Positions 1-64,000 of a DNA stretch of 64,000 nucleotides are shown piece by piece. The notes below the pieces were generated by a model that saw nothing but the letters and a program-made list of their open reading frames with translations, searched no databases and was not told the origin of the DNA. Numbering within the stretch: the stretch's first letter is position 1; the number at the start of each line of letters is the position of its first letter. The translations under genes were made by a program, and so were the position numbers. This DNA comes from Paraflavitalea pollutisoli (GTDB lineage Bacteria > Bacteroidota > Bacteroidia > Chitinophagales > Chitinophagaceae): assembly GCF_029360705.1 (NCBI RefSeq), contig NZ_JARKMX010000008.1, positions 248,001 to 312,000 of the forward strand, given 5' to 3'.

Positions 1-21
1 TAGAGAACATATCGACCCGTT

Positions 22-1501
<1,480 letters not shown>

Positions 1502-2947
1502 TTACCGGCTGATTTGCTCCAGCATATACCTCCAATGGCGGTTGTTCGGCTCCAGCTGTTGCGCTTTTTCAAAGTATTGCCGTGCTTTGGTCTTGTCTTT
1601 TAACAGCAGGTAGGTGGTCGCCAGGCTTTCGCACGCGCCCGCAGACTTCGGGTATTCCTCCGCATTGAGTGCATACAGGCTGATAGCATCCTTATATTGT
1701 TTGTTCCTCCGGCATTCTTCTCCGAGGTAATTGAGGGTGGCTTCGTTGAAGGTATAGCGCGGATCGGCTGCGGCCTTTAATTGACGATAGCGGGCAACAG
1801 TGGCATCGACACCGCTCGACCGCAACGTACTCCGCAACGTATCCAGCAATGCCCAGGGATAGCGGTAAAGATCCACCCGGCGACTGGGATCGAGGAGGTA
1901 CCTACCGATATCCGTGACGGAGTTGTTGTTGTTGCAAAGCACCACGACTGCGCATTTTTTTACCAGGTCAAGGCCGAGGTAGGTCCGGTAGCCCGGCATG
2001 CCTCCGTCCTTAAACAGGTAATGCTTGCCGTTTTCCTGGTAAAGCGTCCAGCCCATGGTGGTATAGGTATCCTCTCCCTCTTTTTTCGCTTGCAGTATAT
2101 GTGTCTGCTGCATGGCAGGATACAAGGGAGTGGATACAAGACCCAGTTGGGCCCGGGCGAATGTCAGCAGGTCGTTGACGTTGGATAGTAAGGCACCTCC
2201 TGCCCCAATGGCGCCCAGTTGACCCAGACCCACCACCGCACCTGTTTCCGCATGGCCGATGGCCAGGTTGCTACGCTGTTGAGCATTCAGCGTGATTACG
2301 GTGTTGTTCATATGCAGTGGCTGGCAGATGCGCTGCTTTACCAGGTTTTCATAGTCCTTGTCCGATACTTTTTCCAGGATCAGTCCCAACAAGCCATAGG
2401 CCACATTGGAATATCTCCACTTAGTATCGATATCGGGTGGCTGAAATGTAGACACGTATTCATACAATTTAACGGGCGTATAGTCGGCATAGGCCCGGGT
2501 AAAGTCGGGGTCTTTGGGAAATACATTGTCGGGAAAACGCGGCATGCCCGAGCGGTGGGTGGCCAGGGACAGCAAGGTGATTTCTTTCCCATTCCATTGG
2601 GGCGCCCTGGTATTGGCCGGCAGGTATTTCGAGAGTGGGTCGTTCACGCTGAGCTGACCTTGCTGGTCCATATCGCACAGCAGCAGCGCCGTAAACACCT
2701 TGGTGATCGATCCGATCTCATACAGGGTGTTGGCATCGGGCTGACGGCGATCTTTGTCACTCAGTATGCCTTCGGCAAATACCTGCCGACTGCCCGTGGA
2801 GTCGATCATGCCTACGATGATGCTTTTGCCCCGTTGGGCCGCTACCTCGCGTTTGAGCAACGCCCGGATACTATCGCTGGGGAGCTGTGCGGAGGCATGC
2901 TGTAAGATTACATACAGTAGCGCGGGCACCAAGATCACTTTATTCAT
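1502..2947 (-). CDS. Secreted serine hydrolase, class C beta-lactamase fold, with C-terminal TPR
   Basis: A 481-residue protein starting with a signal peptide (MNKVILVPALLYVILQHASA), which fixes the start at 2947 rather than at the longer frame's 3064. The body is a beta-lactamase/transpeptidase-like domain (residues about 25-360) with SITK (S80, K83) as the SxxK nucleophile motif and YSN at 179-181. Residues about 390-480 form tetratricopeptide repeats (YKDAISLYALNAEEYPKS; TKARQYFEKAQQLEPNN). Such Bacteroidota proteins are usually periplasmic esterases, peptidases or penicillin-binding-protein relatives; the sequence does not tell the substrate. The TPR tail suggests a protein partner. It is divergently transcribed from the amidohydrolase gene across 419 bp. 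Confidence 0.85.
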   Translation of the reverse strand: MNKVILVPALLYVILQHASAQLPSDSIRALLKREVAAQRGKSIIVGMIDSTGSRQVFAEGILSDKDRRQPDANTLYEIGSITKVFTALLLCDMDQQGQLSVNDPLSKYLPANTRAPQWNGKEITLLSLATHRSGMPRFPDNVFPKDPDFTRAYADYTPVKLYEYVSTFQPPDIDTKWRYSNVAYGLLGLILEKVSDKDYENLVKQRICQPLHMNNTVITLNAQQRSNLAIGHAETGAVVGLGQLGAIGAGGALLSNVNDLLTFARAQLGLVSTPLYPAMQQTHILQAKKEGEDTYTTMGWTLYQENGKHYLFKDGGMPGYRTYLGLDLVKKCAVVVLCNNNNSVTDIGRYLLDPSRRVDLYRYPWALLDTLRSTLRSSGVDATVARYRQLKAAADPRYTFNEATLNYLGEECRRNKQYKDAISLYALNAEEYPKSAGACESLATTYLLLKDKTKARQYFEKAQQLEPNNRHWRYMLEQISR

Positions 2948-3366
2948 TCCTTTATAGTTGTTGTTTATGCTGCCAGCATTATACACCATCGATCCCCATG
3001 TCATTGCATTATTTGCGCCGGGGAGACTAGCTATAAATGTACGCAAAACGTTGAGGTTGGGCACGAACAGGTTGCCCGCCTGTCACGAACGCTGTCATTT
3101 CTTCCTTCTTTTTCTGGCATGTTTGGTTGGCAAGGCGGTGCGTTTTGTTAATATCATAGTGCAATAATTGTCCCGGCAAGCTAAACACAATAGGTGCTTT
3201 CGATCCCATTGACTTACTTTTTGAATAGCCGACTTTGATGCGTTCGTGCTTTCTGGCAGCTAATAAGCAACGTTCCCGCTCTGTTATCCCGCCTTAGTGA
3301 TTCATAGGCTGCCTGAACTGCTTTTACTATGGATGAGTTACCTGTTACACCATCAACCAAAATAAT
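2948..3366. other. 419-bp divergent intergenic region, no gene seen
   Basis: This gap separates two divergently transcribed genes and must hold both promoters. Short frames inside it (for example around 2958-3167) have no protein-like composition. I see no convincing TAnnTTTG box, RNA gene or repeat. Confidence 0.5.
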
Positions 3367-5091
3367 ATGCGAAGCAAATTGTTTATTTCATTTTCGGTAC
3401 TCCTAAGTCTTATACTTTTGGGCTGTGGCGCTGATCGCGATCTTCCCAAAGCTGATACCATTTTTTACGGCGGTGATATCATTACCATGGAGGGTGATTC
3501 GGCCAGCTATGTGGAAGCGCTTGCTGTCAAAAACGGCCGCATCCTGTTTGTAGGTACTACAAAGGAGGCGGACGGCTATCAGGGAGACAGCACGTTGATG
3601 TATGACCTGCGGGGCGAAACGCTGGTGCCGGCATTTATTGACGCTCATGCCCATGTGGCCAATTATGCCATGGTATCTGCCACTGCCCCATTATCGCCCC
3701 CACCCTATGGTGACGTAATGTCGATACCCGATCTCCGGAAGGTGTTATCCGATTACATCGGTCAGCATAAAATTCCCGATGGTGGTATGGTGTTGGGTAA
3801 TGGCTATGATGAATCGGTGATGCGGGAACATCGGCATCCCACAGCTACGGAGTTGGATAGCGTATCAACTACCCACCCGATATATATCGTGCATACTTCG
3901 GGTCATATGGGTGTTGGCAATAGTCTGTTTATGAAAAAATTGGGTGTTCGTTACAGCACGCCTGATCCTGTGGGCGGTGCCTTTATCAGGGATAAAGCAT
4001 CCGGACAGTTAACTGGAAGAATGATTGAAAACGCCAATATTCATGCCTTGCTGTACGTGCGAAAACAGACTCCCCCAACACCTCCGGAACATCAATTCGA
4101 TGCCTTACTGGCCGCAGAAAAACTGTGGTTTAAAAATGGCCAAACGGTCATCGGAGAATGCAGGGCCGACCCAGCTACACTCCATCTGATCAAGGCCGCC
4201 GACGAAAAGGGGCTATTAACCGGTGATTTTATTGTGTTGCCCGACTATGATCTCAATAAGGATAGCCTGGCCTACTGGAAACAGTATTATAAAAAATACC
4301 AGGGGCACTTCAAGGTGGGGGCCATAAAAATGACTTTTGATGGCTCTCCACAGGGAAAGTCTGCATGGCTTACAATGCCTTATTTGGTTCCGCCGGATGG
4401 TGAACAGGCAGGATTTAATGGCGTGCCTATATATACCCGACAGGCTGCTTACAATGGGTTGAAGGATATATTCAGTAACGGTATGCAGGTACATGTGCAT
4501 TGTAATGGTGACGCCGCTATTGACGAGTACCTGGACCTCATAGACAGCTTGCGCAAAGAGAATTTAGTTACAACCGATATGCGCAATGCAATTATACATG
4601 CACAGGTTTGCCGGCCCGATCAGGTGCCAAGGATAAAACAGCTAAACATTATACCCAGCTGGTTCCCCACGCATTGCTATTTGTGGGGCGACTGGCATTA
4701 CGAAAGTGTGCTGGGCCCAGAGCGTGCAAACCATATAAGTCCGCTGAAACAAGGGTTGGACAATGGGCTATTATTTACCATTCATTCAGATGCTCCTGTA
4801 ACCCCGCCCGACCTCATTACGGCCATCTATGCAGCTGTAAACCGCCAAACCAGGAGTGGCCGGGTATTGGGTGCCGATCAGCGCATCCCTGCCTATGAAG
4901 CGTTGAAAGCGATTACGATCAACGCTGCCTACCAATGGAGTGAGGAGGATAGCAGGGGGTCATTGAAAGTGGGGAAAAAGGCGGACCTGGTTATTCTCGA
5001 TAAAAACCTGCTGAAGGTGGAGCCGCTGGCTATCCGCGAGGTCCAGGTGCTGGCCACGATTAAGGATGGTAAAACGGTTTACAAAAAATAG
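3367..5091 (+). CDS. Amidohydrolase family lipoprotein (YtcJ-like)
   Basis: A 574-residue metal-dependent hydrolase of the amidohydrolase superfamily, resembling the YtcJ group. It opens with a lipoprotein signal peptide (LILLGC, lipid-attachment Cys20), so it should sit on a periplasmic membrane face. The metal-binding motif HAH lies at residues 94-96 (FIDAHAHV). Further typical blocks are VHCNGDAAID, IHAQ, HSDAPVTPPD and the C-terminal GSLKVGKKADLVILD. Characterised relatives hydrolyse amide or related bonds in cyclic or N-substituted substrates; the substrate here is unknown. It is monocistronic and converges with the DUF1835 gene, with only 5 bp between the stops. Confidence 0.88.
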   Translation: MRSKLFISFSVLLSLILLGCGADRDLPKADTIFYGGDIITMEGDSASYVEALAVKNGRILFVGTTKEADGYQGDSTLMYDLRGETLVPAFIDAHAHVANYAMVSATAPLSPPPYGDVMSIPDLRKVLSDYIGQHKIPDGGMVLGNGYDESVMREHRHPTATELDSVSTTHPIYIVHTSGHMGVGNSLFMKKLGVRYSTPDPVGGAFIRDKASGQLTGRMIENANIHALLYVRKQTPPTPPEHQFDALLAAEKLWFKNGQTVIGECRADPATLHLIKAADEKGLLTGDFIVLPDYDLNKDSLAYWKQYYKKYQGHFKVGAIKMTFDGSPQGKSAWLTMPYLVPPDGEQAGFNGVPIYTRQAAYNGLKDIFSNGMQVHVHCNGDAAIDEYLDLIDSLRKENLVTTDMRNAIIHAQVCRPDQVPRIKQLNIIPSWFPTHCYLWGDWHYESVLGPERANHISPLKQGLDNGLLFTIHSDAPVTPPDLITAIYAAVNRQTRSGRVLGADQRIPAYEALKAITINAAYQWSEEDSRGSLKVGKKADLVILDKNLLKVEPLAIREVQVLATIKDGKTVYKK

Positions 5092-5096
5092 CCCCT

Positions 5097-5849
5097 TCAC
5101 TGGCCACGCATCACCATATCGTAGATTGACTTCAACTGCGTATCGCCAAATCCATAAATGCTTTCCCGCTTCCAGAATTCCTGAAACACCCCGGGGAAGT
5201 CGGTAGTGCCCTGTTGCAGGATGTCGGCGATCACGCTTTCGGGCCGCCCGGCTGTGCCGTCGTGGGGGAAACGGTCAATATGGGCTTGTACCACTTCCTG
5301 CAAATAGGGAAAGGCATCAGTAGGATGGCTGGCCAGCCGGCTTAGCGCATCCAGGTTGTTGTCTTTATAGGCAGCCCATAGGTCGTGCCCGAGTTGCCCG
5401 TCTACATCGCTTAAAAGAATTCTGTCGGCATAGCAAACCTGCAGCTGCGGGGATGTGGCCGGCCCATACCCATTCCAGAAATGCTTGCTGTCTCTGTCTA
5501 CATACGAGGTATAAACGGCATAGACCTTTTTCCGGATCGACAGGCCATGGAGTAGCGACAGCACAAACCACATATTCACCTGGCAAAACAGGTCGTACTC
5601 AAACCAGAGGTTGAAGGTGGAGCCGTCGGGCGCCTGTAGTACTTGCTCAAATTGGCTGACTACCTTGTCGTGGTAGTCGTTCTCCGCTACACCCAGGTAT
5701 TTCGCCCTTGCTTGCCAGAAGGATGGCAGGTCATTGCCCGATACATCTCCATCTATCAGCGCTTCCCTGCACACAATAATGGCTCCTTCAATTTCGCTTT
5801 CAGGAAAACTATAAGCGAGCGCATCTCCGTTTAAGATATTGTATTTCAT
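5097..5849 (-). CDS. DUF1835 domain protein
   Basis: A 250-residue cytoplasmic protein with the DUF1835 pattern at its N terminus (YNILNGDAL, then IIVCREALIDGDVSG), followed by residues matching the typical C-terminal extension of that family. No signal peptide or membrane segment is present. The biochemical role of DUF1835 is not known to me; members tend to be solitary in Bacteroidota. The ATG at 5849 was chosen because the conserved domain starts directly after it; a further in-frame ATG 33 bases upstream (5882) is possible. Confidence 0.75.
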   Translation of the reverse strand: MKYNILNGDALAYSFPESEIEGAIIVCREALIDGDVSGNDLPSFWQARAKYLGVAENDYHDKVVSQFEQVLQAPDGSTFNLWFEYDLFCQVNMWFVLSLLHGLSIRKKVYAVYTSYVDRDSKHFWNGYGPATSPQLQVCYADRILLSDVDGQLGHDLWAAYKDNNLDALSRLASHPTDAFPYLQEVVQAHIDRFPHDGTAGRPESVIADILQQGTTDFPGVFQEFWKRESIYGFGDTQLKSIYDMVMRGQ

Positions 5850-6023
5850 GTTGGTGACGGTTTTAATAGGTTCGCTGTGCACTTAAATGTACGCTAATGG
5901 CCGGAGGAAACCGGGTATTTACAATTATTTACACAGTTGGCGCCGCTATTTTACAGTCCTGTTTCAGGATGCTGCCGGGAAGCCGGTAGATTCGCGGTGT
6001 CAAACCTTCCTGCACAAATAATT

Positions 6024-7118
6024 ATGAAACACCTACTAATCTACACGTTGTTCTCCCTGGCTGGTTGGTTCAGCTCCTGCGGACAAAACCCCACCAACAA
6101 ACCACCAGAAAATGCCCGGCCCATCACCGACTTTAAGCATAACGACACCGCCCGGTTGAGATACACCACGGGCGTTCGTGCCATTTTGGAAGATAGTAAA
6201 GGAAATACCTGGTTTGGTAGCAATCGCGAAGGGGTATGTATGCTTAAGGATGGGCAACTGCAATATTTTACTACCCAAAATGGATTGAGTGATAACCAGG
6301 TCAGGAGTATTTATGAAGATAAAAATGGCATCATCTGGTTTGAATGTGGGGTGGGGTTAAGTAAGTACGATGGTAAGGCAATGACTGTTTCCAGGGAGCG
6401 GGAATATTCGGCCCCTAAAGACAGGACGTTTAACGTCAGTGATCTTTGGTTTAAAAGCGATGAAACGGTTGGGTACAATAAGCTGGAAGGGCTGGCAGGT
6501 GTGTATCAATATGACGGAAAGCACATCTATTACCGCTCCTTTCCTATACAACCGCCACGGGGACACGAAAATGGCTATTCCATTTCCACCCCTTTTATAA
6601 AAAGCAAAACAGGCATGGTGTGGATGGGGACTTACAATGCCTTGATCGGGTACGATGGCAAGCGGTTTACCATGTATACTGATGATTCGATGGGATTAGA
6701 TAGTACCGAATCTTTGCATATCCGGGCCATTATGGAGGACAGCAAAGGCAATATATGGATTGGCAATAACAGTGGTGGCAGTCCCATTGGTGGCATCGGC
6801 GTCATAAAATATGATGGTAAGCAATTCAATCACTTTACCAAACAACAGCGATTAAGAAAAGAAGACACCAAAGGTAACTCCCTGGATCGGGTGTTTTCGA
6901 TTGGTGAGGACAGTTCGGGTAACATGTGGTTTGGCACCGTACAGTCGGGTGTGTGGCGATATGATGGGCATACCATGACCAATTTCACTCAACAAGATGG
7001 CCTCGATGGTGACATGACCTGGATTATTTACAAAAGTAAATCAGGCGAATTGTGGTTTGGTGGAGGCCCCAACGGGGTGTTTCGTTTCAATGGCAAGTCT
7101 TTTGAGCGGAAGTATTAA
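6024..7118 (+). CDS. Lipoprotein with two-component-regulator propeller repeats
   Basis: A 364-residue predicted lipoprotein (MKHLLIYTLFSLAGWFSSCG) made almost wholly of Reg_prop repeats of about 40 residues. Recurrent pieces are AILEDSKGNTWFGS, SIYEDKNGIIWFE, AIMEDSKGNIWIG, SIGEDSSGNMWFG and IIYKSKSGELWFGG, each followed by YDGK or FNGK. Such repeats build beta-propellers that form the periplasmic sensor of hybrid two-component systems; here the propeller is free-standing, with no kinase domain attached. The start at 6024 gives a clean lipoprotein signal; the longer frame from 5937 does not. Likely role is ligand or partner binding on the periplasmic side; the ligand cannot be read from sequence. 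Confidence 0.82.
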   Translation: MKHLLIYTLFSLAGWFSSCGQNPTNKPPENARPITDFKHNDTARLRYTTGVRAILEDSKGNTWFGSNREGVCMLKDGQLQYFTTQNGLSDNQVRSIYEDKNGIIWFECGVGLSKYDGKAMTVSREREYSAPKDRTFNVSDLWFKSDETVGYNKLEGLAGVYQYDGKHIYYRSFPIQPPRGHENGYSISTPFIKSKTGMVWMGTYNALIGYDGKRFTMYTDDSMGLDSTESLHIRAIMEDSKGNIWIGNNSGGSPIGGIGVIKYDGKQFNHFTKQQRLRKEDTKGNSLDRVFSIGEDSSGNMWFGTVQSGVWRYDGHTMTNFTQQDGLDGDMTWIIYKSKSGELWFGGGPNGVFRFNGKSFERKY

Positions 7119-7468
7119 CTGGTCGTGTGCAGAGAGTCAATGGCGGCACTACTGCCTTTGGGGAAGCAAGGCAATACATCTTTCGTAAAATAGGGCTCCT
7201 GGTTTACCCAAAACATATAATTGTTGCATCACAGCTCCACTGTCGTATTCCGGGGTCAATAGATAGTCCGGAATTGCTTTGTAACGCCGGAGCCAGGTAA
7301 TTACTGTCAGTCACAATTAATTTCCCATCTCTTCTAATAACAGTAATTTCGGCCATCGGTTTATCCGCCCTGCCGTCCCTCCACCCCTTCCTGCCCTTTT
7401 TCACTGTTGATCCCGGTACCGCGTGAAACGCTTATCCTACATCTATCTACATCCATAAAACATTGACC
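7119..7468. other. 350-bp intergenic region
   Basis: Between the propeller lipoprotein and the kinase gene. It holds a 54-codon minus-strand open frame (7149-7310) without a start codon (listed separately) and the promoter region of the kinase. I see no terminator hairpin of note. Confidence 0.4.
7149..7310 (-). pseudogene. Possible gene remnant, no start codon
   Basis: Reading the minus strand from a stop at 7311-7313 to a stop at 7149-7151 gives about 53 residues with protein-like composition, including LRRYKAIPDYLL and AVMQQLYVLGKPGALF. It has no plausible start and no recognised family. It could be the 3' end of a decayed gene or chance; a different frame over the same bases is also open. 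Confidence 0.2.
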
Positions 7469-9706
7469 ATGCGACTCATCCTCGTATTGCTGGGAGTGGC
7501 TGCTGCCTTCACTTCGGCTGCCCAGGAGTTCAATCGCCTCCAGGCGGATTCCCTGTTGCAATTACTGCAGGCAACCAAGGCATCGGCCCCCAAGGTCGAA
7601 ATACTTACCAACCTGGCTGCCTACCATATTTTCAAACCCGGCGAAAACAAGGTCGACCTGGATAGTGCCAATACCCTGTTGCAGGAGGCTACTCAACTGA
7701 ACCAATCGGCCCGTATTCCTTTTTTTGAAGGTCGCCTGCTGCTGATCAAAGCCATTATGCTCCGCGAGCAGGGCAACGAGGCCGATGGCCGGAAAGCCGT
7801 GGAGCAGGCAATACCCCTCCTCGAGCAAAGTACCTACCGTTATCACCTGGGAAGGGCTTACAATGAACTGGGTGGTTATTACGAATGGCAGGATAAAGAT
7901 CAACTCCGGCAGCGGATCGTGTTGACGCATAAGGCGGCCGACGCCTTCCTGCAGGCGGGGGATATCGAGCAACAGGGACATGCACTACGCATGTTGGGAG
8001 ATCTGTATGGCGTCAACAGGGAATTTCCCAAAGCGTTGGTCGTGCTGAAAGAAGCCGTCGTGGCCTACCAGGCAGCAGGCCATACAAAGCTGCAGGGGGT
8101 ATACGAATTGATGAGCCGGGCCAGTATGCGCGTTACGGACTATAAAAGCGCCATCGTCTATGGACTGCTGGCCTTGAAGGTGGCGAAAGCCGAACAGGAT
8201 AGTTCACTGCAACTGGCTACGATCAACAACTCATTGGGCAACCTGTACCGGATGGCGGGCAGGCGGGAAACCGCGATCCGCTATTTTAGAGATGCCCTGG
8301 GGGTAGCGCTCCATTTTGATGAAACCTCCAATGTGATCTCGATCGCTTACAATATTGGTTTGTGTTACCTCGATCTGGGGCAGCCCCGCGAGGCGATCAA
8401 CCTGCTGCAATCGATACCTGTACACCATACGTCCGACCCACATCCCATCGGTCGCACCTGGCTCAGCACTATCTATATGCGTGCATATGAGCTCCAAGGG
8501 CAGGAGGACAGCGTGTTGCGGCACCGCCACGCATTGGAAAGGGCCGTTGTAGATCCGGTAGTTTCCCAGGACCTGAAGTATGCCGCGTATGTGGTACTGG
8601 GACGGAATTATTTCGGCCGGCAGGATCTGCCGCGGGCTTTGCATTTTCTTCGTCAATGCGATAGCCTGGAAGTGCCACCGATATCGCGCCCTGCCGCTGA
8701 TAGAGCCTTCCTGGCCTACAAGCTCGACTCCGCGCAAGGCCGCTACCGGGAGGCCCTGGTGAATCTAAACTTATACAAGTCGGTGTCGGATACCCTGTTC
8801 AACGAGGTGAAATTCCGCCAGTTTCAGCAACTGGAGGTTGAATACGAAACCTCCAGAAAGGCAGATTCCATTGCCTTGCTGACGCAAAAGAATGACCTGC
8901 AATCGGCCAGTTTACGCGTAGCAGGGTTGACAAGGGATATTACTATTTCCGGTATTGTACTGTCCGCTGTCATCATCGGATTGCTCTATCGGCAGTACCG
9001 GCTAAAACAACAAAGCAACCAGGTAATTACCGGGAAGAACAATAAACTGGAGCGCCTGGTGAAGGAAAAAGAATGGTTGCTCAAAGAAGTGCATCACCGG
9101 GTGAAAAATAACCTGCAAACGATCATGAGCCTGCTGGAAATGCAGTCCAACGCGGTGAACAAGGATGCCCAATCGGCTTTACTGACCAGCCAGAACCGGA
9201 TCTTTGCCACTTCCCTGCTCCACCAGAAGCTGTATCGCTCGGACAATATATCGTCCGTCAATATCGCCACCTATTTGTCGGAATTGATCCAGCACATCAA
9301 AGACGCCCTGGAGGTGGAACGTCCGATAGCGATCATGAAGGATATTGTGCCCCTGGAGCTGGATGTTACGCAAGGCGTACCGTTGGGACTTATCGTCAAC
9401 GAGGTGATCACCAATACCTTCAAATATGCCTTTAATGACAGTATCGAGCATCCTGTCATCACGGTGTCACTGACCCACCAGGATGGCATGGCCGAACTGC
9501 TGATCGCCGACAACGGTATTGGCTTCCGGCGCAAAGAGGAGGAATCCATGGGGTTGGGACTGGAACTGGTAATGGGACTGGCAACCGATATCGGCGCCAC
9601 CGTATCCATCGAGTCATCCCAGGGCACTTCCGTGCGCCTGCGTTTCAAACCCCGGTTATCACTGCATTCCATGGTGAGTGCCGGGGAGGAATATGCAGCC
9701 GTGTGA
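7469..9706 (+). CDS. TPR-containing HisKA_2 sensor histidine kinase
   Basis: A 745-residue membrane kinase. Order: signal peptide (MRLILVLLGVAAAFTSAAQ), periplasmic tetratricopeptide repeats (about 25-470), a transmembrane segment near 490-510 (ISGIVLSAVIIGLLY), a short coiled linker, then a HisKA_2 dimerisation domain with phosphoacceptor histidine in EVHHRVKNN (about residue 541) and a HATPase domain with NEVITN (N box), IADNGIGF and MGLGLELVMG. The same architecture and near-identical HisKA_2 motif occur in the kinase at 43433-45793, so they are paralogues. No response regulator is adjacent, so its partner is elsewhere. The start was put at ATG 7469 rather than the TTG two codons earlier. 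Confidence 0.88.
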   Translation: MRLILVLLGVAAAFTSAAQEFNRLQADSLLQLLQATKASAPKVEILTNLAAYHIFKPGENKVDLDSANTLLQEATQLNQSARIPFFEGRLLLIKAIMLREQGNEADGRKAVEQAIPLLEQSTYRYHLGRAYNELGGYYEWQDKDQLRQRIVLTHKAADAFLQAGDIEQQGHALRMLGDLYGVNREFPKALVVLKEAVVAYQAAGHTKLQGVYELMSRASMRVTDYKSAIVYGLLALKVAKAEQDSSLQLATINNSLGNLYRMAGRRETAIRYFRDALGVALHFDETSNVISIAYNIGLCYLDLGQPREAINLLQSIPVHHTSDPHPIGRTWLSTIYMRAYELQGQEDSVLRHRHALERAVVDPVVSQDLKYAAYVVLGRNYFGRQDLPRALHFLRQCDSLEVPPISRPAADRAFLAYKLDSAQGRYREALVNLNLYKSVSDTLFNEVKFRQFQQLEVEYETSRKADSIALLTQKNDLQSASLRVAGLTRDITISGIVLSAVIIGLLYRQYRLKQQSNQVITGKNNKLERLVKEKEWLLKEVHHRVKNNLQTIMSLLEMQSNAVNKDAQSALLTSQNRIFATSLLHQKLYRSDNISSVNIATYLSELIQHIKDALEVERPIAIMKDIVPLELDVTQGVPLGLIVNEVITNTFKYAFNDSIEHPVITVSLTHQDGMAELLIADNGIGFRRKEEESMGLGLELVMGLATDIGATVSIESSQGTSVRLRFKPRLSLHSMVSAGEEYAAV

Positions 9707-9719
9707 TGCCGGGAGGATG

Positions 9720-10832
9720 TTATTTCATCTTCCTCCGCAACCATTTCCGCAAGGGCTCATCGAAGAATTTCAAACTGAGGTAAGCCAGGACGATCGATCC
9801 CGCTAAGGTCATCAGCGCTGTAGGCCAGGCTTGCGCCAGGGTGATGCCCTTATTGTTGCTGACCCAGGCCACGTAGAAGTAGACCAGCGGATAATGCACC
9901 ATGTATAAGGGATAAGAGATATCGCCGAGGAATTTGCAGACTTTGTTTTCAAAAGGCTTTTTAATCACACCGCTCGCTCCCAGGTACACGATCACCGGGA
10001 AGATCACCACGATACAGATCGACTCATACAGCCCATTCATCCAAAGATGCGCCTCGCCGCCTATGCGGGGCATAAAGAGCAAAGCCGCCACCAACAGACT
10101 ACACAACAAGAAGGCATTGTTGAGCTGGGTAGGTTTCGCTACCCGGGATAACAACAGCCCCGCAAAAAACGGGTACATCGTGCGCGTGATGCCCACCCGC
10201 ATATGATCCCAGTTGAGGGTCCAGCCGCCGGTGACGTCGCCATTGGCGTTGGTCAGGGCAAAGTGGAAAAGGGCCGCGGCAGCGATCAATACAAATACAA
10301 AAAGCGCCTTGTTTGACAGCTTTCTGATACCGACTGCATAGAAAATATTAGCGATGTACTCGAAGAACAGCGACCAGGCAACGCTGTTGAGCGGATGCAT
10401 TTCCTGCCAGCCGCGGATGTCGAGCGACAAAGGGATGGGGAGTATCGTATAACCAATCAGCAGCACCAGGAGAAATTTCCATACCGGCACCTCGTGGATC
10501 GTAGGCCAGATGGTAGAATCGGTGAAGTAAAATCCTATGGCGCCCAGCGTCATGCCCAGTATCACCAATGGCTGTAAACGCTCGAACCGACGTCTGAGAA
10601 AGCCACCGACCGTAAGTTTGTTCCACCGGTCATCGTAAGCATACCCGATCACAAAGCCCGAGAGCAGGAAGAAGAAATCAACCGCCAGGTAACCGTGGTT
10701 GATCAGTTGATCAAAATGACTGGTAGAAAGTGGTTCGCAGAGGTGAAAACATACTACGATCAGGGCAGCTACCCCGCGCAGTCCGTCCAAAATGGGATAG
10801 TGAGGTTTGGTGGCAAGTTGGTTATTGTCCAT
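9720..10832 (-). CDS. Acyltransferase 3 family membrane protein
   Basis: A 370-residue integral membrane O-acyltransferase of the acyltransferase-3 (OafA/NodX-like) family. The N terminus has the typical ILDGLRGVAALIVVCFHL with the candidate catalytic histidine, followed by VDFFFLLSGFVIGYAY, and about ten hydrophobic segments follow through to PLRKWLRRK. Members move acetyl or other acyl groups onto sugars of surface polysaccharides, lipids or antibiotics; the acceptor here is unknown. It converges with the kinase gene (13 bp between stops) and has no operon partner. Confidence 0.88.
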   Translation of the reverse strand: MDNNQLATKPHYPILDGLRGVAALIVVCFHLCEPLSTSHFDQLINHGYLAVDFFFLLSGFVIGYAYDDRWNKLTVGGFLRRRFERLQPLVILGMTLGAIGFYFTDSTIWPTIHEVPVWKFLLVLLIGYTILPIPLSLDIRGWQEMHPLNSVAWSLFFEYIANIFYAVGIRKLSNKALFVFVLIAAAALFHFALTNANGDVTGGWTLNWDHMRVGITRTMYPFFAGLLLSRVAKPTQLNNAFLLCSLLVAALLFMPRIGGEAHLWMNGLYESICIVVIFPVIVYLGASGVIKKPFENKVCKFLGDISYPLYMVHYPLVYFYVAWVSNNKGITLAQAWPTALMTLAGSIVLAYLSLKFFDEPLRKWLRRKMK

Positions 10833-11054
10833 CGTCGTCGGGTAAAAATTGGGCGTTCAGAACACACTGAAACTGGTTACGGAAAGCGGTAAAAATAGAA
10901 AGATAATAGGTTGGGTGATCGCGCCGGCAGGCCGAAATAGGGATATTTGCTGATTTTGGAACGGATTGCACAAAGATTGAAACAAAAAGGTGTAAGGGGT
11001 GAGTCATCCGTTGTTTACCTTACCGCTCTTTTTATTTGAACAAAGCCATTTTAC

Positions 11055-13520
11055 ATGACGAGATTGGACAGTTTTAAAGCCATGGCAGTAGCCGTCGGTT
11101 TGTTTGCCAGCAACCACCTGCCTGCGCAGGAGCGACAAGCGCCCGCCTATCCCCTGATCACGCACAATACCTACTTCAGTATCTGGTCGATGACCGATCA
11201 ATTGACTGCCTCTACGACCCAGCACTGGACGGGAGCCGATCATTCGCTGTTGGGATTGATCAACGTAGATGGCAAGGTATACCGGTTCATGGGCAAGACC
11301 GAATCCAATTACAAAACCATCGTACTGGCTGCCGACGAAATAGCCTATACCGTTCGCTATACCGAAGAAAAGCCCCAGGGCGACTGGGCATCCGCCAGTT
11401 TCAACGACGCCAGTTGGAAATCGGGCCAGGCACCCATCGGCGATGATGCCAAGACGGCCAAAACGCTCTGGAAATCCAACGATATCTGGGTAAGAAGGGC
11501 TTTTACCGTAGCCAACCTCGCCGCCATCAACGAGCTTTTCCTGAAGCTGAACCACGACGACAATGTGGAAGTATTCCTGAATGGGAAAAGGGTCTATGAA
11601 AAAGCGGGCTGGACCAACACTTTCCAGTACCATGCCATCAACAAGGCAGACCTGAAAGCCGGGCAAAATATCCTGGCGATCTACTTGAAAAACACGGCCG
11701 GTGGTCGTTTCCTCGACTTTGGTCTGGTGGATAAGATCAAAGACAATACCGGCGCCATTGCCCTGGCCGATCAAAAGAAGGTTGCGTTCACCGCCACCCA
11801 AACCAGCTATGACTTTACCTGCGGAACGATCGACCTGACTTTGACTTTTACGTCTCCCCTATTGCTCAATGATATGAAACTGCTGGCAAGGCCCGTTTCG
11901 TACATTACTTACGGCGTAAAGGCCAACGATAATAAGAAGCACCAGGTAAAAGTCTTTTTGGGTGCCTCCTCCAACCTGGCTGTTTACCAGCCGATGCAGG
12001 AAGTCACCACGCGCCAATACGCTGCTAACGGTTTGTCGATCCTGAAAGCCGGTACCGTCGAGCAACCCATCTTACAAAAGGGCGCAGACGATATGCGCAT
12101 CGATTGGGGCTATTTCCATGTGGCAGTGCCCCAGTCATCCGGCGCCACACAATTTATCACCAAAAGCACGGAAGCAGCGCAGGCCTTCGCGAAGGGCGCT
12201 ACCACTTCCACCGCCTCCAAAGGGAAATCCTTATCGCTGAATACGGTGATGCCAATCACTGCCGTGGGTAAAAGCCTGATCGAGCGGCATCTGCTGCTTG
12301 GTTACGATGAGATCTATTCCGTGCAATACTTCAATACCAACCTGCGCCCCTGGTGGAACCAGGATGGCAAACAGACCATCGAAGGTCAACTGGCCGATGC
12401 TGAAAAAGATTACCCGTCAGTCATCGCCAAATGTGTGGCCTTCAACAGTGAGCTGAACAAAGAAGCAGTGAAAGCCGGTGGTGATCAGTATGCGCATCTT
12501 TGTGCATTGGCTTACCGCCAGAGCATCGCCGCTCATACGCTGGTGAAAAGTCCCCAGGGAGAAACCCTGTGGCTGTCGAAGGAAAACAACAGTGGTGGGT
12601 TCATCAACACCGTAGACGTCACCTACCCTTCTGCCCCGCTGTACTTGCTCTACAACCCCGAATTGCTGGAAGGCATGCTGAATGGCATTTTCTATTTCAG
12701 CGAAAGTGGCAAGTATCCACACCCCTGGGCTGCGCATGACCTGGGTACCTATCCCATCGCCAATGGCCAGACCTACGGCGAACCCATGCCGGTAGAAGAA
12801 TCCGGCAATATGATCATCCTCACGGCGGCGATCGCGAAAGTGAAAGGCAATGCGGATTATGCTAAACTACATTGGAAAACCCTCACTACCTGGGTCGATT
12901 ACCTCGTGAAGGAAGGCCTCGATCCAAAGACGCAGCTGTGTACCGATGATTTTGCGGGCCACCTGGCGCGCAATGCCAATCTATCGGTGAAGGCCATTGT
13001 TGGTATTGCCTGTTATGCACAGCTGGCGGAAGCACTTGGCGAAGCAGAAACGGCTAAGAAATACAGGGCCATCGCCGAAAGCATGGTGCCCAAATGGATG
13101 GAGATGGCCGATGGTGGTGATCACTATAGCCTGACCTTCGACAATAAAAATACCTGGAGCCAGAAGTACAACCTGGTATGGGATAAGGTGCTGAAACTGC
13201 AATTGTTTCCCCAACAGGTATATGAGAAAGAAACACAGTACTACCTGACGAAGCAGCAGAAGTTTGGCTTGCCATTGGATAGCCGTAAGACGTATACGAA
13301 GAATGACTGGATCTTGTGGACGGCCACGTTTGCGCCACAGCGCGAGCAGTTTGAAAAGATCATCGCCCCCGTTTATCTCCATGCGCTGGAAACACCCTCC
13401 CGTGTGCCACTGAACGATTTCTACGATGCTATCACCGGTATCCGCGACAATTTCAAGGCGAGAAGTGTGGTAGGCGGATTCTATATGAAAATGCTGGCGG
13501 ATAGGATGCGGGCAAAGTAG
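11055..13520 (+). CDS. Secreted glutaminase-family protein (DUF4964/5127/4965/1793 type)
   Basis: An 821-residue exported protein with the layout of fungal GtaA-like 'glutaminase family' proteins: N-terminal YPLITHNTYFSIWSMTD, a central beta-rich part, then an alpha-barrel-like C-terminal half (WLSKENNSGGFINTVDVTYP, HDLGTYP, VEESGNMIIL, CTDDFAGHLARNANLSVKAI). Residues about 105-235 are an inserted jelly-roll resembling galactose-binding domains (ASFNDASWKSGQAPIG, WVRRAFTV, DDNVEVFLNGKRVY). The glutaminase label comes from fungal relatives; bacterial members sit in polysaccharide-use settings and may act on glycans, so the reaction is uncertain. The signal peptide is modest (MAVAVGLFASNHLPAQ). 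The gene is monocistronic and ends at a strong terminator. Confidence 0.82.
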   Translation: MTRLDSFKAMAVAVGLFASNHLPAQERQAPAYPLITHNTYFSIWSMTDQLTASTTQHWTGADHSLLGLINVDGKVYRFMGKTESNYKTIVLAADEIAYTVRYTEEKPQGDWASASFNDASWKSGQAPIGDDAKTAKTLWKSNDIWVRRAFTVANLAAINELFLKLNHDDNVEVFLNGKRVYEKAGWTNTFQYHAINKADLKAGQNILAIYLKNTAGGRFLDFGLVDKIKDNTGAIALADQKKVAFTATQTSYDFTCGTIDLTLTFTSPLLLNDMKLLARPVSYITYGVKANDNKKHQVKVFLGASSNLAVYQPMQEVTTRQYAANGLSILKAGTVEQPILQKGADDMRIDWGYFHVAVPQSSGATQFITKSTEAAQAFAKGATTSTASKGKSLSLNTVMPITAVGKSLIERHLLLGYDEIYSVQYFNTNLRPWWNQDGKQTIEGQLADAEKDYPSVIAKCVAFNSELNKEAVKAGGDQYAHLCALAYRQSIAAHTLVKSPQGETLWLSKENNSGGFINTVDVTYPSAPLYLLYNPELLEGMLNGIFYFSESGKYPHPWAAHDLGTYPIANGQTYGEPMPVEESGNMIILTAAIAKVKGNADYAKLHWKTLTTWVDYLVKEGLDPKTQLCTDDFAGHLARNANLSVKAIVGIACYAQLAEALGEAETAKKYRAIAESMVPKWMEMADGGDHYSLTFDNKNTWSQKYNLVWDKVLKLQLFPQQVYEKETQYYLTKQQKFGLPLDSRKTYTKNDWILWTATFAPQREQFEKIIAPVYLHALETPSRVPLNDFYDAITGIRDNFKARSVVGGFYMKMLADRMRAK

Positions 13521-13540
13521 ACCGGCCGTTGTGACCTTGC

Positions 13541-13587
13541 TATAAAGCAAAAGCCTTCTAACCACGTTAGAAGGCTTTTGCTTTATA
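13541..13587 (+). terminator. Strong rho-independent terminator
   Basis: A perfect 22-bp inverted repeat with a 3-nt loop (CAC), containing AAGCCTTCTAAC and GTTAGAAGGCTT, starts 20 bp after the glutaminase-family stop. Both arms end in A/T-rich runs, so it should stop transcription from either side. It isolates the following small-protein cluster. Confidence 0.9.
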
Positions 13588-13718
13588 TATAAGTGATGAT
13601 GTGCATCCGTGGTTGCGCGTAGTGTGCGCGATGCTGTCATAAATGACGCTAACGGTAACGGACTGTGGGTAGATTGTAAAATATTTTGATCCTTTTTACT
13701 GCCGTTCTGGGGGAAATG

Positions 13719-13758
13719 CCTATATTCACACAACAGTACTATACTATTCTATACTATT
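13719..13758 (+). promoter_or_regulatory. Repeated upstream element, copy 1
   Basis: CCTATATTCAC at 13719-13729 is followed by GTACTAT and ATTCTATACTAT ending at 13758, about 60 bp before the first small-protein gene. The 11-mer recurs exactly at 34784-34794, again followed by GTACTAT and ATTCTGTACTAT, upstream of the TraB-like gene. Conserved spacing and order suggest a promoter or operator for a shared regulator; the regulator is unknown. Confidence 0.5.
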
Positions 13759-13819
13759 TGGTTTACCTGTTGTATGGATGGTGACTGTAAACTATTAACC
13801 AAAATTTTGCCTTGTTGTT

Positions 13820-14278
13820 ATGAAAAAGCACACACACCTCTCCCTGCCATTAAAAAAAATCTCCGTTAGTCTGACCTGCCTGGCCTTTGTTGCCAGCCTC
13901 GTGGCAACCACTTCTTCCTTCACAGATCCCGGCGAAACCGGTAATGGTAATTGCTGGAAAGCCGAAAGAGTCGTTTGCAATGGAACCACCACGACGACCA
14001 CCTATAGTGGAGCAGCAGCTCCGTGGGCTGGTCCCGGCGACTATAACGGTAAAACGACTACCGACGCTTCGGGAAACATCACGGTCATCACCCTCGCTGC
14101 TACGCCTGTATGGGATCCTGCCACTTTTTCGTTCCGGTACAAAATCGAAAGCAGAGCAGTTACGGTAGTGACCAGTAGCAGATCAGATTGTTCACAAGGA
14201 GGCAATTCGACTTCCGATTGTCAGCCTACCGATTGTAATGGCCAATCTATCGGAACCCTCAAGGTTTGCGTTAAATAA
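13820..14278 (+). CDS. Small secreted six-cysteine protein A
   Basis: A 152-residue protein of no family I recognise. It has a basic N terminus and hydrophobic signal segment (ISVSLTCLAFVASLVATTSS), then a mature part with six cysteines at 45, 53, 124, 134, 139 and 150. Conserved blocks are GNGNCWKAE..VCNG, a run of six threonines at 56-61, and CQPTDCNG near the end. The same blocks occur in the proteins at 14361 and 15018, so the three form a tandem paralogous family. The middle (65-120) is Thr/Ala/Gly-rich and low in charge. Likely a disulphide-bonded exported protein; the role is unknown. It lies between a strong terminator with the repeated upstream element and the rest of the cluster. 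Confidence 0.75.
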   Translation: MKKHTHLSLPLKKISVSLTCLAFVASLVATTSSFTDPGETGNGNCWKAERVVCNGTTTTTTYSGAAAPWAGPGDYNGKTTTDASGNITVITLAATPVWDPATFSFRYKIESRAVTVVTSSRSDCSQGGNSTSDCQPTDCNGQSIGTLKVCVK

Positions 14279-14360
14279 CTTTCCAGCGTTTAATACAGTA
14301 TTCGGGTTTGTGCTCAGGTAACTGACTTGAGTTGTCATGCCCATGCTTAAAGTTTAAGGT

Positions 14361-14825
14361 ATGCTTTTTCATTGTACTGTAATTGGTATGATCGTGGCGG
14401 CTATTGCCCTGACGGCCAGCCGCCACCTATCACACATTGCCCAGCCGTCAGACAAGTGTTGGAGCCGGACGAAAGTGTCCTGCGGAGGCGAAAGGAAGCG
14501 GAATTTGTTTCGTGAAGAAGTGGCTCCTGCTGTACCAGTTGCCGACCTGGCCAGGATTGATTCGTCGGGCGTGATCACGGAAGCGCAATTGTTGTCCGAT
14601 ACGGTTTTTCTGATCGTTAAAAAATATACGGTGTGGAGCGCCGATCCAACAACTAATAAGCTGGAAAGAAAAGTGAAGGCGATCGATAGCCTTGTTGAAA
14701 GGATAAGATGGGAATGTGAATATGTTGGCCCGGGTAAAGGCAACTGTTCATCCTGTCAGGTGACCGATTGCAATGGCCGGCCCGTAGGTGCGCCTAAAAC
14801 CGGCGTACGCAACAATCGAAAATAG
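14361..14825 (+). CDS. Small secreted six-cysteine protein B (divergent)
   Basis: A 154-residue paralogue of the flanking small proteins. Cysteines at 33, 41, 119, 129, 132 and 137 keep the C-W...C spacing (seven residues between, as in the other two) and the ending CQVTDCNG. The N-terminal hydrophobic stretch (VIGMIVAAIALTAS) is shorter and lacks the lysine-rich start. The Thr tract is absent: CNGTTTTTT is replaced by CGGERKRN, and the centre is charged (KVKAIDSLVERIRWEC). So it is the same scaffold with a different body, perhaps a partner or competitor of the other two. A small palindrome CTTAAA-G-TTTAAG lies directly before the start codon. Confidence 0.65.
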   Translation: MLFHCTVIGMIVAAIALTASRHLSHIAQPSDKCWSRTKVSCGGERKRNLFREEVAPAVPVADLARIDSSGVITEAQLLSDTVFLIVKKYTVWSADPTTNKLERKVKAIDSLVERIRWECEYVGPGKGNCSSCQVTDCNGRPVGAPKTGVRNNRK

Positions 14826-14898
14826 TACTCATGCTGTAAGGCACCGCTTCATCAGCCCATCGCGGGTACTGCCCACTTCCAATCCTACAAAGACTGTC

Positions 14899-14935
14899 TA
14901 CCTGTTGTATTTCTATTCTATAGAAGTATAGCTAT
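14899..14935 (+). promoter_or_regulatory. Promoter-like dyad upstream of protein C
   Basis: TACCTGTTGTAT at 14899-14910 is identical to a 12-mer at 13764-13775 upstream of protein A. It runs into the imperfect palindrome CTATTCTATAGAAGTATAG. Sharing of the 12-mer between the two leaders suggests a common control site; direct proof is lacking. Confidence 0.35.
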
Positions 14936-14967
14936 CTATTGTCCGTCTCCCCAACAATAAGCCATTC

Positions 14968-14995
14968 AAAAAAGCTACGTAGCGTGCTTTTTTTT
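14968..14995 (+). terminator. Terminator/attenuator-like hairpin before protein C
   Basis: AAAAAAGCTACG, a TAG loop and CGTGCTTTTTT form a stem with one bulged T, followed by further T residues. It ends 22 bp before the ATG of protein C, leaving no room for a promoter in between. It could terminate protein B transcripts or attenuate protein C expression. Confidence 0.6.
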
Positions 14996-15017
14996 CTTAA
15001 CCATGCAATTTTAATTT

Positions 15018-15470
15018 ATGACAAACAAAAAAACAAGTTCAACGCGACTAAAGAAAGTCGCCCTGGCTGTTTGCCTGCTTGCTGCCGGCACTGGTACCAT
15101 TACCTCGCTTTCTTCTTTTACAGGTGATGGCGAATCCGGTGGAGGCAATTGCTGGAAAACAGAACAGCAAATGTGCAATGGTACCACCACTACTACCACC
15201 AATGGTGTAACCACACAAACAACGGTGACGGGTGGAAAGATTACGGGCCAGGTTACGGGCGGCGTTGCCAGCAATGCCAACGTTGGACAAACGGCCGGCG
15301 TCGTTATCACCTACAACCCGCAAACCAGTTCATGGACGACTACCAATCCGGGCACTACTACTGTAACGGTAACGAGCTGGAGAGCTGATTGCGCTTCTGG
15401 TGGCAATACAGGTTGCTTACCGACAGATTGCGACAAAAAAGGCATGGATTACAAACCTTGTAATTCATAA
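15018..15470 (+). CDS. Small secreted six-cysteine protein C
   Basis: A 150-residue paralogue closest to protein A. It has a lysine-rich start and hydrophobic signal (VALAVCLLAAGTGTITSL), then SSFTGDGESGGGNCWKTE, CNG and six threonines at 56-61, a Thr/Gly/Val-rich centre and a CLPTDC ending. Mature cysteines are at 45, 53, 125, 133, 138 and 148. The first 61 residues align with protein A without gaps, including both cysteine positions and the threonine tract. The Thr-rich, low-charge centre suits O-glycosylation or surface exposure. No homologous family with known activity comes to mind; toxin, signal or structural protein are all possible. Confidence 0.75.
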   Translation: MTNKKTSSTRLKKVALAVCLLAAGTGTITSLSSFTGDGESGGGNCWKTEQQMCNGTTTTTTNGVTTQTTVTGGKITGQVTGGVASNANVGQTAGVVITYNPQTSSWTTTNPGTTTVTVTSWRADCASGGNTGCLPTDCDKKGMDYKPCNS

Positions 15471-15490
15471 ACCCCAATCACAACATTGTG

Positions 15491-15532
15491 CAAAGAGAAG
15501 AGCTATTGAACCCTTTAATAGCTCTCTCTTTG
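15491..15532 (+). terminator. Terminator-like hairpin after protein C
   Basis: Left arm CAAAGAGAAGAGCTATT and right arm AATAGCTCTCTCTTTG pair over 16 bp with a single bulged A and a 9-nt loop. The T tract is weak. It may partly separate high-level small-protein transcription from the downstream operon. Confidence 0.65.
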
Positions 15533-15572
15533 AATCCATATCGATTGGACGATACCATACCCCATTCATACA

Positions 15573-16766
15573 ATGACCATGAGAAATAGTATCTTATTGT
15601 TCGTGTTGGGAGGCCTGCTGGCTTCCTGTGACCCCAATGTCCAGACCGGACCCATTGTCGATGCGAAGACTGCCACCATTTCGGTAGATAATGGTGCCAT
15701 CACCGATTTTTCCAATATCGACACGTTGATCTCGTCCTTCTCTTATATCCCACTGGAAACAACAGACAGCAGCCTGCTGGGTAATATCAATGCCGTATTC
15801 CCCATTAAAAACAGGATCGTTGTCTTCGATAAATACAATGCAAAAAGCGTCTTCATCTTTTCTGATCAAGGGAAGTTTGTAGCTAAGCTATCCCCCTCCG
15901 GCGAAGGTCCCGGTGAGTTCAACAGCATCGGACGGTGTAAGGCCGATAGCGCCGGTATCGACATCTTCGATAACAGCCTGTCGAAGATGTTGCATTATGA
16001 CCTCGATGGTCAGTTTTCGAAGGAGTATAAGGTAGCTCACTTCTACAAGACCAACTTCCTGAAGTATTCGGAGGGCAAATACCTCTTCTATAATGTCAAC
16101 GAGCCTACTGCCGGCAACGAGGGATACAAATTGATTGCCTGGGACGCAGCACGCAATCAGTTGGAAAGATACTTTCTACCCATCGACCGGTCGCTGTCAA
16201 TGACCGAATCCTATGTCGATGAATCACACTTTCAGGCTTCTCCCGAAGGGCCGGTATTTTTTGAGTTTTTCAATGACACGATTTACAATTTTGCTGCAGA
16301 CTCGCTGAAACTGTCTGCCAGGTATATTCTCGATTTTAAAGATGATCCCTCGCCGGCCGGTTATGTAAACGATAAGAATATACGGGATAAGATGAAAGAC
16401 GTGGAGAAAAATCAATACGCCGTTTTTGGATGCCGGTACCTGGAACTCAAAGATTACCTGTTTTTCAATTATATCTACAAAAAAGGGAACCGGTCTGTTA
16501 TCTGGGACAAGAAACGGAAAGAGACTTTTTCCAATGCCAACTTTATTGTTAGCTCCAAGACCATGTTGCCTTGCGTCAACTGGTACAAAGGCGCTGCCGA
16601 TAACCAGTTGCTGGTGAAGTTCGAGGCTGCGGAGCTGATCGCCTTGTATCGCCAACGTGTGCAGGAAGGCGCCACCAAAGCACTCCTATCGTCGCTGGAG
16701 CACGTGACAGCAGCCTTGAAAGAAGACGACAACCCGGTGTTGCTGGTGATCAACCTGAAAGGTTAA
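15573..16766 (+). CDS. Six-bladed beta-propeller lipoprotein
   Basis: A 397-residue lipoprotein (LFVLGGLLASCD, lipid Cys near residue 19). The pattern FSYIPLETTDSSLLG, then IKNRIVVFDKYNAKSVFIF, LSPSGEGPGEF and repeated blades is that of the Bacteroidota '6-bladed beta-propeller' (NHL-like) proteins. Their function is unknown; they are often found beside small exported peptides. Two ATG codons (15573 and 15579) are equally possible starts. It is the first gene after the small proteins; a 62-bp gap separates it from the thioredoxin-like gene, and it probably starts the long operon. On the periplasmic side it could bind the small proteins or their modified forms. Confidence 0.8.
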   Translation: MTMRNSILLFVLGGLLASCDPNVQTGPIVDAKTATISVDNGAITDFSNIDTLISSFSYIPLETTDSSLLGNINAVFPIKNRIVVFDKYNAKSVFIFSDQGKFVAKLSPSGEGPGEFNSIGRCKADSAGIDIFDNSLSKMLHYDLDGQFSKEYKVAHFYKTNFLKYSEGKYLFYNVNEPTAGNEGYKLIAWDAARNQLERYFLPIDRSLSMTESYVDESHFQASPEGPVFFEFFNDTIYNFAADSLKLSARYILDFKDDPSPAGYVNDKNIRDKMKDVEKNQYAVFGCRYLELKDYLFFNYIYKKGNRSVIWDKKRKETFSNANFIVSSKTMLPCVNWYKGAADNQLLVKFEAAELIALYRQRVQEGATKALLSSLEHVTAALKEDDNPVLLVINLKG

Positions 16767-16828
16767 GTGCCGCTACGGCCGCGCGGCCTGTTTGAATCCT
16801 TCGTTATCATTACTCAATTGACTGTGTT

Positions 16829-17470
16829 ATGCTTCCATCAAAGAAATCTCTGTTTTATCTATTGCTGATCGTTGCTGCTATTGGTGTAACTGTCGTAAAC
16901 GGTGCTATCTACTTCAATAATAAAGGTAGCCACCCGGTGGGGCCGGATCAGCAACAGGCCGCTGCTGTGGTGACTGATCTGGAACGTAAGTACAACAGGC
17001 TGGCCATCCAGCATGCTGATCCGGTGGTGGAGGATGCAGTTACCTTATCTGACACTGCCACCGCCTATTCCCTGCCGGCTTTTTTTGACCGGTATATTCA
17101 GTCGCCCAGGATCATATTCCGTTATTCCGATATTGGCTGCACCCCCTGCGTCGATTCCTCCCTGTCGGTATTGCGGGCGATCGGTGATCAGATCGGACAT
17201 GAGCAGATCCTCATTGTGCCCAGCTATGAGAACCGGCGGAACCTATTGATCTGGAAAAGGGTCAATAAGTTCGATTTCACGATCTTAAACGCTCCTTCCG
17301 GTAAGGTATTGCCGGCTGTGGATGCCTACAATATCCCTTATTTCTTTGTACTGACTCCCAAGAGTATGACGGCGCATCAATTGTTCTTCCCCATGAAGGA
17401 GAATACGTCCCGAACTGCTGATTATCTCCAGGCAGTCGTTGGCAGGTACATCAAGCAACCCAACCAGTAA
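16829..17470 (+). CDS. Membrane-anchored thioredoxin-like protein, CTPC motif
   Basis: A 213-residue protein with one N-terminal membrane anchor (FYLLLIVAAIGVTVVNGAIYF) and a periplasmic domain with a CxxC redox motif, C104-T-P-C107, in FRYSDIGCTPCVDSSL. The flanking strand-turn-helix layout and the later AYNIPYFFVLTP (a cis-proline loop position) fit a TlpA/thioredoxin-like fold, though overall similarity is weak. It ends 2 bp before the next start, so the two are translationally linked. Because the neighbouring small proteins have six cysteines each, a job in forming or correcting their disulphides is plausible. Confidence 0.72.
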   Translation: MLPSKKSLFYLLLIVAAIGVTVVNGAIYFNNKGSHPVGPDQQQAAAVVTDLERKYNRLAIQHADPVVEDAVTLSDTATAYSLPAFFDRYIQSPRIIFRYSDIGCTPCVDSSLSVLRAIGDQIGHEQILIVPSYENRRNLLIWKRVNKFDFTILNAPSGKVLPAVDAYNIPYFFVLTPKSMTAHQLFFPMKENTSRTADYLQAVVGRYIKQPNQ

Positions 17471-17472
17471 GT

Positions 17473-19332
17473 ATGTTTGCCATCAACTCCATACCCCGGG
17501 AAAACAAGCTAACGCCGGCAGCCGTGCTGGCTGTCGTGCTGCTCCTGTTTTGCGGGTATTACTACCAGGTGGAAAGTGTTTTTTCTTTCAACTACGAATT
17601 GACCCGCCACGAGCAATACGGGGTGGCTGTTGTTGTGCTCTCCGGTTGGACCTTGTGGTCTGTCATGCTGCTTTTTAAGAGGTCCCTGCCGGTTCCTCCA
17701 CTATTGCCGTTGCTGTTGGGGTGTTTGCTGATAGGTTGGCTGTGTTGGTCCCGGTATTATTCGTTGGCCAACGAGTATTTTGTACAGGTAAGCTGCATCA
17801 TCCTGTTGATGGGTATGGTGATCTACGCAGGACAACGCTTATTGCCCCTGATCGTTTGGCTTTTTGTGCTCGTCCTGTTGATCCAGATCGGCATCGCCTG
17901 TTTTCAAATGGGAGGCCTTGCCCTGGACATCCGAAGTTTTAACGTGCAGGGGAGCCTGCAGAACACGGGCATATTTTGCAATTACCTGGTCATACAGCTA
18001 CCGTTTCTGTACTACCTTCTTTTTGTGGGCCCAGCAAGTACCGATAAGCCGCTCCGGCACCGGAAAGCAGCAGGCCTCGTTATCGCGAAGATCCTTGTCT
18101 TTTCCCTGGTGCTTTGTTTTACAACCTGGGTTGTCTGGAAGACGACTACCCGTACGGCCATGGTCATGCTGCTCGTCTGGCTGACAGGCCTGGTCATGAG
18201 CACCCTGGGGAAAACCATCAAGAGCAGGTTGAGCCGGTTGCCCAGGATCGTGATCGTTGCTGGCGCGGGCCTGATCCTGCTCTCGCTCATGGCGGCTGCA
18301 CAGGTGCTGTTCAAAGCCAAAATGCTGTCTGCTGTTGGCCGGATGATGAAATTGGACATTGCGGCAGGGCATTGGAAGGATCATTTTCTAACAGGAACAG
18401 GTGTTGGACGGTTTACCTGGTATTACCCACAGTGGCAGTCACACTATTTTACGACCCACCCTACTTCACCCGATGCGTATTTTTTAAGTGCCGATGAAAG
18501 TTATATCCTGTTCAATGAGCCCATTCAATTGTTTCATACGATCGGGTTGGCCGGTATGATCGGTGTTGTTATGGGCCTGATCCTGTTTTTTAACAGCCGG
18601 TCGGCGAAACAGGCAAAGTTGTTGACGGCGGTAAAAATGACCATGGTATTGCTGCTGACAGGTAGCCTGTTTTCGTATCCCTTGCATGTAAACATCCTGC
18701 TGTTGCAGGGGGCCTGTTGCGTGGCCGCATCGGTGATCCTGCACGACGGGCGGTGGCGATGGCTCGATACCCTTTACGGAAGGGTACCGGTGCCTGTGGG
18801 TAAAGCCATCATCACCCTGGCAGTTGTAGCCGGCGGTTTTGCCACGTATACTGCGGGGCGCCAATGGCGGGCCGTCAACTGCTGGCAGCAGATCGGACAA
18901 CAGGAACTGTCGCCTGCACAACGTGTGCAAACCTACGAATCCCTGCGTGCCTCCCTGCCCTGCAACGGGAAGTTCCTGACCAGCTATGGGATGTTTTTGT
19001 TGTCGCAACAAAAGGATGCGGCAAAAGCGATCCAGGTGCTGGAGGCTGCCAGCACTTACTTCATTTCCAAAAGGACCATCGAGCTGCTGGCGGAAGCGTA
19101 TCGGCGAGATGGCCACCTCCGGGAAGCGATCACCCGGTATGAATGGCTGTCTGGTTATCTACCCAGCCGGTTTGCCATCAAATTCAGGTTGTTGAACCTG
19201 TATCACGAGGCCGGGGAGCGCGACAAGGCAACCGCGATTGCCCAACTGATACTGCGTATGCCAGTCAAGATTCCTTCCGATGAAGTAGACAGGATCAAAA
19301 GAGAAACAAGCCTGTTGTTAAGCACGCGCTAG
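17473..19332 (+). CDS. O-antigen ligase/Wzy-like membrane protein with C-terminal TPRs
   Basis: A 619-residue polytopic protein with about ten or more hydrophobic segments between residues 15 and 460, then a TPR region (about 490-619; AAKAIQVLEAAS, LREAITRYEWLSGYLP). This is the Wzy_C layout shared by O-antigen ligases, polymerases and PglL-type protein O-oligosaccharyltransferases, which use lipid-linked glycans on the periplasmic side. The large loop holds GTGVGRFTWYYP and FNEPIQLFHTIGLAG. In the corresponding HN-motif of many family members a histidine precedes the asparagine; here it is Phe347. No glycan-synthesis genes are nearby. The setting among Thr-rich exported proteins favours a protein-glycosylation hypothesis, but polymer ligation is equally open. 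Confidence 0.75.
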   Translation: MFAINSIPRENKLTPAAVLAVVLLLFCGYYYQVESVFSFNYELTRHEQYGVAVVVLSGWTLWSVMLLFKRSLPVPPLLPLLLGCLLIGWLCWSRYYSLANEYFVQVSCIILLMGMVIYAGQRLLPLIVWLFVLVLLIQIGIACFQMGGLALDIRSFNVQGSLQNTGIFCNYLVIQLPFLYYLLFVGPASTDKPLRHRKAAGLVIAKILVFSLVLCFTTWVVWKTTTRTAMVMLLVWLTGLVMSTLGKTIKSRLSRLPRIVIVAGAGLILLSLMAAAQVLFKAKMLSAVGRMMKLDIAAGHWKDHFLTGTGVGRFTWYYPQWQSHYFTTHPTSPDAYFLSADESYILFNEPIQLFHTIGLAGMIGVVMGLILFFNSRSAKQAKLLTAVKMTMVLLLTGSLFSYPLHVNILLLQGACCVAASVILHDGRWRWLDTLYGRVPVPVGKAIITLAVVAGGFATYTAGRQWRAVNCWQQIGQQELSPAQRVQTYESLRASLPCNGKFLTSYGMFLLSQQKDAAKAIQVLEAASTYFISKRTIELLAEAYRRDGHLREAITRYEWLSGYLPSRFAIKFRLLNLYHEAGERDKATAIAQLILRMPVKIPSDEVDRIKRETSLLLSTR

Positions 19333-19430
19333 CTTAAACGGCCAATGAACGACAAAAGAAACAACTCATTAATACTCCACCTTACCCTATCCGTGAGTAG
19401 TGGTTGGAGTATCCTAAAATAGATTGTGAC

Positions 19431-20564
19431 ATGTTTTTCCATTCCATCGTTACTACCCGCTCGAACCGGCGACAGCCTCTGCTTAGGTATTGTGTCGCCG
19501 TTTTGGCAGGGGGCTGCCTGGTGTCTTGTGGCGACTCCTTATCCTCACAGGGCGATACAGAGCTTCCCTTTCTAAAAAGTCAGCAGTCCGATACGTCGCG
19601 CACGATCGTCCATACCGTATTGGCCGGCGAAGCGCCTTTTAAATACCTGATCCGGTCTTCGGGGAAGATCCGGTCACTGCACGAAAGAATGATTGCATCG
19701 GAGGTGGGTGGTACGCTGCTGGCTTGTCATGCGGCTACGGGCAAGCGCGTAGCTGTGCAGGAGGTGCTTGTAAAGGTCGATCCCACTGTGATTCAATTCC
19801 GGCTCAACAAAGCCGAACTCAACCTGCTCAACAGCGAAAAGGAGTACGAAAGCCAGATATTGAGTTATGAGCGCCTGCTGAAAGATAAGCCGGCAGCGGA
19901 AGCGGAAAAGATCAGGCGGCAGTTGAAGATCCGCAGCGGCTTGTTGCCGGCAGAGCAAGAGATCAGCGAAGCGCAGTATGAGTTATCAAGGACGGTGATA
20001 CGAGCACCTTTTGCCGGGGTCCTGTCCGATGTAACGGTGGAAGAAGGGCAGCGGGTCCGTCCGGATCAGCCGATGTTCCGGATCTATGATCCGCACCAGC
20101 TGGTGTTGGAGATCAAGGTGCTGGAGGCGGATGTTTTCTTGTTGACGATAGGTGCGCCGGCAGAGGTGGCACCGCTGGCAGACTCGTCCAAAAAGTACCG
20201 GGCCCGGGTGGCAGCAATCAATCCCTATATCGATGAGAACGGCATGGCCCTGGTAAGATTGGCGCTGACAGATGCTGGGGTGATCTATCCGGGCATGAAC
20301 TGTACCGCCACGATCAAACTGTCTTCCAGCCGGTCGTTGACAGTACCGCGGGAAGCCATTGTGATGCACGATGACCGGCCGGTGGTTTTCAGCGTAGAGA
20401 AAGGATTGGCCCATTGGCACTATGTCACTACCGGGCGTTCCAATGGCAAAGAGGTGGAGATACTGGAAGGGTTGACACCGGGTATGAAGGTGATAACGAC
20501 CAATAACCTGCAACTGGCGCACCTGGCTCCTGTACAAGAGGGGCAAAGGGACATGGATAAATGA
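19431..20564 (+). CDS. RND efflux periplasmic adaptor (membrane fusion protein), lipoprotein
   Basis: A 377-residue adaptor of tripartite RND pumps. It has a lipobox (AGGCLVSCG), a lipoyl/barrel-sandwich half (ASEVGGTLLACHAATGKRV), a short alpha hairpin (LNKAELNLLNSEKEYES to EQEISEAQYELS), the second lipoyl half (TVIRAPFAGVLSDVTVEEGQ) and beta-barrel and membrane-proximal domains (YPGMNCTATIKL, LTVPREAIV). The start at ATG 19431 gives a proper lipoprotein signal; the longer frame begins with TTG. The stop lies 23 bp before the permease gene. The hairpin is short, which fits RND adaptors that dock to TolC through a brief coiled coil. Confidence 0.88.
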   Translation: MFFHSIVTTRSNRRQPLLRYCVAVLAGGCLVSCGDSLSSQGDTELPFLKSQQSDTSRTIVHTVLAGEAPFKYLIRSSGKIRSLHERMIASEVGGTLLACHAATGKRVAVQEVLVKVDPTVIQFRLNKAELNLLNSEKEYESQILSYERLLKDKPAAEAEKIRRQLKIRSGLLPAEQEISEAQYELSRTVIRAPFAGVLSDVTVEEGQRVRPDQPMFRIYDPHQLVLEIKVLEADVFLLTIGAPAEVAPLADSSKKYRARVAAINPYIDENGMALVRLALTDAGVIYPGMNCTATIKLSSSRSLTVPREAIVMHDDRPVVFSVEKGLAHWHYVTTGRSNGKEVEILEGLTPGMKVITTNNLQLAHLAPVQEGQRDMDK

Positions 20565-20587
20565 TCTCCTAAGTACAAACCCCACAG

Positions 20588-23500
20588 ATGGTCAGATACC
20601 TCATCCGGCGGCCCATTGCAGTATTGATGCTCTTTGCAGCACTACTGATCACCGGGTTGTCGCTTATTCATAAGATACCTGTTTCCCTGTTGCCCAACAT
20701 CGACGTTCCGCAGATGGTGGTGCAGGTGAACTATCCCAATACGGCGGCGGAGGTCATGGAGCAAAGTATCCTGGCGCCCATCCGCGAGGCGCTGGGTAAT
20801 GCCGACAACCTGCGGTCTATAGAAAGCAAGGCAGCCAACCATATTGGTACCATCGAAATGACTTTCGAATATGGTACGGAAATGGACCTGGCCTACATTG
20901 CTGTCAATGAAAAGCTGGACCGCCTGTCTTCCTTCCTGCCGCGTGACATGCCAAGGCCCGAAGTGATGCGGGTCAATACGTCGGATATTCCCATCGTACG
21001 GGTGCAGGTGATTCCCAAAGCTGAAAAGCAGTTCCTGGAAGTGTCGCGGCTTACGGAAAAGATTTTGAAACGCCGCATCGAACAACTGGAAGGCGTTTCG
21101 CTGGTGGATATTAACGGGCTACGGCAACAGGTGATTACCGTTGTTCCGGACAAAGAAGCACTATCGGCCCTGAACCTGCACGAAGGTGACCTCTCCTATG
21201 CCATTCAGGCGGCCAATACGGAGTTAGGCGGACTGACCGTAAAAGATGGGCAATACAAATATTTTGTCAGGCTCGACAATGAACTTCGGAGTGAGTCGGA
21301 TATTGCCGCCCTGCCCCTGGTATTGCGGGAAGGTACCGCAGTAGCCCTGGGCCGGATCGCGCAGGTAAAGACACAGGAGGAAGCCCCCACGGGTTACCAT
21401 TTGTACAACGGAAAAGAAGGACTGGTCATTACCATTCAGAAGCAATCCTCCAGCCGCATGAACGAGCTGGTGCCGAAGGTAAAAGAGGCCGTTGAGCAGT
21501 TCCGGAGAGATTTTCCGCAGATAGAGTTTGGCGTGAGCCAGGATCAGTCTTTTCTGCTGGACGCAGGCATCAGCAACCTATGGCAGGATCTGCTGTACGG
21601 AGGCCTCCTCACCGTCGTGCTGTTGCTGCTTTTTCTGGGCAACTGGGCACCTGCCCTGCTGATGAGTATCAGCATACCCCTGTCGCTGATCATCACTTTT
21701 ATTTTCTTTTACGTATTCAACATCTCTTTCAATATCATTTCGCTATCGGGGCTGGCCCTGGGCGTGGGCATGCTGATCGACAACTCCATTGTCGTGATCG
21801 ACAACATCACCCGGAGAAGAAACCAGGGGTTGAGCATGCAGGAAAGCAGCGTGCAGGGAACCAATGAAGTGATAGCCCCTGTGATCAGCCAGGTGCTGAC
21901 AACCGTTGCTGTATACGCGCCCCTCCTATTGCTGAGCGGCATGGCGGGTTCGTTGGTCTATGACCAGGCGATTGGCCTCACCATTTGCCTGTGTGTATCG
22001 TTGCTCGTCGCATTTATCCTGGCTCCCTTGCTGTATACGCTGTTGGTAAAGCGGGTGAAGGCAGGGAATGAGGATACCCGGTTTTATACGTGGGTCGCCA
22101 AAGGGTATCACCGGATGGTACATCATATACTGCGGCATAAGTTGCCTTATCTGCTGGTTACCGTTTTCGTCATGTGCGCCGGTATCGGGCTGTCGACCCT
22201 GATCCCCGTCAGTGCCTTGCCCAGGTTGGAGAAAAAGGAGAGCCTCGTCCTCATCGATTGGAACGCACCCGTCGATGCACCCGAAAACCTGCGGCGGATA
22301 AAGGAATTACTGGCTGATGTTGGTAAAGACATGCAGGAGTCGGAAGCCGATGTTGGCATCAGGCAGTTTATGCTGCAGCATACCGACAACAGCATACAGC
22401 GGGGCGAACTGTACTACAGCTGTAGGGAGGAAGCCTTGAAAGCCACGACGGACCAACGGGTGAAAGCGTGGATGAGCCGTCACTACCCTGCGGCCAGCCT
22501 GGAAATTGTCGACGCTCCCAATGCATTTACCCAGTTGTTTGCGTCTACGGCAGACCATTACCTGGAAGCCCGTTTTAAAATGATCAGGTCTGCCGATCCA
22601 TCGGAGGCGGGCGAAAAGCTGAAAAAGGCATTGCGTCGATTCGATCCTAAAGACTATGTCCTGGGTATGGGTTTTATCCGGGAGCCCAGTGTGACTGTGG
22701 TACTCAACTACGAAAGCATGAAGGTATATGGTGTGAACAGGGGGCAGATCGAGGATGCCTTGCGGCAACAATTTGGTGTGTACACCATCTCTCAGTTGAA
22801 AAGATATGGCGATGTGCAGGCCATTCGACTACAGGCAGACAGGCCGTCCCTGCAGGATAAATTATCGGTGGGCGTAAGAAGCAATAGCGGCACAGCTTAT
22901 CCGCTGAGCCTGTTTGTGGCAATGATCACGGAGCACAAACCCAAATACATTACGGCCGATCGTTCCGGGGTATTCCAGTCTGTCGTGTTCGATCAAAACA
23001 GCGACAGGGCCGGGTTCGACAAGGAGATCCGGCAACTGGCGTTGGAGGCCGGTTATTCGGTGACCTTGCGCGGTCAGTATTTTGAGAACCAACAGCAGGT
23101 AACGCAACTGTGGTGGATCTTCCTGGTGGTGTTGTTACTGCTGTATGTCATCCTCGCAGTACAATATGAGAGCCTCGTGCAACCATTGATCGTCATGCTG
23201 ACCATACCGCTGGGCGTGGCCGGTGGTTTATTCTTGCTGTGGGTAACCGGTGGCACCCTCGATGTGATGGCCGCTATTGGGTTTATTGTCATCCTGGGAT
23301 TGATCGTCGATGACCCGATCCTGAAAATTGAAACATTGAACAGGTTGGAGAAACGATACCGCGCTGCGGGGCTCCCTATCGATCAACAGCTGATGGAGCA
23401 AATGATCCACGAAGCCGGTGATATTTGTCTGAAACCGCTGCTGATGGTGTCATTGACCACCAGTATTGCGCTTGTGCCCGTACTGTTTGTATCCGGCATC

Positions 23501-23635
23501 GGGAATGACCTGCAGAAGCCTCTGGCCATTGTCATCATTGGCGGGTTGACGATCGGTACTTTTTTCACGACCTGGTTCATCCCGATTGCTTACTGGTACA
23601 TTACCGTGAGGAGTAAAAAAAAGAATAAAGCCTGA
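20588..23635 (+). CDS. RND family permease (first)
   Basis: A 1015-residue inner-membrane RND transporter. It shows the usual two-fold repeat: TM1 at residues 8-27 (PIAVLMLFAALLITGL), a large porter domain, TM2-6, TM7, a second porter domain and TM8-12. The proton-relay TM4 reads GMLIDNSIVVIDN. In TM10 the sequence is GLIVDDPILKIET, where AcrB-type pumps have the essential lysine, so the relay is not of AcrB type. RND pumps export drugs, metals, lipids or small molecules; substrate cannot be read here. It is 3 bp from the outer-membrane channel gene and forms one operon with it and the adaptor. Confidence 0.9.
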   Translation: MVRYLIRRPIAVLMLFAALLITGLSLIHKIPVSLLPNIDVPQMVVQVNYPNTAAEVMEQSILAPIREALGNADNLRSIESKAANHIGTIEMTFEYGTEMDLAYIAVNEKLDRLSSFLPRDMPRPEVMRVNTSDIPIVRVQVIPKAEKQFLEVSRLTEKILKRRIEQLEGVSLVDINGLRQQVITVVPDKEALSALNLHEGDLSYAIQAANTELGGLTVKDGQYKYFVRLDNELRSESDIAALPLVLREGTAVALGRIAQVKTQEEAPTGYHLYNGKEGLVITIQKQSSSRMNELVPKVKEAVEQFRRDFPQIEFGVSQDQSFLLDAGISNLWQDLLYGGLLTVVLLLLFLGNWAPALLMSISIPLSLIITFIFFYVFNISFNIISLSGLALGVGMLIDNSIVVIDNITRRRNQGLSMQESSVQGTNEVIAPVISQVLTTVAVYAPLLLLSGMAGSLVYDQAIGLTICLCVSLLVAFILAPLLYTLLVKRVKAGNEDTRFYTWVAKGYHRMVHHILRHKLPYLLVTVFVMCAGIGLSTLIPVSALPRLEKKESLVLIDWNAPVDAPENLRRIKELLADVGKDMQESEADVGIRQFMLQHTDNSIQRGELYYSCREEALKATTDQRVKAWMSRHYPAASLEIVDAPNAFTQLFASTADHYLEARFKMIRSADPSEAGEKLKKALRRFDPKDYVLGMGFIREPSVTVVLNYESMKVYGVNRGQIEDALRQQFGVYTISQLKRYGDVQAIRLQADRPSLQDKLSVGVRSNSGTAYPLSLFVAMITEHKPKYITADRSGVFQSVVFDQNSDRAGFDKEIRQLALEAGYSVTLRGQYFENQQQVTQLWWIFLVVLLLLYVILAVQYESLVQPLIVMLTIPLGVAGGLFLLWVTGGTLDVMAAIGFIVILGLIVDDPILKIETLNRLEKRYRAAGLPIDQQLMEQMIHEAGDICLKPLLMVSLTTSIALVPVLFVSGIGNDLQKPLAIVIIGGLTIGTFFTTWFIPIAYWYITVRSKKKNKA

Positions 23636-23638
23636 CTT

Positions 23639-25117
23639 ATGCATTTCATCTCTGCGAGAACATTGTTATTGTGGCTGCTGTTGCTGTCCGGGACGCGGCT
23701 GCTGGCGCAGCGGCCCGCTGTCTATTCGTTGAACGATATCATTTCCCGGGCGCAAATGCAATCGTACAGCTACAAATTGGCGGCCACGCAAAAGGAGATC
23801 AGCTTTTACCGGTTTCGCACTTTCAGCAGCGAATTTAAACCGCAGGTCTCGCTCTATGGCAATGCACCTGTATACAACAAAGAGTATTATGCCGTGCGTC
23901 AGCCCGATGGGGCGATCAGTTACCAGTTGATCGAACAAAGCAACAACAACATCGGACTGGGCATCAGCCAGCGGTTGCCTTTCTCCGGGGGTACCATTTC
24001 GCTGAACACCGACTTGTCGAGGTTTGATAATTTCCAGACCAAAACAAAACAGTACAGTGGCACACCGGTGTATTTGCAGCTGAATCAACCACTGTTTGCC
24101 GTCAACGAATTGAAGTGGAACCGGCTGATCGAAACGCTGAAATTCGATGAGTCGCAGAAACAATTTGCCTTCGACCGGGAGCAAATCGCCCAGGTGGCCG
24201 TAGGACTTTTCTTCGGCATCCTGGAGGCGCAAAACAATATCGACATCGCCACCACCAATCTGCTGGTAGCCCAGGAGAATTACGAGATCGAAAAGAAGCG
24301 CGTCAACCTGGGCACTACTTCCGAAGACCGGTTGCTGCAACTGGAGTTACAGATGCTGAGAAGTAAGCAGGATCTGGAGAGGGCCAAATACGATCACACG
24401 ATCGCCCAGCTGAACCTGAACATGTACATCGGGATCAAGGAAGAAAAGATCCTGTTGATAGAGCCCGTACAATCAAAGAAGTTGTCCATCGATCTGGCAG
24501 AAGCGACCAGTCATGCGAAAAAGAACAGGCCCGAATTCATTGCCTTTCAACGAAGGACTCGCGAGGCCCAACGGGATGTGGCCGTAGCCAGGGCTGCCAC
24601 CCAGCAGGTCAACCTCACAGCGAGTTATGGTCTTTCTCATATTGGCACGCAGGTGGGCGACGTATACCAAAATCCCAACAACCAGCAACGGCTCAGCATC
24701 GGCTTTAATATCCCCCTGGTAGACTGGGGCCGGCGGAAAGCCCGGTACCATACTGCCAGGGCATTGGAAAAACTGACCGCTACCAGCAATGAATTTGAAG
24801 AGGCGAATATCTTTCAGGCCATCGAGATCCTCATCAACAATATGACCCTGCTGGAGTCAAACATCGATCTGGCCAGGAAGACCGATTCTGTGGCACACCG
24901 GCGGTACATCCTGGCCAATGACCTGTACCAGATCGGGAAGTTGTCTGTCACCGATCTCAGTTTTGCCCAGTCGGAAAAAGACAACAGCAGAAGGAATTAC
25001 ATCAATGCGCTACGGGCCTTTTGGGATTGTTACTACCAGCTTCGCAAGCAGACCTTGTATGATTTTGAAAAACACGAATCGTTGTTGAGAACCAGTACCC
25101 CGGACAATACGAATTGA
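23639..25117 (+). CDS. TolC family outer-membrane channel
   Basis: A 492-residue protein with a signal peptide (TLLLWLLLLSGTRLLAQ) and the duplicated alpha-barrel layout of TolC/OEP proteins: beta stretches such as ISLNTDLSRFDNFQTKTKQY, long helices (LEAQNNIDIATTNLLVAQEN; EDRLLQLELQMLRSKQDLE) and a second copy around ARAATQQVNLTASYGLS and QRLSIGFNIPLVDWG. It should complete the tripartite exporter with the adaptor and permease directly upstream. The start lies 3 bp after the permease stop. Confidence 0.9.
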   Translation: MHFISARTLLLWLLLLSGTRLLAQRPAVYSLNDIISRAQMQSYSYKLAATQKEISFYRFRTFSSEFKPQVSLYGNAPVYNKEYYAVRQPDGAISYQLIEQSNNNIGLGISQRLPFSGGTISLNTDLSRFDNFQTKTKQYSGTPVYLQLNQPLFAVNELKWNRLIETLKFDESQKQFAFDREQIAQVAVGLFFGILEAQNNIDIATTNLLVAQENYEIEKKRVNLGTTSEDRLLQLELQMLRSKQDLERAKYDHTIAQLNLNMYIGIKEEKILLIEPVQSKKLSIDLAEATSHAKKNRPEFIAFQRRTREAQRDVAVARAATQQVNLTASYGLSHIGTQVGDVYQNPNNQQRLSIGFNIPLVDWGRRKARYHTARALEKLTATSNEFEEANIFQAIEILINNMTLLESNIDLARKTDSVAHRRYILANDLYQIGKLSVTDLSFAQSEKDNSRRNYINALRAFWDCYYQLRKQTLYDFEKHESLLRTSTPDNTN

Positions 25118-25146
25118 AACGATCCACATCCACTAAAACAATTGTG

Positions 25147-27243
25147 ATGAAAGTGCGAACACTTATCCTCCCTAAACGGCTTTGTTGGCTTCCCCTGCTG
25201 GTGCTATTGGCGGGCTGTGCCCACCATGCCACGGCACCCAACAGGGATTACCACGATATCCTGGACCGGGTCAGTAAAGAATACGGCATCCATGACATCT
25301 CGTACCTGATCACCCAAAACGGCCGGGTGGCTGCGGAGCAATTCTCTTCTTCCCTACTTGATTTTTCGCCGGCAACCAACAGCGCCATTGCTGCCATTTT
25401 TTGCAATCCCCTAAAGCTGGATGTATTGGTCAAAGACTCCATCCTGCCCGGCGATAGTGCCTTGAAGAAGTATTTCCACTCCATCGATAACAAAGGGATA
25501 CAAGTGAAAGACCTGGTCGTTGTGCCTGCCGACAATTATGAACCGCAACGGTTCTGCGCCGATTCCGTTTATTGGATGACGGACCGGTTGGTACAGGCAG
25601 TAGCGAAAAAGGATCAGTATGCCAATGCGTTTATGGGCGCCCTGGACCAGGCAACTGCCCACCTGCAGGGCCACCAATCGCTGCTGGAATCGCTGGCGCA
25701 GGTATCCCGGCTATTTGATGAAAAATACATCGAGTATTTCTATAAGGCGGATAGCCTGGTGGCCAACCTCTTCCCTACCTGGTATACGGAGAACAAAACT
25801 TTTTTTTACGGTTGGAAGATCCTGAAGATCCAACACAGTACGATCCTCTGGAATTGCTTTGTCGATCAGGAGCGGACGCTGTTGCTCATGAAATTCATGG
25901 ACAAGAAGGTTTTTGCGGCCATTCAATATACAGCGAAGCCTGTACCTGACCCCTACAGTTACCACCGGGATGATCTGCTGCAATCACCCATCGCGTTGGC
26001 CCTGATAAAACCATTGCTGGTTCCGCAGGCACAGCAACTCGATATAGACTATACGGCCGCCTGGAGCACGATTGCTGAAAACAGGAAAGTAATCGACAAC
26101 AGCGCCTACCGGCTGTTGTACAACAAAGAGTTGATCGCCCGCGCACGATACGATGAAGCGGTCGGTGATAGTGCCAACGCCAGAAAACTCTATGCCGGAT
26201 ATGAAATGCTTACCGGGGGTAGCTCGCTGGCTGCCTATCTCAATGAAGTGCCGATTGCAGAAACCGGGTACATCTCGGATCGCCTCAATACCACTGCCGC
26301 TTTTTCCATTGACAAGGATGGCAATTACCAGGTATTTGCGGGCGGGCAGGTGTTACCTGTCACTGATCAATACAACGCCCCTTACAATGCAGACCATGTT
26401 CAGCTGTATTTCAGCCAGGACGATCATGTCAAAGCCGGCCAAGATCCATTGCAGGTCTTCCATTTCAACTACCGGTACAACAAGATTGCCGGTATGCAGG
26501 ACGATCGGCATGCCGATAGCTGGATAAAGGCATCCAATATACGGTTTGCCTACGGCGATCCGGACGATACCTCGTATGTGCTGGAGATAGCCATTCCCTG
26601 GTATGAAATGCCGGGGAAGAAAAAGTTCAACCAGCGACCGGTAAGGTTAAACGTCTTGCTGGGCGACTGTGACTATGAAGAAAACAAACGGGAAAGCATT
26701 TTGTCCTGGGCCACCAAGCCGGGTGAGCGTTGGGACGATCCCGCCACCTATGGGGTGTTGTCCTTTGCGGCGCATCCCGCAGCCGTCAGGAAGGGCTATG
26801 CCAGCAGGCTGGTATCGCATCCCCCGGTAATCGACGGGCAGATCGACGACGTTTGGGACCAGGTTACTTATTCCGGTATCGAATGGCCCTACCAGGACCG
26901 GGTCAGTGCGTACGATCATGCCGGTAAATTCAAGTCGTTGTATGATGAATCGTACGTGTATTTCCTTTTTTATGTAGGCGACAATTGCAAAAACAAGACA
27001 GGCGTCATCACCAAAGACAAATGCTGGATTGAAGAGGCCGCCACCAACCAGTTGATCTGGAAGATGCCAGCGGATACGACCCGCTACGCACCTTCTTACA
27101 GCATGGAAGCGAAAATCTACCTGAAAGCAGGAAAATACAAATTACGGTACTATTCCGATAAGGGCCACTCCACGGAAGGATGGTACGCTGCTCCTCCACA
27201 GCACGATGTGTATGGCGGAATCATTTATCCACTTAAAAAATAA
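25147..27243 (+). CDS. Lipoprotein with C-terminal CBM9/DOMON-like domains, unknown function
   Basis: A 698-residue lipoprotein (LVLLAGCAHH). The first 380 residues are not recognised; they look alpha-helical with no catalytic motif I can name. From about residue 380 a DOMON/CBM9-type domain follows (DGNYQVFAGGQVLPV, DHVQLYFSQDD, YVLEIAIPWYEMPG, RPVRLNVLLGDCDYE), then a second one beginning with the typical PPVIDGQIDDVWDQV. Such domains bind sugars in cellulases and related enzymes. ATG 25147 is chosen; the longer frame begins at a TTG overlapping the tolC stop. It sits 29 bp after tolC and 9 bp before the transglutaminase-like gene, so it belongs to the export operon and may bind the exported glycan or glycoprotein. 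Confidence 0.68.
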   Translation: MKVRTLILPKRLCWLPLLVLLAGCAHHATAPNRDYHDILDRVSKEYGIHDISYLITQNGRVAAEQFSSSLLDFSPATNSAIAAIFCNPLKLDVLVKDSILPGDSALKKYFHSIDNKGIQVKDLVVVPADNYEPQRFCADSVYWMTDRLVQAVAKKDQYANAFMGALDQATAHLQGHQSLLESLAQVSRLFDEKYIEYFYKADSLVANLFPTWYTENKTFFYGWKILKIQHSTILWNCFVDQERTLLLMKFMDKKVFAAIQYTAKPVPDPYSYHRDDLLQSPIALALIKPLLVPQAQQLDIDYTAAWSTIAENRKVIDNSAYRLLYNKELIARARYDEAVGDSANARKLYAGYEMLTGGSSLAAYLNEVPIAETGYISDRLNTTAAFSIDKDGNYQVFAGGQVLPVTDQYNAPYNADHVQLYFSQDDHVKAGQDPLQVFHFNYRYNKIAGMQDDRHADSWIKASNIRFAYGDPDDTSYVLEIAIPWYEMPGKKKFNQRPVRLNVLLGDCDYEENKRESILSWATKPGERWDDPATYGVLSFAAHPAAVRKGYASRLVSHPPVIDGQIDDVWDQVTYSGIEWPYQDRVSAYDHAGKFKSLYDESYVYFLFYVGDNCKNKTGVITKDKCWIEEAATNQLIWKMPADTTRYAPSYSMEAKIYLKAGKYKLRYYSDKGHSTEGWYAAPPQHDVYGGIIYPLKK

Positions 27244-27252
27244 CTACTGGTT

Positions 27253-29322
27253 ATGCTACACAACAAAACATTACTTGTGGTGATGGCTGGCCTGCTCGCA
27301 GGTGCATTGATGTTGGCGGTTGCTGCCCGTGGTCCGCGTCATGAACAGGACCTGGAAAAAGCGTTGGCATTTGCCGGTAAGAACCGGGGCGAACTGGAAA
27401 AAGTGTTGGACCATTACAAAGCGCCCAAAGACAGCCTGAAGCTGGAAGCAGCCAGGTTCCTCATCCGCCATATGCCGTACCATGTTGGGTATTATGGTAC
27501 GGAAGTAAACAATTACGCCAGCATATTTGCCGCGATAGACACCCTGTCGTATTTGAAAGAGAGCTTGTCCTTTGCAGACAAGAAGGCTATTGGCGAGGCT
27601 GTCGTGAGCCGGTTTGGCTGGCCACAGGTAGATAACCTGCAGCCGCAATACGACAGCAGGATCTTATCGGCTTCGTACCTGATCAGTAATATTGAATTTG
27701 CTGTCAGGGCCTGGAAAGGCGCTCCCTGGGCCGATAAGGTACCTTTTGCTGTTTTTTGTGAGTATATCCTCCCCTACCGGATCAAGGCAGAACGGGCTGA
27801 GTATTGGCGTCCGGAATTTTACCAGCGCTATACAGGTTGGGCAAAGAACAATTATGAACCACGCAATGCCCGGTCGGTGTTCGATGACCTGAACTGGAAG
27901 CTGAACACCGAAACGAGTTTCAATGTGTTTTTTGACAAGTACTACCCTTTCGACCAAAGCATTGGCGACGTAGAAAAAGGGAGGATCGGTAGTTGTGAGA
28001 TCACGGCTTATTTTGCCACCAGTGCCATGCGCGCGGCGGGGTTGCCGGTAGGATATGATTATATCATGCATTGGGGCAGTACCAATAGCCGGCACTATAT
28101 GCCACACCTGGTGGGTAAGTTTGACTCCCTGCGGTTGATCACCAATGAGAATGTACAGGAGAACACCTGGCACCTGGTCGATTTTTCTTCCGAATTCAAC
28201 GAGCATCGCCACCAGTTTACCCCCGAAGAAATGCCACCGGGCTTATACGTTCAAAATGTGCGTACCATTCCCAAAGTATACCGCTACCAGTATTCGCAAA
28301 ACGTTGAGCTGGTCGAGATGAACAAAAATACCCCAGCGTCATTTGTCTGTCCGGAGTTTACCAAAACCAATTTCAAAGACGTAACCGATGAATATGTTAC
28401 CACTACCACCGTCACCATCCCGGTGACCGAAGCGATGGCTCAATATAAACTCGCTTACCTGACGGTTTTCGATATCAGCGGTTGGCAGGCAGTAGCGGTG
28501 GCCCCCATAACAGCGGGAAAAGCGGTATTTGAGAAGCTGGGAAGACAGACGATGTATTTACCTACGGTGTACCACGAAGGAAAGCATTGGCCGGCTGGTG
28601 CCCCCTTCTACATCGATGCTGCCAGCCAGGTGCACCAGGTGAAGGCCAGCAACAAGACCACCGATATGCGGGTGCTGCGGAAATATCCATTGTATACCTA
28701 CACGGCCTATCATTCCGAGATTTTGAAAGGAGGGCATTTTGAAGGCGCCAATGATGCGGTGTTCACGCATCCGACAGTATTGCACCGGATTGCCAACTAC
28801 CCGTTTTTTGTGAATGAGGTGAGCAGTGCCAGTAAGGATCGGTTCCGGTACCTGCGGTATGTGGCTGCTCCGGAGGCCAATTTCGAACCGGATAATATTG
28901 CCGAAGTTCAGTTCATCGGGGTGGATGGCAAGCCGTTGACAGGGCAGGTCATCGGCATGGACGGCATTGCCGGGCACGAGCCTGCGAAGGCGTTTGATGG
29001 CGACCTGAATTCTTATTACCAGAATGCACGGAACAGAGACGGGTGGATTGGTATTGACCTGGGTCCTGGTAAACGGGCAGCTGTGGGGTCTATCAGGTTT
29101 TGTCCGCGCAACGATACCAATGGTATTCTGCCAGACAGTCAGTATGAATTGTTTTACTGGAATGGTACAGACTGGATTTCATTGGGGGTAGCTGCCTCGG
29201 GTCAATACAGGCTTGATTACAAAGGAGTACCTGCTGGCGCGTTGTTTTGGCTCAAATGCCTGACGGGTGGACAGGAAGAGCGCATTTTTACCTACGAAAA
29301 TGGCCTGCAAACCTGGTGGTAA
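27253..29322 (+). CDS. Transglutaminase-like protein with C-terminal discoidin-like domain
   Basis: A 689-residue exported or membrane-anchored protein (hydrophobic start LLVVMAGLLAGALMLAVAA). The core has the transglutaminase-like pattern: GSCEITAYFATSAMRAAGLP with candidate nucleophile Cys248, then WGSTNSRHYMPHL (His281 or His285) and NTWHLVDFSS (Asp310). The C-terminal 130 residues resemble an F5/8 type C fold (KAFDGDLNSYYQNA, WIGIDLGPGKRAAVGSIRF, YELFYWNGTDWISLG), usually a sugar- or surface-binding module. Relatives act as cysteine peptidases or cross-linking enzymes; which reaction applies is unknown. It lies inside the RND operon and its end abuts the second permease. Confidence 0.75.
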   Translation: MLHNKTLLVVMAGLLAGALMLAVAARGPRHEQDLEKALAFAGKNRGELEKVLDHYKAPKDSLKLEAARFLIRHMPYHVGYYGTEVNNYASIFAAIDTLSYLKESLSFADKKAIGEAVVSRFGWPQVDNLQPQYDSRILSASYLISNIEFAVRAWKGAPWADKVPFAVFCEYILPYRIKAERAEYWRPEFYQRYTGWAKNNYEPRNARSVFDDLNWKLNTETSFNVFFDKYYPFDQSIGDVEKGRIGSCEITAYFATSAMRAAGLPVGYDYIMHWGSTNSRHYMPHLVGKFDSLRLITNENVQENTWHLVDFSSEFNEHRHQFTPEEMPPGLYVQNVRTIPKVYRYQYSQNVELVEMNKNTPASFVCPEFTKTNFKDVTDEYVTTTTVTIPVTEAMAQYKLAYLTVFDISGWQAVAVAPITAGKAVFEKLGRQTMYLPTVYHEGKHWPAGAPFYIDAASQVHQVKASNKTTDMRVLRKYPLYTYTAYHSEILKGGHFEGANDAVFTHPTVLHRIANYPFFVNEVSSASKDRFRYLRYVAAPEANFEPDNIAEVQFIGVDGKPLTGQVIGMDGIAGHEPAKAFDGDLNSYYQNARNRDGWIGIDLGPGKRAAVGSIRFCPRNDTNGILPDSQYELFYWNGTDWISLGVAASGQYRLDYKGVPAGALFWLKCLTGGQEERIFTYENGLQTWW

Positions 29323-29356
29323 CCTTCACCACGTTGAGCGGGATAAACTACTGACT

Positions 29357-32300
29357 ATGTCGCCGAAGAGATGGATGATGGTATATGTTGCGCTGGTGAT
29401 GGTGGCTGGTTTCTTTTTGTCGGATCTGTATGTGCAGGCCGACTCGAAGGAACGGTCAACGGCGTTAACGGTTTCTTTTTCTTTTCCCAACAGTACACCC
29501 GAGGTAGTGGAAGGTGTCACTGCAATCATCGAGAACGCCTGTTCACAACTCCGCGAATTGAAGCACATCAGTTCCACCTCCAGCTATCATGGCGGTTTTG
29601 TTCAATTGTATTTCGATCCATCGGCGAAGATGGCTTTTAAACGACTGGAATTGGCCACGCTGATACGACGTATTTACCGGCAACTGCCGGCAGGGGTCAG
29701 TTTTCCCTACATCGGTGGCGGAGAAACCGATCGCACAGCCATGCCAATACTGGTGTATGCGATTCATGCGCAGCTACCACCGCAGCTGATCCGGGAAGAA
29801 AGTGAAACAATTTTTCGCAAGGCTTTTGCTGACCTGAAGGGTGTTAAGGACGTGACGGTTTCCGGTGTCGATGAGGTGCAAATGGTCATACAGTTTGACC
29901 GGGAAAAATGCCTTGCCTGGCATGTCAGCCCTAACGACATACTGCCTTCGCTCAACAGTTTTTTCGGAGCATCCTATCCGGGTTACCTCACCCGGGACAA
30001 CCATGAACAGTATTTTCTACGGGTGCCGGCACCCAAAGCGGATATCGGTGCGATAGAACAAATCACAATCCCTTCCGGCAGGAATAGCCGGTTGTTGCTG
30101 AAGGATATTGCCGGGGTGTACCTGCAGCGGGCGGAACCCCAGTCCTATTTTCGCATCAACGGTAAAAATGTGGTGCGGCTGTCTGTATACCCGGCGAAAG
30201 ACGTGAACAAGGTGGCGTTGGCCGGTAACGCCCAGGTGGTGATGGAGAAAGCCACCCAACTACTGCCGAAGGGATTTGCGGTAAGCCTTGAATACGATGA
30301 TACGTCCTTTCTTAGCGCCGCTACGGACAAAAGCTATGGGCGACTGTTGGGGTCGCTGGTGTTGCTGGTGATGTGGCTGGCGATCGCTTACCGCGACTGG
30401 CGGATGGTCGTGCACTTATTGGCCGGGCTACTCCTGACGTTTTCGCTGACGGTGATTATCGCCCGTTTGCTGGGCGCTACGATCCATTTGTATACAATGG
30501 GGGGCATTGCGGTGGCCGTCGCTATTGTTATGGACAATGGGATCCTCATGCTCGACTACTATCGAACAAGGCAGGACCGCAGGATGTTCCTGGCCATGTG
30601 TGGCGCCAGTTTGATCTCCATTTTTGCGCTGTGGCTGGTGGGTGGCTACCTAAGCAATGACGAGGCCACTGGCGGCGACTTTCCGGTGATCGTCATTATT
30701 TCCCTGGTGGCTTCGTTGATCACGGCCGTTTGGTGTACGCCGGCGCTTTGCACCTTGTTGCGCATAACAGCAGCTCCCCGTTTGCGTATTGCAGTAACAC
30801 ATCGCCACCGCTTGCTGCCATTCGTGGAGCGATGTTACCAGCGCATGCTGCCCTGGCTGGTGCGGTACCGGAAACTTTTTATCGTGGGGCTCGTGCTGTT
30901 GTTTGGCACTCCGGTCTTCCTGTTGCCCGACCAGTGGAGGGGAACGGCATGGTATCATAAGGCCTACAATCATACGCTCGGTAATGCCTATTACCTGGAA
31001 CACGTCCGTCCGGCCATCGACAAATGCCTGGGTGGTACACTACGTTTGTTTGTGGAGCAGGTATACAACAAAAGCAGTGTGCGGGATCTGCGTAAAACAA
31101 AACTGTATCTGCAGGCGGAATTGCCCATCGGCAGTACGCCGGCTCAAATGAACCGGCTATTGAAAGATTTCGAAGAGTACCTGTCAACGGTATCCGGGGT
31201 AGATCAATTCATCACGAACGTTTATTCCGGGCAATTTGGGTTTATCGAGATCTCTTTTACAGCGCATGCCGGCCATAGCAGTTTGCCCTATCAGTTGAAG
31301 GCAAAGCTGATTGGCCGGTCTCTGAACTGGGGTGGTGTAAAATGGAGTATCTATGGCATTGGCCAGGGATTCAGCAATGGTGGAGAGGCGGAAACCCCCA
31401 ATTTTAAGGTGGTGATGAAGGGATACAACTACGACGAATTGGAAAAGCAGGCGATACGCCTGGCCGATAAGCTGAAAGAGCAGCGGCGGGTACAGGCCAT
31501 CAACATCAACGAACGGATCAATCACGGCGAAAAGCCCAGCAACGAGTATCGCTTGTACCTGGATGCAGGCAGGCTGGCGTTGGTTGGGGTGGATAAAGCC
31601 GGCGTACTGAATGCGATCAGGAGTGCATCAGCACCCACACAGACTGCCGGAGGGGTGTACATCAACCGTACCTATTACCCGGTCCTTATCAAAGAGCAAT
31701 CGTCGGGAACCTTTTCCAATTACGACCTGTTGTTTGCCAACCAGGCGGTAGATTCCAATCACCTACTCCGTTTGAACAGCGTGGGGTCATTGGTCTTTAC
31801 GCCGGCTGTCAACAGTATCTATAAGGAAGGGAGGCAGTATGTACGGGTCGTCAGTTTCGAATACCTGGGCTTATCGGAAGCAGGGCGGTATTTTTTAGCG
31901 GCAAAGCTGGAAGCCATGAAAGCGGGAATGCCGGTAGGTTATACAGCCGTGTACAAAGAATATGATGGCGGCTGGGAATGGGGGGGCAACAACAAGATCG
32001 TATGGGTAGCCTTGCTGTTGGTCGCCGTTTTTTTCATCACCAGCATTGTTTTTGAAAGCCTGCGAAAGCCACTGTACGTGATCGCTATTATACCGGTTTC
32101 TTTTATCGGGTTGTTCCTTACTTACTATTGGGGCGACTTTTACCTGGACCAGGGAGGCTACGCGGCTTTTATCTTGTTGGGCAGCCTGGTTGCCGGATCT
32201 TCCATTTTTATCATCAATGACCTGGCTATACTTCGACAAACCTCGGACGAAGCATACAGCCGGTTATTGATCAGGACCCTGGTGGCCCGTTCGGAAACCA

Positions 32301-32521
32301 TGTTCGTGACGAGGCTGGCGGTATGTGTCAGCATGGTACCATTTTTATTGGAAGGGTCCAGCAGCGTATTCTGGTTTTCTTTCGCCGTGGGGGCCATCGG
32401 TGGCTTGTTGTTTTCGCTGTTTTCAATACTTGTCGTACTGCCGGTGCTGTTATGGCGAAAAGGTGAAGCTTTGGCTGCACCTGATGCCATCCACGCCGTG
32501 GCGCCAAAACAAGAAGCCTGA
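29357..32521 (+). CDS. RND family permease (second, divergent)
   Basis: A 1054-residue RND-type transporter that differs greatly from the first permease. It has TM1 at residues 4-21 (RWMMVYVALVMVAGFFLSDL), two porter regions, TM4 AIVMDNGILMLDYY, and TM10 AGSSIFIINDLAILR. Polar relay residues are partly kept but the usual TM10 lysine is missing. It has no adaptor or TolC of its own. The start at ATG 29357 lies 34 bp after the transglutaminase-like stop; the longer frame would overlap that gene. It may pair with the first permease in a mixed trimer, as MdtB and MdtC do, or serve a separate step. Confidence 0.85.
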   Translation: MSPKRWMMVYVALVMVAGFFLSDLYVQADSKERSTALTVSFSFPNSTPEVVEGVTAIIENACSQLRELKHISSTSSYHGGFVQLYFDPSAKMAFKRLELATLIRRIYRQLPAGVSFPYIGGGETDRTAMPILVYAIHAQLPPQLIREESETIFRKAFADLKGVKDVTVSGVDEVQMVIQFDREKCLAWHVSPNDILPSLNSFFGASYPGYLTRDNHEQYFLRVPAPKADIGAIEQITIPSGRNSRLLLKDIAGVYLQRAEPQSYFRINGKNVVRLSVYPAKDVNKVALAGNAQVVMEKATQLLPKGFAVSLEYDDTSFLSAATDKSYGRLLGSLVLLVMWLAIAYRDWRMVVHLLAGLLLTFSLTVIIARLLGATIHLYTMGGIAVAVAIVMDNGILMLDYYRTRQDRRMFLAMCGASLISIFALWLVGGYLSNDEATGGDFPVIVIISLVASLITAVWCTPALCTLLRITAAPRLRIAVTHRHRLLPFVERCYQRMLPWLVRYRKLFIVGLVLLFGTPVFLLPDQWRGTAWYHKAYNHTLGNAYYLEHVRPAIDKCLGGTLRLFVEQVYNKSSVRDLRKTKLYLQAELPIGSTPAQMNRLLKDFEEYLSTVSGVDQFITNVYSGQFGFIEISFTAHAGHSSLPYQLKAKLIGRSLNWGGVKWSIYGIGQGFSNGGEAETPNFKVVMKGYNYDELEKQAIRLADKLKEQRRVQAININERINHGEKPSNEYRLYLDAGRLALVGVDKAGVLNAIRSASAPTQTAGGVYINRTYYPVLIKEQSSGTFSNYDLLFANQAVDSNHLLRLNSVGSLVFTPAVNSIYKEGRQYVRVVSFEYLGLSEAGRYFLAAKLEAMKAGMPVGYTAVYKEYDGGWEWGGNNKIVWVALLLVAVFFITSIVFESLRKPLYVIAIIPVSFIGLFLTYYWGDFYLDQGGYAAFILLGSLVAGSSIFIINDLAILRQTSDEAYSRLLIRTLVARSETMFVTRLAVCVSMVPFLLEGSSSVFWFSFAVGAIGGLLFSLFSILVVLPVLLWRKGEALAAPDAIHAVAPKQEA

Positions 32522-32549
32522 CCCAGGGGATGCCGGGATCAGGCTTCTT
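32511..32549. terminator. Bidirectional terminator between convergent genes
   Basis: AAGAAGCCTGA and TCAGGCTTCTT form a perfect 11-bp stem with an inner CCC/GGG pairing. It overlaps the stop of the second permease gene and lies 45 bp from the GH97 stop on the other strand, closing both units. Confidence 0.85.
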
Positions 32550-32593
32550 GCCGAAATGTTGTTGGGTGAACACCTATGCCGGTGTTTGTCTGC

Positions 32594-34552
32594 TTATTGG
32601 ATACCGTTGGTGATGATCACCCCACCGCCTGTGGCAATCTCGACATCGATATTGCCCTTCTTATCGGCGGTCACTTTCTCCATCACCGGGTTGCGGTTCT
32701 TATCGTCGGCGTATTTAACGAGTGGTGCATTGCCGAGGAAGCTCAGGTTCAATTTTACCTTTAAAGGTTCTTTTTGCGCGTTGATGGCGGCCAGGTACCA
32801 CTTGTCTTTGTGCCGGCGTGCCAGTACCACATATTTGCCGGGATAACCCTCGATAAAGCGTGTTTCATCCCAGGTAGTGGGCACCTGTTTCATGAACTCG
32901 ATGGCCACCGGAGGCGCATCCTGCAGGTTGTTGGGCGCCAGGGAAAAGACCTGTACCGGATTTTGAAACAGGATGGAGGTCGCCAGTTGAAACACATCGG
33001 TTGTCTTGCGGATGGTACCACCATTGTTTTCCTTGTTGTGGCGTTTATTCAATAACACGGGGCCAAACTCCATCGCTCCGGTGCTGTTGCGGATGAAAGG
33101 ATGCAGGGCGGCGTTGAAGGCTTCGTTGTCGTTGGCGTGTTGGGTGAAGATCAGGTTTTCGGAAGCCAGTACCGCCTCGCTGCCGGCATAGTTGGGGTAC
33201 ATACGCTCCCAGCCGCGGGGCATGGTAGCGCCATGAAAGATCACCAGTAAGCCATACCGGTTAGCATCCGCCAGGATGTCTTCATACAGCTGCATGGTGG
33301 TTTGTTTGTCGCCGGCAAAAAAGTCTACCTTGATGCCCTTCACGCCAATCTTCTTCAGCCAGGCCATTTCTTTTTCACGCGCCATGGCGGTGTTCATGCG
33401 TTGTTTGGGGCCTTGTGGGGCATCGTTCCAATAACCATTGGAGTTGTACCACATCATCAGGCTCACGTTCTTTGATTTCGCATAAGCCGCCAACTCCTCT
33501 ACTTTCTCGCGACCGATCCGCGTATCCCACCAGTTGTCGACCAGGCTGAATTCATAGCCCATCGTAGCGGCGAGATCGATGTATTTAAGCTGGTCATTGT
33601 AATTGATGCTGCCGTCCTGCCACAGGATCCAGCTCCACACAGAGCGGCCATAGGTATACGGAATGGAAGGTTCCATTAACGGCTTCACGAGGTCAAACGC
33701 GATCGTTGTTTCCACGATGGGTTTCAGGTCGGTGCCCAGCGTGATTGTGCGCCAGGGCGTTTCGGCGGGGAAAGCCATGCCCGGTGTTACGCTGCCGAGG
33801 CCGTTGTTTTCGCCAGGTTCGGGAAAGGCGATGGAGTACAGTCCGGCTGCATTGCCCTCACTTAATTTGGCACCGCAATAGGAGCCATTGACGCCGGTTT
33901 CAGACAACAATACCCAGCCGTTGCTGCCGATGCGGAACAGGGCCGGAAAAGTAAATCCTACGCCGTACTTGGACCGGGCGCCCAGTGCGCCGTCGGCAGT
34001 GTATTCTTCTTCATAACTCGGCTTGGTACGCTCCCACCCGATCATGGGTGAAGCCTGTGGTGTGAGGAAGGTAGTGGTGTGTGTGGGGAAGTCGAAGCCC
34101 GACAATTCCTTTTCGATCACCAAAGCGGCGGGTTTACCGCTGCGCAACACACGGTAGCGGAAACCGATGTCGTTGTTGCTCACGCGGAAGATGACTTCAA
34201 TATTTTGTTTGGCAGGATTCTGCCAGGTAGTGATCAGTTCATTGGCGATATAATTGACCTGACTCTTTTTAATGCTGGCCAGCGAATAAGACTCTTCCAC
34301 CCGGTTTTCTTTTTTGCTGACATAGGTCATTTGCTGGCTGTAGTCGCCAACGTTGGTGGTTACACCGAGCGGAGAAGGTTCGAGGAATGACTGTCCTTTG
34401 TAGCTGACGGCATAGGTGGGTTTGCCGGCCTGGTTGACGATGGTAACCTGCAATTGGTTGTCGGGGGAAGCTACTACCAGGTCCTGGGCTTGTAAGGTGG
34501 TACCAATGGCGAGCAATGTCAGAGAAATAAGGGTCCTGTTGGGCATACGCAT
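32594..34552 (-). CDS. Glycoside hydrolase family 97 (alpha-galactosidase/alpha-glucosidase type)
   Basis: A 652-residue exported enzyme: signal peptide (LISLTLLAIGTTLQAQ), N-terminal beta-supersandwich (ASPDNQLQVTI, YKGQSFLEPSPLGV), a TIM barrel (YTYGRSVWSWILWQDGS, NWWDTRIGREKV) and a C-terminal beta domain. GH97 includes inverting alpha-glucosidases (SusB) and retaining alpha-galactosidases. The barrel motif GIKVDFF has Asp410 where, as I recall, retaining members carry the nucleophile, so a retaining enzyme is more likely. SEAVLASE (about 458-465) is another conserved acidic block. No SusC/SusD genes are adjacent, so it is not in a classical polysaccharide utilisation locus. Confidence 0.9.
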   Translation of the reverse strand: MRMPNRTLISLTLLAIGTTLQAQDLVVASPDNQLQVTIVNQAGKPTYAVSYKGQSFLEPSPLGVTTNVGDYSQQMTYVSKKENRVEESYSLASIKKSQVNYIANELITTWQNPAKQNIEVIFRVSNNDIGFRYRVLRSGKPAALVIEKELSGFDFPTHTTTFLTPQASPMIGWERTKPSYEEEYTADGALGARSKYGVGFTFPALFRIGSNGWVLLSETGVNGSYCGAKLSEGNAAGLYSIAFPEPGENNGLGSVTPGMAFPAETPWRTITLGTDLKPIVETTIAFDLVKPLMEPSIPYTYGRSVWSWILWQDGSINYNDQLKYIDLAATMGYEFSLVDNWWDTRIGREKVEELAAYAKSKNVSLMMWYNSNGYWNDAPQGPKQRMNTAMAREKEMAWLKKIGVKGIKVDFFAGDKQTTMQLYEDILADANRYGLLVIFHGATMPRGWERMYPNYAGSEAVLASENLIFTQHANDNEAFNAALHPFIRNSTGAMEFGPVLLNKRHNKENNGGTIRKTTDVFQLATSILFQNPVQVFSLAPNNLQDAPPVAIEFMKQVPTTWDETRFIEGYPGKYVVLARRHKDKWYLAAINAQKEPLKVKLNLSFLGNAPLVKYADDKNRNPVMEKVTADKKGNIDVEIATGGGVIITNGIQ

Positions 34553-34868
34553 GCTGACTGAAATTTTATGAATGGTGCAATCTGGTCAGACCGATTCCCC
34601 GCTGAGGGGTCACCGGCGCTGACGGGCGACAAGCAATATGTTTGTACGTCCCGGGTAAATGTAGGACCTAAATCGGAATAATTGTACAATGGACACTAAA
34701 AAACAGCCAAAACCCGTCAGACGCTGAAGGGCATTGCGCGTTGGGAGAATTGAGAGCCGTCCGGCAAATTGTAGCAGGAATTTCCTATATTCACGATCTG
34801 TACTATTCTGTACTATGTGTTGCGGATTGGCGGCGCATGGTACACCACCTATCCCAGGAAAAAAACGT
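34553..34868. other. 316-bp divergent intergenic region
   Basis: The gap between the GH97 gene (leftward) and the TraB-like gene (rightward). It contains the second copy of the repeated upstream element at 34784-34815. I see no other structure. Confidence 0.5.
34784..34815 (+). promoter_or_regulatory. Repeated upstream element, copy 2
   Basis: CCTATATTCAC (34784-34794), GTACTAT and ATTCTGTACTAT repeat the order seen at 13719-13758. It ends about 55 bp before the ATG of the downstream gene, nearly the same distance as copy 1 from protein A. Confidence 0.5.
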
Positions 34869-36455
34869 ATGCCTAATAAAGTATTGCTGTATTGCCTCGC
34901 CATGCTGCTCATTGGTAAGTTGGGTGTTGCCCAGCCTTGTAACCCTGCGGTGATTCAACAGCATATAACGAACTTCTGGGACCAATATAAACGGGTAGAC
35001 ACCGTTCCCGCCTTTTACGCGGCACACAGCAATCGGTTGTTCGGGAGTAAGGACAAGCAAGTGTTTTTTATGGGCACGATCCACTCGACGGAAATCGCCT
35101 TTCCACTTTACCGTAAGATAGACTCGGTGGTGACAGCTTTTAAACCAGGCATCATACTGGTGGAGAATTATGCGGCTATTGAAGACCTTGACAGTGCTGC
35201 GGCGGTTGCCGGTTATGCCGATGCCGGGTATGTTACCTATCTCGCCAATATTCATAAGATCACGGTGAAGAGCTGGGACAATGTAGCGCAGGTGTATAAC
35301 CTGCTTTTTCCGAAATATGGATACGATAGTGCGTTGGTAATGTTGTTGAATTCAATTGGAGAGATGGGAGTACGGGCGCAAAGTGGAGAAGAAGCCTATG
35401 CGCAGTTCCGGTATGCCTTTCAAATGGCTGGTGGCCTGTTGACGCCCGCGCAATTGTCCTTTGCTTATTACCAGCAGCTTTTTGAACAATACTTTGGCCA
35501 GGCGCTGTTGCCCCCATCCGATATCGGGTATGCTGCGCAACGATTAATGGTGTGGAAGGATACCGCGCGCAAACGCTGCGATAGCTGGTTTACGCAATTG
35601 CGGGATCAGCGGTTGCTGCAGGTATTGCAAAGCGAAATTCCTGCGTATCAAAAGATTTACCTGCAGGCGGGCGCGGCGCATTTTCAAGCGCTACAGGATA
35701 TTGTTCCCTGCTATTTGAAACCTGCCCGGCAAAGGGTTAGATCCATACGCACCGGGAAGAAAAAGCAGGAACAGGGTATAATGGTTACCGTCCATGCACG
35801 GCGGGGTAAAAAGCAACAGCTCCTGATTGCATTTACCAATCAGCGGGACAGCAGTTCGCTGCAGACAGCCCGGATCGACCAGCAAATAAAACAGTTTGCG
35901 CCAGACCTGGTGTTGACCTACTGTCCGGCAACCATTGCAGGCACTGCGGCCGAATCACTGACGCAGTCGGGCATTACGGGATATATCCGATACCAGGCGA
36001 TTGACCGCAAGACAGCCCTCGACCAGTGGCAGCCATCGTGGGGCGATGTGTATGCTCATTTTGTGGACAGGTACAGCAACGAGGAATTGTACCTTACCTG
36101 TTTTGCCATGAACCTGCTGCAGGACGGTGCGATTCATACCATCGGGCAATTCCGCGACCGTTTTTACAACACCGGCAACAACATGCGTTTTACGGGATAT
36201 CCTTTCCTGGCCGGCCAATTTAACTTCGACACCTTTATTGGAAAGATTACCAGGCACGAATCCCTGCAAAGCGGATATACCTTGGAAGAAATGGTGTCGT
36301 TGGTCAGGAAAAAATGTAATAAAACACTGGAAGCCGAGATTCGGAAATTTCAGGTAGCACAATGGTTCTCGAGGCCCTACAGCAGGCTACAGCACGTCGG
36401 GCAGCAAAAGATCTTTATCCAAATGGATGAAGTATACAGGCCACTGCTGCCATAA
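34869..36455 (+). CDS. Secreted TraB/GumN-like protein, function unknown
   Basis: A 528-residue exported protein with a signal peptide (VLLYCLAMLLIGKLGVAQ), which fixes the start at 34869. The N-terminal part VFFMGTIHSTE, later ILVENYA and QAGAAHFQAL resemble the GTxH...E...GxxH pattern of TraB/GumN-type proteins (putative metal-dependent peptidases of the EreA/ChaN superfamily). The second half (residues about 300-525) is not recognised. The match is motif-level only. It is monocistronic and shares an upstream element with the small-protein cluster, so co-regulation is possible. It could be a processing protease for that cluster, but nothing in the sequence proves this. Confidence 0.55.
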   Translation: MPNKVLLYCLAMLLIGKLGVAQPCNPAVIQQHITNFWDQYKRVDTVPAFYAAHSNRLFGSKDKQVFFMGTIHSTEIAFPLYRKIDSVVTAFKPGIILVENYAAIEDLDSAAAVAGYADAGYVTYLANIHKITVKSWDNVAQVYNLLFPKYGYDSALVMLLNSIGEMGVRAQSGEEAYAQFRYAFQMAGGLLTPAQLSFAYYQQLFEQYFGQALLPPSDIGYAAQRLMVWKDTARKRCDSWFTQLRDQRLLQVLQSEIPAYQKIYLQAGAAHFQALQDIVPCYLKPARQRVRSIRTGKKKQEQGIMVTVHARRGKKQQLLIAFTNQRDSSSLQTARIDQQIKQFAPDLVLTYCPATIAGTAAESLTQSGITGYIRYQAIDRKTALDQWQPSWGDVYAHFVDRYSNEELYLTCFAMNLLQDGAIHTIGQFRDRFYNTGNNMRFTGYPFLAGQFNFDTFIGKITRHESLQSGYTLEEMVSLVRKKCNKTLEAEIRKFQVAQWFSRPYSRLQHVGQQKIFIQMDEVYRPLLP

Positions 36456-36544
36456 ATACTCCTTTGGTGATACTTCGATAAGCCTGCCCGCTTGGATGGC
36501 TGCCGTGCAGATATAAGCCATCAATGGCTGGTAATGCACACTGG

Positions 36545-37090
36545 CTAATGGTTGCGTGGGTCATCGGCCGGATTAACGTAGCTAATGCCCAATGGGCCAG
36601 TGGCGGTCACCTGCGAAACGTATTCGCCGGATTTGGCCCAATGGAAATGCGGGGTGTTACCGGGTAGAATAAATACAGCGCCTGGAGGGAATGCCATGAG
36701 TTTGGCATCGTCGAAACTGGTGCCCAGGCCAATGTAGAAAACACCCGATAGGATGGTATAGATCCTGTCTTCCGGGTGGATATGCGGCAAGAGCTTGACG
36801 CCCGCCGGTACTTTTACACGCACCACATACGGACCTTTAATCGTGGGGTCGCCCGCTATCACTGCCAGGCGTACCGGCGCGGGAAATGCTGCAAAGGGAA
36901 ACCAGCTGATGCTATCGGGTAACGAGGACCCTACCCTGTTCACCGGCAACCGTTGTGCCCTTGTAAGCATCGGTAGCAGCAATAAAGATAGCATGAACGT
37001 TACCACTGCTGCGAGGTATGGTGTCGAATAAATGGCTGTAGCCGAGTTCTTGCTATTGTTATAGGCCCTCCGGTTCATTGTTTGTTCCAT
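36545..37090 (-). CDS. Cupin-domain protein with membrane anchor or signal
   Basis: A 181-residue protein whose N terminus has a hydrophobic segment (AAVVTFMLSLLLLPMLTRA) followed by a single cupin domain: LLPHIHPEDRIYTILSG (metal-ligand motif 1, H-x-H...E-like) and FILPGNTPHFHWAKSG (motif 2 His). Such small cupins bind a metal and act as oxygenases, isomerases or simple binding proteins; the reaction is unknown. The start was moved from the 37144 frame to ATG 37090 (MEQTMNRRAY); ATG 37078 is a further choice. It is monocistronic. Confidence 0.78.
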   Translation of the reverse strand: MEQTMNRRAYNNSKNSATAIYSTPYLAAVVTFMLSLLLLPMLTRAQRLPVNRVGSSLPDSISWFPFAAFPAPVRLAVIAGDPTIKGPYVVRVKVPAGVKLLPHIHPEDRIYTILSGVFYIGLGTSFDDAKLMAFPPGAVFILPGNTPHFHWAKSGEYVSQVTATGPLGISYVNPADDPRNH

Positions 37091-37328
37091 GCTATATTGA
37101 TTTGCTGGTAAAATTATGGCCGGTGCCTGCCTGTTGACAAGCACAAAGGGGCAAGGCGGTCTATTTCATCCGTGAGGCGACCAGGCCGGCCGGTGAAAGT
37201 GCTACGATGTTATTGATAGCAATTATCCCCTAATGGACGTTTTCTGACCCGTTGAAGGTATATGTGGCAGCATGTCAACAGGGCTGGTATGGTTATTGAA
37301 TAAGCTGCTGCAATTAATTCTGCCGAAT

Positions 37329-38141
37329 ATGAACAAACAAATGAAAAACCTGCTATTGGTTGCTTGTGTTCCCCTATTGATGACAAGCTGTGTGGCCAAA
37401 AGAAAATTTGTGGCCTCCCAGCAACAAGTCAGCAGTCTGCAAGATGATAGCCTGCGATTGGAAAAGAAAATAGCCGGATTACAAAACGATGTGGCTGGTC
37501 TGCAGAAAAACCTGGCAGACCTCAACCAGAAAATGGAGGCCAGTAACAAAGCTGCGGCAGGTACCATTGCCAGTCAGCAAAATGCCCTCCAGAAAAGTGA
37601 ACAGGAACTGGCCGACCGGCAACGTAAGCTGGAATCCCTGCAATCATTGCTGGAGCAACAAAAGAAAAACGCCGATGCCCTGCGCCAGAAAATGGCCGAT
37701 GCGTTGGTGAAGTTCAATTCCAATGAACTGAGTGTATCTGTAAAGAATGGTAAGGTATATGTGAGCTTGCAGGAAAATCTTTTATTTCCTTCTGGCAGTG
37801 CCACGGTCAATGCGAAAGGAAAAGAGGCCCTGGGTAAACTGGCCGAGGTATTGAATGCAAACCACGACATTACTGTGAATATCGAAGGACATACCGACTC
37901 TATTCCTATCCGCACCCGGTTTGAAGACAACTGGGCGCTGAGTACTGCGCGGGCTTCGAGCATCGTGCGTATCCTGACGAAAGACTACCAGGTCGATCCG
38001 GTTCGTGTGGTAGCATCTGGCCATAGCCAATATGATCCTGTAGAGGCCAACAGCACGCCCGAAGGAAGAGCTAAAAACAGAAGAACAGAGATCATCCTGT
38101 CGCCCAAGCTGGATGAATTGTACAAGTTGATCAACGGATAG
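37329..38141 (+). CDS. OmpA family lipoprotein with coiled coil
   Basis: A 270-residue lipoprotein (LLLVACVPLLMTSCVAK). Residues about 30-135 form a long heptad-rich coiled coil (QQVSSLQDDSLRLEKKIAGL and onward), followed by an OmpA-like peptidoglycan-binding domain (YVSLQENLLFPSGSATV, VNIEGHTDSIPI, ALSTARASSIVRIL, EGRAKNRRTEIIL). It tethers the outer membrane to peptidoglycan. The start at 37329 precedes a second ATG at 37341; both give the same lipoprotein signal. A terminator follows. Confidence 0.9.
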   Translation: MNKQMKNLLLVACVPLLMTSCVAKRKFVASQQQVSSLQDDSLRLEKKIAGLQNDVAGLQKNLADLNQKMEASNKAAAGTIASQQNALQKSEQELADRQRKLESLQSLLEQQKKNADALRQKMADALVKFNSNELSVSVKNGKVYVSLQENLLFPSGSATVNAKGKEALGKLAEVLNANHDITVNIEGHTDSIPIRTRFEDNWALSTARASSIVRILTKDYQVDPVRVVASGHSQYDPVEANSTPEGRAKNRRTEIILSPKLDELYKLING

Positions 38142-38157
38142 AAATATATCGTTATAA

Positions 38158-38200
38158 ACGAAAAAGCCAGATTGCTTGGTAGCGGTCTGGCTTTTTTCGT
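38158..38200 (+). terminator. Rho-independent terminator after the OmpA gene
   Basis: ACGAAAAAGCCAGA and TCTGGCTTTTTTCGT form a 14-bp stem with a T-rich end, 16 bp after the stop codon. It is typical and probably efficient. Confidence 0.9.
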
Positions 38201-38273
38201 GCCCATGGGAAAGTCGTAGGTGATATTCGGCGGTTTGTTTTATCTTGGTCAGACATAAGAATAAAAAACTGAT

Positions 38274-39119
38274 ATGAGCCTACTGCGTACATGGCTGGTG
38301 TTGATACTGGTCGTTTTGTTGGTGACGGCTTTCAAAGAAAAAGAAACCGTATGGGTGGCCATTGGCGACTCGATCACGTACCTCAATGACCATCCCAATG
38401 AAACCGGGAACCGCGTGACCAAAGGTTATCTCAGCCGCGTCGTGGAAGAAATGCCCAACCTGCGGTACATCAACCAGGGACACAATGGATGGAAGTCGAC
38501 CGATATCGCCGGCAAGATCGAAAGCCTGGGACTGGTGAAAGCAGACGTATACACGGTGTTCCTGGGCACCAACGATTGGTGGGGCGGCCGTCCCTTGGGT
38601 ACCCTGGAAGATTACAAGAATAATACGGGTACGGGTTCCGTATACGGAGCGTTCCGGATCATCATCAACAAAATACGCCAACTCAACGCGGAGGCGAAGA
38701 TCGTGCTCATAACGCCCATGCAGCGCGGAGACTTTGTGTACCTGCTCAATCCCACCAATAACGCTTATGGATCATACAAGCAAAAGAACGGTCAATGGTT
38801 GGAGCAGTTTGCCAATGCCGTCATCGACATCGCCAAGGCCGAAAAGATGCCGGTGGTAGACCTGTACCACGAAAAACGGCTCGGGCTCAAAAAGATGGTC
38901 AACTTCAAGCGGTTGAAAGATACGGCTACCGGTCAGTATAAAAATTATCCCTATCCCCTATACACGCAGATCCCTTTTGATCCCAAAAACGACGAATACC
39001 CCTATCCCCCGGAAGCCATCAACATGACCTACGACGGGCTGCATCCTTCCGACAAAGGCAATGAGATCATCGCCGCTAAGCTGGTCAAGGTGTTTAAGCA
39101 AGCCGGGGTCGGTAAATAA
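38274..39119 (+). CDS. SGNH/GDSL hydrolase, exported
   Basis: A 281-residue enzyme with a signal peptide (LVLILVVLLVTAF) and the SGNH blocks: GDSIT with nucleophile Ser33 (block I), GHNGWKSTDI (block II glycine), GTNDWWGG (block III Asn) and DGLHPSDKG (block V Asp and His). These enzymes hydrolyse esters of lipids or acylated polysaccharides such as xylan or peptidoglycan. The substrate is unknown. Its stop codon overlaps the region directly before the DUF4265 gene, which may be co-transcribed. Confidence 0.88.
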   Translation: MSLLRTWLVLILVVLLVTAFKEKETVWVAIGDSITYLNDHPNETGNRVTKGYLSRVVEEMPNLRYINQGHNGWKSTDIAGKIESLGLVKADVYTVFLGTNDWWGGRPLGTLEDYKNNTGTGSVYGAFRIIINKIRQLNAEAKIVLITPMQRGDFVYLLNPTNNAYGSYKQKNGQWLEQFANAVIDIAKAEKMPVVDLYHEKRLGLKKMVNFKRLKDTATGQYKNYPYPLYTQIPFDPKNDEYPYPPEAINMTYDGLHPSDKGNEIIAAKLVKVFKQAGVGK

Positions 39120-39132
39120 TGGATCATCGATG

Positions 39133-39140
39133 TAAATTTG
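39133..39140 (+). promoter_or_regulatory. Candidate -7 promoter box (TAAATTTG)
   Basis: The octamer matches the Bacteroidota consensus TAnnTTTG and lies 26 bp before the DUF4265 start at 39167. No clear TTTG at -33 is seen, so this is a candidate only. Confidence 0.3.
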
Positions 39141-39166
39141 CTACACAGGTTATCAATAACGTTCTC

Positions 39167-39622
39167 ATGAATTATCCCGACAGAATAGTACTGGTGTTGA
39201 CTTATAAGCACGATCCAGCAGACGAAGAAATTTTCACGGAAAAGGTGGACGCTGAAAAGGTTGGAGACTATTACAGGTTGGTCCATGTACCTGCCTTTGC
39301 ACCTAATATCGCGTATGGTGACGTCGTCAAGGTTGAATTTGACGAGGGCGAATACCACTTCGATGAACTAATGGAAGAATCGGGATTCAGTGTTGCCCAT
39401 CTTGTTATTAGGAAACAAGCGTCGAAAGAACGGATCGTAGCGGCCCTGAATGTCTTTGGGTGTGGGGTGAATACCCATGTGGCCGATAATTATGTAGTGG
39501 TTAGTATTCCTCCCCAGCTATCTTATCAACCTATCCGGTCCTATTTATATCAGGCTTTTGATGCCGGTGATATTGACTTCAAAGATACTATCAGTAAGAT
39601 CCACCGGCAGCAACTTGAATAG
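39167..39622 (+). CDS. DUF4265 domain protein
   Basis: A 151-residue cytoplasmic protein with the DUF4265 pattern: YRLVHVPAFAPNIAYGDVV followed by VEFDEGEYHFDELMEESGF and a second alpha-beta half (VIRKQASKERIVAALNVFG). The function is unknown to me. The start MNYPDRI at 39167 was chosen because the longer frame overlaps the stop of the SGNH gene and lacks domain residues. It follows the SGNH hydrolase on the same strand. Confidence 0.75.
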   Translation: MNYPDRIVLVLTYKHDPADEEIFTEKVDAEKVGDYYRLVHVPAFAPNIAYGDVVKVEFDEGEYHFDELMEESGFSVAHLVIRKQASKERIVAALNVFGCGVNTHVADNYVVVSIPPQLSYQPIRSYLYQAFDAGDIDFKDTISKIHRQQLE

Positions 39623-39764
39623 AGCGGCCAACACTCCGCAACCGAACGCCTGTCGTACCAAAAGCGGACAGTAGCCGGGGCGACGCAAAAAAGCCGGTGG
39701 TTGATTTGTAGCGAGTTAGCGAATTGGCACAGCCATGGACTGTTAGCCAGTACAATCATTTCAA

Positions 39765-41159
39765 ATGAAAAAGCTACAACTGATGCTCCTGCTGCTCGCT
39801 GGCAGCGGCGCACTCACCGCACAACAACCCGCTGCTTCTTACAAGCAACTCAAGGAATTTCAGGGTCTGTACGAATACACCAACAACAGCACGCTGAAGA
39901 TAGCGGCCTCTCCCAAGGACAACCTGCTGTATGCCGTGATCGGCGAAAGCAAATATCCGCTCAGGCATGCTGAACAAGACTTGTTCCTGGACGGGACCAA
40001 CAACAAAGTACAGTTCTATCGAAACAAAGAAAACCTCATCACCGGTTATTCCGTCCGCAACGATACCTTTCAGCTACTGGACAACAAGGTGTCGTTCCCA
40101 GCGAACATTTGGTACGCCAGGCCCGAAGCGGAGCGCAAAAAAGGTTATAAGTATCAACAGCCAGTTGCCACAAAGGATGGACTTAAAACAGGCGATATCA
40201 CCGCTGCCGGCTTGAATGCTGATCTACTCAACACCATGATGCAGCAGATCATCGATGGTACCTATAAAGACGTTCACAGCATCCTGATCATCAAAGACGG
40301 CAAACTCGTGTTCGAAGAATATTTTTACCAGTATACCAAAGACAGTCTGCACGAATTGCGGTCGGTGACCAAAAGTTTTATCTCTGCCCTCACCGGCATC
40401 GCCATCGATAAAGGCATTATCAAAAACACGGCCGAGGAAGTTATCTCCTATTTTCCCGAATACATCCTGGACAACCTGACCGAAAGCAAAAGAAAGATCA
40501 CCGTAGGCCACCTGCTATCCAACCAAAGCGGATTGGATTGCGACATCAGTAACCCGCAGGCTGCCGGCAACGAAACGGCCATGGGATATTCATCCGATTG
40601 GGTCAAGTACACCCTCGACCTGCCCATGGTCGACACGCCGGGTGGTAAAGGCAGGTATTGCTCGGGCAACCCCATCACCCTGGGGCGCATCATTGAAACC
40701 ACCAGTCAGCAGGCCTTGCCCGATTTTGCACGACAAAACCTCTTTGCCCCCCTGGGCATCACGCAGTTCAAATGGCATTTCAAGCCCGATCAAAGCAGTG
40801 CAGAAACGTTCTGCCAGCTGTACCTGCGTCCGAGGGATATGGCCAAATTTGGGTTGCTGTACCTGCAGCAAGGCCAATGGAATGGCCAGCAGACCATTCC
40901 AGCTACCTGGGTGGAACAATCGATCGCTCCGCAAGCCACGGTACAGAACAACGGCTATGGCTACCTTTGGTGGATCAAATACCTCAACGCAAACGGCAAG
41001 CGCTATTACAACCGCTCGGCACAAGGCAACGGTGGACAACGGATCTGCATCTGGCCCGAACAAAACATGGTAACGATCATCACGGCCGGCAGTTACAACA
41101 GCCAGTCCTGCTCGGACGAACTCATTGCCAAATATGTGTTGCCGGCTTTTAATAAATAA
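39765..41159 (+). CDS. Secreted serine hydrolase, class C beta-lactamase fold
   Basis: A 464-residue exported protein (signal MKKLQLMLLLLAGSGALTAQ). Residues 25-130 form an N-terminal beta domain; the rest is a beta-lactamase/esterase-like domain with SVTK (Ser200, Lys203), Tyr298 in RYCSGN and QGNGGQRI near the C terminus as the third catalytic block. It should act in the periplasm on esters, amides or peptidoglycan stems; the substrate is unknown. It is distinct from the hydrolase at 1502-2947, which has a C-terminal TPR. A perfect 12-bp hairpin follows the gene. Confidence 0.87.
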   Translation: MKKLQLMLLLLAGSGALTAQQPAASYKQLKEFQGLYEYTNNSTLKIAASPKDNLLYAVIGESKYPLRHAEQDLFLDGTNNKVQFYRNKENLITGYSVRNDTFQLLDNKVSFPANIWYARPEAERKKGYKYQQPVATKDGLKTGDITAAGLNADLLNTMMQQIIDGTYKDVHSILIIKDGKLVFEEYFYQYTKDSLHELRSVTKSFISALTGIAIDKGIIKNTAEEVISYFPEYILDNLTESKRKITVGHLLSNQSGLDCDISNPQAAGNETAMGYSSDWVKYTLDLPMVDTPGGKGRYCSGNPITLGRIIETTSQQALPDFARQNLFAPLGITQFKWHFKPDQSSAETFCQLYLRPRDMAKFGLLYLQQGQWNGQQTIPATWVEQSIAPQATVQNNGYGYLWWIKYLNANGKRYYNRSAQGNGGQRICIWPEQNMVTIITAGSYNSQSCSDELIAKYVLPAFNK

Positions 41160-41219
41160 TAGCCACCGGCCGCTTTGGCGGAACGATAGTGGATCTTGAA
41201 AACGGGGCGATTGTGAAGG

Positions 41220-41247
41220 GCTCTCAACCGCTGGTGCGGTTGAGAGC
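41220..41247. terminator. Perfect hairpin between convergent genes
   Basis: GCTCTCAACCGC, loop TGGT, GCGGTTGAGAGC. The stem is perfect and GC-rich but lacks a T tract on either strand. It lies between the serine hydrolase and LytTR genes and probably acts as a bidirectional terminator. Confidence 0.6.
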
Positions 41248-41260
41248 AGGTGCCGGGCGG

Positions 41261-41827
41261 CTATCGGTTCTCCAGCCAGGTGAGAAAATCCTGTGCTCTT
41301 TCTTTGTTGATCAACAGCAGGTCGGGTGAGTTGACATGCAGCTTTACAAAAAGTTTCCGGTTGAAGTAGTGCTCAACCTCTTTGATCGCTTTGAAGTTGA
41401 CCAGGTATCGCCGATTCACCCGGTAAAACTGCCTGGAAGAAACGGCTTCGGCTACCTGCAACAAAGACTGACTCAAGCAATACTCCCTGCCGTCGAAACG
41501 CATGATGGATACGCCCTCGTTGCGGATGTAAAAAAAGGCGATGTCCTCTGTTGGTACTGTGGAATACTTCTGGTGTTTGAATACGAGAAAGCTCGTTTTG
41601 TTGCCGGTGGTCACGCTCGGTGGCGTAGGATCAAATAGCAACTCGGCACTGTCAGATTTCTTTACAGCGCTAACGTTGTTTAATAGAGACAGCAGGTTGG
41701 AAGAGACGGATGATTCCGTCAAATCGTCCAGGTACAACACACAGTCTTTTACCAATTTCAGGTCCTGCATAAACCCCAGGCTTCTCAGGTTGATGGTCAC
41801 TTCTGCCCGCGCGTTGAATGTATTCAT
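41261..41827 (-). CDS. LytTR-domain transcription regulator, no receiver domain
   Basis: A 188-residue protein. The C-terminal 100 residues are a LytTR DNA-binding domain (TSFLVFKHQKYSTVPTEDIA, YIRNEGVSIMRFDG, FYRVNRRYLVNFKAIKEVEH, LLLINKERAQDFLTWLENR). The first 85 residues (for example LKLVKDCVLYLDDLTESS) are not a receiver and lack its aspartate pocket; they are not recognised. LytTR proteins bind direct repeats upstream of targets. No sensor kinase is next to it; the kinase at 43433 already has a regulator of its own. Confidence 0.8.
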   Translation of the reverse strand: MNTFNARAEVTINLRSLGFMQDLKLVKDCVLYLDDLTESSVSSNLLSLLNNVSAVKKSDSAELLFDPTPPSVTTGNKTSFLVFKHQKYSTVPTEDIAFFYIRNEGVSIMRFDGREYCLSQSLLQVAEAVSSRQFYRVNRRYLVNFKAIKEVEHYFNRKLFVKLHVNSPDLLLINKERAQDFLTWLENR

Positions 41828-42065
41828 TGGTTTTAATTTTCCGGTGATGAATGGTGAATGCTAGGTATGATCTTGCTGTTAAGCGATCACCTGGAAAAAC
41901 AAAGAGTGTGCCTGTTGGTAACCCATTGACAGGTAATTGGTTATGGAAAATGGCTTACAAGGATGGTCGCGATATTTCGCGATTTAGGGAAATGCTGCGC
42001 ACCGAAAGTACAAGACCCCGCTGGTCGGGCATGGATCCGCCGACCAGCATTAACTCCAGAAGCGG

Positions 42066-43436
42066 TCAATCAAATTTCCTGACGATACCCAGTTTGCTCA
42101 TCCTGGACCGTAAGGTAGACGCATTGATGTTGAGGAGGTCTGCCGCGCCACCACGGCCATAGATGCGCCAGTTGCAGCGGGCAAGTGTTTGCAGGATATG
42201 ATCCCGTTCATTATCTGCCATCGACTTGATCGATTGGAGGGCATCGGGACCGTTAGTTCTAATGGCGGGTAGGGAAACCTGTTCGATCCGGGTGGTCTCG
42301 GTCAACAACACACAGCGTTCAACCAGGTTGATTAGTTCACGGATATTCCCGGGCCAGGCGTAATTCAGCAAAGCCTCCTTAACGGCCTCCGAATACCCCT
42401 GGATCAACTTTTTATTTTGGGCAGCATAATGGGCTATATAGTGCTCGGCAATAGGAAGGATATCTGACCGGCGATCCCGGAGTGAAGGCAGTTTGATCGG
42501 AAATACAAAAAGGCGATAATACAGGTCAAGCCTGAACCGGCCGGCAGCCACTTCTTCTTCCAGGTTCCTGTTGGTGGCAGCGACGATGCGCACATCCACC
42601 TTTTTTCTTTTGCCACCAATGGGGCAGATCTCTTTTTCCTGCAGCACGCGCAGCAATTTGGACTGTATTTCGATGGGCATCTCTCCTACCTCATCCAGGA
42701 AAATGGTGCCTTCTGCAGCCTGTTCAAACTTACCCAGCCGTTTGTCCAGTGCACCGGTGAAGCTGCCCTTCTCATGGCCAAAAAGTTCGGACTCGATCAA
42801 CGTGGGCGACAGGGCCGCACAGTCGACGATCACCAATGGCTTCTTGCTTCTCGATGAATGATCATGTATGGCGCGGGCCACCAACTCTTTACCCGTACCG
42901 CTTTCGCCCAGCACCAATACCGGTGTTTCGGCATTGGAGGCTATATGGATCAACTTCTGGATCTCTTTGAGCATTTTGCTTTTCCCGATCATGCCATATT
43001 CATTGGCCGGCTGCTTCAACGCGGGGCGTTTATCGCTGTGCTCATGCAGGCGGGCCAGTGCCAGGTGCTCCTGGTGCAGGTTGTCGGCAATATCGAGCAT
43101 GGCGATGATGTCTTTTTCCCGGAAGGGTTTGACAAGAAAGCCATACGGAGAAGTTTGTTTGGCGAGCCGGAACGTATCAGCATCCGAGTTGGCCGACAGG
43201 TAGATGAAGGGAATATTCATTTGTTTCAGGTCACCCGCCAGGTCGATGCCTGTTTTCTTCCCTTCCAGGAAAATGTCCAGCAACACGAGTTGCGGTAATA
43301 CGTCTTCCATCATCAGCAAGGCTTCATCGGCAGACCGTGCAATACCGGTTACTGCATACCCGGCCGTCTCCAGCGCCATGCTGAGGTTGTGTGCTTCAAT
43401 GAACTGATCTTCTACTATCAATACTTTTTTACTCAT
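42066..43436 (-). CDS. NtrC-type sigma-54-dependent response regulator
   Basis: A 456-residue regulator: receiver domain with phosphoacceptor Asp54 (VLLDIFLEGK) and Lys103 (VKPF), a central AAA+ domain with Walker A GESGTGKE at 177-184, the sigma-54 contact loop GSFTGA at 224-229 and Walker B-like GTIFLDEVGEMP, then a FIS-type HTH (about 410-450, CNWRIYGRGGAADLLNINAS). It activates transcription from sigma-54 promoters. Its start overlaps the stop of the kinase gene by 4 bp, so the two form an operon and should be a cognate pair. Target genes cannot be read from this window. Confidence 0.9.
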   Translation of the reverse strand: MSKKVLIVEDQFIEAHNLSMALETAGYAVTGIARSADEALLMMEDVLPQLVLLDIFLEGKKTGIDLAGDLKQMNIPFIYLSANSDADTFRLAKQTSPYGFLVKPFREKDIIAMLDIADNLHQEHLALARLHEHSDKRPALKQPANEYGMIGKSKMLKEIQKLIHIASNAETPVLVLGESGTGKELVARAIHDHSSRSKKPLVIVDCAALSPTLIESELFGHEKGSFTGALDKRLGKFEQAAEGTIFLDEVGEMPIEIQSKLLRVLQEKEICPIGGKRKKVDVRIVAATNRNLEEEVAAGRFRLDLYYRLFVFPIKLPSLRDRRSDILPIAEHYIAHYAAQNKKLIQGYSEAVKEALLNYAWPGNIRELINLVERCVLLTETTRIEQVSLPAIRTNGPDALQSIKSMADNERDHILQTLARCNWRIYGRGGAADLLNINASTLRSRMSKLGIVRKFD

Positions 43437-45793
43437 GCTATTGTAGGTTCTGCTGCGGGCTGCCAGGCTTCCTGCGCTTTGAAAGATATATGGATGGTGG
43501 TGCCGTGGTCGACGTTCATCACGAGGGTTGCGCCGATATCACGGCAAAGGCCCTGCATCAGTTGCATGCCAAGCGAACGCCGGCCAGCCAGTTGGTCGGC
43601 CGGAATGCCGACGCCATTGTCGATGATCTGTAAATGATACGTATCTCCCTCCCGGTTAAAAACAAGTTTGATCGTCCCCTGCTCCCGGCCTTCAAAGGCA
43701 TATTTGGCCGCATTGGTCAGGGCTTCGTTGATGATGACCGCGAGTGGCATGGCTACTTTGGTAGGCAGTGCTTCTTTTTGAAGTTCATGCACCACCCGGA
43801 TATTCCTGTTTTCCAGGTCGAAACTGTCTTCGAGGAAGATGAGGAAATCACGGATGTACTGACTGAAACAAACCTGCTCGATGTCTTCCGACTGATATAC
43901 TTTTTGGTGAAACAGTGACATGGCATATACCCGGCTTTTGCTTTTCTCCAGGGCCGTACGGGCTTCCAGTCCGGAGTTGCGTGCCTGGCTTTCGAGCAGG
44001 CAAAAAATGGTATGCAGGTTATTCTTAACGCGGTGATGCACCTCTTTCAGCAGCCATTCTTTTTCAGAAACCACTTTTTGCAATACCTCATTCTGCATCT
44101 GAACACGCTGGTTGTTGCGTTGCTTTTGCCGGTAAAGCCGGTACCCCAGGATCAGCGTGATCAGCGCTAGCCCCAGGCAACCAGCAGCGATCAGGTAGAT
44201 CATCCTGGACTGTCGCAACTTATCTTCCTGGGCGATGGCCTTCTGCTCGAGGATCGCAATGCCCTGGTTCTTGATCTTTATTTCCTGCTCTTTTTCTTTG
44301 GCTTTATAGGCAATGTCCATTTCGGTGACGACACTGTCTCTTTTGGCGCGCAGCTTCATTTCTGCTTCCCCATTCAGGTAAAGCAAGTGCTTTATGGCCG
44401 ATTGGTAATGGCCGGTGGCCGAATCGGCCAGGTACAGCATATAGTGTGCCTGGCGCTCGCCTATAGTGGTCGAGTCGGCAAATCCTTCGCCAAATACCTG
44501 GTACAGGTATTTCCTGGCTTTGTCGTACTGGTGTGAGTCCAGGTAGAGTTGCCCCAGGGTGTAATAGCCATCCAGCACGCGGTGTTTTTTTCTTTCCAGA
44601 ATTTCCAGGTACTGTAGAAAATATTGTTCGGCTTTTCCAAATTGCTTGATTTCCCGGTAAGCGTGTCCCAGTTTATGTATGTACATACAGCTGTCGAGCC
44701 AGGTTTTAGGCGGATATTTTTGCCAGGAGTTCTCCAGGTATTGAATAGCCTCCCGGTGCCTGCCCAATTTGCTATAGGATACGCTGAGGGATGAATGCAG
44801 TATGGTAGACGACAAATTATACAGTCCCGGATAATGCCTATAGTAGTTACTGGCCTGTAAGTAAGCATTGACGGCGTCGTCAAAACGATCCTGCCGGTGA
44901 TCTATCATTCCTTTGATCAGGTAGATGTCGCCCGCGGCGGAAGAGTCGCGGGTGTCGTGCACGCTCTGCATGGCGGCGCGCGAATAATAATAGGCAGAAT
45001 CTGATTTGCCTGCCTGCATGGAATAAAAAGCTAGGGCAAAATAGGCATAGTGCAGCCGCTTATACCCCAGCTTTCGATAATCTTCCACCACTTGCAACAT
45101 ATCGTGCCCCGCGTTGCTTCTTTGTTCCTGGAAGTCAACGAAGGCTATGTTTCTTCTCGCCATGATGGCCAGTTCTTCCAACCCGAGTCGTTTACAAAGG
45201 GTTTCTGCTTCCCGCGCATATTTGATGCATTTTTCGTTCAGGTCCTTGAAGTCGCCCTGATCGGTGGCCCAGTGATAGAAGCTGAGGGTGAGCAATAGCT
45301 TCGCTTTGGCCGTGTCATCCGGCGCCAATGACAGCAATTGAATCATCGAAGCAGGTTTTTCTTCGCGGAAGTAAACCTGGGCCAATAATAAGAGCGATAA
45401 TTCCCGAAGGTCGCGATCATTCGTAAGCGCACTTTCAGTATACGCCTGGTTGGCATAGCTGGCAGCCGTCTGCAGGTCGGAGGACGTCCTGACCGGCAGG
45501 TTCAGGTAAAGACTGCCCAGATCGATGAGAAGGTGGATATGTAGCGGACCCTTTGGTACTACCCGCAGCTGCCGGATCAAACCAGTTTTTTTATCAGCCG
45601 TTACCGGAAGCGGTGCGGGATAATATTGACATAAGCTGTACAAGGGAAGCAGGAACAGCAACACGGCATACCCCCAACTACGCAGGATGGGTGAATGAGG
45701 TCGGGCGGTGCCTTGATTACCGCATACTTCGTTGTTGTGGCTGACTGTGTGCACCCGTGTATACATTGGTTCAAAATTACTGGCAATGGGCAT
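43433..45793 (-). CDS. TPR-containing HisKA_2 sensor histidine kinase
   Basis: A 786-residue kinase. A hydrophobic signal (YAVLLFLLPLYSLC) is followed by periplasmic TPR-like repeats (about 60-470), a coiled linker with KIKNQGIAILEQKAIAQEDK, one membrane segment (MIYLIAAGCLGLALITLILGY) and a HisKA_2 domain (EVHHRVKNNLHT, histidine at about 585) with a HATPase domain (NEALTNAAKYAF, IIDNGVGIP, SLGMQLMQGLC). It is a paralogue of the kinase at 7469-9706 and is paired by gene order with the NtrC-type regulator downstream. An internal start at ATG 45766 (MYTRVH) is an alternative. Confidence 0.87.
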   Translation of the reverse strand: MPIASNFEPMYTRVHTVSHNNEVCGNQGTARPHSPILRSWGYAVLLFLLPLYSLCQYYPAPLPVTADKKTGLIRQLRVVPKGPLHIHLLIDLGSLYLNLPVRTSSDLQTAASYANQAYTESALTNDRDLRELSLLLLAQVYFREEKPASMIQLLSLAPDDTAKAKLLLTLSFYHWATDQGDFKDLNEKCIKYAREAETLCKRLGLEELAIMARRNIAFVDFQEQRSNAGHDMLQVVEDYRKLGYKRLHYAYFALAFYSMQAGKSDSAYYYSRAAMQSVHDTRDSSAAGDIYLIKGMIDHRQDRFDDAVNAYLQASNYYRHYPGLYNLSSTILHSSLSVSYSKLGRHREAIQYLENSWQKYPPKTWLDSCMYIHKLGHAYREIKQFGKAEQYFLQYLEILERKKHRVLDGYYTLGQLYLDSHQYDKARKYLYQVFGEGFADSTTIGERQAHYMLYLADSATGHYQSAIKHLLYLNGEAEMKLRAKRDSVVTEMDIAYKAKEKEQEIKIKNQGIAILEQKAIAQEDKLRQSRMIYLIAAGCLGLALITLILGYRLYRQKQRNNQRVQMQNEVLQKVVSEKEWLLKEVHHRVKNNLHTIFCLLESQARNSGLEARTALEKSKSRVYAMSLFHQKVYQSEDIEQVCFSQYIRDFLIFLEDSFDLENRNIRVVHELQKEALPTKVAMPLAVIINEALTNAAKYAFEGREQGTIKLVFNREGDTYHLQIIDNGVGIPADQLAGRRSLGMQLMQGLCRDIGATLVMNVDHGTTIHISFKAQEAWQPAAEPTIA

Positions 45794-45943
45794 TCGACCG
45801 CTAACTAACCGGCATGAAAATACCGATATAGGGCATTATTGCTGATATTTTGCTGGTTACAGCGATGATACCAGCGCCGCAGGCGTAACAACGGCCGCTG
45901 TTTGAATGCAGGTTGTTGCAGATTCGGCTTCGGCGTTGCCAGT

Positions 45944-46396
45944 TTAGGGCGCAACAGCCAGTGGCTGGTCGATGATAAACCTGATCCTGGCTGCCTGACC
46001 CACCGTATCGGGCAGCACTTCCCCCTCGCGGTTGTGTTTGCTGTAGGCATAACTGATGTTGCCGGCCTCGTGCAAATGCGCCGCTACCTGCTCGATGCTC
46101 ACAATGGGGCCATTCATATTGGTGCCGTACCAATGCGGCATCTGGCGCAGGTGGGCTGTTACCAGTACATATTTTTCGTCGGAGCGATGTACTTTCTCTA
46201 TTGCTTTTCCATACTGTATGGCAGGTTCATTGCCGTACAGCAGCGCAATGGTACTGTCACTGTTATTGATGAGGGAAGTGATCAGGTGCATGTCTTTTTC
46301 GGGATGCAGGTATTCGGGTGCCAGTACAGGACGGGCGGTCTCTTTACACGCTGCCAACAGCAGCAACACCAGGATGGAAGGAATTAGCTTGATCAT
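45944..46396 (-). CDS. Small lipoprotein of unknown function
   Basis: A 150-residue predicted lipoprotein (LIPSILVLLLLAACKE). The start at 46396 gives the clean signal; the longer frame does not. I do not recognise the domain. It has YVLVTAHLRQMPHWYGTNMNG and a histidine-bearing centre. It lies 10 bp downstream of the cytochrome gene on the same strand, so it is probably its operon partner and may receive or hand over electrons or a ligand. Confidence 0.65.
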   Translation of the reverse strand: MIKLIPSILVLLLLAACKETARPVLAPEYLHPEKDMHLITSLINNSDSTIALLYGNEPAIQYGKAIEKVHRSDEKYVLVTAHLRQMPHWYGTNMNGPIVSIEQVAAHLHEAGNISYAYSKHNREGEVLPDTVGQAARIRFIIDQPLAVAP

Positions 46397-46406
46397 GTTG
46401 GTTGAA

Positions 46407-47342
46407 TTATTTGGTGGGAATATTGAAAACAAAATCCTGATCAGGCACCAGCTCGCGGTGACAGTTGATGCAGGTGATGGCAAAGTCGGCCGTCTTACCG
46501 TAGGGTTTCAGTTGCAGTCCATCAAACTTGGCAAATCCCCAGCCCTCGGTGGAGGCGTATTGCTTACTGTCCTTCACCATGACCTGTACGTTCTGGAAAT
46601 TGCCCGGCAACACATTGCCAGCGCTGTCGGCGGGCTGCTTGCCCCATACCACTTTCACGATGGTGGCACCATCCGGAAAAGGCAATTGATGCGCTTCAAT
46701 GGCTCTTACCATGATGTCGTTGCCATACACCACCCGCATGCTGCCGCCGTCGAATTTATCGGTGCTGCTGATGATTGTCCAGTTCTTGTAGTCTGCCGGG
46801 TAAGCAATTCCCGTGGTTGATACGGGTGTGTTGACAGGGGTATGAGAAGCGTCGGGCTGCATGATCGCTGCGGTATCGACGCGGTGCCTGCCGGGAAGTG
46901 TGTTCACGTAATTCTTCAATGTGGTGAGGTCGGTTGCTGTCAGCTTCGCTTCCGGGTGTGCCCAGGTGTACAGCGCCAGCGGCATTTTATGTTGCTCGAT
47001 CGTATTCACCATCTCCCACAGCAACAATTCACGTACGGCCGGTGGGTTTTTATCCCAGTCAGAAAAATTGAAGCGTGACCGGCCTTCCCGGATATCGCTT
47101 GCTACCAGGTAAGAGGCAGGGGCAATGCGATCGTACCAGGTGGGCTGGGAGTTATTGGAATGGCAATCGTAACAAGCTTTTTGAAAGATGGCCAGCACTT
47201 CGTCGGGTACGGCGATCTCATTGGTGACGGGTGGATTGGTGAATGCCGGCGACGTGAATTGCAGGCCGATGCCGACAAACAACACGATGCCGGCGGTAAT
47301 GATCCATTTTCTTTGTCTGGAGGTGAATTTTCTGGTTTCCAT
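46407..47342 (-). CDS. Haem-binding protein, cytochrome P460-like, with two c-type haem motifs
   Basis: A 311-residue membrane-anchored protein (IITAGIVLFVGIGLQFTSPAF). Residues about 45-150 form a haem-binding domain with CYDCH (CxxCH) and SQPTWYDRIAPASYLVASD. The second half resembles cytochrome P460 (YPADYKNWTIISSTDKFDGG, MRVVYGND, FPDGATIVKVVWG) with a C-terminal CINCH that should carry another c-type haem. P460 proteins act on hydroxylamine or on NO detoxification in some bacteria; redox role here is inferred only. The start at 47342 was chosen by the anchor. It is transcribed away from the HxlR gene across 214 bp. Confidence 0.8.
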   Translation of the reverse strand: METRKFTSRQRKWIITAGIVLFVGIGLQFTSPAFTNPPVTNEIAVPDEVLAIFQKACYDCHSNNSQPTWYDRIAPASYLVASDIREGRSRFNFSDWDKNPPAVRELLLWEMVNTIEQHKMPLALYTWAHPEAKLTATDLTTLKNYVNTLPGRHRVDTAAIMQPDASHTPVNTPVSTTGIAYPADYKNWTIISSTDKFDGGSMRVVYGNDIMVRAIEAHQLPFPDGATIVKVVWGKQPADSAGNVLPGNFQNVQVMVKDSKQYASTEGWGFAKFDGLQLKPYGKTADFAITCINCHRELVPDQDFVFNIPTK

Positions 47343-47556
47343 GTCGGTAAAACTACCCCGCCCGGCAGTTGCCGCCAGCATGGATCCTGCCTGGTCAGAC
47401 AAATTCCGGGGCGAACCGGACAGATCGCCGCGTGACGGCGAACAGCGCTTGCCGGCCGGCAAAAATTTCCGGCATCTGCCGGGCGATTAATTGCCTGTAT
47501 TGGTCAAAATCGTTGCCCGCCCCAACCAACCCGCCGGTAGGTTGTTATAGGCCAGT

Positions 47557-47928
47557 ATGAGTTATAACAGACAGGATACTGTTAGCTGCGAGAACAATCC
47601 CACAGCCGATTGCACGGTACAAGCTGCCCTTTCGATCATCGGCGGCAAATGGAAACTGAAGATCTACAAAGCCCTGCGGGATGGGGTGCCGCAACGTTTT
47701 AACACCATCACTAAATCACTGGGCGATATTTCGGAGAAAACGCTGACGGCCCAGTTGCGGGAGATGGAGGCAGACGGAATCGTGGTACGAACCGTATACC
47801 CTGAAGTGCCTCCGCGTGTCGAGTATAGATTGACCAGGCTCGGCCAGTCACTGGAAGCTGTATTCGCTTCCCTGGATACCTGGGGAAAGTCTTATATCCG
47901 GCAAAAGGCGGCCGTAGTAACGGATTAG
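47557..47928 (+). CDS. HxlR family winged-helix transcription regulator
   Basis: A 123-residue regulator with the HxlR layout: an N-terminal cysteine (SCENNPTADCTVQAALSIIG), WKLKIYKALRDG, helix-turn-helix FNTITKSLGDISEKTLTAQLRE and wing VEYRLTRLGQSLEAV. Members often sense redox or electrophile stress through the N-terminal cysteines. It lies between the divergent cytochrome gene and the downstream SDR gene, and a palindrome at 48021-48038 may be its operator. Confidence 0.88.
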   Translation: MSYNRQDTVSCENNPTADCTVQAALSIIGGKWKLKIYKALRDGVPQRFNTITKSLGDISEKTLTAQLREMEADGIVVRTVYPEVPPRVEYRLTRLGQSLEAVFASLDTWGKSYIRQKAAVVTD

Positions 47929-48020
47929 GGTAGCTGGTTTCGCCAATGCCGTGTTAAAATGCGACAAACTCCCTTTTTACAATGGCCTGGTTGTGAATGA
48001 GGCCAACCTTGCTGTCAGTC

Positions 48021-48038
48021 ACTTACCCTGGGGTAAGT
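48021..48038. promoter_or_regulatory. Perfect palindrome, candidate HxlR operator
   Basis: ACTTACCC-TG-GGGTAAGT, a perfect 8-bp dyad. It lies 53 bp before the SDR start and overlaps the -33 region of a possible promoter (TTTG at 48044-48047). Perfect dyads of this size are typical of HxlR-type binding sites; binding is inferred. Confidence 0.5.
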
Positions 48039-48090
48039 TATTGTTTGCGGATAGAGGTGTTCTTACTTTGCAGTTATAAAAACACAAAGT

Positions 48091-48831
48091 ATGAAAGGAC
48101 ATATAGTCATCACAGGAGGATCTTCAGGCATTGGAGAAGGATTGGCCAGGCATTTTATACAGCAGGGATGGCAGGTATTGATCACCGGCCGCAACAACAA
48201 CAAACTGACGGCGCTTGCCCGGGAACTGCCAGGCTTGCAAACCATCAACTACGATAGCTTACAGCCCGGTCAGGAACAGCTGATCGCAGACTTCATCAGC
48301 CAGCAATGGAATGGCCAACTCGATGTATTGGTCAACAATGCCGGCCATGTGGCGCTCACGCCGATTACCACCATCAACAGAAATGACCTGGAAGCGATGT
48401 ACCAGGTGCACCTGGTAGGCCCAAGCCTGCTCACCGCAGCTTGTGTCCCCTTCCTACAAAAAAGCAAAGGACAGATCATCAATATCAGCAGCAGCCATGG
48501 CATCAAGGCATACGCCGAACTCAGTGCGTATGGCTCTGCCAAAGCGGGATTGAACATGCTGACGTCTATCTGGGCTTTGGAACTGGCCCCGCTGGGCATT
48601 CGGGTGAATGCCATTGCACCTGGTCCTACTAATACGCCGGTACTGGAAAATGCCGGGCTGCCGGCGGAACTGATCCAGGCCATTCACGAAAACGATAAAA
48701 CCACCATACCCCTGCAACGACGTGGCGCCGTCAGCGATATTGTCGCCAATACGGCTATGCTCATCGAGTCGGGGTCATCGTGGGTCACGGGTGTGATACT
48801 GCCGGTAGATGGTGGTATTTCGGTGAGTTGA
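48091..48831 (+). CDS. Short-chain dehydrogenase/reductase (classical SDR)
   Basis: A 246-residue NAD(P)-dependent oxidoreductase with Rossmann glycine motif TGGSSGIG, NNAG (about residue 85), the catalytic Ser near ISSSHG and Tyr-Lys in YGSAKAG, plus the C-terminal DGG. The substrate is unknown. It is the likely target of the HxlR regulator upstream, as HxlR genes often control neighbouring reductases. It is monocistronic. Confidence 0.88.
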   Translation: MKGHIVITGGSSGIGEGLARHFIQQGWQVLITGRNNNKLTALARELPGLQTINYDSLQPGQEQLIADFISQQWNGQLDVLVNNAGHVALTPITTINRNDLEAMYQVHLVGPSLLTAACVPFLQKSKGQIINISSSHGIKAYAELSAYGSAKAGLNMLTSIWALELAPLGIRVNAIAPGPTNTPVLENAGLPAELIQAIHENDKTTIPLQRRGAVSDIVANTAMLIESGSSWVTGVILPVDGGISVS

Positions 48832-48963
48832 CAGCGTAGTGGATGGCAGCTGCCTGATGGAAGGCAGACTGCCGCAGCAATCAGCACGACAGGCGGAATC
48901 AGGCAATGGGGGATTTTGTCTGCAGGGGCAATAAGTGTATATTTATTGCACTCAATCAACCAA

Positions 48964-49890
48964 ATGAAACGACACTGCACAACCCTGCTATTCGCTTGTT
49001 TGCTCACTTTGATCGCTACAGCCCAGGAGCAAAAATATACCCAACAGGAAGTTGTATACGACCGCAAAGATGGCATGGCGCTGATGATGACGGTGCTCAC
49101 GCCTGCAAAACCCAATGGCAAGGCAGTGATCAGTCTGAATAGCGGCGGTTGGGGCTCTTCGTACGACTGGCAAGAAAGTTTTATCACTCGTGCCCTGCCC
49201 TTTGTTAACCGTGGCTATACCGTATTTATCACTTCACATGGTGCAGCACCGAAATACGCCATCGATGATGCCGTATTCGACATCAAACGGGCTGTACAGT
49301 TCGTGCGGTATAAAGCCAGCACCTTTGGCATCGACTCTTTGCATATTGGTATTACCGGGACTTCCTCCGGTGGTCACCTGGCCCTGATGGCGGGCATGGC
49401 CGATGATGTACGCAATTCCGCTTCCAATGACCCAATCGAGCGCATGTCATCGAAAGTGCAGGCCGTAGCGGTATTCTGTCCGCCCACCGATTTCCTGAAT
49501 TATGGAAGGCTGGAGTTCAATTTAGCTGCACAGACAGTCTTGCTGCAGCAACACCGGGTGCTGGGGGCATTCCAATTCAAACAATGGGATAAGGCGCAAA
49601 GAGTGTATGTTCCGGTCACAGACAAAGCCCAGCTTCTCGAAGTGGCAAAGTCGGTGTCTCCGGCTCAACTGGTGACTGCCGACGACGCCCCCACCTATAT
49701 CATGCACGGCGATAAAGACAATGAGGTGCCCCTGCAGCAATCACAATGGATGGAGCAAAAACTCAAAGCCGCCAAAGTACCCGTGGTGCTGACGGTAAAA
49801 CCCGGCGCCGGTCATGGCTGGAAGGGCATGGAAGAAGATGAAAAGGCCTTTGTACAGTGGTTTGACCAACACCTGGGGGTGAAACGATAA
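48964..49890 (+). CDS. Secreted alpha/beta hydrolase
   Basis: A 308-residue enzyme with a signal peptide (LLFACLLTLIATAQ). The nucleophile elbow is GTSSGG (Ser134), an oxyanion region lies near NSGGWGSS, and the His of the triad is in GAGHGWKGM near the C terminus. It belongs to the alpha/beta-hydrolase (esterase or peptidase-like) group; the substrate is unknown. Its stop codon lies 18 bp from the end of the convergent AT-rich gene. Confidence 0.85.
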   Translation: MKRHCTTLLFACLLTLIATAQEQKYTQQEVVYDRKDGMALMMTVLTPAKPNGKAVISLNSGGWGSSYDWQESFITRALPFVNRGYTVFITSHGAAPKYAIDDAVFDIKRAVQFVRYKASTFGIDSLHIGITGTSSGGHLALMAGMADDVRNSASNDPIERMSSKVQAVAVFCPPTDFLNYGRLEFNLAAQTVLLQQHRVLGAFQFKQWDKAQRVYVPVTDKAQLLEVAKSVSPAQLVTADDAPTYIMHGDKDNEVPLQQSQWMEQKLKAAKVPVVLTVKPGAGHGWKGMEEDEKAFVQWFDQHLGVKR

Positions 49891-49908
49891 TTAATCCTGT
49901 TTGGGTAA

Positions 49909-50301
49909 TTAACTGCTTTTGCCGATCAGTGTGCCTTTTTCCTGCTCATCTAGTCCCAAACTTGATACATTGAAATGTAAGTTGTTTTCATAAATCTTAA
50001 TGAATGATGCGGCTATAAGATACCGCTCTTCCTGGCTTTCTAGTTGAAAAAGGTGGCTACCAGGTTTTTTTAGATAGTCGTTCACGGATTTATAGTCATT
50101 GAAGGCGATTGGGCTAATGTCACTGATCTTAATGCCGTCAAGATTCCAATAAACCTGTACAAACGTTGTGTCGAAAAACACAATGTCAATATTGGTTTTA
50201 TTTACCGAGTTTTTAGAGGACCTCAGCAGAAGCTGCCCCAGCCCCATTGTGTAATCACACATCCTGAAAGTCCTATCTGAATTAAAGCACCATGTTTCCA
50301 T
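49909..50301 (-). CDS. AT-rich gene of unknown function
   Basis: A 130-residue protein with no domain I recognise (METWCFNSDRTF, then DIVFFDTTFVQVYWNLDGI and ending LDEQEKGTLIGKSS). Base composition is lower in GC than neighbours, which suggests acquisition. There is no signal peptide. The ATG at 50301 was chosen because the upstream start is a TTG. It lies just downstream of the methyltransferase gene (44 bp), on the same strand. It could be an immunity or accessory protein, but this is a guess. Confidence 0.5.
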   Translation of the reverse strand: METWCFNSDRTFRMCDYTMGLGQLLLRSSKNSVNKTNIDIVFFDTTFVQVYWNLDGIKISDISPIAFNDYKSVNDYLKKPGSHLFQLESQEERYLIAASFIKIYENNLHFNVSSLGLDEQEKGTLIGKSS

Positions 50302-50345
50302 ATTGTTATTTGCTAAAAGGATTTGAAACAATATCTAGGGCGGGT

Positions 50346-50993
50346 CTACGCACCGACCTTGCACTGGAAAAACTTCCGGTACCGTTGTCCATCACCCGCA
50401 TCGGGAATCGGCTTTTCCCGGATGATCTCGATGCGGTTGCGTTGCAGGATCTCCCGGAAGGCGGCCTCGGTTAAATAGGGATTGCGGCAGCCCTTCTCTA
50501 CCGGGCGTGGTGTTGTCGTCAGCGGTTCTTCAAAATAAATCAAGCCACCAGGTTGCAGGATCGATTTGATATCGGCGAGCATCTCATCGCGGCTGTCAAA
50601 TTCATGCAGCACCGCGATCATCAATATCTTGGTGAAGTATTGCTTCGGTAAGTTGGTGGCTGTAGGCGTACCGTAGTGAAACGTAAAGCTATCGATGGAA
50701 ATAGCCGGGTTATACGCTTTGATCATCTTACTGAAGGTACGCCGGTTGCAGGTCGAAGAATCGATGTCTTCCACATGGTAGCGCATCGGCGGGTAATAAG
50801 CAGAAAGCCGTACCAGGTTTTTGCCATTGCCACTGCCGATATCGGCCACCACATCCTGGGGAGTAAGCTGCAATAGGGACACGATCGTATCCAGGCGTCC
50901 CTGCACGAGCTGGTTCACTGGTACCGCTGTACGCTTTTGACCCCACACCAGCGCTGGCAATGAAAGGACGAGCAATAAGATAAGGGTTCTCAT
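50346..50993 (-). CDS. Class I SAM-dependent methyltransferase with signal peptide
   Basis: A 215-residue protein whose N terminus is a clear signal sequence (LILLLVLSLPALVWGQ), followed by a class I methyltransferase domain: motif I DIGSGNGKN, motif IV-like AVLHEF, and LQPGGLIYFEE. An exported methyltransferase is unusual because S-adenosylmethionine is normally cytoplasmic. It may be a membrane-bound enzyme or a misread N terminus; no internal start makes a better domain start. The acceptor is unknown. Confidence 0.7.
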   Translation of the reverse strand: MRTLILLLVLSLPALVWGQKRTAVPVNQLVQGRLDTIVSLLQLTPQDVVADIGSGNGKNLVRLSAYYPPMRYHVEDIDSSTCNRRTFSKMIKAYNPAISIDSFTFHYGTPTATNLPKQYFTKILMIAVLHEFDSRDEMLADIKSILQPGGLIYFEEPLTTTPRPVEKGCRNPYLTEAAFREILQRNRIEIIREKPIPDAGDGQRYRKFFQCKVGA

Positions 50994-51094
50994 CCCTGTA
51001 ATTTAGACTATTTTGGATTACGATGGTCTTTGCCCGGTAGGCGCTAAGACCGCTGCGATCATCCCGCTTTTCCGGTCAACTTGTTGTTCAACAC

Positions 51095-51364
51095 CTATTT
51101 GATCACAAATTCATTGAAGAAGGACTCCCGGTAGATATTGCCGATGGGAATCTCGTTTTTGCCGATATAGACGGTATTGTTGTCCACCGATTCGATTTGC
51201 TTCACATTGATGACATACGACTTACTCACCCGGGCCAACATACTCCTGGACAACTGGTCATAAATGGTCTTGATGTTCATGGCTGTAATTATCTTCTGGT
51301 TGTCGACGTGCATCACGACATAGTCTTTCAATCCTTTGATGAAAGTGGACACTAGCGGCGTCAC
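51095..51364 (-). CDS. Stand-alone LytTR DNA-binding domain (5'-truncated?)
   Basis: An 89-residue frame covering the LytTR domain only (FIKGLKDYVVMHVDNQK, ARVSKSYVINVKQIESVDN, NEIPIGNIYRESFFNEFVI). In relatives this region follows a receiver domain and begins FIEGLKDYV; here the receiver is absent and the start is a GTG. Only 80 bp separate it from the opposite UvrA-like gene, so no upstream portion can exist there. It is either a genuine mini-regulator or a truncated response regulator. Confidence 0.6.
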   Translation of the reverse strand: MTPLVSTFIKGLKDYVVMHVDNQKIITAMNIKTIYDQLSRSMLARVSKSYVINVKQIESVDNNTVYIGKNEIPIGNIYRESFFNEFVIK

Positions 51365-51444
51365 GATACAATAAACGCAGCAAGCAATAGGCCGTGTCCG
51401 GGTATATTGATCATCCCGGCACGGTCTTTATAGCATGATAAGGC

Positions 51445-53712
51445 ATGAAAAATCGCGCCATGATCAGCATCCGGGGTGCCCGGGAGCACAACCTGAAAAA
51501 CCTGTCGCTCGACCTGCCCAAGCATCAGCTTATCGTGTTCACCGGTGTGTCCGGTTCGGGTAAATCATCCCTGGTATTCGATACGATTGCCGCAGAATCG
51601 CAACGGCACCTCAATGAAACCTATGACAGCTTTATCCGGCACCGCCTGCCACATTATGGCCAACCGGATGTCGACAGCATTGCCCACCTGCCTGTGGCCA
51701 TCATCATCGATCAGAAACGCATCGGCGGCAATGCCCGCTCCACCGTGGGTACGGCGACGGAGATATTCACGCTGCTGCGGTTGTTGTATTCCCGGGTAGG
51801 TAAACCATTTGTCGGCTACTCCAATGTGTTTTCCTTTAACAACCCAGTGGGTATGTGTCCACATTGTCAGGGACTGGGCACGGCCGATCACATCGATATC
51901 GATGCCCTGATCGATAAGAACAGGTCGCTGAATGAAGGCGCCATCGACTTCCCCTCCTTTCAGCCAGGCGGCTGGCGGTGGAAACGCTACGTCTATGCCG
52001 GATTGTTTGACAACGATAAAAAGTTGAAAGATTACACGACCGAAGAATGGGACCTGTTGTTGTACGCCGATGACCTCACCCTGGCCAATGCCGATCCGCA
52101 TGAATATCCCAAAACCTCCCGGTATGAGGGTGTCATACCCCGTTTTGAACGTAGTTTTCTCAAACGGGATACCGACGAGATCAAGGGGAAAAACAAATTG
52201 CGGTTCCAGCAGGTGGTTAGCCAGGGTACCTGTCCGGTGTGCAAAGGCACCCGACTCAACGAAAAGATATTATCCTGCCGGATCGATGGAAAACATATTG
52301 CCGATTGTGCCGCCATGCAGGTCGACGAGCTGCTGGTATTTATGCGCGGCATCGATGCCCGGCCGGCAGACACCGTGCGCCAGGCCATCGTCAACGGCTT
52401 ACAGCACCTGTTGGATATCGGGCTGGGCTATCTGAGCCTTGACCGGGAAACAGCTACCTTGTCGGGCGGCGAATCGCAGCGGATCAAGATGGTGAAACAC
52501 CTCGGTAACAGCCTCTCCGACCTCGTTTATATTTTCGATGAACCCAGTGTAGGATTACATCCCGGCGATGTGGACCGCCTCAATGGCCTCATTCGTCAGC
52601 TGCGCGATAAGGGCAATACCATCCTGATCGTTGAGCACGATCCCGATATCATCCTCACGGCCGAACACATCGTCGATATGGGGCCCCGGGCGGGTGAACA
52701 GGGTGGCGAGATCGTGTACCAGGGATCACTCGAAGGCCTTAAAGCGGCCGGCACACTCACCGGCGAAGCACTGGCCAGGCGCAATACGCTGAAGGCAGAT
52801 CCTCGGAAAGCGACCGGCCAGCTCTCCATCAAAAACGCCCGGCTGCACAACCTGAAAAACATCAGTGTCAATATACCTACTGGTGTATTGACCGTTGTTA
52901 CGGGCGTGGCCGGATCGGGCAAGAGCACCCTGATCAACCGGGTGCTGAGCAAACAACATCCCACCGTACGGCTCATCGATCAATCGGCGTTGACGGGCAG
53001 TAAGCGCAGCAACCTGCTCACCTATATGGACATGGCCGATGAAGTACGCCGGATGTATGCGGCCAAACACAAAGTCAGTGCCTCCTTGTTCAGCACCAAT
53101 GCCGCAGGCGCCTGTCCCGAATGCAAAGGACTGGGCGTTATCACCACCGACCTCGCCTTTATGGACGCCGTAGAAGAAACCTGCGAGGTCTGTAACGGAT
53201 CGGGTTTTAAGCCGGAAGTGTTGCAGTATGAGTTGGCAGGAAAAAATATACACGAGTTGCTGCGGATGACGGTAGCAGAAGCCTCCCGTTTTTTAACCCG
53301 GGAGAGCCTGCAGCGCCCGCTGGTACAGTTGGCTGCCGTAGGGCTCGATTATATCCGTTTGGGACAACCGCTCAGTTCTTTTTCGGGAGGAGAAAGACAA
53401 CGGGTAAAACTGGCCGCCGAATTACAGAACAGCGGTCAGGTCTATGTATTTGATGAACCTACTACCGGGCTCCACCTGTCGGACATTGGTAAGCTGCTGC
53501 AGGTATTCGACAACCTCATCGCCCAGGGCAGTACGGTGATCGTGATCGAACACGACCTGCAGGTCATGAGCCAGGCCGACTGGATCATCGATATGGGGCC
53601 AGGCGCCGGTCACGAAGGTGGTACCGTGGTATTTCAGGGAACGGTACAGGATATCGTCACAGACAAACACTCGCTGACGGGCCGATACCTGAAGGCCTAT
53701 AGCGAACGATAA
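51445..53712 (+). CDS. UvrA-like ABC ATPase (short form)
   Basis: A 755-residue ABC protein with two nucleotide-binding halves. Seen are Walker A GVSGSGKSSL and GVAGSGKSTL, signatures LSGGESQRIKM and FSGGERQRVKL, and zinc pairs CPHC, CPVC, CPEC and CEVC. Canonical UvrA has about 940 residues; this one is shorter and lacks room for the full UvrB-interaction/insertion domain, as in the UvrA2/DrrC group linked to antibiotic resistance or DNA-damage tolerance. The exact role is inferred. ATG 51445 was chosen; MISIRGA at 51457 is an alternative. No uvrB or uvrC is nearby. Confidence 0.85.
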   Translation: MKNRAMISIRGAREHNLKNLSLDLPKHQLIVFTGVSGSGKSSLVFDTIAAESQRHLNETYDSFIRHRLPHYGQPDVDSIAHLPVAIIIDQKRIGGNARSTVGTATEIFTLLRLLYSRVGKPFVGYSNVFSFNNPVGMCPHCQGLGTADHIDIDALIDKNRSLNEGAIDFPSFQPGGWRWKRYVYAGLFDNDKKLKDYTTEEWDLLLYADDLTLANADPHEYPKTSRYEGVIPRFERSFLKRDTDEIKGKNKLRFQQVVSQGTCPVCKGTRLNEKILSCRIDGKHIADCAAMQVDELLVFMRGIDARPADTVRQAIVNGLQHLLDIGLGYLSLDRETATLSGGESQRIKMVKHLGNSLSDLVYIFDEPSVGLHPGDVDRLNGLIRQLRDKGNTILIVEHDPDIILTAEHIVDMGPRAGEQGGEIVYQGSLEGLKAAGTLTGEALARRNTLKADPRKATGQLSIKNARLHNLKNISVNIPTGVLTVVTGVAGSGKSTLINRVLSKQHPTVRLIDQSALTGSKRSNLLTYMDMADEVRRMYAAKHKVSASLFSTNAAGACPECKGLGVITTDLAFMDAVEETCEVCNGSGFKPEVLQYELAGKNIHELLRMTVAEASRFLTRESLQRPLVQLAAVGLDYIRLGQPLSSFSGGERQRVKLAAELQNSGQVYVFDEPTTGLHLSDIGKLLQVFDNLIAQGSTVIVIEHDLQVMSQADWIIDMGPGAGHEGGTVVFQGTVQDIVTDKHSLTGRYLKAYSER

Positions 53713-53762
53713 AACAAAATCATCTTCGAGGGCCGCCATGACTCATGGGCACAAACAGCAAA

Positions 53763-53780
53763 ACCGCAGCGTTCACTGCG
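53763..53780. terminator. Short GC-rich hairpin between convergent genes
   Basis: CCGCAG, loop CGTTCA, CTGCGG lies between the UvrA-like and DsbA-like genes. It is a weak stem without a clear T tract, so termination is possible but unproven. Confidence 0.35.
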
Positions 53781-53812
53781 GGCTCATTCATTTATTGCGA
53801 ACAGGTATAACG

Positions 53813-54742
53813 TTATTGGCTAGTAAGCAACCACAAGACGCCATTCTTCGTGACCAGCTTGTCGAGTGCGCCATCATCCACCAACTGTTGCAGAAAATGA
53901 TCTACTGCCTGGCGCGGCATGTCGGATAATTCGGCGAACTCTCTTGAGGTGAGTGTGGGGTAAGTAGTGAACAGGCTCAGCCAGTCATGGTCGTAATGAA
54001 ACTTGCCGGCTGCCGGATACAAACGGGTGATGGCTTGTTCGTACGTCGTATACGGCTGTGATCCATATACGCGTTCTTTATTGCCCGAACTGTCGAGGAA
54101 GAACATAGTAGGAAATCCCCTTACGCCGAGCTTCCTGCCCAGCTCGAGGTCTTCGTTGAACAGGGCCTTGGCCTTACCGGCATAATCTTTTTTCAGTTTT
54201 ACCACATCCAGGCCAACAGCCCTGGCCGCTTCTGACAGTGGTTGCCATTCGCTGATATTTTTCTTTTGCAGGAATACCATTTCACGGATCTTCCGCAGAA
54301 AGCGGATCGCCAGTGCTTCATCCTGCACCTGTGCCGCCTTGAAAGCGATGGAGGCCGGATAGGAAGAAGACAAAGGATCTTCGAGCCATACATCTCCATC
54401 GATGGGCATATCATAGTGAAGGCTCACTTCATCCCAATGACTGGCGACATCGGAGGGTTTGCTGATACCGCCGCTGTTATAGCTCCAGTCGGGCAACAAG
54501 CCGCCCATGCGGTATTCGATGTCGAGGTGCTTGCCATATTGCAATTTCAGTTTCCGGAGGGCTGGCTCGATGCCCCAGCACGACGAGCAAATGGGATCGG
54601 TATAGTAGATGACGCGGATGGGCTGATTGCCGGCCGCAATGGCTTCTGTTTGCAGATCGCTGTGGGCGGCCGGCAATTCGCAAAGGCCGGTCTCGATATC
54701 ACACAGTAAAGGGTTCACCGTCTGGTTTTCCATGAATGTCAT
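53813..54742 (-). CDS. DsbA/FrnE-like (SpxH-like) thioredoxin-fold protein
   Basis: A 309-residue cytoplasmic protein of the DsbA family, FrnE/SpxH subgroup, with CSSC (Cys52, Cys55) in DPICSSCWG, then GLLPDWSYNSGGI and LGVRGFPTMFFLD. A C-terminal extension (LTSREFAELSDMPRQAVDHF) resembles a winged helix or adaptor. FrnE-type proteins isomerise or oxidise disulphides; SpxH adapts substrates to ClpXP. Which role fits is open. The start at 54742 precedes the conserved domain; MENQ at 54733 is also possible. Monocistronic. Confidence 0.85.
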   Translation of the reverse strand: MTFMENQTVNPLLCDIETGLCELPAAHSDLQTEAIAAGNQPIRVIYYTDPICSSCWGIEPALRKLKLQYGKHLDIEYRMGGLLPDWSYNSGGISKPSDVASHWDEVSLHYDMPIDGDVWLEDPLSSSYPASIAFKAAQVQDEALAIRFLRKIREMVFLQKKNISEWQPLSEAARAVGLDVVKLKKDYAGKAKALFNEDLELGRKLGVRGFPTMFFLDSSGNKERVYGSQPYTTYEQAITRLYPAAGKFHYDHDWLSLFTTYPTLTSREFAELSDMPRQAVDHFLQQLVDDGALDKLVTKNGVLWLLTSQ

Positions 54743-54885
54743 TGTTTGTTTTCCTGTTTGCTTACTTTCCCTCGCTCCTTCGGAGCCGGATGTCGGGTGT
54801 AAAATTGACGAAATGCGCCACGCCAAACAATAAGTCAGGAAAACATGACTACCCGATTAACAATTCATTAGCCGGGTATCGAAGT

Positions 54886-56166
54886 CTACTGTTGCCCAAT
54901 GATGTCCACCAGCTTTTGAATCCAGTCTGCTGAATTGTCCCACTCGTGGTCGGGAGCTACGCCGATGTTCTCGTAAGGGCTATAGCCGACATCTTTCATA
55001 TCGGTCATCGTACCGGCAAACCGGCGGCTGGGAAATTTGAGTGAGGATTCGCCGTTGACGCCGTAGGCGATGGTGCCCTGGGTCGTTTGGCCATAAACCG
55101 TCACCTGTATCGCTTTCCGCAATTGTAACGTAAATATCTCGCCATAGCTCATCGTGCCATAGTTTATGAGCAGGTAGATCTTTCCTTTGGAGCTGTATCG
55201 CTTGAGCAGTTGTAGAAACTTGCCGGCTGCTTTGTAACCACCGCCATTGTTGTTGCGCAGGTCGACGATGAGGTGGGGTGCGGTCAGTGAATCTTTGATC
55301 CGGTCGAAGAAGGCTTGTGAGATCTTGAGGTCCTCGTCGGAAGATTGAAAAGTGCCCAGTCGCAGGTATTGGGTTGATGCATTCAGGGTGCTGAACTGGA
55401 GCCGGGGTGTTGTGCGGGGTATGTTGACGTAGTCAGGTGCCAGCGGCTTTTTCTTGTAGATGGCATTGGAAGGAGAAGCGTAGAACCAGGAGTTGACCAG
55501 CGATTGATTGCGGGCCTTTTCGGTCGTATAGAATTGAAAGTATTTGTAAAAGGGATGCGCATACAGGGCCCGGTAAGTGCCCGGTTCCTGCTCATACAGG
55601 TAAGCGGCTACCTGTCCTGGTTTCCATACAGGCAGTGAAGAGCGCAATACCACGCCAATCAGTTCGCCGGGTTGGGCGGTGCGGTACAGTCCTATGCTCA
55701 GCACCGTGTCGTAGTGGTAAATGCCCTCGATGGAGTCCGCCGGCGTAGTAGACAGTGCCTGCTGCAATGAGTCGAGCGAAAGTTGAACGGCAGGAAATTG
55801 GGTGAAAAAACGTGACTGCCGGTATTTTTCGATGGCTGCCGTGTTCTGGTATTCGGTCAATGGCAGGACGGCTTCCGGTTGCTGGTAAAAGCCGAGGTGA
55901 TTGTCTTTCAGCTGAAAGAATAATTTGGACAATTGCCGAAATTCGGCAAAGCTATTCCCTGCCTGGGCAGTATCGCTTCTCAATGCCTGGTAGAGGGAGT
56001 CGAACGATGCTTTCCGCGTATTCCTGATCTGGTCTTTGAAGGAGGGTGTTGTCTGTAATTGCTCATACAGCAGGTCGAGGTCGGCCTGGTAACGGACCAC
56101 GGATTGACTGCGACCCGGCAAAGCGATCATAGACAACAACAGGAAAACAGCGACAGATCGGATCAT
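54886..56166 (-). CDS. S41 family (C-terminal-processing-like) serine peptidase
   Basis: A 426-residue exported protein (signal SVAVFLLLSMIALPGRSQ). The first 230 residues are not recognised; the second half has the S41 core: LRNNNGGGYKAAGKFLQLL, KGKIYLLINYGTMSYGEIFTL (a Ser in the SYGE position is the likely nucleophile) and a lysine further on. S41 proteins cut unfolded or C-terminally tagged substrates; this one lacks an obvious PDZ domain, so it may act differently, for example as an esterase-like peptidase. The start at 56166 was set by the signal. Monocistronic. Confidence 0.78.
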   Translation of the reverse strand: MIRSVAVFLLLSMIALPGRSQSVVRYQADLDLLYEQLQTTPSFKDQIRNTRKASFDSLYQALRSDTAQAGNSFAEFRQLSKLFFQLKDNHLGFYQQPEAVLPLTEYQNTAAIEKYRQSRFFTQFPAVQLSLDSLQQALSTTPADSIEGIYHYDTVLSIGLYRTAQPGELIGVVLRSSLPVWKPGQVAAYLYEQEPGTYRALYAHPFYKYFQFYTTEKARNQSLVNSWFYASPSNAIYKKKPLAPDYVNIPRTTPRLQFSTLNASTQYLRLGTFQSSDEDLKISQAFFDRIKDSLTAPHLIVDLRNNNGGGYKAAGKFLQLLKRYSSKGKIYLLINYGTMSYGEIFTLQLRKAIQVTVYGQTTQGTIAYGVNGESSLKFPSRRFAGTMTDMKDVGYSPYENIGVAPDHEWDNSADWIQKLVDIIGQQ

Positions 56167-56267
56167 GGTAAGGTGCTTTAATACCACAATGATACGATCC
56201 CCCTCGGGCAGACTCCCCTTCTATCTGCCAATCCCCGGAAATTGTCTTCCAATCCGGGGGCACAAAG

Positions 56268-56297
56268 AAGCCCCGCAGACTGTAGTCCGCAGGGCTT
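56268..56297 (-). terminator. Terminator of the TerB-like gene
   Basis: On the minus strand AAGCCCTGCGGACT pairs with AGTCTGCGGGGCTT through 12 Watson-Crick and two G-U pairs with a 2-nt loop, followed by CTTT. On the plus strand the G-U positions become mismatches, so it fits the leftward gene ending at 56321. Confidence 0.7.
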
Positions 56298-56320
56298 TTG
56301 ATTGGGCGATAATTTTTCAG

Positions 56321-56746
56321 CTAAAACAGCTTATCGGTCTCTACGACCTTGCGCTGTATCATCAGCCTTTTTACAATGTCTTGCTCTTCGTTGCTGATGC
56401 CCAGCGTTTCGGCGATATTGTGGAGCAGCGTTTCTTCTTCGGGCGCTAAAATGTCGTCGCTCAATACCAGCTCGGCACAATACGAAAACAACGCCAGTTC
56501 GTTGGCCGGGTTGATCTGCTCTACCAGGTATTGCAGGTATTCGTTCTCGTCGGTGATCTCAGCACTGTATTCGCGGTATTTAACGATCTCATCTTTGAAG
56601 TTGAGGGTCTTGTTGAGCCCCACGGTCACCAGTTTGTTGGATACGGTTTCCAACTCGGCATCGGCCAGTTCTTTATCCTTCAGGCAGCAATGAAAAAACA
56701 AATGGGTCAACGCCTCGTCCTGTGATTGAATAGCGGTTGTATACAT
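56321..56746 (-). CDS. TerB-like helical protein
   Basis: A 141-residue all-helical cytoplasmic protein, with acidic helices (LFFHCCLKDKELADAELETV, LSDDILAPEEETLLHNIAE) resembling TerB-type domains that bind metal through acidic residues. The match is at motif level. The start at 56746 (MYTTAIQSQDEAL) is better than the longer frame. TerB proteins take part in stress and membrane-associated responses; no other tellurite genes are nearby. Confidence 0.6.
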   Translation of the reverse strand: MYTTAIQSQDEALTHLFFHCCLKDKELADAELETVSNKLVTVGLNKTLNFKDEIVKYREYSAEITDENEYLQYLVEQINPANELALFSYCAELVLSDDILAPEEETLLHNIAETLGISNEEQDIVKRLMIQRKVVETDKLF

Positions 56747-57501
56747 GGTTCTCCTTTTTGTATGGCCTGCTTCAACTTTGATGCCACTCGGCCTTTGGCG
56801 GTACACCATACCGTACAAGGCCGGAAGCTGTATGCCGTCAATCCAGATATTCCGTAGGTTTCACCGGGATATATACGAGATATCTACAGAATATCTTAGC
56901 AGCCATTGGCCAGTTGATGGCTGTATGGGGTCCTTGTGGTGGCCATGAACGGGGCTGTAATAGTAGCTTACTACCCCAGACCTATCTCTTCCATAGCGGT
57001 CGCCAGTCTGTTGGGAGGCAGGGGCTGGTGAACGCCAGGTTAATCCCCCGTCAACTCCAGGTCAAGCCCATGTCGGGGAGGATGAAATGCAGGCGGGACG
57101 CCGGTTTTTGTTGGTTCCGATTGGCATATGCAAGCCCGGGGCGGGTTTGATCGGAAGGGGGAATAGTAGATGGCGAGTGAAAGGTCCTCGTACAGGATCT
57201 GTCGACTGCGCTGATGTGGTCTTTTACGGGTATTTGATTCCCCAGTCTATCCCCCTTCGCAAATATACAGCGGCAACACCCCCGTTTACAAGTATAATTT
57301 GATGCGTGATGGGCCACAAGAAGCCCGTACAATACATCCGCACACGCGAACATACTATACGGGCTAAAATCATCTATTATACGGTTAATGAGAACACGAA
57401 ATCATGGTGCTCGATCTTCTCTTCATGGCCTTGGCGCTTCTCCATCCCTCGTTGTCCCGGCGAATGCCGGGATTGCCTCTCTGCCTCGATGCCTTTCATC
57501 G
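56747..57501. other. 755-bp intergenic region, no gene seen
   Basis: The longest gene-free stretch. Short open frames here have no protein-like composition. A palindrome at 57455-57472 is probably the terminator of the receiver gene. No tRNA, repeat array or clear promoter is visible. Confidence 0.5.
57455..57472 (-). terminator. GC-rich palindrome after the receiver gene
   Basis: TCCCGGC-GAAT-GCCGGGA, a perfect 7-bp stem, 30 bp past the receiver stop. It lacks a T tract on the minus strand, so it may be a terminator or a dispersed repeat. Confidence 0.45.
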
Positions 57502-57879
57502 CTACGCCAACGACGTCACGGAATCCAGCAGCGCTGCGCGTGTGAAAGGCTTGCTCAAAAACGCATCGGCACCATTCTCCAGGGCGACGTCCTGCGCGGC
57601 AGTATCTACGCCAGAAATCATAATTACTTTGGTAGCTGGATGCTGTTTCTTGATCGAACTGATGAAGTCGATGCCGAATCCATCGGGCAGACGATTGTCC
57701 AACAATACTACGGAAGGTTCTTCCTGTAGAAGATATTCCTCAGCCTTGCCGAGCGATTGTACATGGTCTACTTCCATACCCTTGCCGTCGAGCAGGATAT
57801 TCAATAACAGACACAGATCACCCTCATCTTCAATGATCAACACTTTGCGGGGGCCAGATTTAGTGGTTTTAGTTTTCAT
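57502..57879 (-). CDS. Stand-alone response regulator receiver
   Basis: A 125-residue CheY-like receiver: acidic pocket IIEDEGD, phosphoacceptor in VVLLDNRLPDG, MISGVDT switch residue and SKPF lysine. No output domain is attached. It may relay phosphate in a phosphorelay or bind a partner. The start at 57879 (MKTKTTK) was chosen; a longer frame to 57906 exists. No kinase is adjacent. Confidence 0.87.
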   Translation of the reverse strand: MKTKTTKSGPRKVLIIEDEGDLCLLLNILLDGKGMEVDHVQSLGKAEEYLLQEEPSVVLLDNRLPDGFGIDFISSIKKQHPATKVIMISGVDTAAQDVALENGADAFLSKPFTRAALLDSVTSLA

Positions 57880-57938
57880 ACTTGCTGTTTGGTTGTTTCC
57901 GGGCATTCTATAAAATTTCGTGCCAGCCCGGATGGTGG

Positions 57939-58889
57939 TTATTGACTGGCTTTGTCCAGTGCCTGCACATCCCCCGCATCGAGTGTAAGGGCTGTAGCGG
58001 CAAATAAGGTGTCTAATTGTGAGGGGCTGGTGGCGCTGGCGATCGGCGCTCCAATGCCCGGCTTGGCCAGCAACCAGGCGAGTGCCGCTGCTGCTACCGA
58101 GGTATGGTGTTTTTCCGCTACCTCGTCCAGTGCTGCCAATACGGACAGTCCTTTTGCGTCCAGGTATTTTTTTACACCGCCGCCACGCACGCTTTTGCCC
58201 AGGTCGGCTTCGCTGCGGTATTTACCAGTGAGGAAACCCGACGCGAGTGACCAGTACGGAAATACGGTGAGGCCATATTGTGCTACGATGGGTGCGTACT
58301 CCGATTCGTAGGTGGTGCGCTCTACCAGGTTGTAGTGGGGCTGTAAAGCCTGGTACAGCGGATAGGCGCCACTGGCGCCCAGTTCCAGCGAATACCGCAG
58401 GCGGTCGGCCGGTACATTGGAGGCGGCGATATAGCGGACCTTGCCTTCCTTGATCAACTCGGCATAGGCGCCCAGGTATTCTTCTACGGGCACCTCGCCG
58501 GTATCGATATGCGTATAATACAAATCGATGGTATCTACCTGGAGGCGTTTCAACGAGGCTTCTGCGGCCTGTTTGATATAAGCCGGCTTCAGCCCTTTTC
58601 TGACACCGTCGCCAAAATCCCAGCCCACTTTGGTGGCGACGACAAGCTTGTCTTTATCCCTACGTGTTTTCAGCCATTTGCCAATAATGGTTTCGGATTC
58701 GCCACCGGTGTTGGCGGGTACCCAGCAGGAATAGACATCTGCCGTATCGATGAAATTGCCGCCTTTGTCGGCAAAGGCGTCGAGTATTTTAAAGGACTGT
58801 GCTTCGTCGAGCGTCCAGCCAAAAACATTGCCGCCCAGGTTGATCCTGCTTACTGCCAGGTCCGAATGGCCGATCTTACTTGTATTCAT
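57939..58889 (-). CDS. Aldo/keto reductase
   Basis: A 316-residue NADPH-dependent aldo/keto reductase. Seen are the N-terminal SKIGHSDLAVSRINLG, GGNFIDTADVYS (catalytic Asp and Tyr), VVATKVGWDFG (Lys), YYTHID (His) and GKVRYIAASN. The substrate is unknown. It lies 32 bp downstream of the receiver gene's start region on the same strand and may form an operon with it, though the functions are unrelated. Confidence 0.9.
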   Translation of the reverse strand: MNTSKIGHSDLAVSRINLGGNVFGWTLDEAQSFKILDAFADKGGNFIDTADVYSCWVPANTGGESETIIGKWLKTRRDKDKLVVATKVGWDFGDGVRKGLKPAYIKQAAEASLKRLQVDTIDLYYTHIDTGEVPVEEYLGAYAELIKEGKVRYIAASNVPADRLRYSLELGASGAYPLYQALQPHYNLVERTTYESEYAPIVAQYGLTVFPYWSLASGFLTGKYRSEADLGKSVRGGGVKKYLDAKGLSVLAALDEVAEKHHTSVAAAALAWLLAKPGIGAPIASATSPSQLDTLFAATALTLDAGDVQALDKASQ

Positions 58890-59509
58890 GGGGAGAAATT
58901 TAGCCCTATTAACAGCCCAGCCGGCAAAAGGTTATTAAAACTTGTTTAATAGAAAACTGCCATTGTCTGAACTGGCTGGCATCGACTGGGATTGTAAACC
59001 CGGTATGTATCGCGGCGGTGTTATTGGGTGCAACTGGTCGCCCACCGTCGCGGTGTTTCTTCAACTGGTTGCGGTACGATTGTGATATACGTGTATCAAT
59101 GACAATATACCTGCAAGGTCTTGCCAAATATTCTTAAATACGCCATAACTAAGGGCTAACCAGTAGCTGCATGTTGTATACTTTGTCACCTATTAGTCAG
59201 AAAGTATATGTGCATGCCTGTTTGGTTCGGTAATACTACGCAATTCATAAATTATTTACGTTGTGTTATTGCGAATAGAAACAGAAATCATTAATTTCCC
59301 ATCAGCAACTACTCCACACATCGCACCCTATCGTTACTACTCGTTTCAATCATCTACATCAGGTTTGCGGCTGCCCCAACCCCCCAGCACTCCCGCCTGA
59401 TGATGTTTGCCTGTTTGCCATTAGCAGTTGATCCGTGATGCCCTATACAGTATTACAGTTTCCCTGTATTGCTGCAGACCTCGTTTTATCCTAACCAAAA
59501 TACCTTTGT
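58890..59509. other. 620-bp intergenic region, no gene seen
   Basis: Between the divergent aldo/keto reductase and T9SS cargo genes. Moderately AT-rich, with no reading frame of protein-like composition and no RNA hairpin. The only site noted is the TACCTTTG box at 59501-59508. Confidence 0.5.
59501..59508 (+). promoter_or_regulatory. TACCTTTG (-7-like) box abutting the start codon
   Basis: Matches TAnnTTTG but ends one base before the ATG at 59510. If used, transcription would begin within the start codon, so the site is either fortuitous or the true start lies further in; the clean signal peptide argues for the first. Confidence 0.25.
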
Positions 59510-62173
59510 ATGAAAAAAGTCGTACTAACAGCTTTATCCTTCGTGCTATTGGTCGTCGCCCATGCACAGTTTCCGACAACGCCGGGCCAATGGCAGGTTG
59601 TCACGATCAATGGCCTTACTTATCGCCTTTTTTTGCCGGCCGACTATGCCACCGGCAGTAATTATTATCTCCACGTGGCTTTTTGGGGCAACGGCGAGGA
59701 AGATGGCTACGCGCTGAGTAACCAGACGCCGGGCAATTTGTTTGCTTCCCCACACAACTGGAATGGCAGTGTCACGATGAACGATAGCTCGGTGGCGAAG
59801 TTCATTGTATTTGGTATCCCCAACTATGGCGTACAGTCGCAGGTCTATGCGCGGGCCGTTGACACGGTATTTAAATGGCTGGGGAATAAAGTTGACACGT
59901 CTAACCACAACTATTTTTCCAGCGGCGGCTTTTCGGGTGGTCCGGGCAGGATGTGGGATTGGCTGATCAATGGCAGCTCCGCTTTTTCCTACCTGTTCAA
60001 GATCACCATCTCCCAGTCGCCAACTTCGCTTGGCACCGATGTTACAGCCCGGAGCACTGCGGGAAGGCATTGGGTATGGTATTCCGACAGTGATAATAAT
60101 TCAGGCACGAAGCCTTTATATGCAGTCAACCTGTTCAATGATATTGGCAGCACGCAAAAGATATTGACCAACCAGTACATGCCTACCAAATGCCATTGTG
60201 GTACGATCTGGGACAGCTGCATGAGCATCAAAGGCACGCAGGTAGCCAACGGCGGTACCGCACTCACCAACCGCTGGCGCTGGCTGGTCAACCCGCTGGA
60301 TGGCCTCACGGCACCTCCACCTCCCCCACCCGCTTTTGTCGTAGGGCAGCTGCGGCAGAAAACCTATGGCAGCCGCAATTACCTGTATTATATTCCCGAT
60401 ACGGCACAGCGTCCTTCTCTCAAATATTATTTTATCTATAACACCATCGATTCTACCGGCAAAGACTCGGCCTACGCAGTACAACGCGGTCTGGCCAAAA
60501 AGTATAAGAATGGGTGGAATGGCAAGCTACCGCTGTGTAATGGGGATACGGCGGTATTTACCATGGTCACCCAGCTCAATGATCCTACTTCCAAACTGGC
60601 GTTGGAGGGCGGTATTCAATGGGCCTTGGACAGCCTGCCCAACCATGTATTCGACACCGTGGCTGCGCATCGTCCCCGCAATGTGCTCACGGGCATTGGG
60701 TATGGTCCCAACACGGAGCTCACTTACCTGATGAATAAATATGTAGGTGGTCAGGGTACCGCTTACTTCCGGAAGAACTTTGGTGTTTTCATTTCGGTAG
60801 ACCAGGCTTATAATGGGTACCTGAGTACAGATGGCTGGGCCAATATGCAAACACCGCTCAAGAGTTGGTGGTGGGCTGGCACCGGCGGCGGCTGGCCCTA
60901 TGTGTCCAGTACCTCTACAATAGGTAAAGACTCGGCTGATAACCGCAACCCCGGTCCGCTGACGAAAATCACGCTTACGAGCGCTAACTACGCTGCTTCT
61001 ACCTGGGACAGTGCCTACAGCACAGCCGGAAGCCTGCCGGCTAACAACGTCTTCCATTGGATCGTCGATACGGCGCAGTGTGTGGTCACGCAACCCCCGG
61101 CGCCCTCCGGTCCCTTTGTGGTAGGTCAGCTGCGGCAGTTCACGCATGCCAGCAAGAATTTCCTGTATTACATTGGTGATACCGCTCAACGCGCCACGCT
61201 GAAGCATTTCTTCATTTACAATATGACCGATTCAACGGGCAAGGATTCTGCCTATGCCGTGCAAAAAGGGTTGGCGAAGAAATACAAGAATGGCTGGAAC
61301 GGTAAACAACCGTTGTGCAATGGCGACACCGCCGTATACCATATGGTGACCCAGCTCAACAATATTCACCTCAAGGCCGATATGGAGATCGGTATCAAGT
61401 GGAGCCTCGACAGCCTGCCCCATCATATCTTCGATACAGCTGCCGCTGTTCGGCACCGGAATATCTTTACTGCGATTGGCCGCAGTGCAAACAGTCAGCT
61501 CACTTACCTCATGAACAAGTTCAGCGTGAACGGACAGGGACAGTCAGCCTATTACAAAGCGTTCGGCGTATATGTGTCACTCGACCATTATGACAACGGG
61601 CATATGGATTCCGATGGCTGGACGGTAGTTGTCAATCCGTTGAAGAGCTGGTGGTGGACCAGTCACCTGAGCGGGTATCCATTTGGGGCATACAGCAGCC
61701 GCCACGGCAGGGATTCGGCCAGGGTACGCAACCCGGGAGCGCTGACGAAGTACACTGAGCTTGCCCAGAGTTATTCACCCATTACCTGGGATAGTGCGTA
61801 CAGTACCATCGGTACTACGTCGACGAACAATGTCTTTATCTGGATCGCCGATACCAGTGATTGCAGCGGCTTGCTGCGGAAGCCATCGCTGCTGGTGGAA
61901 AAGACGATCACCAACGAGGAACCAACCGTTATCGGTATAGCCCCCAACCCTACGTATGGTACCGTCAATATCGGGTGGACGGCCGCTGCCAATGGGGTGA
62001 CTACCATTCAGATCGTAGACCTGAAAGGCGTCATACTTTCCCGGAAGACGGTAGCCACCTTCAAAGGTTACAATCAAACCACCGCACAGGTACAGCACCT
62101 GCCACAGGGTCAGTACCTCGTACGGGTGCTCAACGGACAAGGCGTAGTGCTGAAGAAATTATTGAAGTTGTAG
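59510..62173 (+). CDS. T9SS-secreted esterase-like protein with duplicated domain
   Basis: An 887-residue exported protein with signal MKKVVLTALSFVLLVVAHAQ. The N-terminal 265 residues resemble an alpha/beta-hydrolase-like fold with GGFSGGPG as a possible nucleophile elbow. Two tandem copies of a unique 249-250-residue domain follow (60335-61081 and 61115-61864), each with GQLRQ, STGKDSAYAVQ, LAKKYKNGWNGK, PLCNGDTAV and DSLP. The C terminus has the type A sorting signal (IGIAPNPTYGTVNIGWT, QGQYLVRVLNGQGVVLKKLLKL), so it is exported by the type IX system. The function of the duplicated domain is unknown. Confidence 0.75.
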   Translation: MKKVVLTALSFVLLVVAHAQFPTTPGQWQVVTINGLTYRLFLPADYATGSNYYLHVAFWGNGEEDGYALSNQTPGNLFASPHNWNGSVTMNDSSVAKFIVFGIPNYGVQSQVYARAVDTVFKWLGNKVDTSNHNYFSSGGFSGGPGRMWDWLINGSSAFSYLFKITISQSPTSLGTDVTARSTAGRHWVWYSDSDNNSGTKPLYAVNLFNDIGSTQKILTNQYMPTKCHCGTIWDSCMSIKGTQVANGGTALTNRWRWLVNPLDGLTAPPPPPPAFVVGQLRQKTYGSRNYLYYIPDTAQRPSLKYYFIYNTIDSTGKDSAYAVQRGLAKKYKNGWNGKLPLCNGDTAVFTMVTQLNDPTSKLALEGGIQWALDSLPNHVFDTVAAHRPRNVLTGIGYGPNTELTYLMNKYVGGQGTAYFRKNFGVFISVDQAYNGYLSTDGWANMQTPLKSWWWAGTGGGWPYVSSTSTIGKDSADNRNPGPLTKITLTSANYAASTWDSAYSTAGSLPANNVFHWIVDTAQCVVTQPPAPSGPFVVGQLRQFTHASKNFLYYIGDTAQRATLKHFFIYNMTDSTGKDSAYAVQKGLAKKYKNGWNGKQPLCNGDTAVYHMVTQLNNIHLKADMEIGIKWSLDSLPHHIFDTAAAVRHRNIFTAIGRSANSQLTYLMNKFSVNGQGQSAYYKAFGVYVSLDHYDNGHMDSDGWTVVVNPLKSWWWTSHLSGYPFGAYSSRHGRDSARVRNPGALTKYTELAQSYSPITWDSAYSTIGTTSTNNVFIWIADTSDCSGLLRKPSLLVEKTITNEEPTVIGIAPNPTYGTVNIGWTAAANGVTTIQIVDLKGVILSRKTVATFKGYNQTTAQVQHLPQGQYLVRVLNGQGVVLKKLLKL
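60335..61864 (+). repeat. Internal tandem duplication in the T9SS protein
   Basis: Copies of 747 and 750 bp starting at 60335 and 61115 (780 bp apart) encode the same domain. Many blocks are identical in protein while DNA has diverged, so the duplication is old. Proline-rich linkers (PPPPPPA; PPAPSGP) precede each. Confidence 0.85.
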
Positions 62174-62191
62174 GGAACCATTGTCACCAAT

Positions 62192-62228
62192 GCAAAAGGC
62201 CATCTCCGTAGGGGGGATGGCCTTTTGC
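62192..62228. terminator. Bidirectional terminator
   Basis: GCAAAAGGCCATC and GATGGCCTTTTGC form a perfect 13-bp stem between convergent genes ending at 62173 and 62244. Confidence 0.88.
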
Positions 62229-62243
62229 TTCGATATAATCAAC

Positions 62244-63137
62244 TTACCGTCTCCTAGCGGGCGAATTCAGGTTGCGGCCGTGGTACACATCCATGGGAAT
62301 ATGATGACCTACATACACCTGTTCCAGCAAGGCATACAACGTGGGGTCGTATTGTTTCAGGTCGTCGGGTGTTTGGAGGCGTGTGCTGCCGTCCATGAAC
62401 TCAAAGTTGGACCAGAACCACCACTGCGTGCCTTCTGCCCAATATTCTTCCATCGTGTTGATGGCATATTGGTTCTTGTACAGGCCTTTGCTCTTGGCCG
62501 CCTCATACGACGCTCTCAACGCACTGCGGAAAGCCGTATCGATCGATACCAGGGCGCCCATGATGTTGTGGCTGAATTCATGTACGGTGATGTTCTCGCC
62601 AAAGTAGCGCGTGCCGGGAATGCCGAGCAGGTTCTCTTCCGCACAGGAGGTTTTAATACCACCCATGCCGCGGGCACGTTGGTTCCAGTATTGACGGTCG
62701 GTCATCGAAGCGATGCCACCGGGCTTGTCGTAGTTTTCGCGTTCGCCATTGGTCAGCCGGCGATCGTCTTTCGTAGGTTTCTTCCAGTCGCGGCATTCGG
62801 GCAGGTCGGTCTGCATTTCCGCTTTGCCGATGATGGACAGGCGCGCACCTCTGCGGATGAGTACGCTCCGCACATCAGGTCTTTTCAACAACATATAGTT
62901 GACGATGTCACGTGCTACCAGCACCGCTTCGTCCGACACATTGGTCGATGATACCACCGGAATGCCATAGGCATCGGTATACTTCTTGTAAAAACTGGTA
63001 TCGAGTTTCAGGCTATCGGGTGGTGCGCCGATCACGTATTGACTATAGGTGGTGATCAGGGCATTGCCGGGCTGGCTGTTTTGTGCAGCGGCCGACAAAG
63101 AAAGGCATACGGCTAAAAAGGTGGTGGCTTGTTTCAT
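62244..63137 (-). CDS. Secreted HExxH metallopeptidase-like protein
   Basis: A 297-residue exported protein (signal TTFLAVCLSLSAAAQ). The zinc motif HEFSH is at 186-190 (ITVHEFSHNIMG), with a downstream EEYWAEGTQ (Glu231 or Glu235 as the probable third ligand), as in gluzincins. Remaining parts are not recognised. The substrate is unknown. A hairpin 10 bp upstream covers the translation start region. The upstream TolB-like gene is on the same strand across 140 bp, so the two may be linked. Confidence 0.72.
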   Translation of the reverse strand: MKQATTFLAVCLSLSAAAQNSQPGNALITTYSQYVIGAPPDSLKLDTSFYKKYTDAYGIPVVSSTNVSDEAVLVARDIVNYMLLKRPDVRSVLIRRGARLSIIGKAEMQTDLPECRDWKKPTKDDRRLTNGERENYDKPGGIASMTDRQYWNQRARGMGGIKTSCAEENLLGIPGTRYFGENITVHEFSHNIMGALVSIDTAFRSALRASYEAAKSKGLYKNQYAINTMEEYWAEGTQWWFWSNFEFMDGSTRLQTPDDLKQYDPTLYALLEQVYVGHHIPMDVYHGRNLNSPARRR

Positions 63138-63147
63138 AATGCTACAG

Positions 63148-63176
63148 GAAAGCCTACTTTATCTTAGTAGGCTTTC
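63148..63176 (-). terminator. Hairpin upstream of the metallopeptidase gene
   Basis: GAAAGCCTACT, 7-nt loop, AGTAGGCTTTC is a perfect 11-bp stem. It has no T tract on the minus strand and ends 10 bp before the start codon. It may terminate the TolB-like gene or hide the ribosome binding site. Confidence 0.5.
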
Positions 63177-63277
63177 ACCATAGCAATTTAAACTACCCCT
63201 CCTGACTACTGAAAGATTATTGTGGTGTGGGTTAATATGCGTCTAGCATTAGAAAATATCCGGCAATGCTACTGGCC

Positions 63278-64000
63278 TTATCGCCAGAGCATGGTGCCGT
63301 CGGAAGGCTCAGCCCGGGTTTCCCCTTTCGGAATAAAGGGAATCACGCGGCTGTCAGCCCCTTCGTCGACATTGTATTTGCCAAAGTCGGCCGCAATGAT
63401 GGCCAGGTACCAGTAGCGGCCAAAGGTCCCGGTGATGGTATAGTTGTACCCGAGCAACAAGTATTTGGAGTCCGGCGAAAAGACGGGCATCACTTCCTTT
63501 TTATTACTCTCGGTAACCTGTGTGAGGTTGGTGCCATCGCTGTTCATCAGCCAGATATGGTTGCCGCCGGCCAGGGCGATCTTGCTGCCGTCGGGACTTA
63601 CGGCCATATCACCCCATTCGGCAAAGTTGAGCGTCTTTACCAGGGTGCCCTGTGTGAAGGCGGCATTGGTGCGGTACAAGCTGTTGCCTTGCCGGAATAG
63701 CAGGGTGTTGTCGGGCATCCATTCTACACTGCCTTCCAGTTTTTTGCCCTGGAAGGTGACGAGGTTCATCAATACCTTGCCTTGCAGGTCCAGCAGCATG
63801 ATGCCGTCGTCGTCTGTTGGGGGTACCACGATCAGCTTATTGTCGTAGGATAAGGAAGGAAAGGTATGATTGGCATAGCCGGAGAGTTTCTTGAACTGCG
63901 ACACCAGCGTACCGTCTTTGATATTGGTAATGGTGTATAGCTCGTTGTCATAGTCATCGGGATGGTCCTTGGCTTCCAGTAATAGAGTATGATCGCGACT
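63278..64000 (-). CDS. TolB-like beta-propeller protein, partial (5' end beyond the window)
   Basis: The last 240 codons of a protein whose start lies past the window edge; the frame stays open to base 64000. Propeller repeats of the TolB/WD40-like type are visible: GDMAVSPDGSKIALAGGNHIW, LMNSDGTNLTQVTESNKKEV, VFSPDSKYLLLGYNY. In Bacteroidota such proteins often act in the periplasm or as domains of peptidases; no catalytic domain is visible here, but one may lie upstream. Its neighbour is the HExxH protein on the same strand. Confidence 0.75.
   Translation of the reverse strand, partial: SRDHTLLLEAKDHPDDYDNELYTITNIKDGTLVSQFKKLSGYANHTFPSLSYDNKLIVVPPTDDDGIMLLDLQGKVLMNLVTFQGKKLEGSVEWMPDNTLLFRQGNSLYRTNAAFTQGTLVKTLNFAEWGDMAVSPDGSKIALAGGNHIWLMNSDGTNLTQVTESNKKEVMPVFSPDSKYLLLGYNYTITGTFGRYWYLAIIAADFGKYNVDEGADSRVIPFIPKGETRAEPSDGTMLWR

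Follow-up and report, generated by a model that had tools for sequence, protein, structure and literature searches.

Twelve genes, all on the forward strand, occupy positions 13820–32521 of the window, i.e. the whole stretch of 64,000 nucleotides from Paraflavitalea pollutisoli that was analysed (Table 1). Their content, order and common strand, as first noted, are all borne out by the ORF list and the sequence. So is the tight spacing: from the propeller gene onward the gaps measure 62, 2, 98, 23, 3, 29, 9 and 34 bp, and the gap between the third small protein gene (six3) and the propeller gene is 102 bp. A sigma-70 scan returned 8 sites against 19.6 in shuffled sequences; promoters of Bacteroidota differ from the sigma-70 type. 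The family labels of the earlier note hold for the propeller, the CBM9-like lipoprotein, both RND permeases, the TolC-like channel and the adaptor, but the Wzy_C and transglutaminase matches lie below their cut-offs and the CTPC protein matches no Pfam or NCBIfam family. In profile searches, an ACR_tran permease, an MFP adaptor and a TolC channel are all present, making up the set of an RND tripartite efflux pump. A small HTH protein, which recurs in loci L020, L025, L038, L041, L045, L080 and L105, has no match in the window.

Table 1. Genes of the locus, in window coordinates. The likeliest ATG was chosen as the start of the adaptor, CBM9-like and RND2 genes.
Feature	Coordinates	Strand	Evidence
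Small six-Cys Sec-signal protein 1 (six1)	13820..14278	+	152 aa; ORF
Small six-Cys protein 2 (six2), divergent paralogue	14361..14825	+	154 aa; ORF
Small six-Cys Sec-signal protein 3 (six3)	15018..15470	+	150 aa; ORF, propeller gene directly 3'
6-bladed beta-propeller lipoprotein	15573..16766	+	PF17170 5.4e-43, PF16288 3.6e-10
Thioredoxin-like CTPC protein, N-terminal membrane anchor	16829..17470	+	CxxC, profile vs PDB
Wzy/O-antigen-ligase-like membrane protein, C-terminal TPR (wzyTPR)	17473..19332	+	Wzy_C 0.0011, sub-cut-off
RND periplasmic adaptor (MFP)	19431..20564	+	TIGR01730 1e-46, over cut-off
RND permease 1 (RND1)	20588..23635	+	PF00873 1.1e-171
TolC-like outer-membrane channel	23639..25117	+	PF02321 2.2e-45
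CBM9-like lipoprotein	25147..27243	+	PF06452 (CBM9_1) 6.8e-20
Transglutaminase-like protein (tgl), F5/8C-like C-terminus	27253..29322	+	PF01841 0.0064, sub-cut-off
RND permease 2 (RND2), marker of the system	29357..32521	+	PF00873 1.4e-71

Each of the three small proteins carries six cysteines downstream of a hydrophobic N-terminus. Comparison of the paralogues shows that six2 lacks the last cysteine of six1 and six3 and has one additional cysteine instead; six1 and six3 each have a Thr-rich stretch. None of the three matches a Pfam or NCBIfam family, the NVEALA profile (PF14055) included. When 24 small proteins were compared with Pfam and 9 with NCBIfam, none scored above a curated cut-off, the best match being a sub-threshold one of DUF6520 with the peptide of the wzyTPR locus L041. 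The exact six-Cys family is found in 3 of 294 family genomes, P. pollutisoli counted, and the company of downstream genes that the earlier note expected for it is only partly kept: one of the two outside homologues (in G162) lies away from the RND locus. This homologue, of six2, adjoins a different gene, and six2 may be a member of another pair. What recurs is a class of secreted, Cys-rich small proteins and not one sequence family. In loci of the RND2 type, the number of cysteines is even in 38 of 41 such proteins (25/27 picked by rule, 13/14 added by hand), a set that is partly paralogous, was selected for two or more cysteines and omits one low-complexity ORF of L105; seven of the hand-added proteins (L037, L039, L044, L108) have no recognised propeller directly 3'. 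Both features of a cargo for two-step export of the STII kind, a Sec signal (called by a crude hydrophobicity rule, not SignalP) and even cysteines, are present. A GE[S]-type motif after the leader was considered as a tie to NVEALA and rejected as too weak: it occurs in 14 of 43 proteins against a shuffle mean of 8.2, a count matched or exceeded in 27 of 2000 shuffles.

RND2 was used as the marker in the search for related loci. Of the 294 family genomes sampled, five have it at E ≤ 1e-100, and each of these encodes RND1, an MFP, a propeller, small Cys-rich proteins with signal peptides, and either a Trx-like or a DUF1573 protein in the same stretch. At E ≤ 1e-80 it is found in 17 of 395 class genomes. 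Among 22 RND2 loci from 21 genomes, counted with hand-made HMMs trained in part on these loci, RND1 is present in 20 (both exceptions lie near a contig end), MFP in 19, the propeller in 17 and a Trx-like or DUF1573 protein in 11, a short false Trx match in L080 being left out. A small Cys protein lies within 600 bp 5' of the propeller in 13. The propeller is absent from the fetched stretch of L104, L108, L109, L112 and L114, and a second examination of nine loci for overlooked small proteins yielded no convincing one. As for controls, a propeller was found in none of 20 random regions (from six family genomes; other families supplied 17 of the 22 RND2 loci, as well as the 10 NVEALA regions described below) and in one of 20 other RND loci (from three of the genomes, small proteins left out of the scoring). 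The rule for small proteins is loose and fired in 7 of the 20 random regions, but never 5' of a propeller.

The association of RND genes with a thiol protein, a propeller and small Cys proteins is not due to chance: they recur together when set against the controls, and the co-occurrence check proposed in the earlier note comes out in its favour. These controls are also why chance adjacency and ordinary drug efflux are given low weight. The interpretation in the earlier note is partly borne out. The Wzy-like gene is present in only 5 of the 22 RND2 loci, and the gene set of the window is one variant among loci of this class. Elsewhere an outer-membrane barrel takes the place of the RND genes, and DUF1573 or MauE that of the Trx-like protein. 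Several families of the class have the combination, in varying gene orders and on varying strands. In L079 and L080, the small proteins, propeller, DUF1573, MFP, RND1 and TolC stand in a row, with RND2 divergent. G268 and G084 each have a single protein close to RND1 (66% and 56% identity, respectively), and the next matches within the three genomes compared (these two and that of the window) are at 25%. The TM4 Asp, a residue of the RND relay, is kept in 18/18 RND1 and 19/20 RND2 proteins compared. In Niastella populi, a MacB-like permease adjoins RND1.

The CxxC motif of the CTPC protein is kept in 12 of 12 aligned relatives, and its profile retrieves Trx-like chains from the PDB at E values of 0.0009–0.008; the AF2 model is poor (pLDDT 44.9) and unusable. 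The profile matches make this protein a candidate for a thioredoxin fold. The transglutaminase core of tgl scores 17.2 bits against a cut-off of 23.0, and its catalytic-core Cys and His, read by eye, are present in 7 of 8 aligned proteins. A scan of 36 loci turned up a single further case of the CBM9-like lipoprotein, a relative encoded in Niastella vici (L035), where tgl and wzyTPR flank it.

WzyTPR scores 19.2 bits with Wzy_C (22.8 in another search), below the cut-off of 31.7, and with profile A3 the ligase WaaL (PDB id: 7tpg) is matched at E = 0.003. Foldseek, run on the AF2 model (pLDDT 87.6, pTM 0.87) with E values up to 10 admitted, gave 875 matches. None had an E value of 0.001 or less, and TPR proteins make up most of the best 50 of the 875, which do not include WaaL. 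The ligase-like fold thus rests on profiles. Both Arg sites for diphosphate binding are kept, R227 being invariant and R290 conserved in at least 90% of relatives; they align with R191 and R265 of WaaL. At the apparent site of H313, the His that activates the acceptor in WaaL, 16 of 16 relatives have Phe (F347), a register set by an aligned segment that alone scores below zero together with an N-x9-G-x2-G pattern. A true Wzy_C protein of the same genome (L075) has His at the equivalent site. By this alignment wzyTPR seems to lack the ligase His, which makes the label of glycan machinery given in the earlier note doubtful, even though both arginines remain. The protein also differs from WaaL, PglL and Wzy in its C-terminal TPR and in lying amid peptide, propeller and RND genes instead of sugar genes. 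Of 19 close wzyTPR loci, 16 contain an outer-membrane barrel of the OMP_b-brl type and only two contain RND genes, so that RND is not essential to the locus class. The propeller is absent from five more distant wzyTPR loci, and wzyTPR–tgl pairs also occur where BLAST showed none.

The propeller protein, of the DUF5128 type, has a lipobox-like ASC visible in its sequence, and its gene follows six3 on the same strand, a trait reminiscent of NVEALA (PF14055) peptides, which have a propeller downstream within 752 bp in 18 of 18 cases. NVEALA peptides resemble the proteins of the window in their Sec-type leader, in the cysteines of the mature part (even in 16 of 18) and in the accessory genes around them, namely tgl, Trx-like, SPase I, wzyTPR, DUF1573 and MFP/RND. 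They are shorter (69–109 aa versus 150–154 aa), and the window proteins lack the NVEALA motif. Ten NVEALA regions from five genomes contain a propeller in nine cases, tgl in five, SPase in five, wzyTPR in three, Trx in three, and MFP and RND1-like genes in two. In three genomes NVEALA and RND2 lie on one contig, 13–23 kb apart; PF14055 has no match in six genomes with RND2, P. pollutisoli among them. The propellers next to one NVEALA subtype form a single clade (4 of 16, support 99/99). In the open-access (PMC) literature, which leaves subscription papers and preprints outside the scope, no paper was found on NVEALA, DUF6520, DUF4934 or DUF5128, and none on this gene combination appeared among those listed. 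BF3164 turned up one phylogeny paper.

The closest described route is that of STII, the heat-stable enterotoxin of E. coli, which passes through Sec, then Dsb and then MacAB-TolC (excerpts of PMC5985334). Sec, periplasmic disulphides and a tripartite TolC pump (excerpts of PMC5985334, PMC8277102) would be common to STII and the window locus. The STII permease is of the ABC type whereas the window has two RND permeases, and dedicated propeller, thiol and peptidase genes go unmentioned for STII in these excerpts. RND heterotrimers are named for pumps of the MdtBC type (excerpt of PMC8277102). The window likewise combines a single adaptor and TolC with two distinct RND permeases, but in several loci RND2 is divergent or apart from RND1 and is associated with peptide genes. 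RND1 and RND2, which co-occur in 20 of the 22 loci, would be candidates for one heteromeric pump. In L062, small exported proteins lie near a MauE-like membrane protein, as in the DUF6520/MauE arrangement, but no propeller or RND gene was found in that region.

Chances appear even that the locus matures and exports small disulphide-bonded proteins. The association of the genes is observed, and from it we infer transport. The small proteins would cross the inner membrane by Sec, as the signal peptides visible in the sequence suggest. Judging by the genes present, the CxxC protein would oxidise or proof-read their paired cysteines in the periplasm, where the transglutaminase-like cysteine-hydrolase and, in other loci, a dedicated signal peptidase or subtilase would trim or alter the chain. 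The neighbouring propeller lipoprotein may bind each small protein as a specific partner and act as chaperone, receptor or immunity protein; such a peptide–propeller pairing is seen for one NVEALA subtype. The adaptor and two cooperating RND permeases would take the folded product from the periplasm, and TolC would provide the exit. WzyTPR could be an accessory inner-membrane enzyme acting on a lipid diphosphate, or a scaffold; glycan transfer is not claimed.

Families of RND and MFP proteins mostly expel small molecules, and the small Cys proteins and propellers might instead guard the envelope, as sensors in the periplasm or at the surface, as chaperones or as metal/redox buffers, with the RND pair merely co-regulated and expelling lipids, drugs or metals. 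The sub-cut-off match of the adaptor to a CzcB-type model and the many peptide–propeller loci without RND agree with this. We nevertheless consider it unlikely, given that the propeller is present in 17 of 22 RND2 loci and absent from 19 of 20 other RND loci of three of the genomes, and that genes for signal peptidase, subtilase and Trx at loci of this kind suggest processing of exported chains. A glycopeptide system, in which the Wzy-like protein would put a lipid-linked glycan on the small proteins before export, is improbable with Phe at the apparent ligase His site and with wzyTPR in so few RND2 loci. The Wzy_C-like region, the CBM9 lipoprotein and the Thr-rich stretches speak for it, as do three glycosyltransferases at the G268 locus, although these were noticed at that locus only and the others were not searched family by family. 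PglL genes often adjoin their own targets (excerpt of PMC3643930).

There is a slim chance that the small proteins are released differently, through an outer-membrane barrel, by lipoprotein export or in vesicles, and that the propeller or the cell surface is what the RND genes act for. The barrels of the close wzyTPR loci, and a barrel-like gene about 5 kb past RND2 in L079, fit such a route, but the row of genes from the small proteins to TolC in L079 and L080 has no barrel gene inside. The locus is very improbably a mere juxtaposition of two unrelated operons, one of small proteins and propeller and one of RND genes: the gaps of 102 and 98 bp could hold promoters, but the combination recurs across several families of the class in other orders and on other strands.

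More tentatively than the export reading as such, the locus might represent a secretion pathway new to description in members of this class of Bacteroidota, in which paired RND permeases and TolC are dedicated to families of disulphide-bonded small proteins, NVEALA included, and each peptide has its own propeller. If true, small folded proteins would join the cargo range of RND pumps. NVEALA, many unnamed small Cys proteins and the unexplained DUF5128, TolB_like and DUF4221 propellers adjoining them would gain a place and a route. The pairing of peptide and propeller predicts specific binding. Such a pathway would be used in peptide signalling or in rivalry among bacteria, and in each genome one pump would handle several peptide–propeller pairs.

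In this 8.76-Mb genome, in which the window occupies 248001–312000 of contig C15, twelve genes stand in one row on the plus strand between 13820 and 32521 (see table). The first three encode proteins of 150–154 residues with a hydrophobic leader and six cysteines in the mature part. With ATG starts taken at 19431, 25147 and 29357, the intergenic distances from the propeller gene onward are 62, 2, 98, 23, 3, 29, 9 and 34 bp. The row is flanked by glutaminase A on the 5' side and by GH97, on the opposite strand, on the 3' side, and these neighbours look ordinary.

Genes of the row, in order, with related features in other loci; percentages are identities to the window protein
Locus	Position	Strand	Feature
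Window	13820–14278	+	six1, small six-Cys protein
Window	14361–14825	+	six2, divergent paralogue of six1 and six3
Window	15018–15470	+	six3, small six-Cys protein
Window	15573–16766	+	DUF5128 propeller lipoprotein
Window	16829–17470	+	Trx-like protein (CTPC)
Window	17473–19332	+	Wzy-like TPR protein
Window		+	periplasmic adaptor (MFP)
Window	20588–23635	+	RND permease 1 (RND1)
Window		+	TolC
Window		+	CBM9 lipoprotein
Window	27253–29322	+	transglutaminase-like protein
Window	29357–32521	+	RND permease 2 (RND2)
Window	34869–36455		528-aa secreted protein
L025 (G268)			140-aa six-Cys protein, propeller, Trx-like, LanC-like, three glycosyltransferases, MFP, RND1 (66% over full length)
L025 (G268)	12085–15985		LanC-like protein and three glycosyltransferases, between Trx-like gene and adaptor
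L079 (G162)			83-aa six-Cys protein, propeller, DUF1573, MFP, RND1 (63%), TolC (63%)
L080 (G084)			three four-Cys proteins of 71–77 aa, propeller, DUF1573, MFP, RND1 (56%), TolC (54%)
L080 (G084)	8362–11511		RND2 lacking the TM4 Asp
L018 with L095 (Niastella populi)			fifth RND2 genome with the system
L095 (Niastella populi)	11178–13580		MacB_PCD/FtsX permease, directly after RND1 and before the transglutaminase-like gene
L134 (G268)	14048–17070		second propeller/Trx-like/propeller set
L024 (G162)	7873–9929		six2 homologue and 528-aa gene
L062 (G214)	5294–7147		MauE-like gene, then three tandem 117-aa small proteins

RND2, the marker of the system, is found at E ≤ 1e-100 in five of the 294 family genomes sampled, the window's among them, and the system is present in all five. 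Class-wide, at E ≤ 1e-80, it occurs in 17 of 395 sampled genomes. The 22 RND2 loci counted (21 genomes) contain RND1 in 20 cases, the two exceptions (L106, L111) lying near a contig end, as well as MFP (19), a propeller (17; none found in L104, L108, L109, L112 and L114), a Trx-like or DUF1573 gene (11), the Wzy-like gene (5), a signal peptidase (3) and the transglutaminase-like gene (2). A small Cys protein lies within 600 bp 5' of the propeller in 13 of the 22; in nine RND2 loci, a further look for small proteins that had been missed gave none that was convincing. These counts were made with HMMs built from the loci themselves, and control regions were scanned with the same models. Around other RND loci of G000, G268 and G084, propellers and a Trx-like gene occur together within 20 kb in one of 20 (L134), where an unrelated RND operon lies within a few kb of the set.

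Individual loci vary. The LanC-like and glycosyltransferase genes inside the G268 locus suggest that its products are modified. In L107 (G424), a single RND1/MFP/RND2 set is surrounded by genes for small Cys proteins with propellers (four), DUF1573 (three), a signal peptidase, a subtilase and, matched below threshold, a short peptide of the double-glycine type. The TM4 Asp missing from G084 RND2 is kept by the other 19 RND2 proteins compared. A winged-helix-like protein of 73–95 residues, a possible regulator, recurs in L020, L025, L038, L041, L045, L080 and L105; none is found in the window. Signal peptidase I genes are found repeatedly in peptide–propeller, transglutaminase-like or RND2 loci (L023, L084, L107, L112, L115, L142, L143, L144, L146, L148), pointing to dedicated cleavage.

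The 619-residue Wzy-like protein has relatives in 22 of the 294 family genomes. Its 19 close loci, the window's included, were compared with 20 regions drawn at random from that family: a propeller is present in 17 versus none, Trx-like or MauE proteins in 15 versus one, and a transglutaminase-like gene in 12 versus none. An outer-membrane barrel protein accompanies 16 of the 19, and RND genes two (the window and Niastella populi). Among five more distant relatives (L026–L030), none has a propeller and one has the transglutaminase-like gene. The genomes with the Wzy-like (22) and transglutaminase-like (24) genes overlap in 13 of 294, where 1.8 are expected (hypergeometric 6e-11). In L082 and L085–L091 the two genes lie ~1–4 kb apart, centre to centre, and no propeller is found there by BLAST against our own reference set; the pair therefore has a wider use.

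In WaaL, as described in PMC10920833, Arg191 and Arg265 serve the diphosphate and His313 activates the acceptor, while all but one of the clan's other families have Asp or Glu aligned at the His313 position. The arginine pair is matched by R227 and R290 of the window protein (alignment with 7tpg, E 0.22; E 0.003 with a fuller profile, A3). A second short segment, scoring below zero by itself, places the Asn after the ligase His opposite N348, and an N-x9-G-x2-G pattern agrees with this register; F347 therefore appears to stand in place of His313. F347 and R227 are both invariant in 16 of 16 relatives. Elsewhere in the genome, one Wzy_C protein (L075) has His-Asn in the same motif; the other two (L076, L077) do not match the pattern. 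The acidic residue two places on, E349, could replace the ligase His. AF2 gives a good model (pLDDT 87.6, pTM 0.87), and a fold search with it returned mostly TPR proteins, with no WaaL among the matches listed.

The set of 41 small Cys proteins comprises 27 that a rule picked in front of a propeller and 14 that were chosen by hand in the same loci. Cysteine makes up 7.4% of them after the leader, versus 0.8% in proteins longer than 200 residues, and 38 of the proteins contain an even number of cysteines, three an odd one (even in 25/27 and 13/14, respectively); selection demanded at least two cysteines, which raises the percentage and has less bearing on parity. Signal peptides were called by a crude rule. 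Applied to 20 random regions, the loose small-protein rule fired in seven, in no case ahead of a propeller. No small protein scanned matched a Pfam or NCBIfam family above cut-off; one (L041) gave a sub-threshold DUF6520 match. In L062, too, small proteins, of which one was scanned and is DUF6520-like, form a set with a thiol-related membrane protein.

six2 may not be part of the system. Its G162 homologue (53%) lies outside the RND locus, with no propeller by BLAST in 20 kb, 5 bp 5' of a 528-residue gene 55% identical to that at 34869–36455; in the window, the RND system separates the two counterparts. The 528-residue secreted protein has no Pfam match, and its GTIHS and GAAH stretches are reminiscent of TraB/GumN.

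Linked to this locus type are NVEALA peptides (PF14055), found in five of 385 sampled class genomes, one of them below cut-off. Three of the five (G365, G398, G625) also carry RND2, each on the same contig, 13–23 kb from the nearest NVEALA gene. The ten regions fetched from all five genomes (L149 stems from the below-cut-off match) contain a propeller in nine, the transglutaminase-like gene and a signal peptidase in five each, the Wzy-like and Trx-like genes in three each, MFP with RND1-like in two and DUF1573 in one. All 18 NVEALA peptides read in these regions, chosen by motif, have a same-strand propeller −3 to 752 bp downstream, with another NVEALA gene in between in two cases and a 194-residue gene in one; 16 have an even number of cysteines. 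Propellers beside the CxGxGS[IL][DE]C subtype form a clade of four among 16 (support 99/99; three genomes, two families) in a tree in which most other branches are unsure; for this subtype, then, the type of peptide goes with the type of propeller. A fifth such peptide (L147) is separated from its propeller by another NVEALA gene. The window's small proteins do not match the NVEALA profile; both their place in the locus and the type of locus are the same.

On the recurrent gene association, the cysteine parity and the match between one peptide subtype and one propeller clade, which are established, a route may be drawn. The small proteins would be exported by Sec, the CxxC protein would form their disulphides (elsewhere MauE or DUF1573 neighbours may take that part), the transglutaminase-like hydrolase, signal peptidase or subtilase would trim them, and the adaptor, RND1, RND2 and TolC would release the product. 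RND pumps can be heteromeric, as MdtBC is (PMC8277102). The proposed order of Sec, disulphide formation and pump has a precedent in STII, which passes through Sec and Dsb and then leaves the periplasm by MacAB-TolC, in a manner resembling the 'vacuum cleaner' model for RND pumps (PMC5985334).
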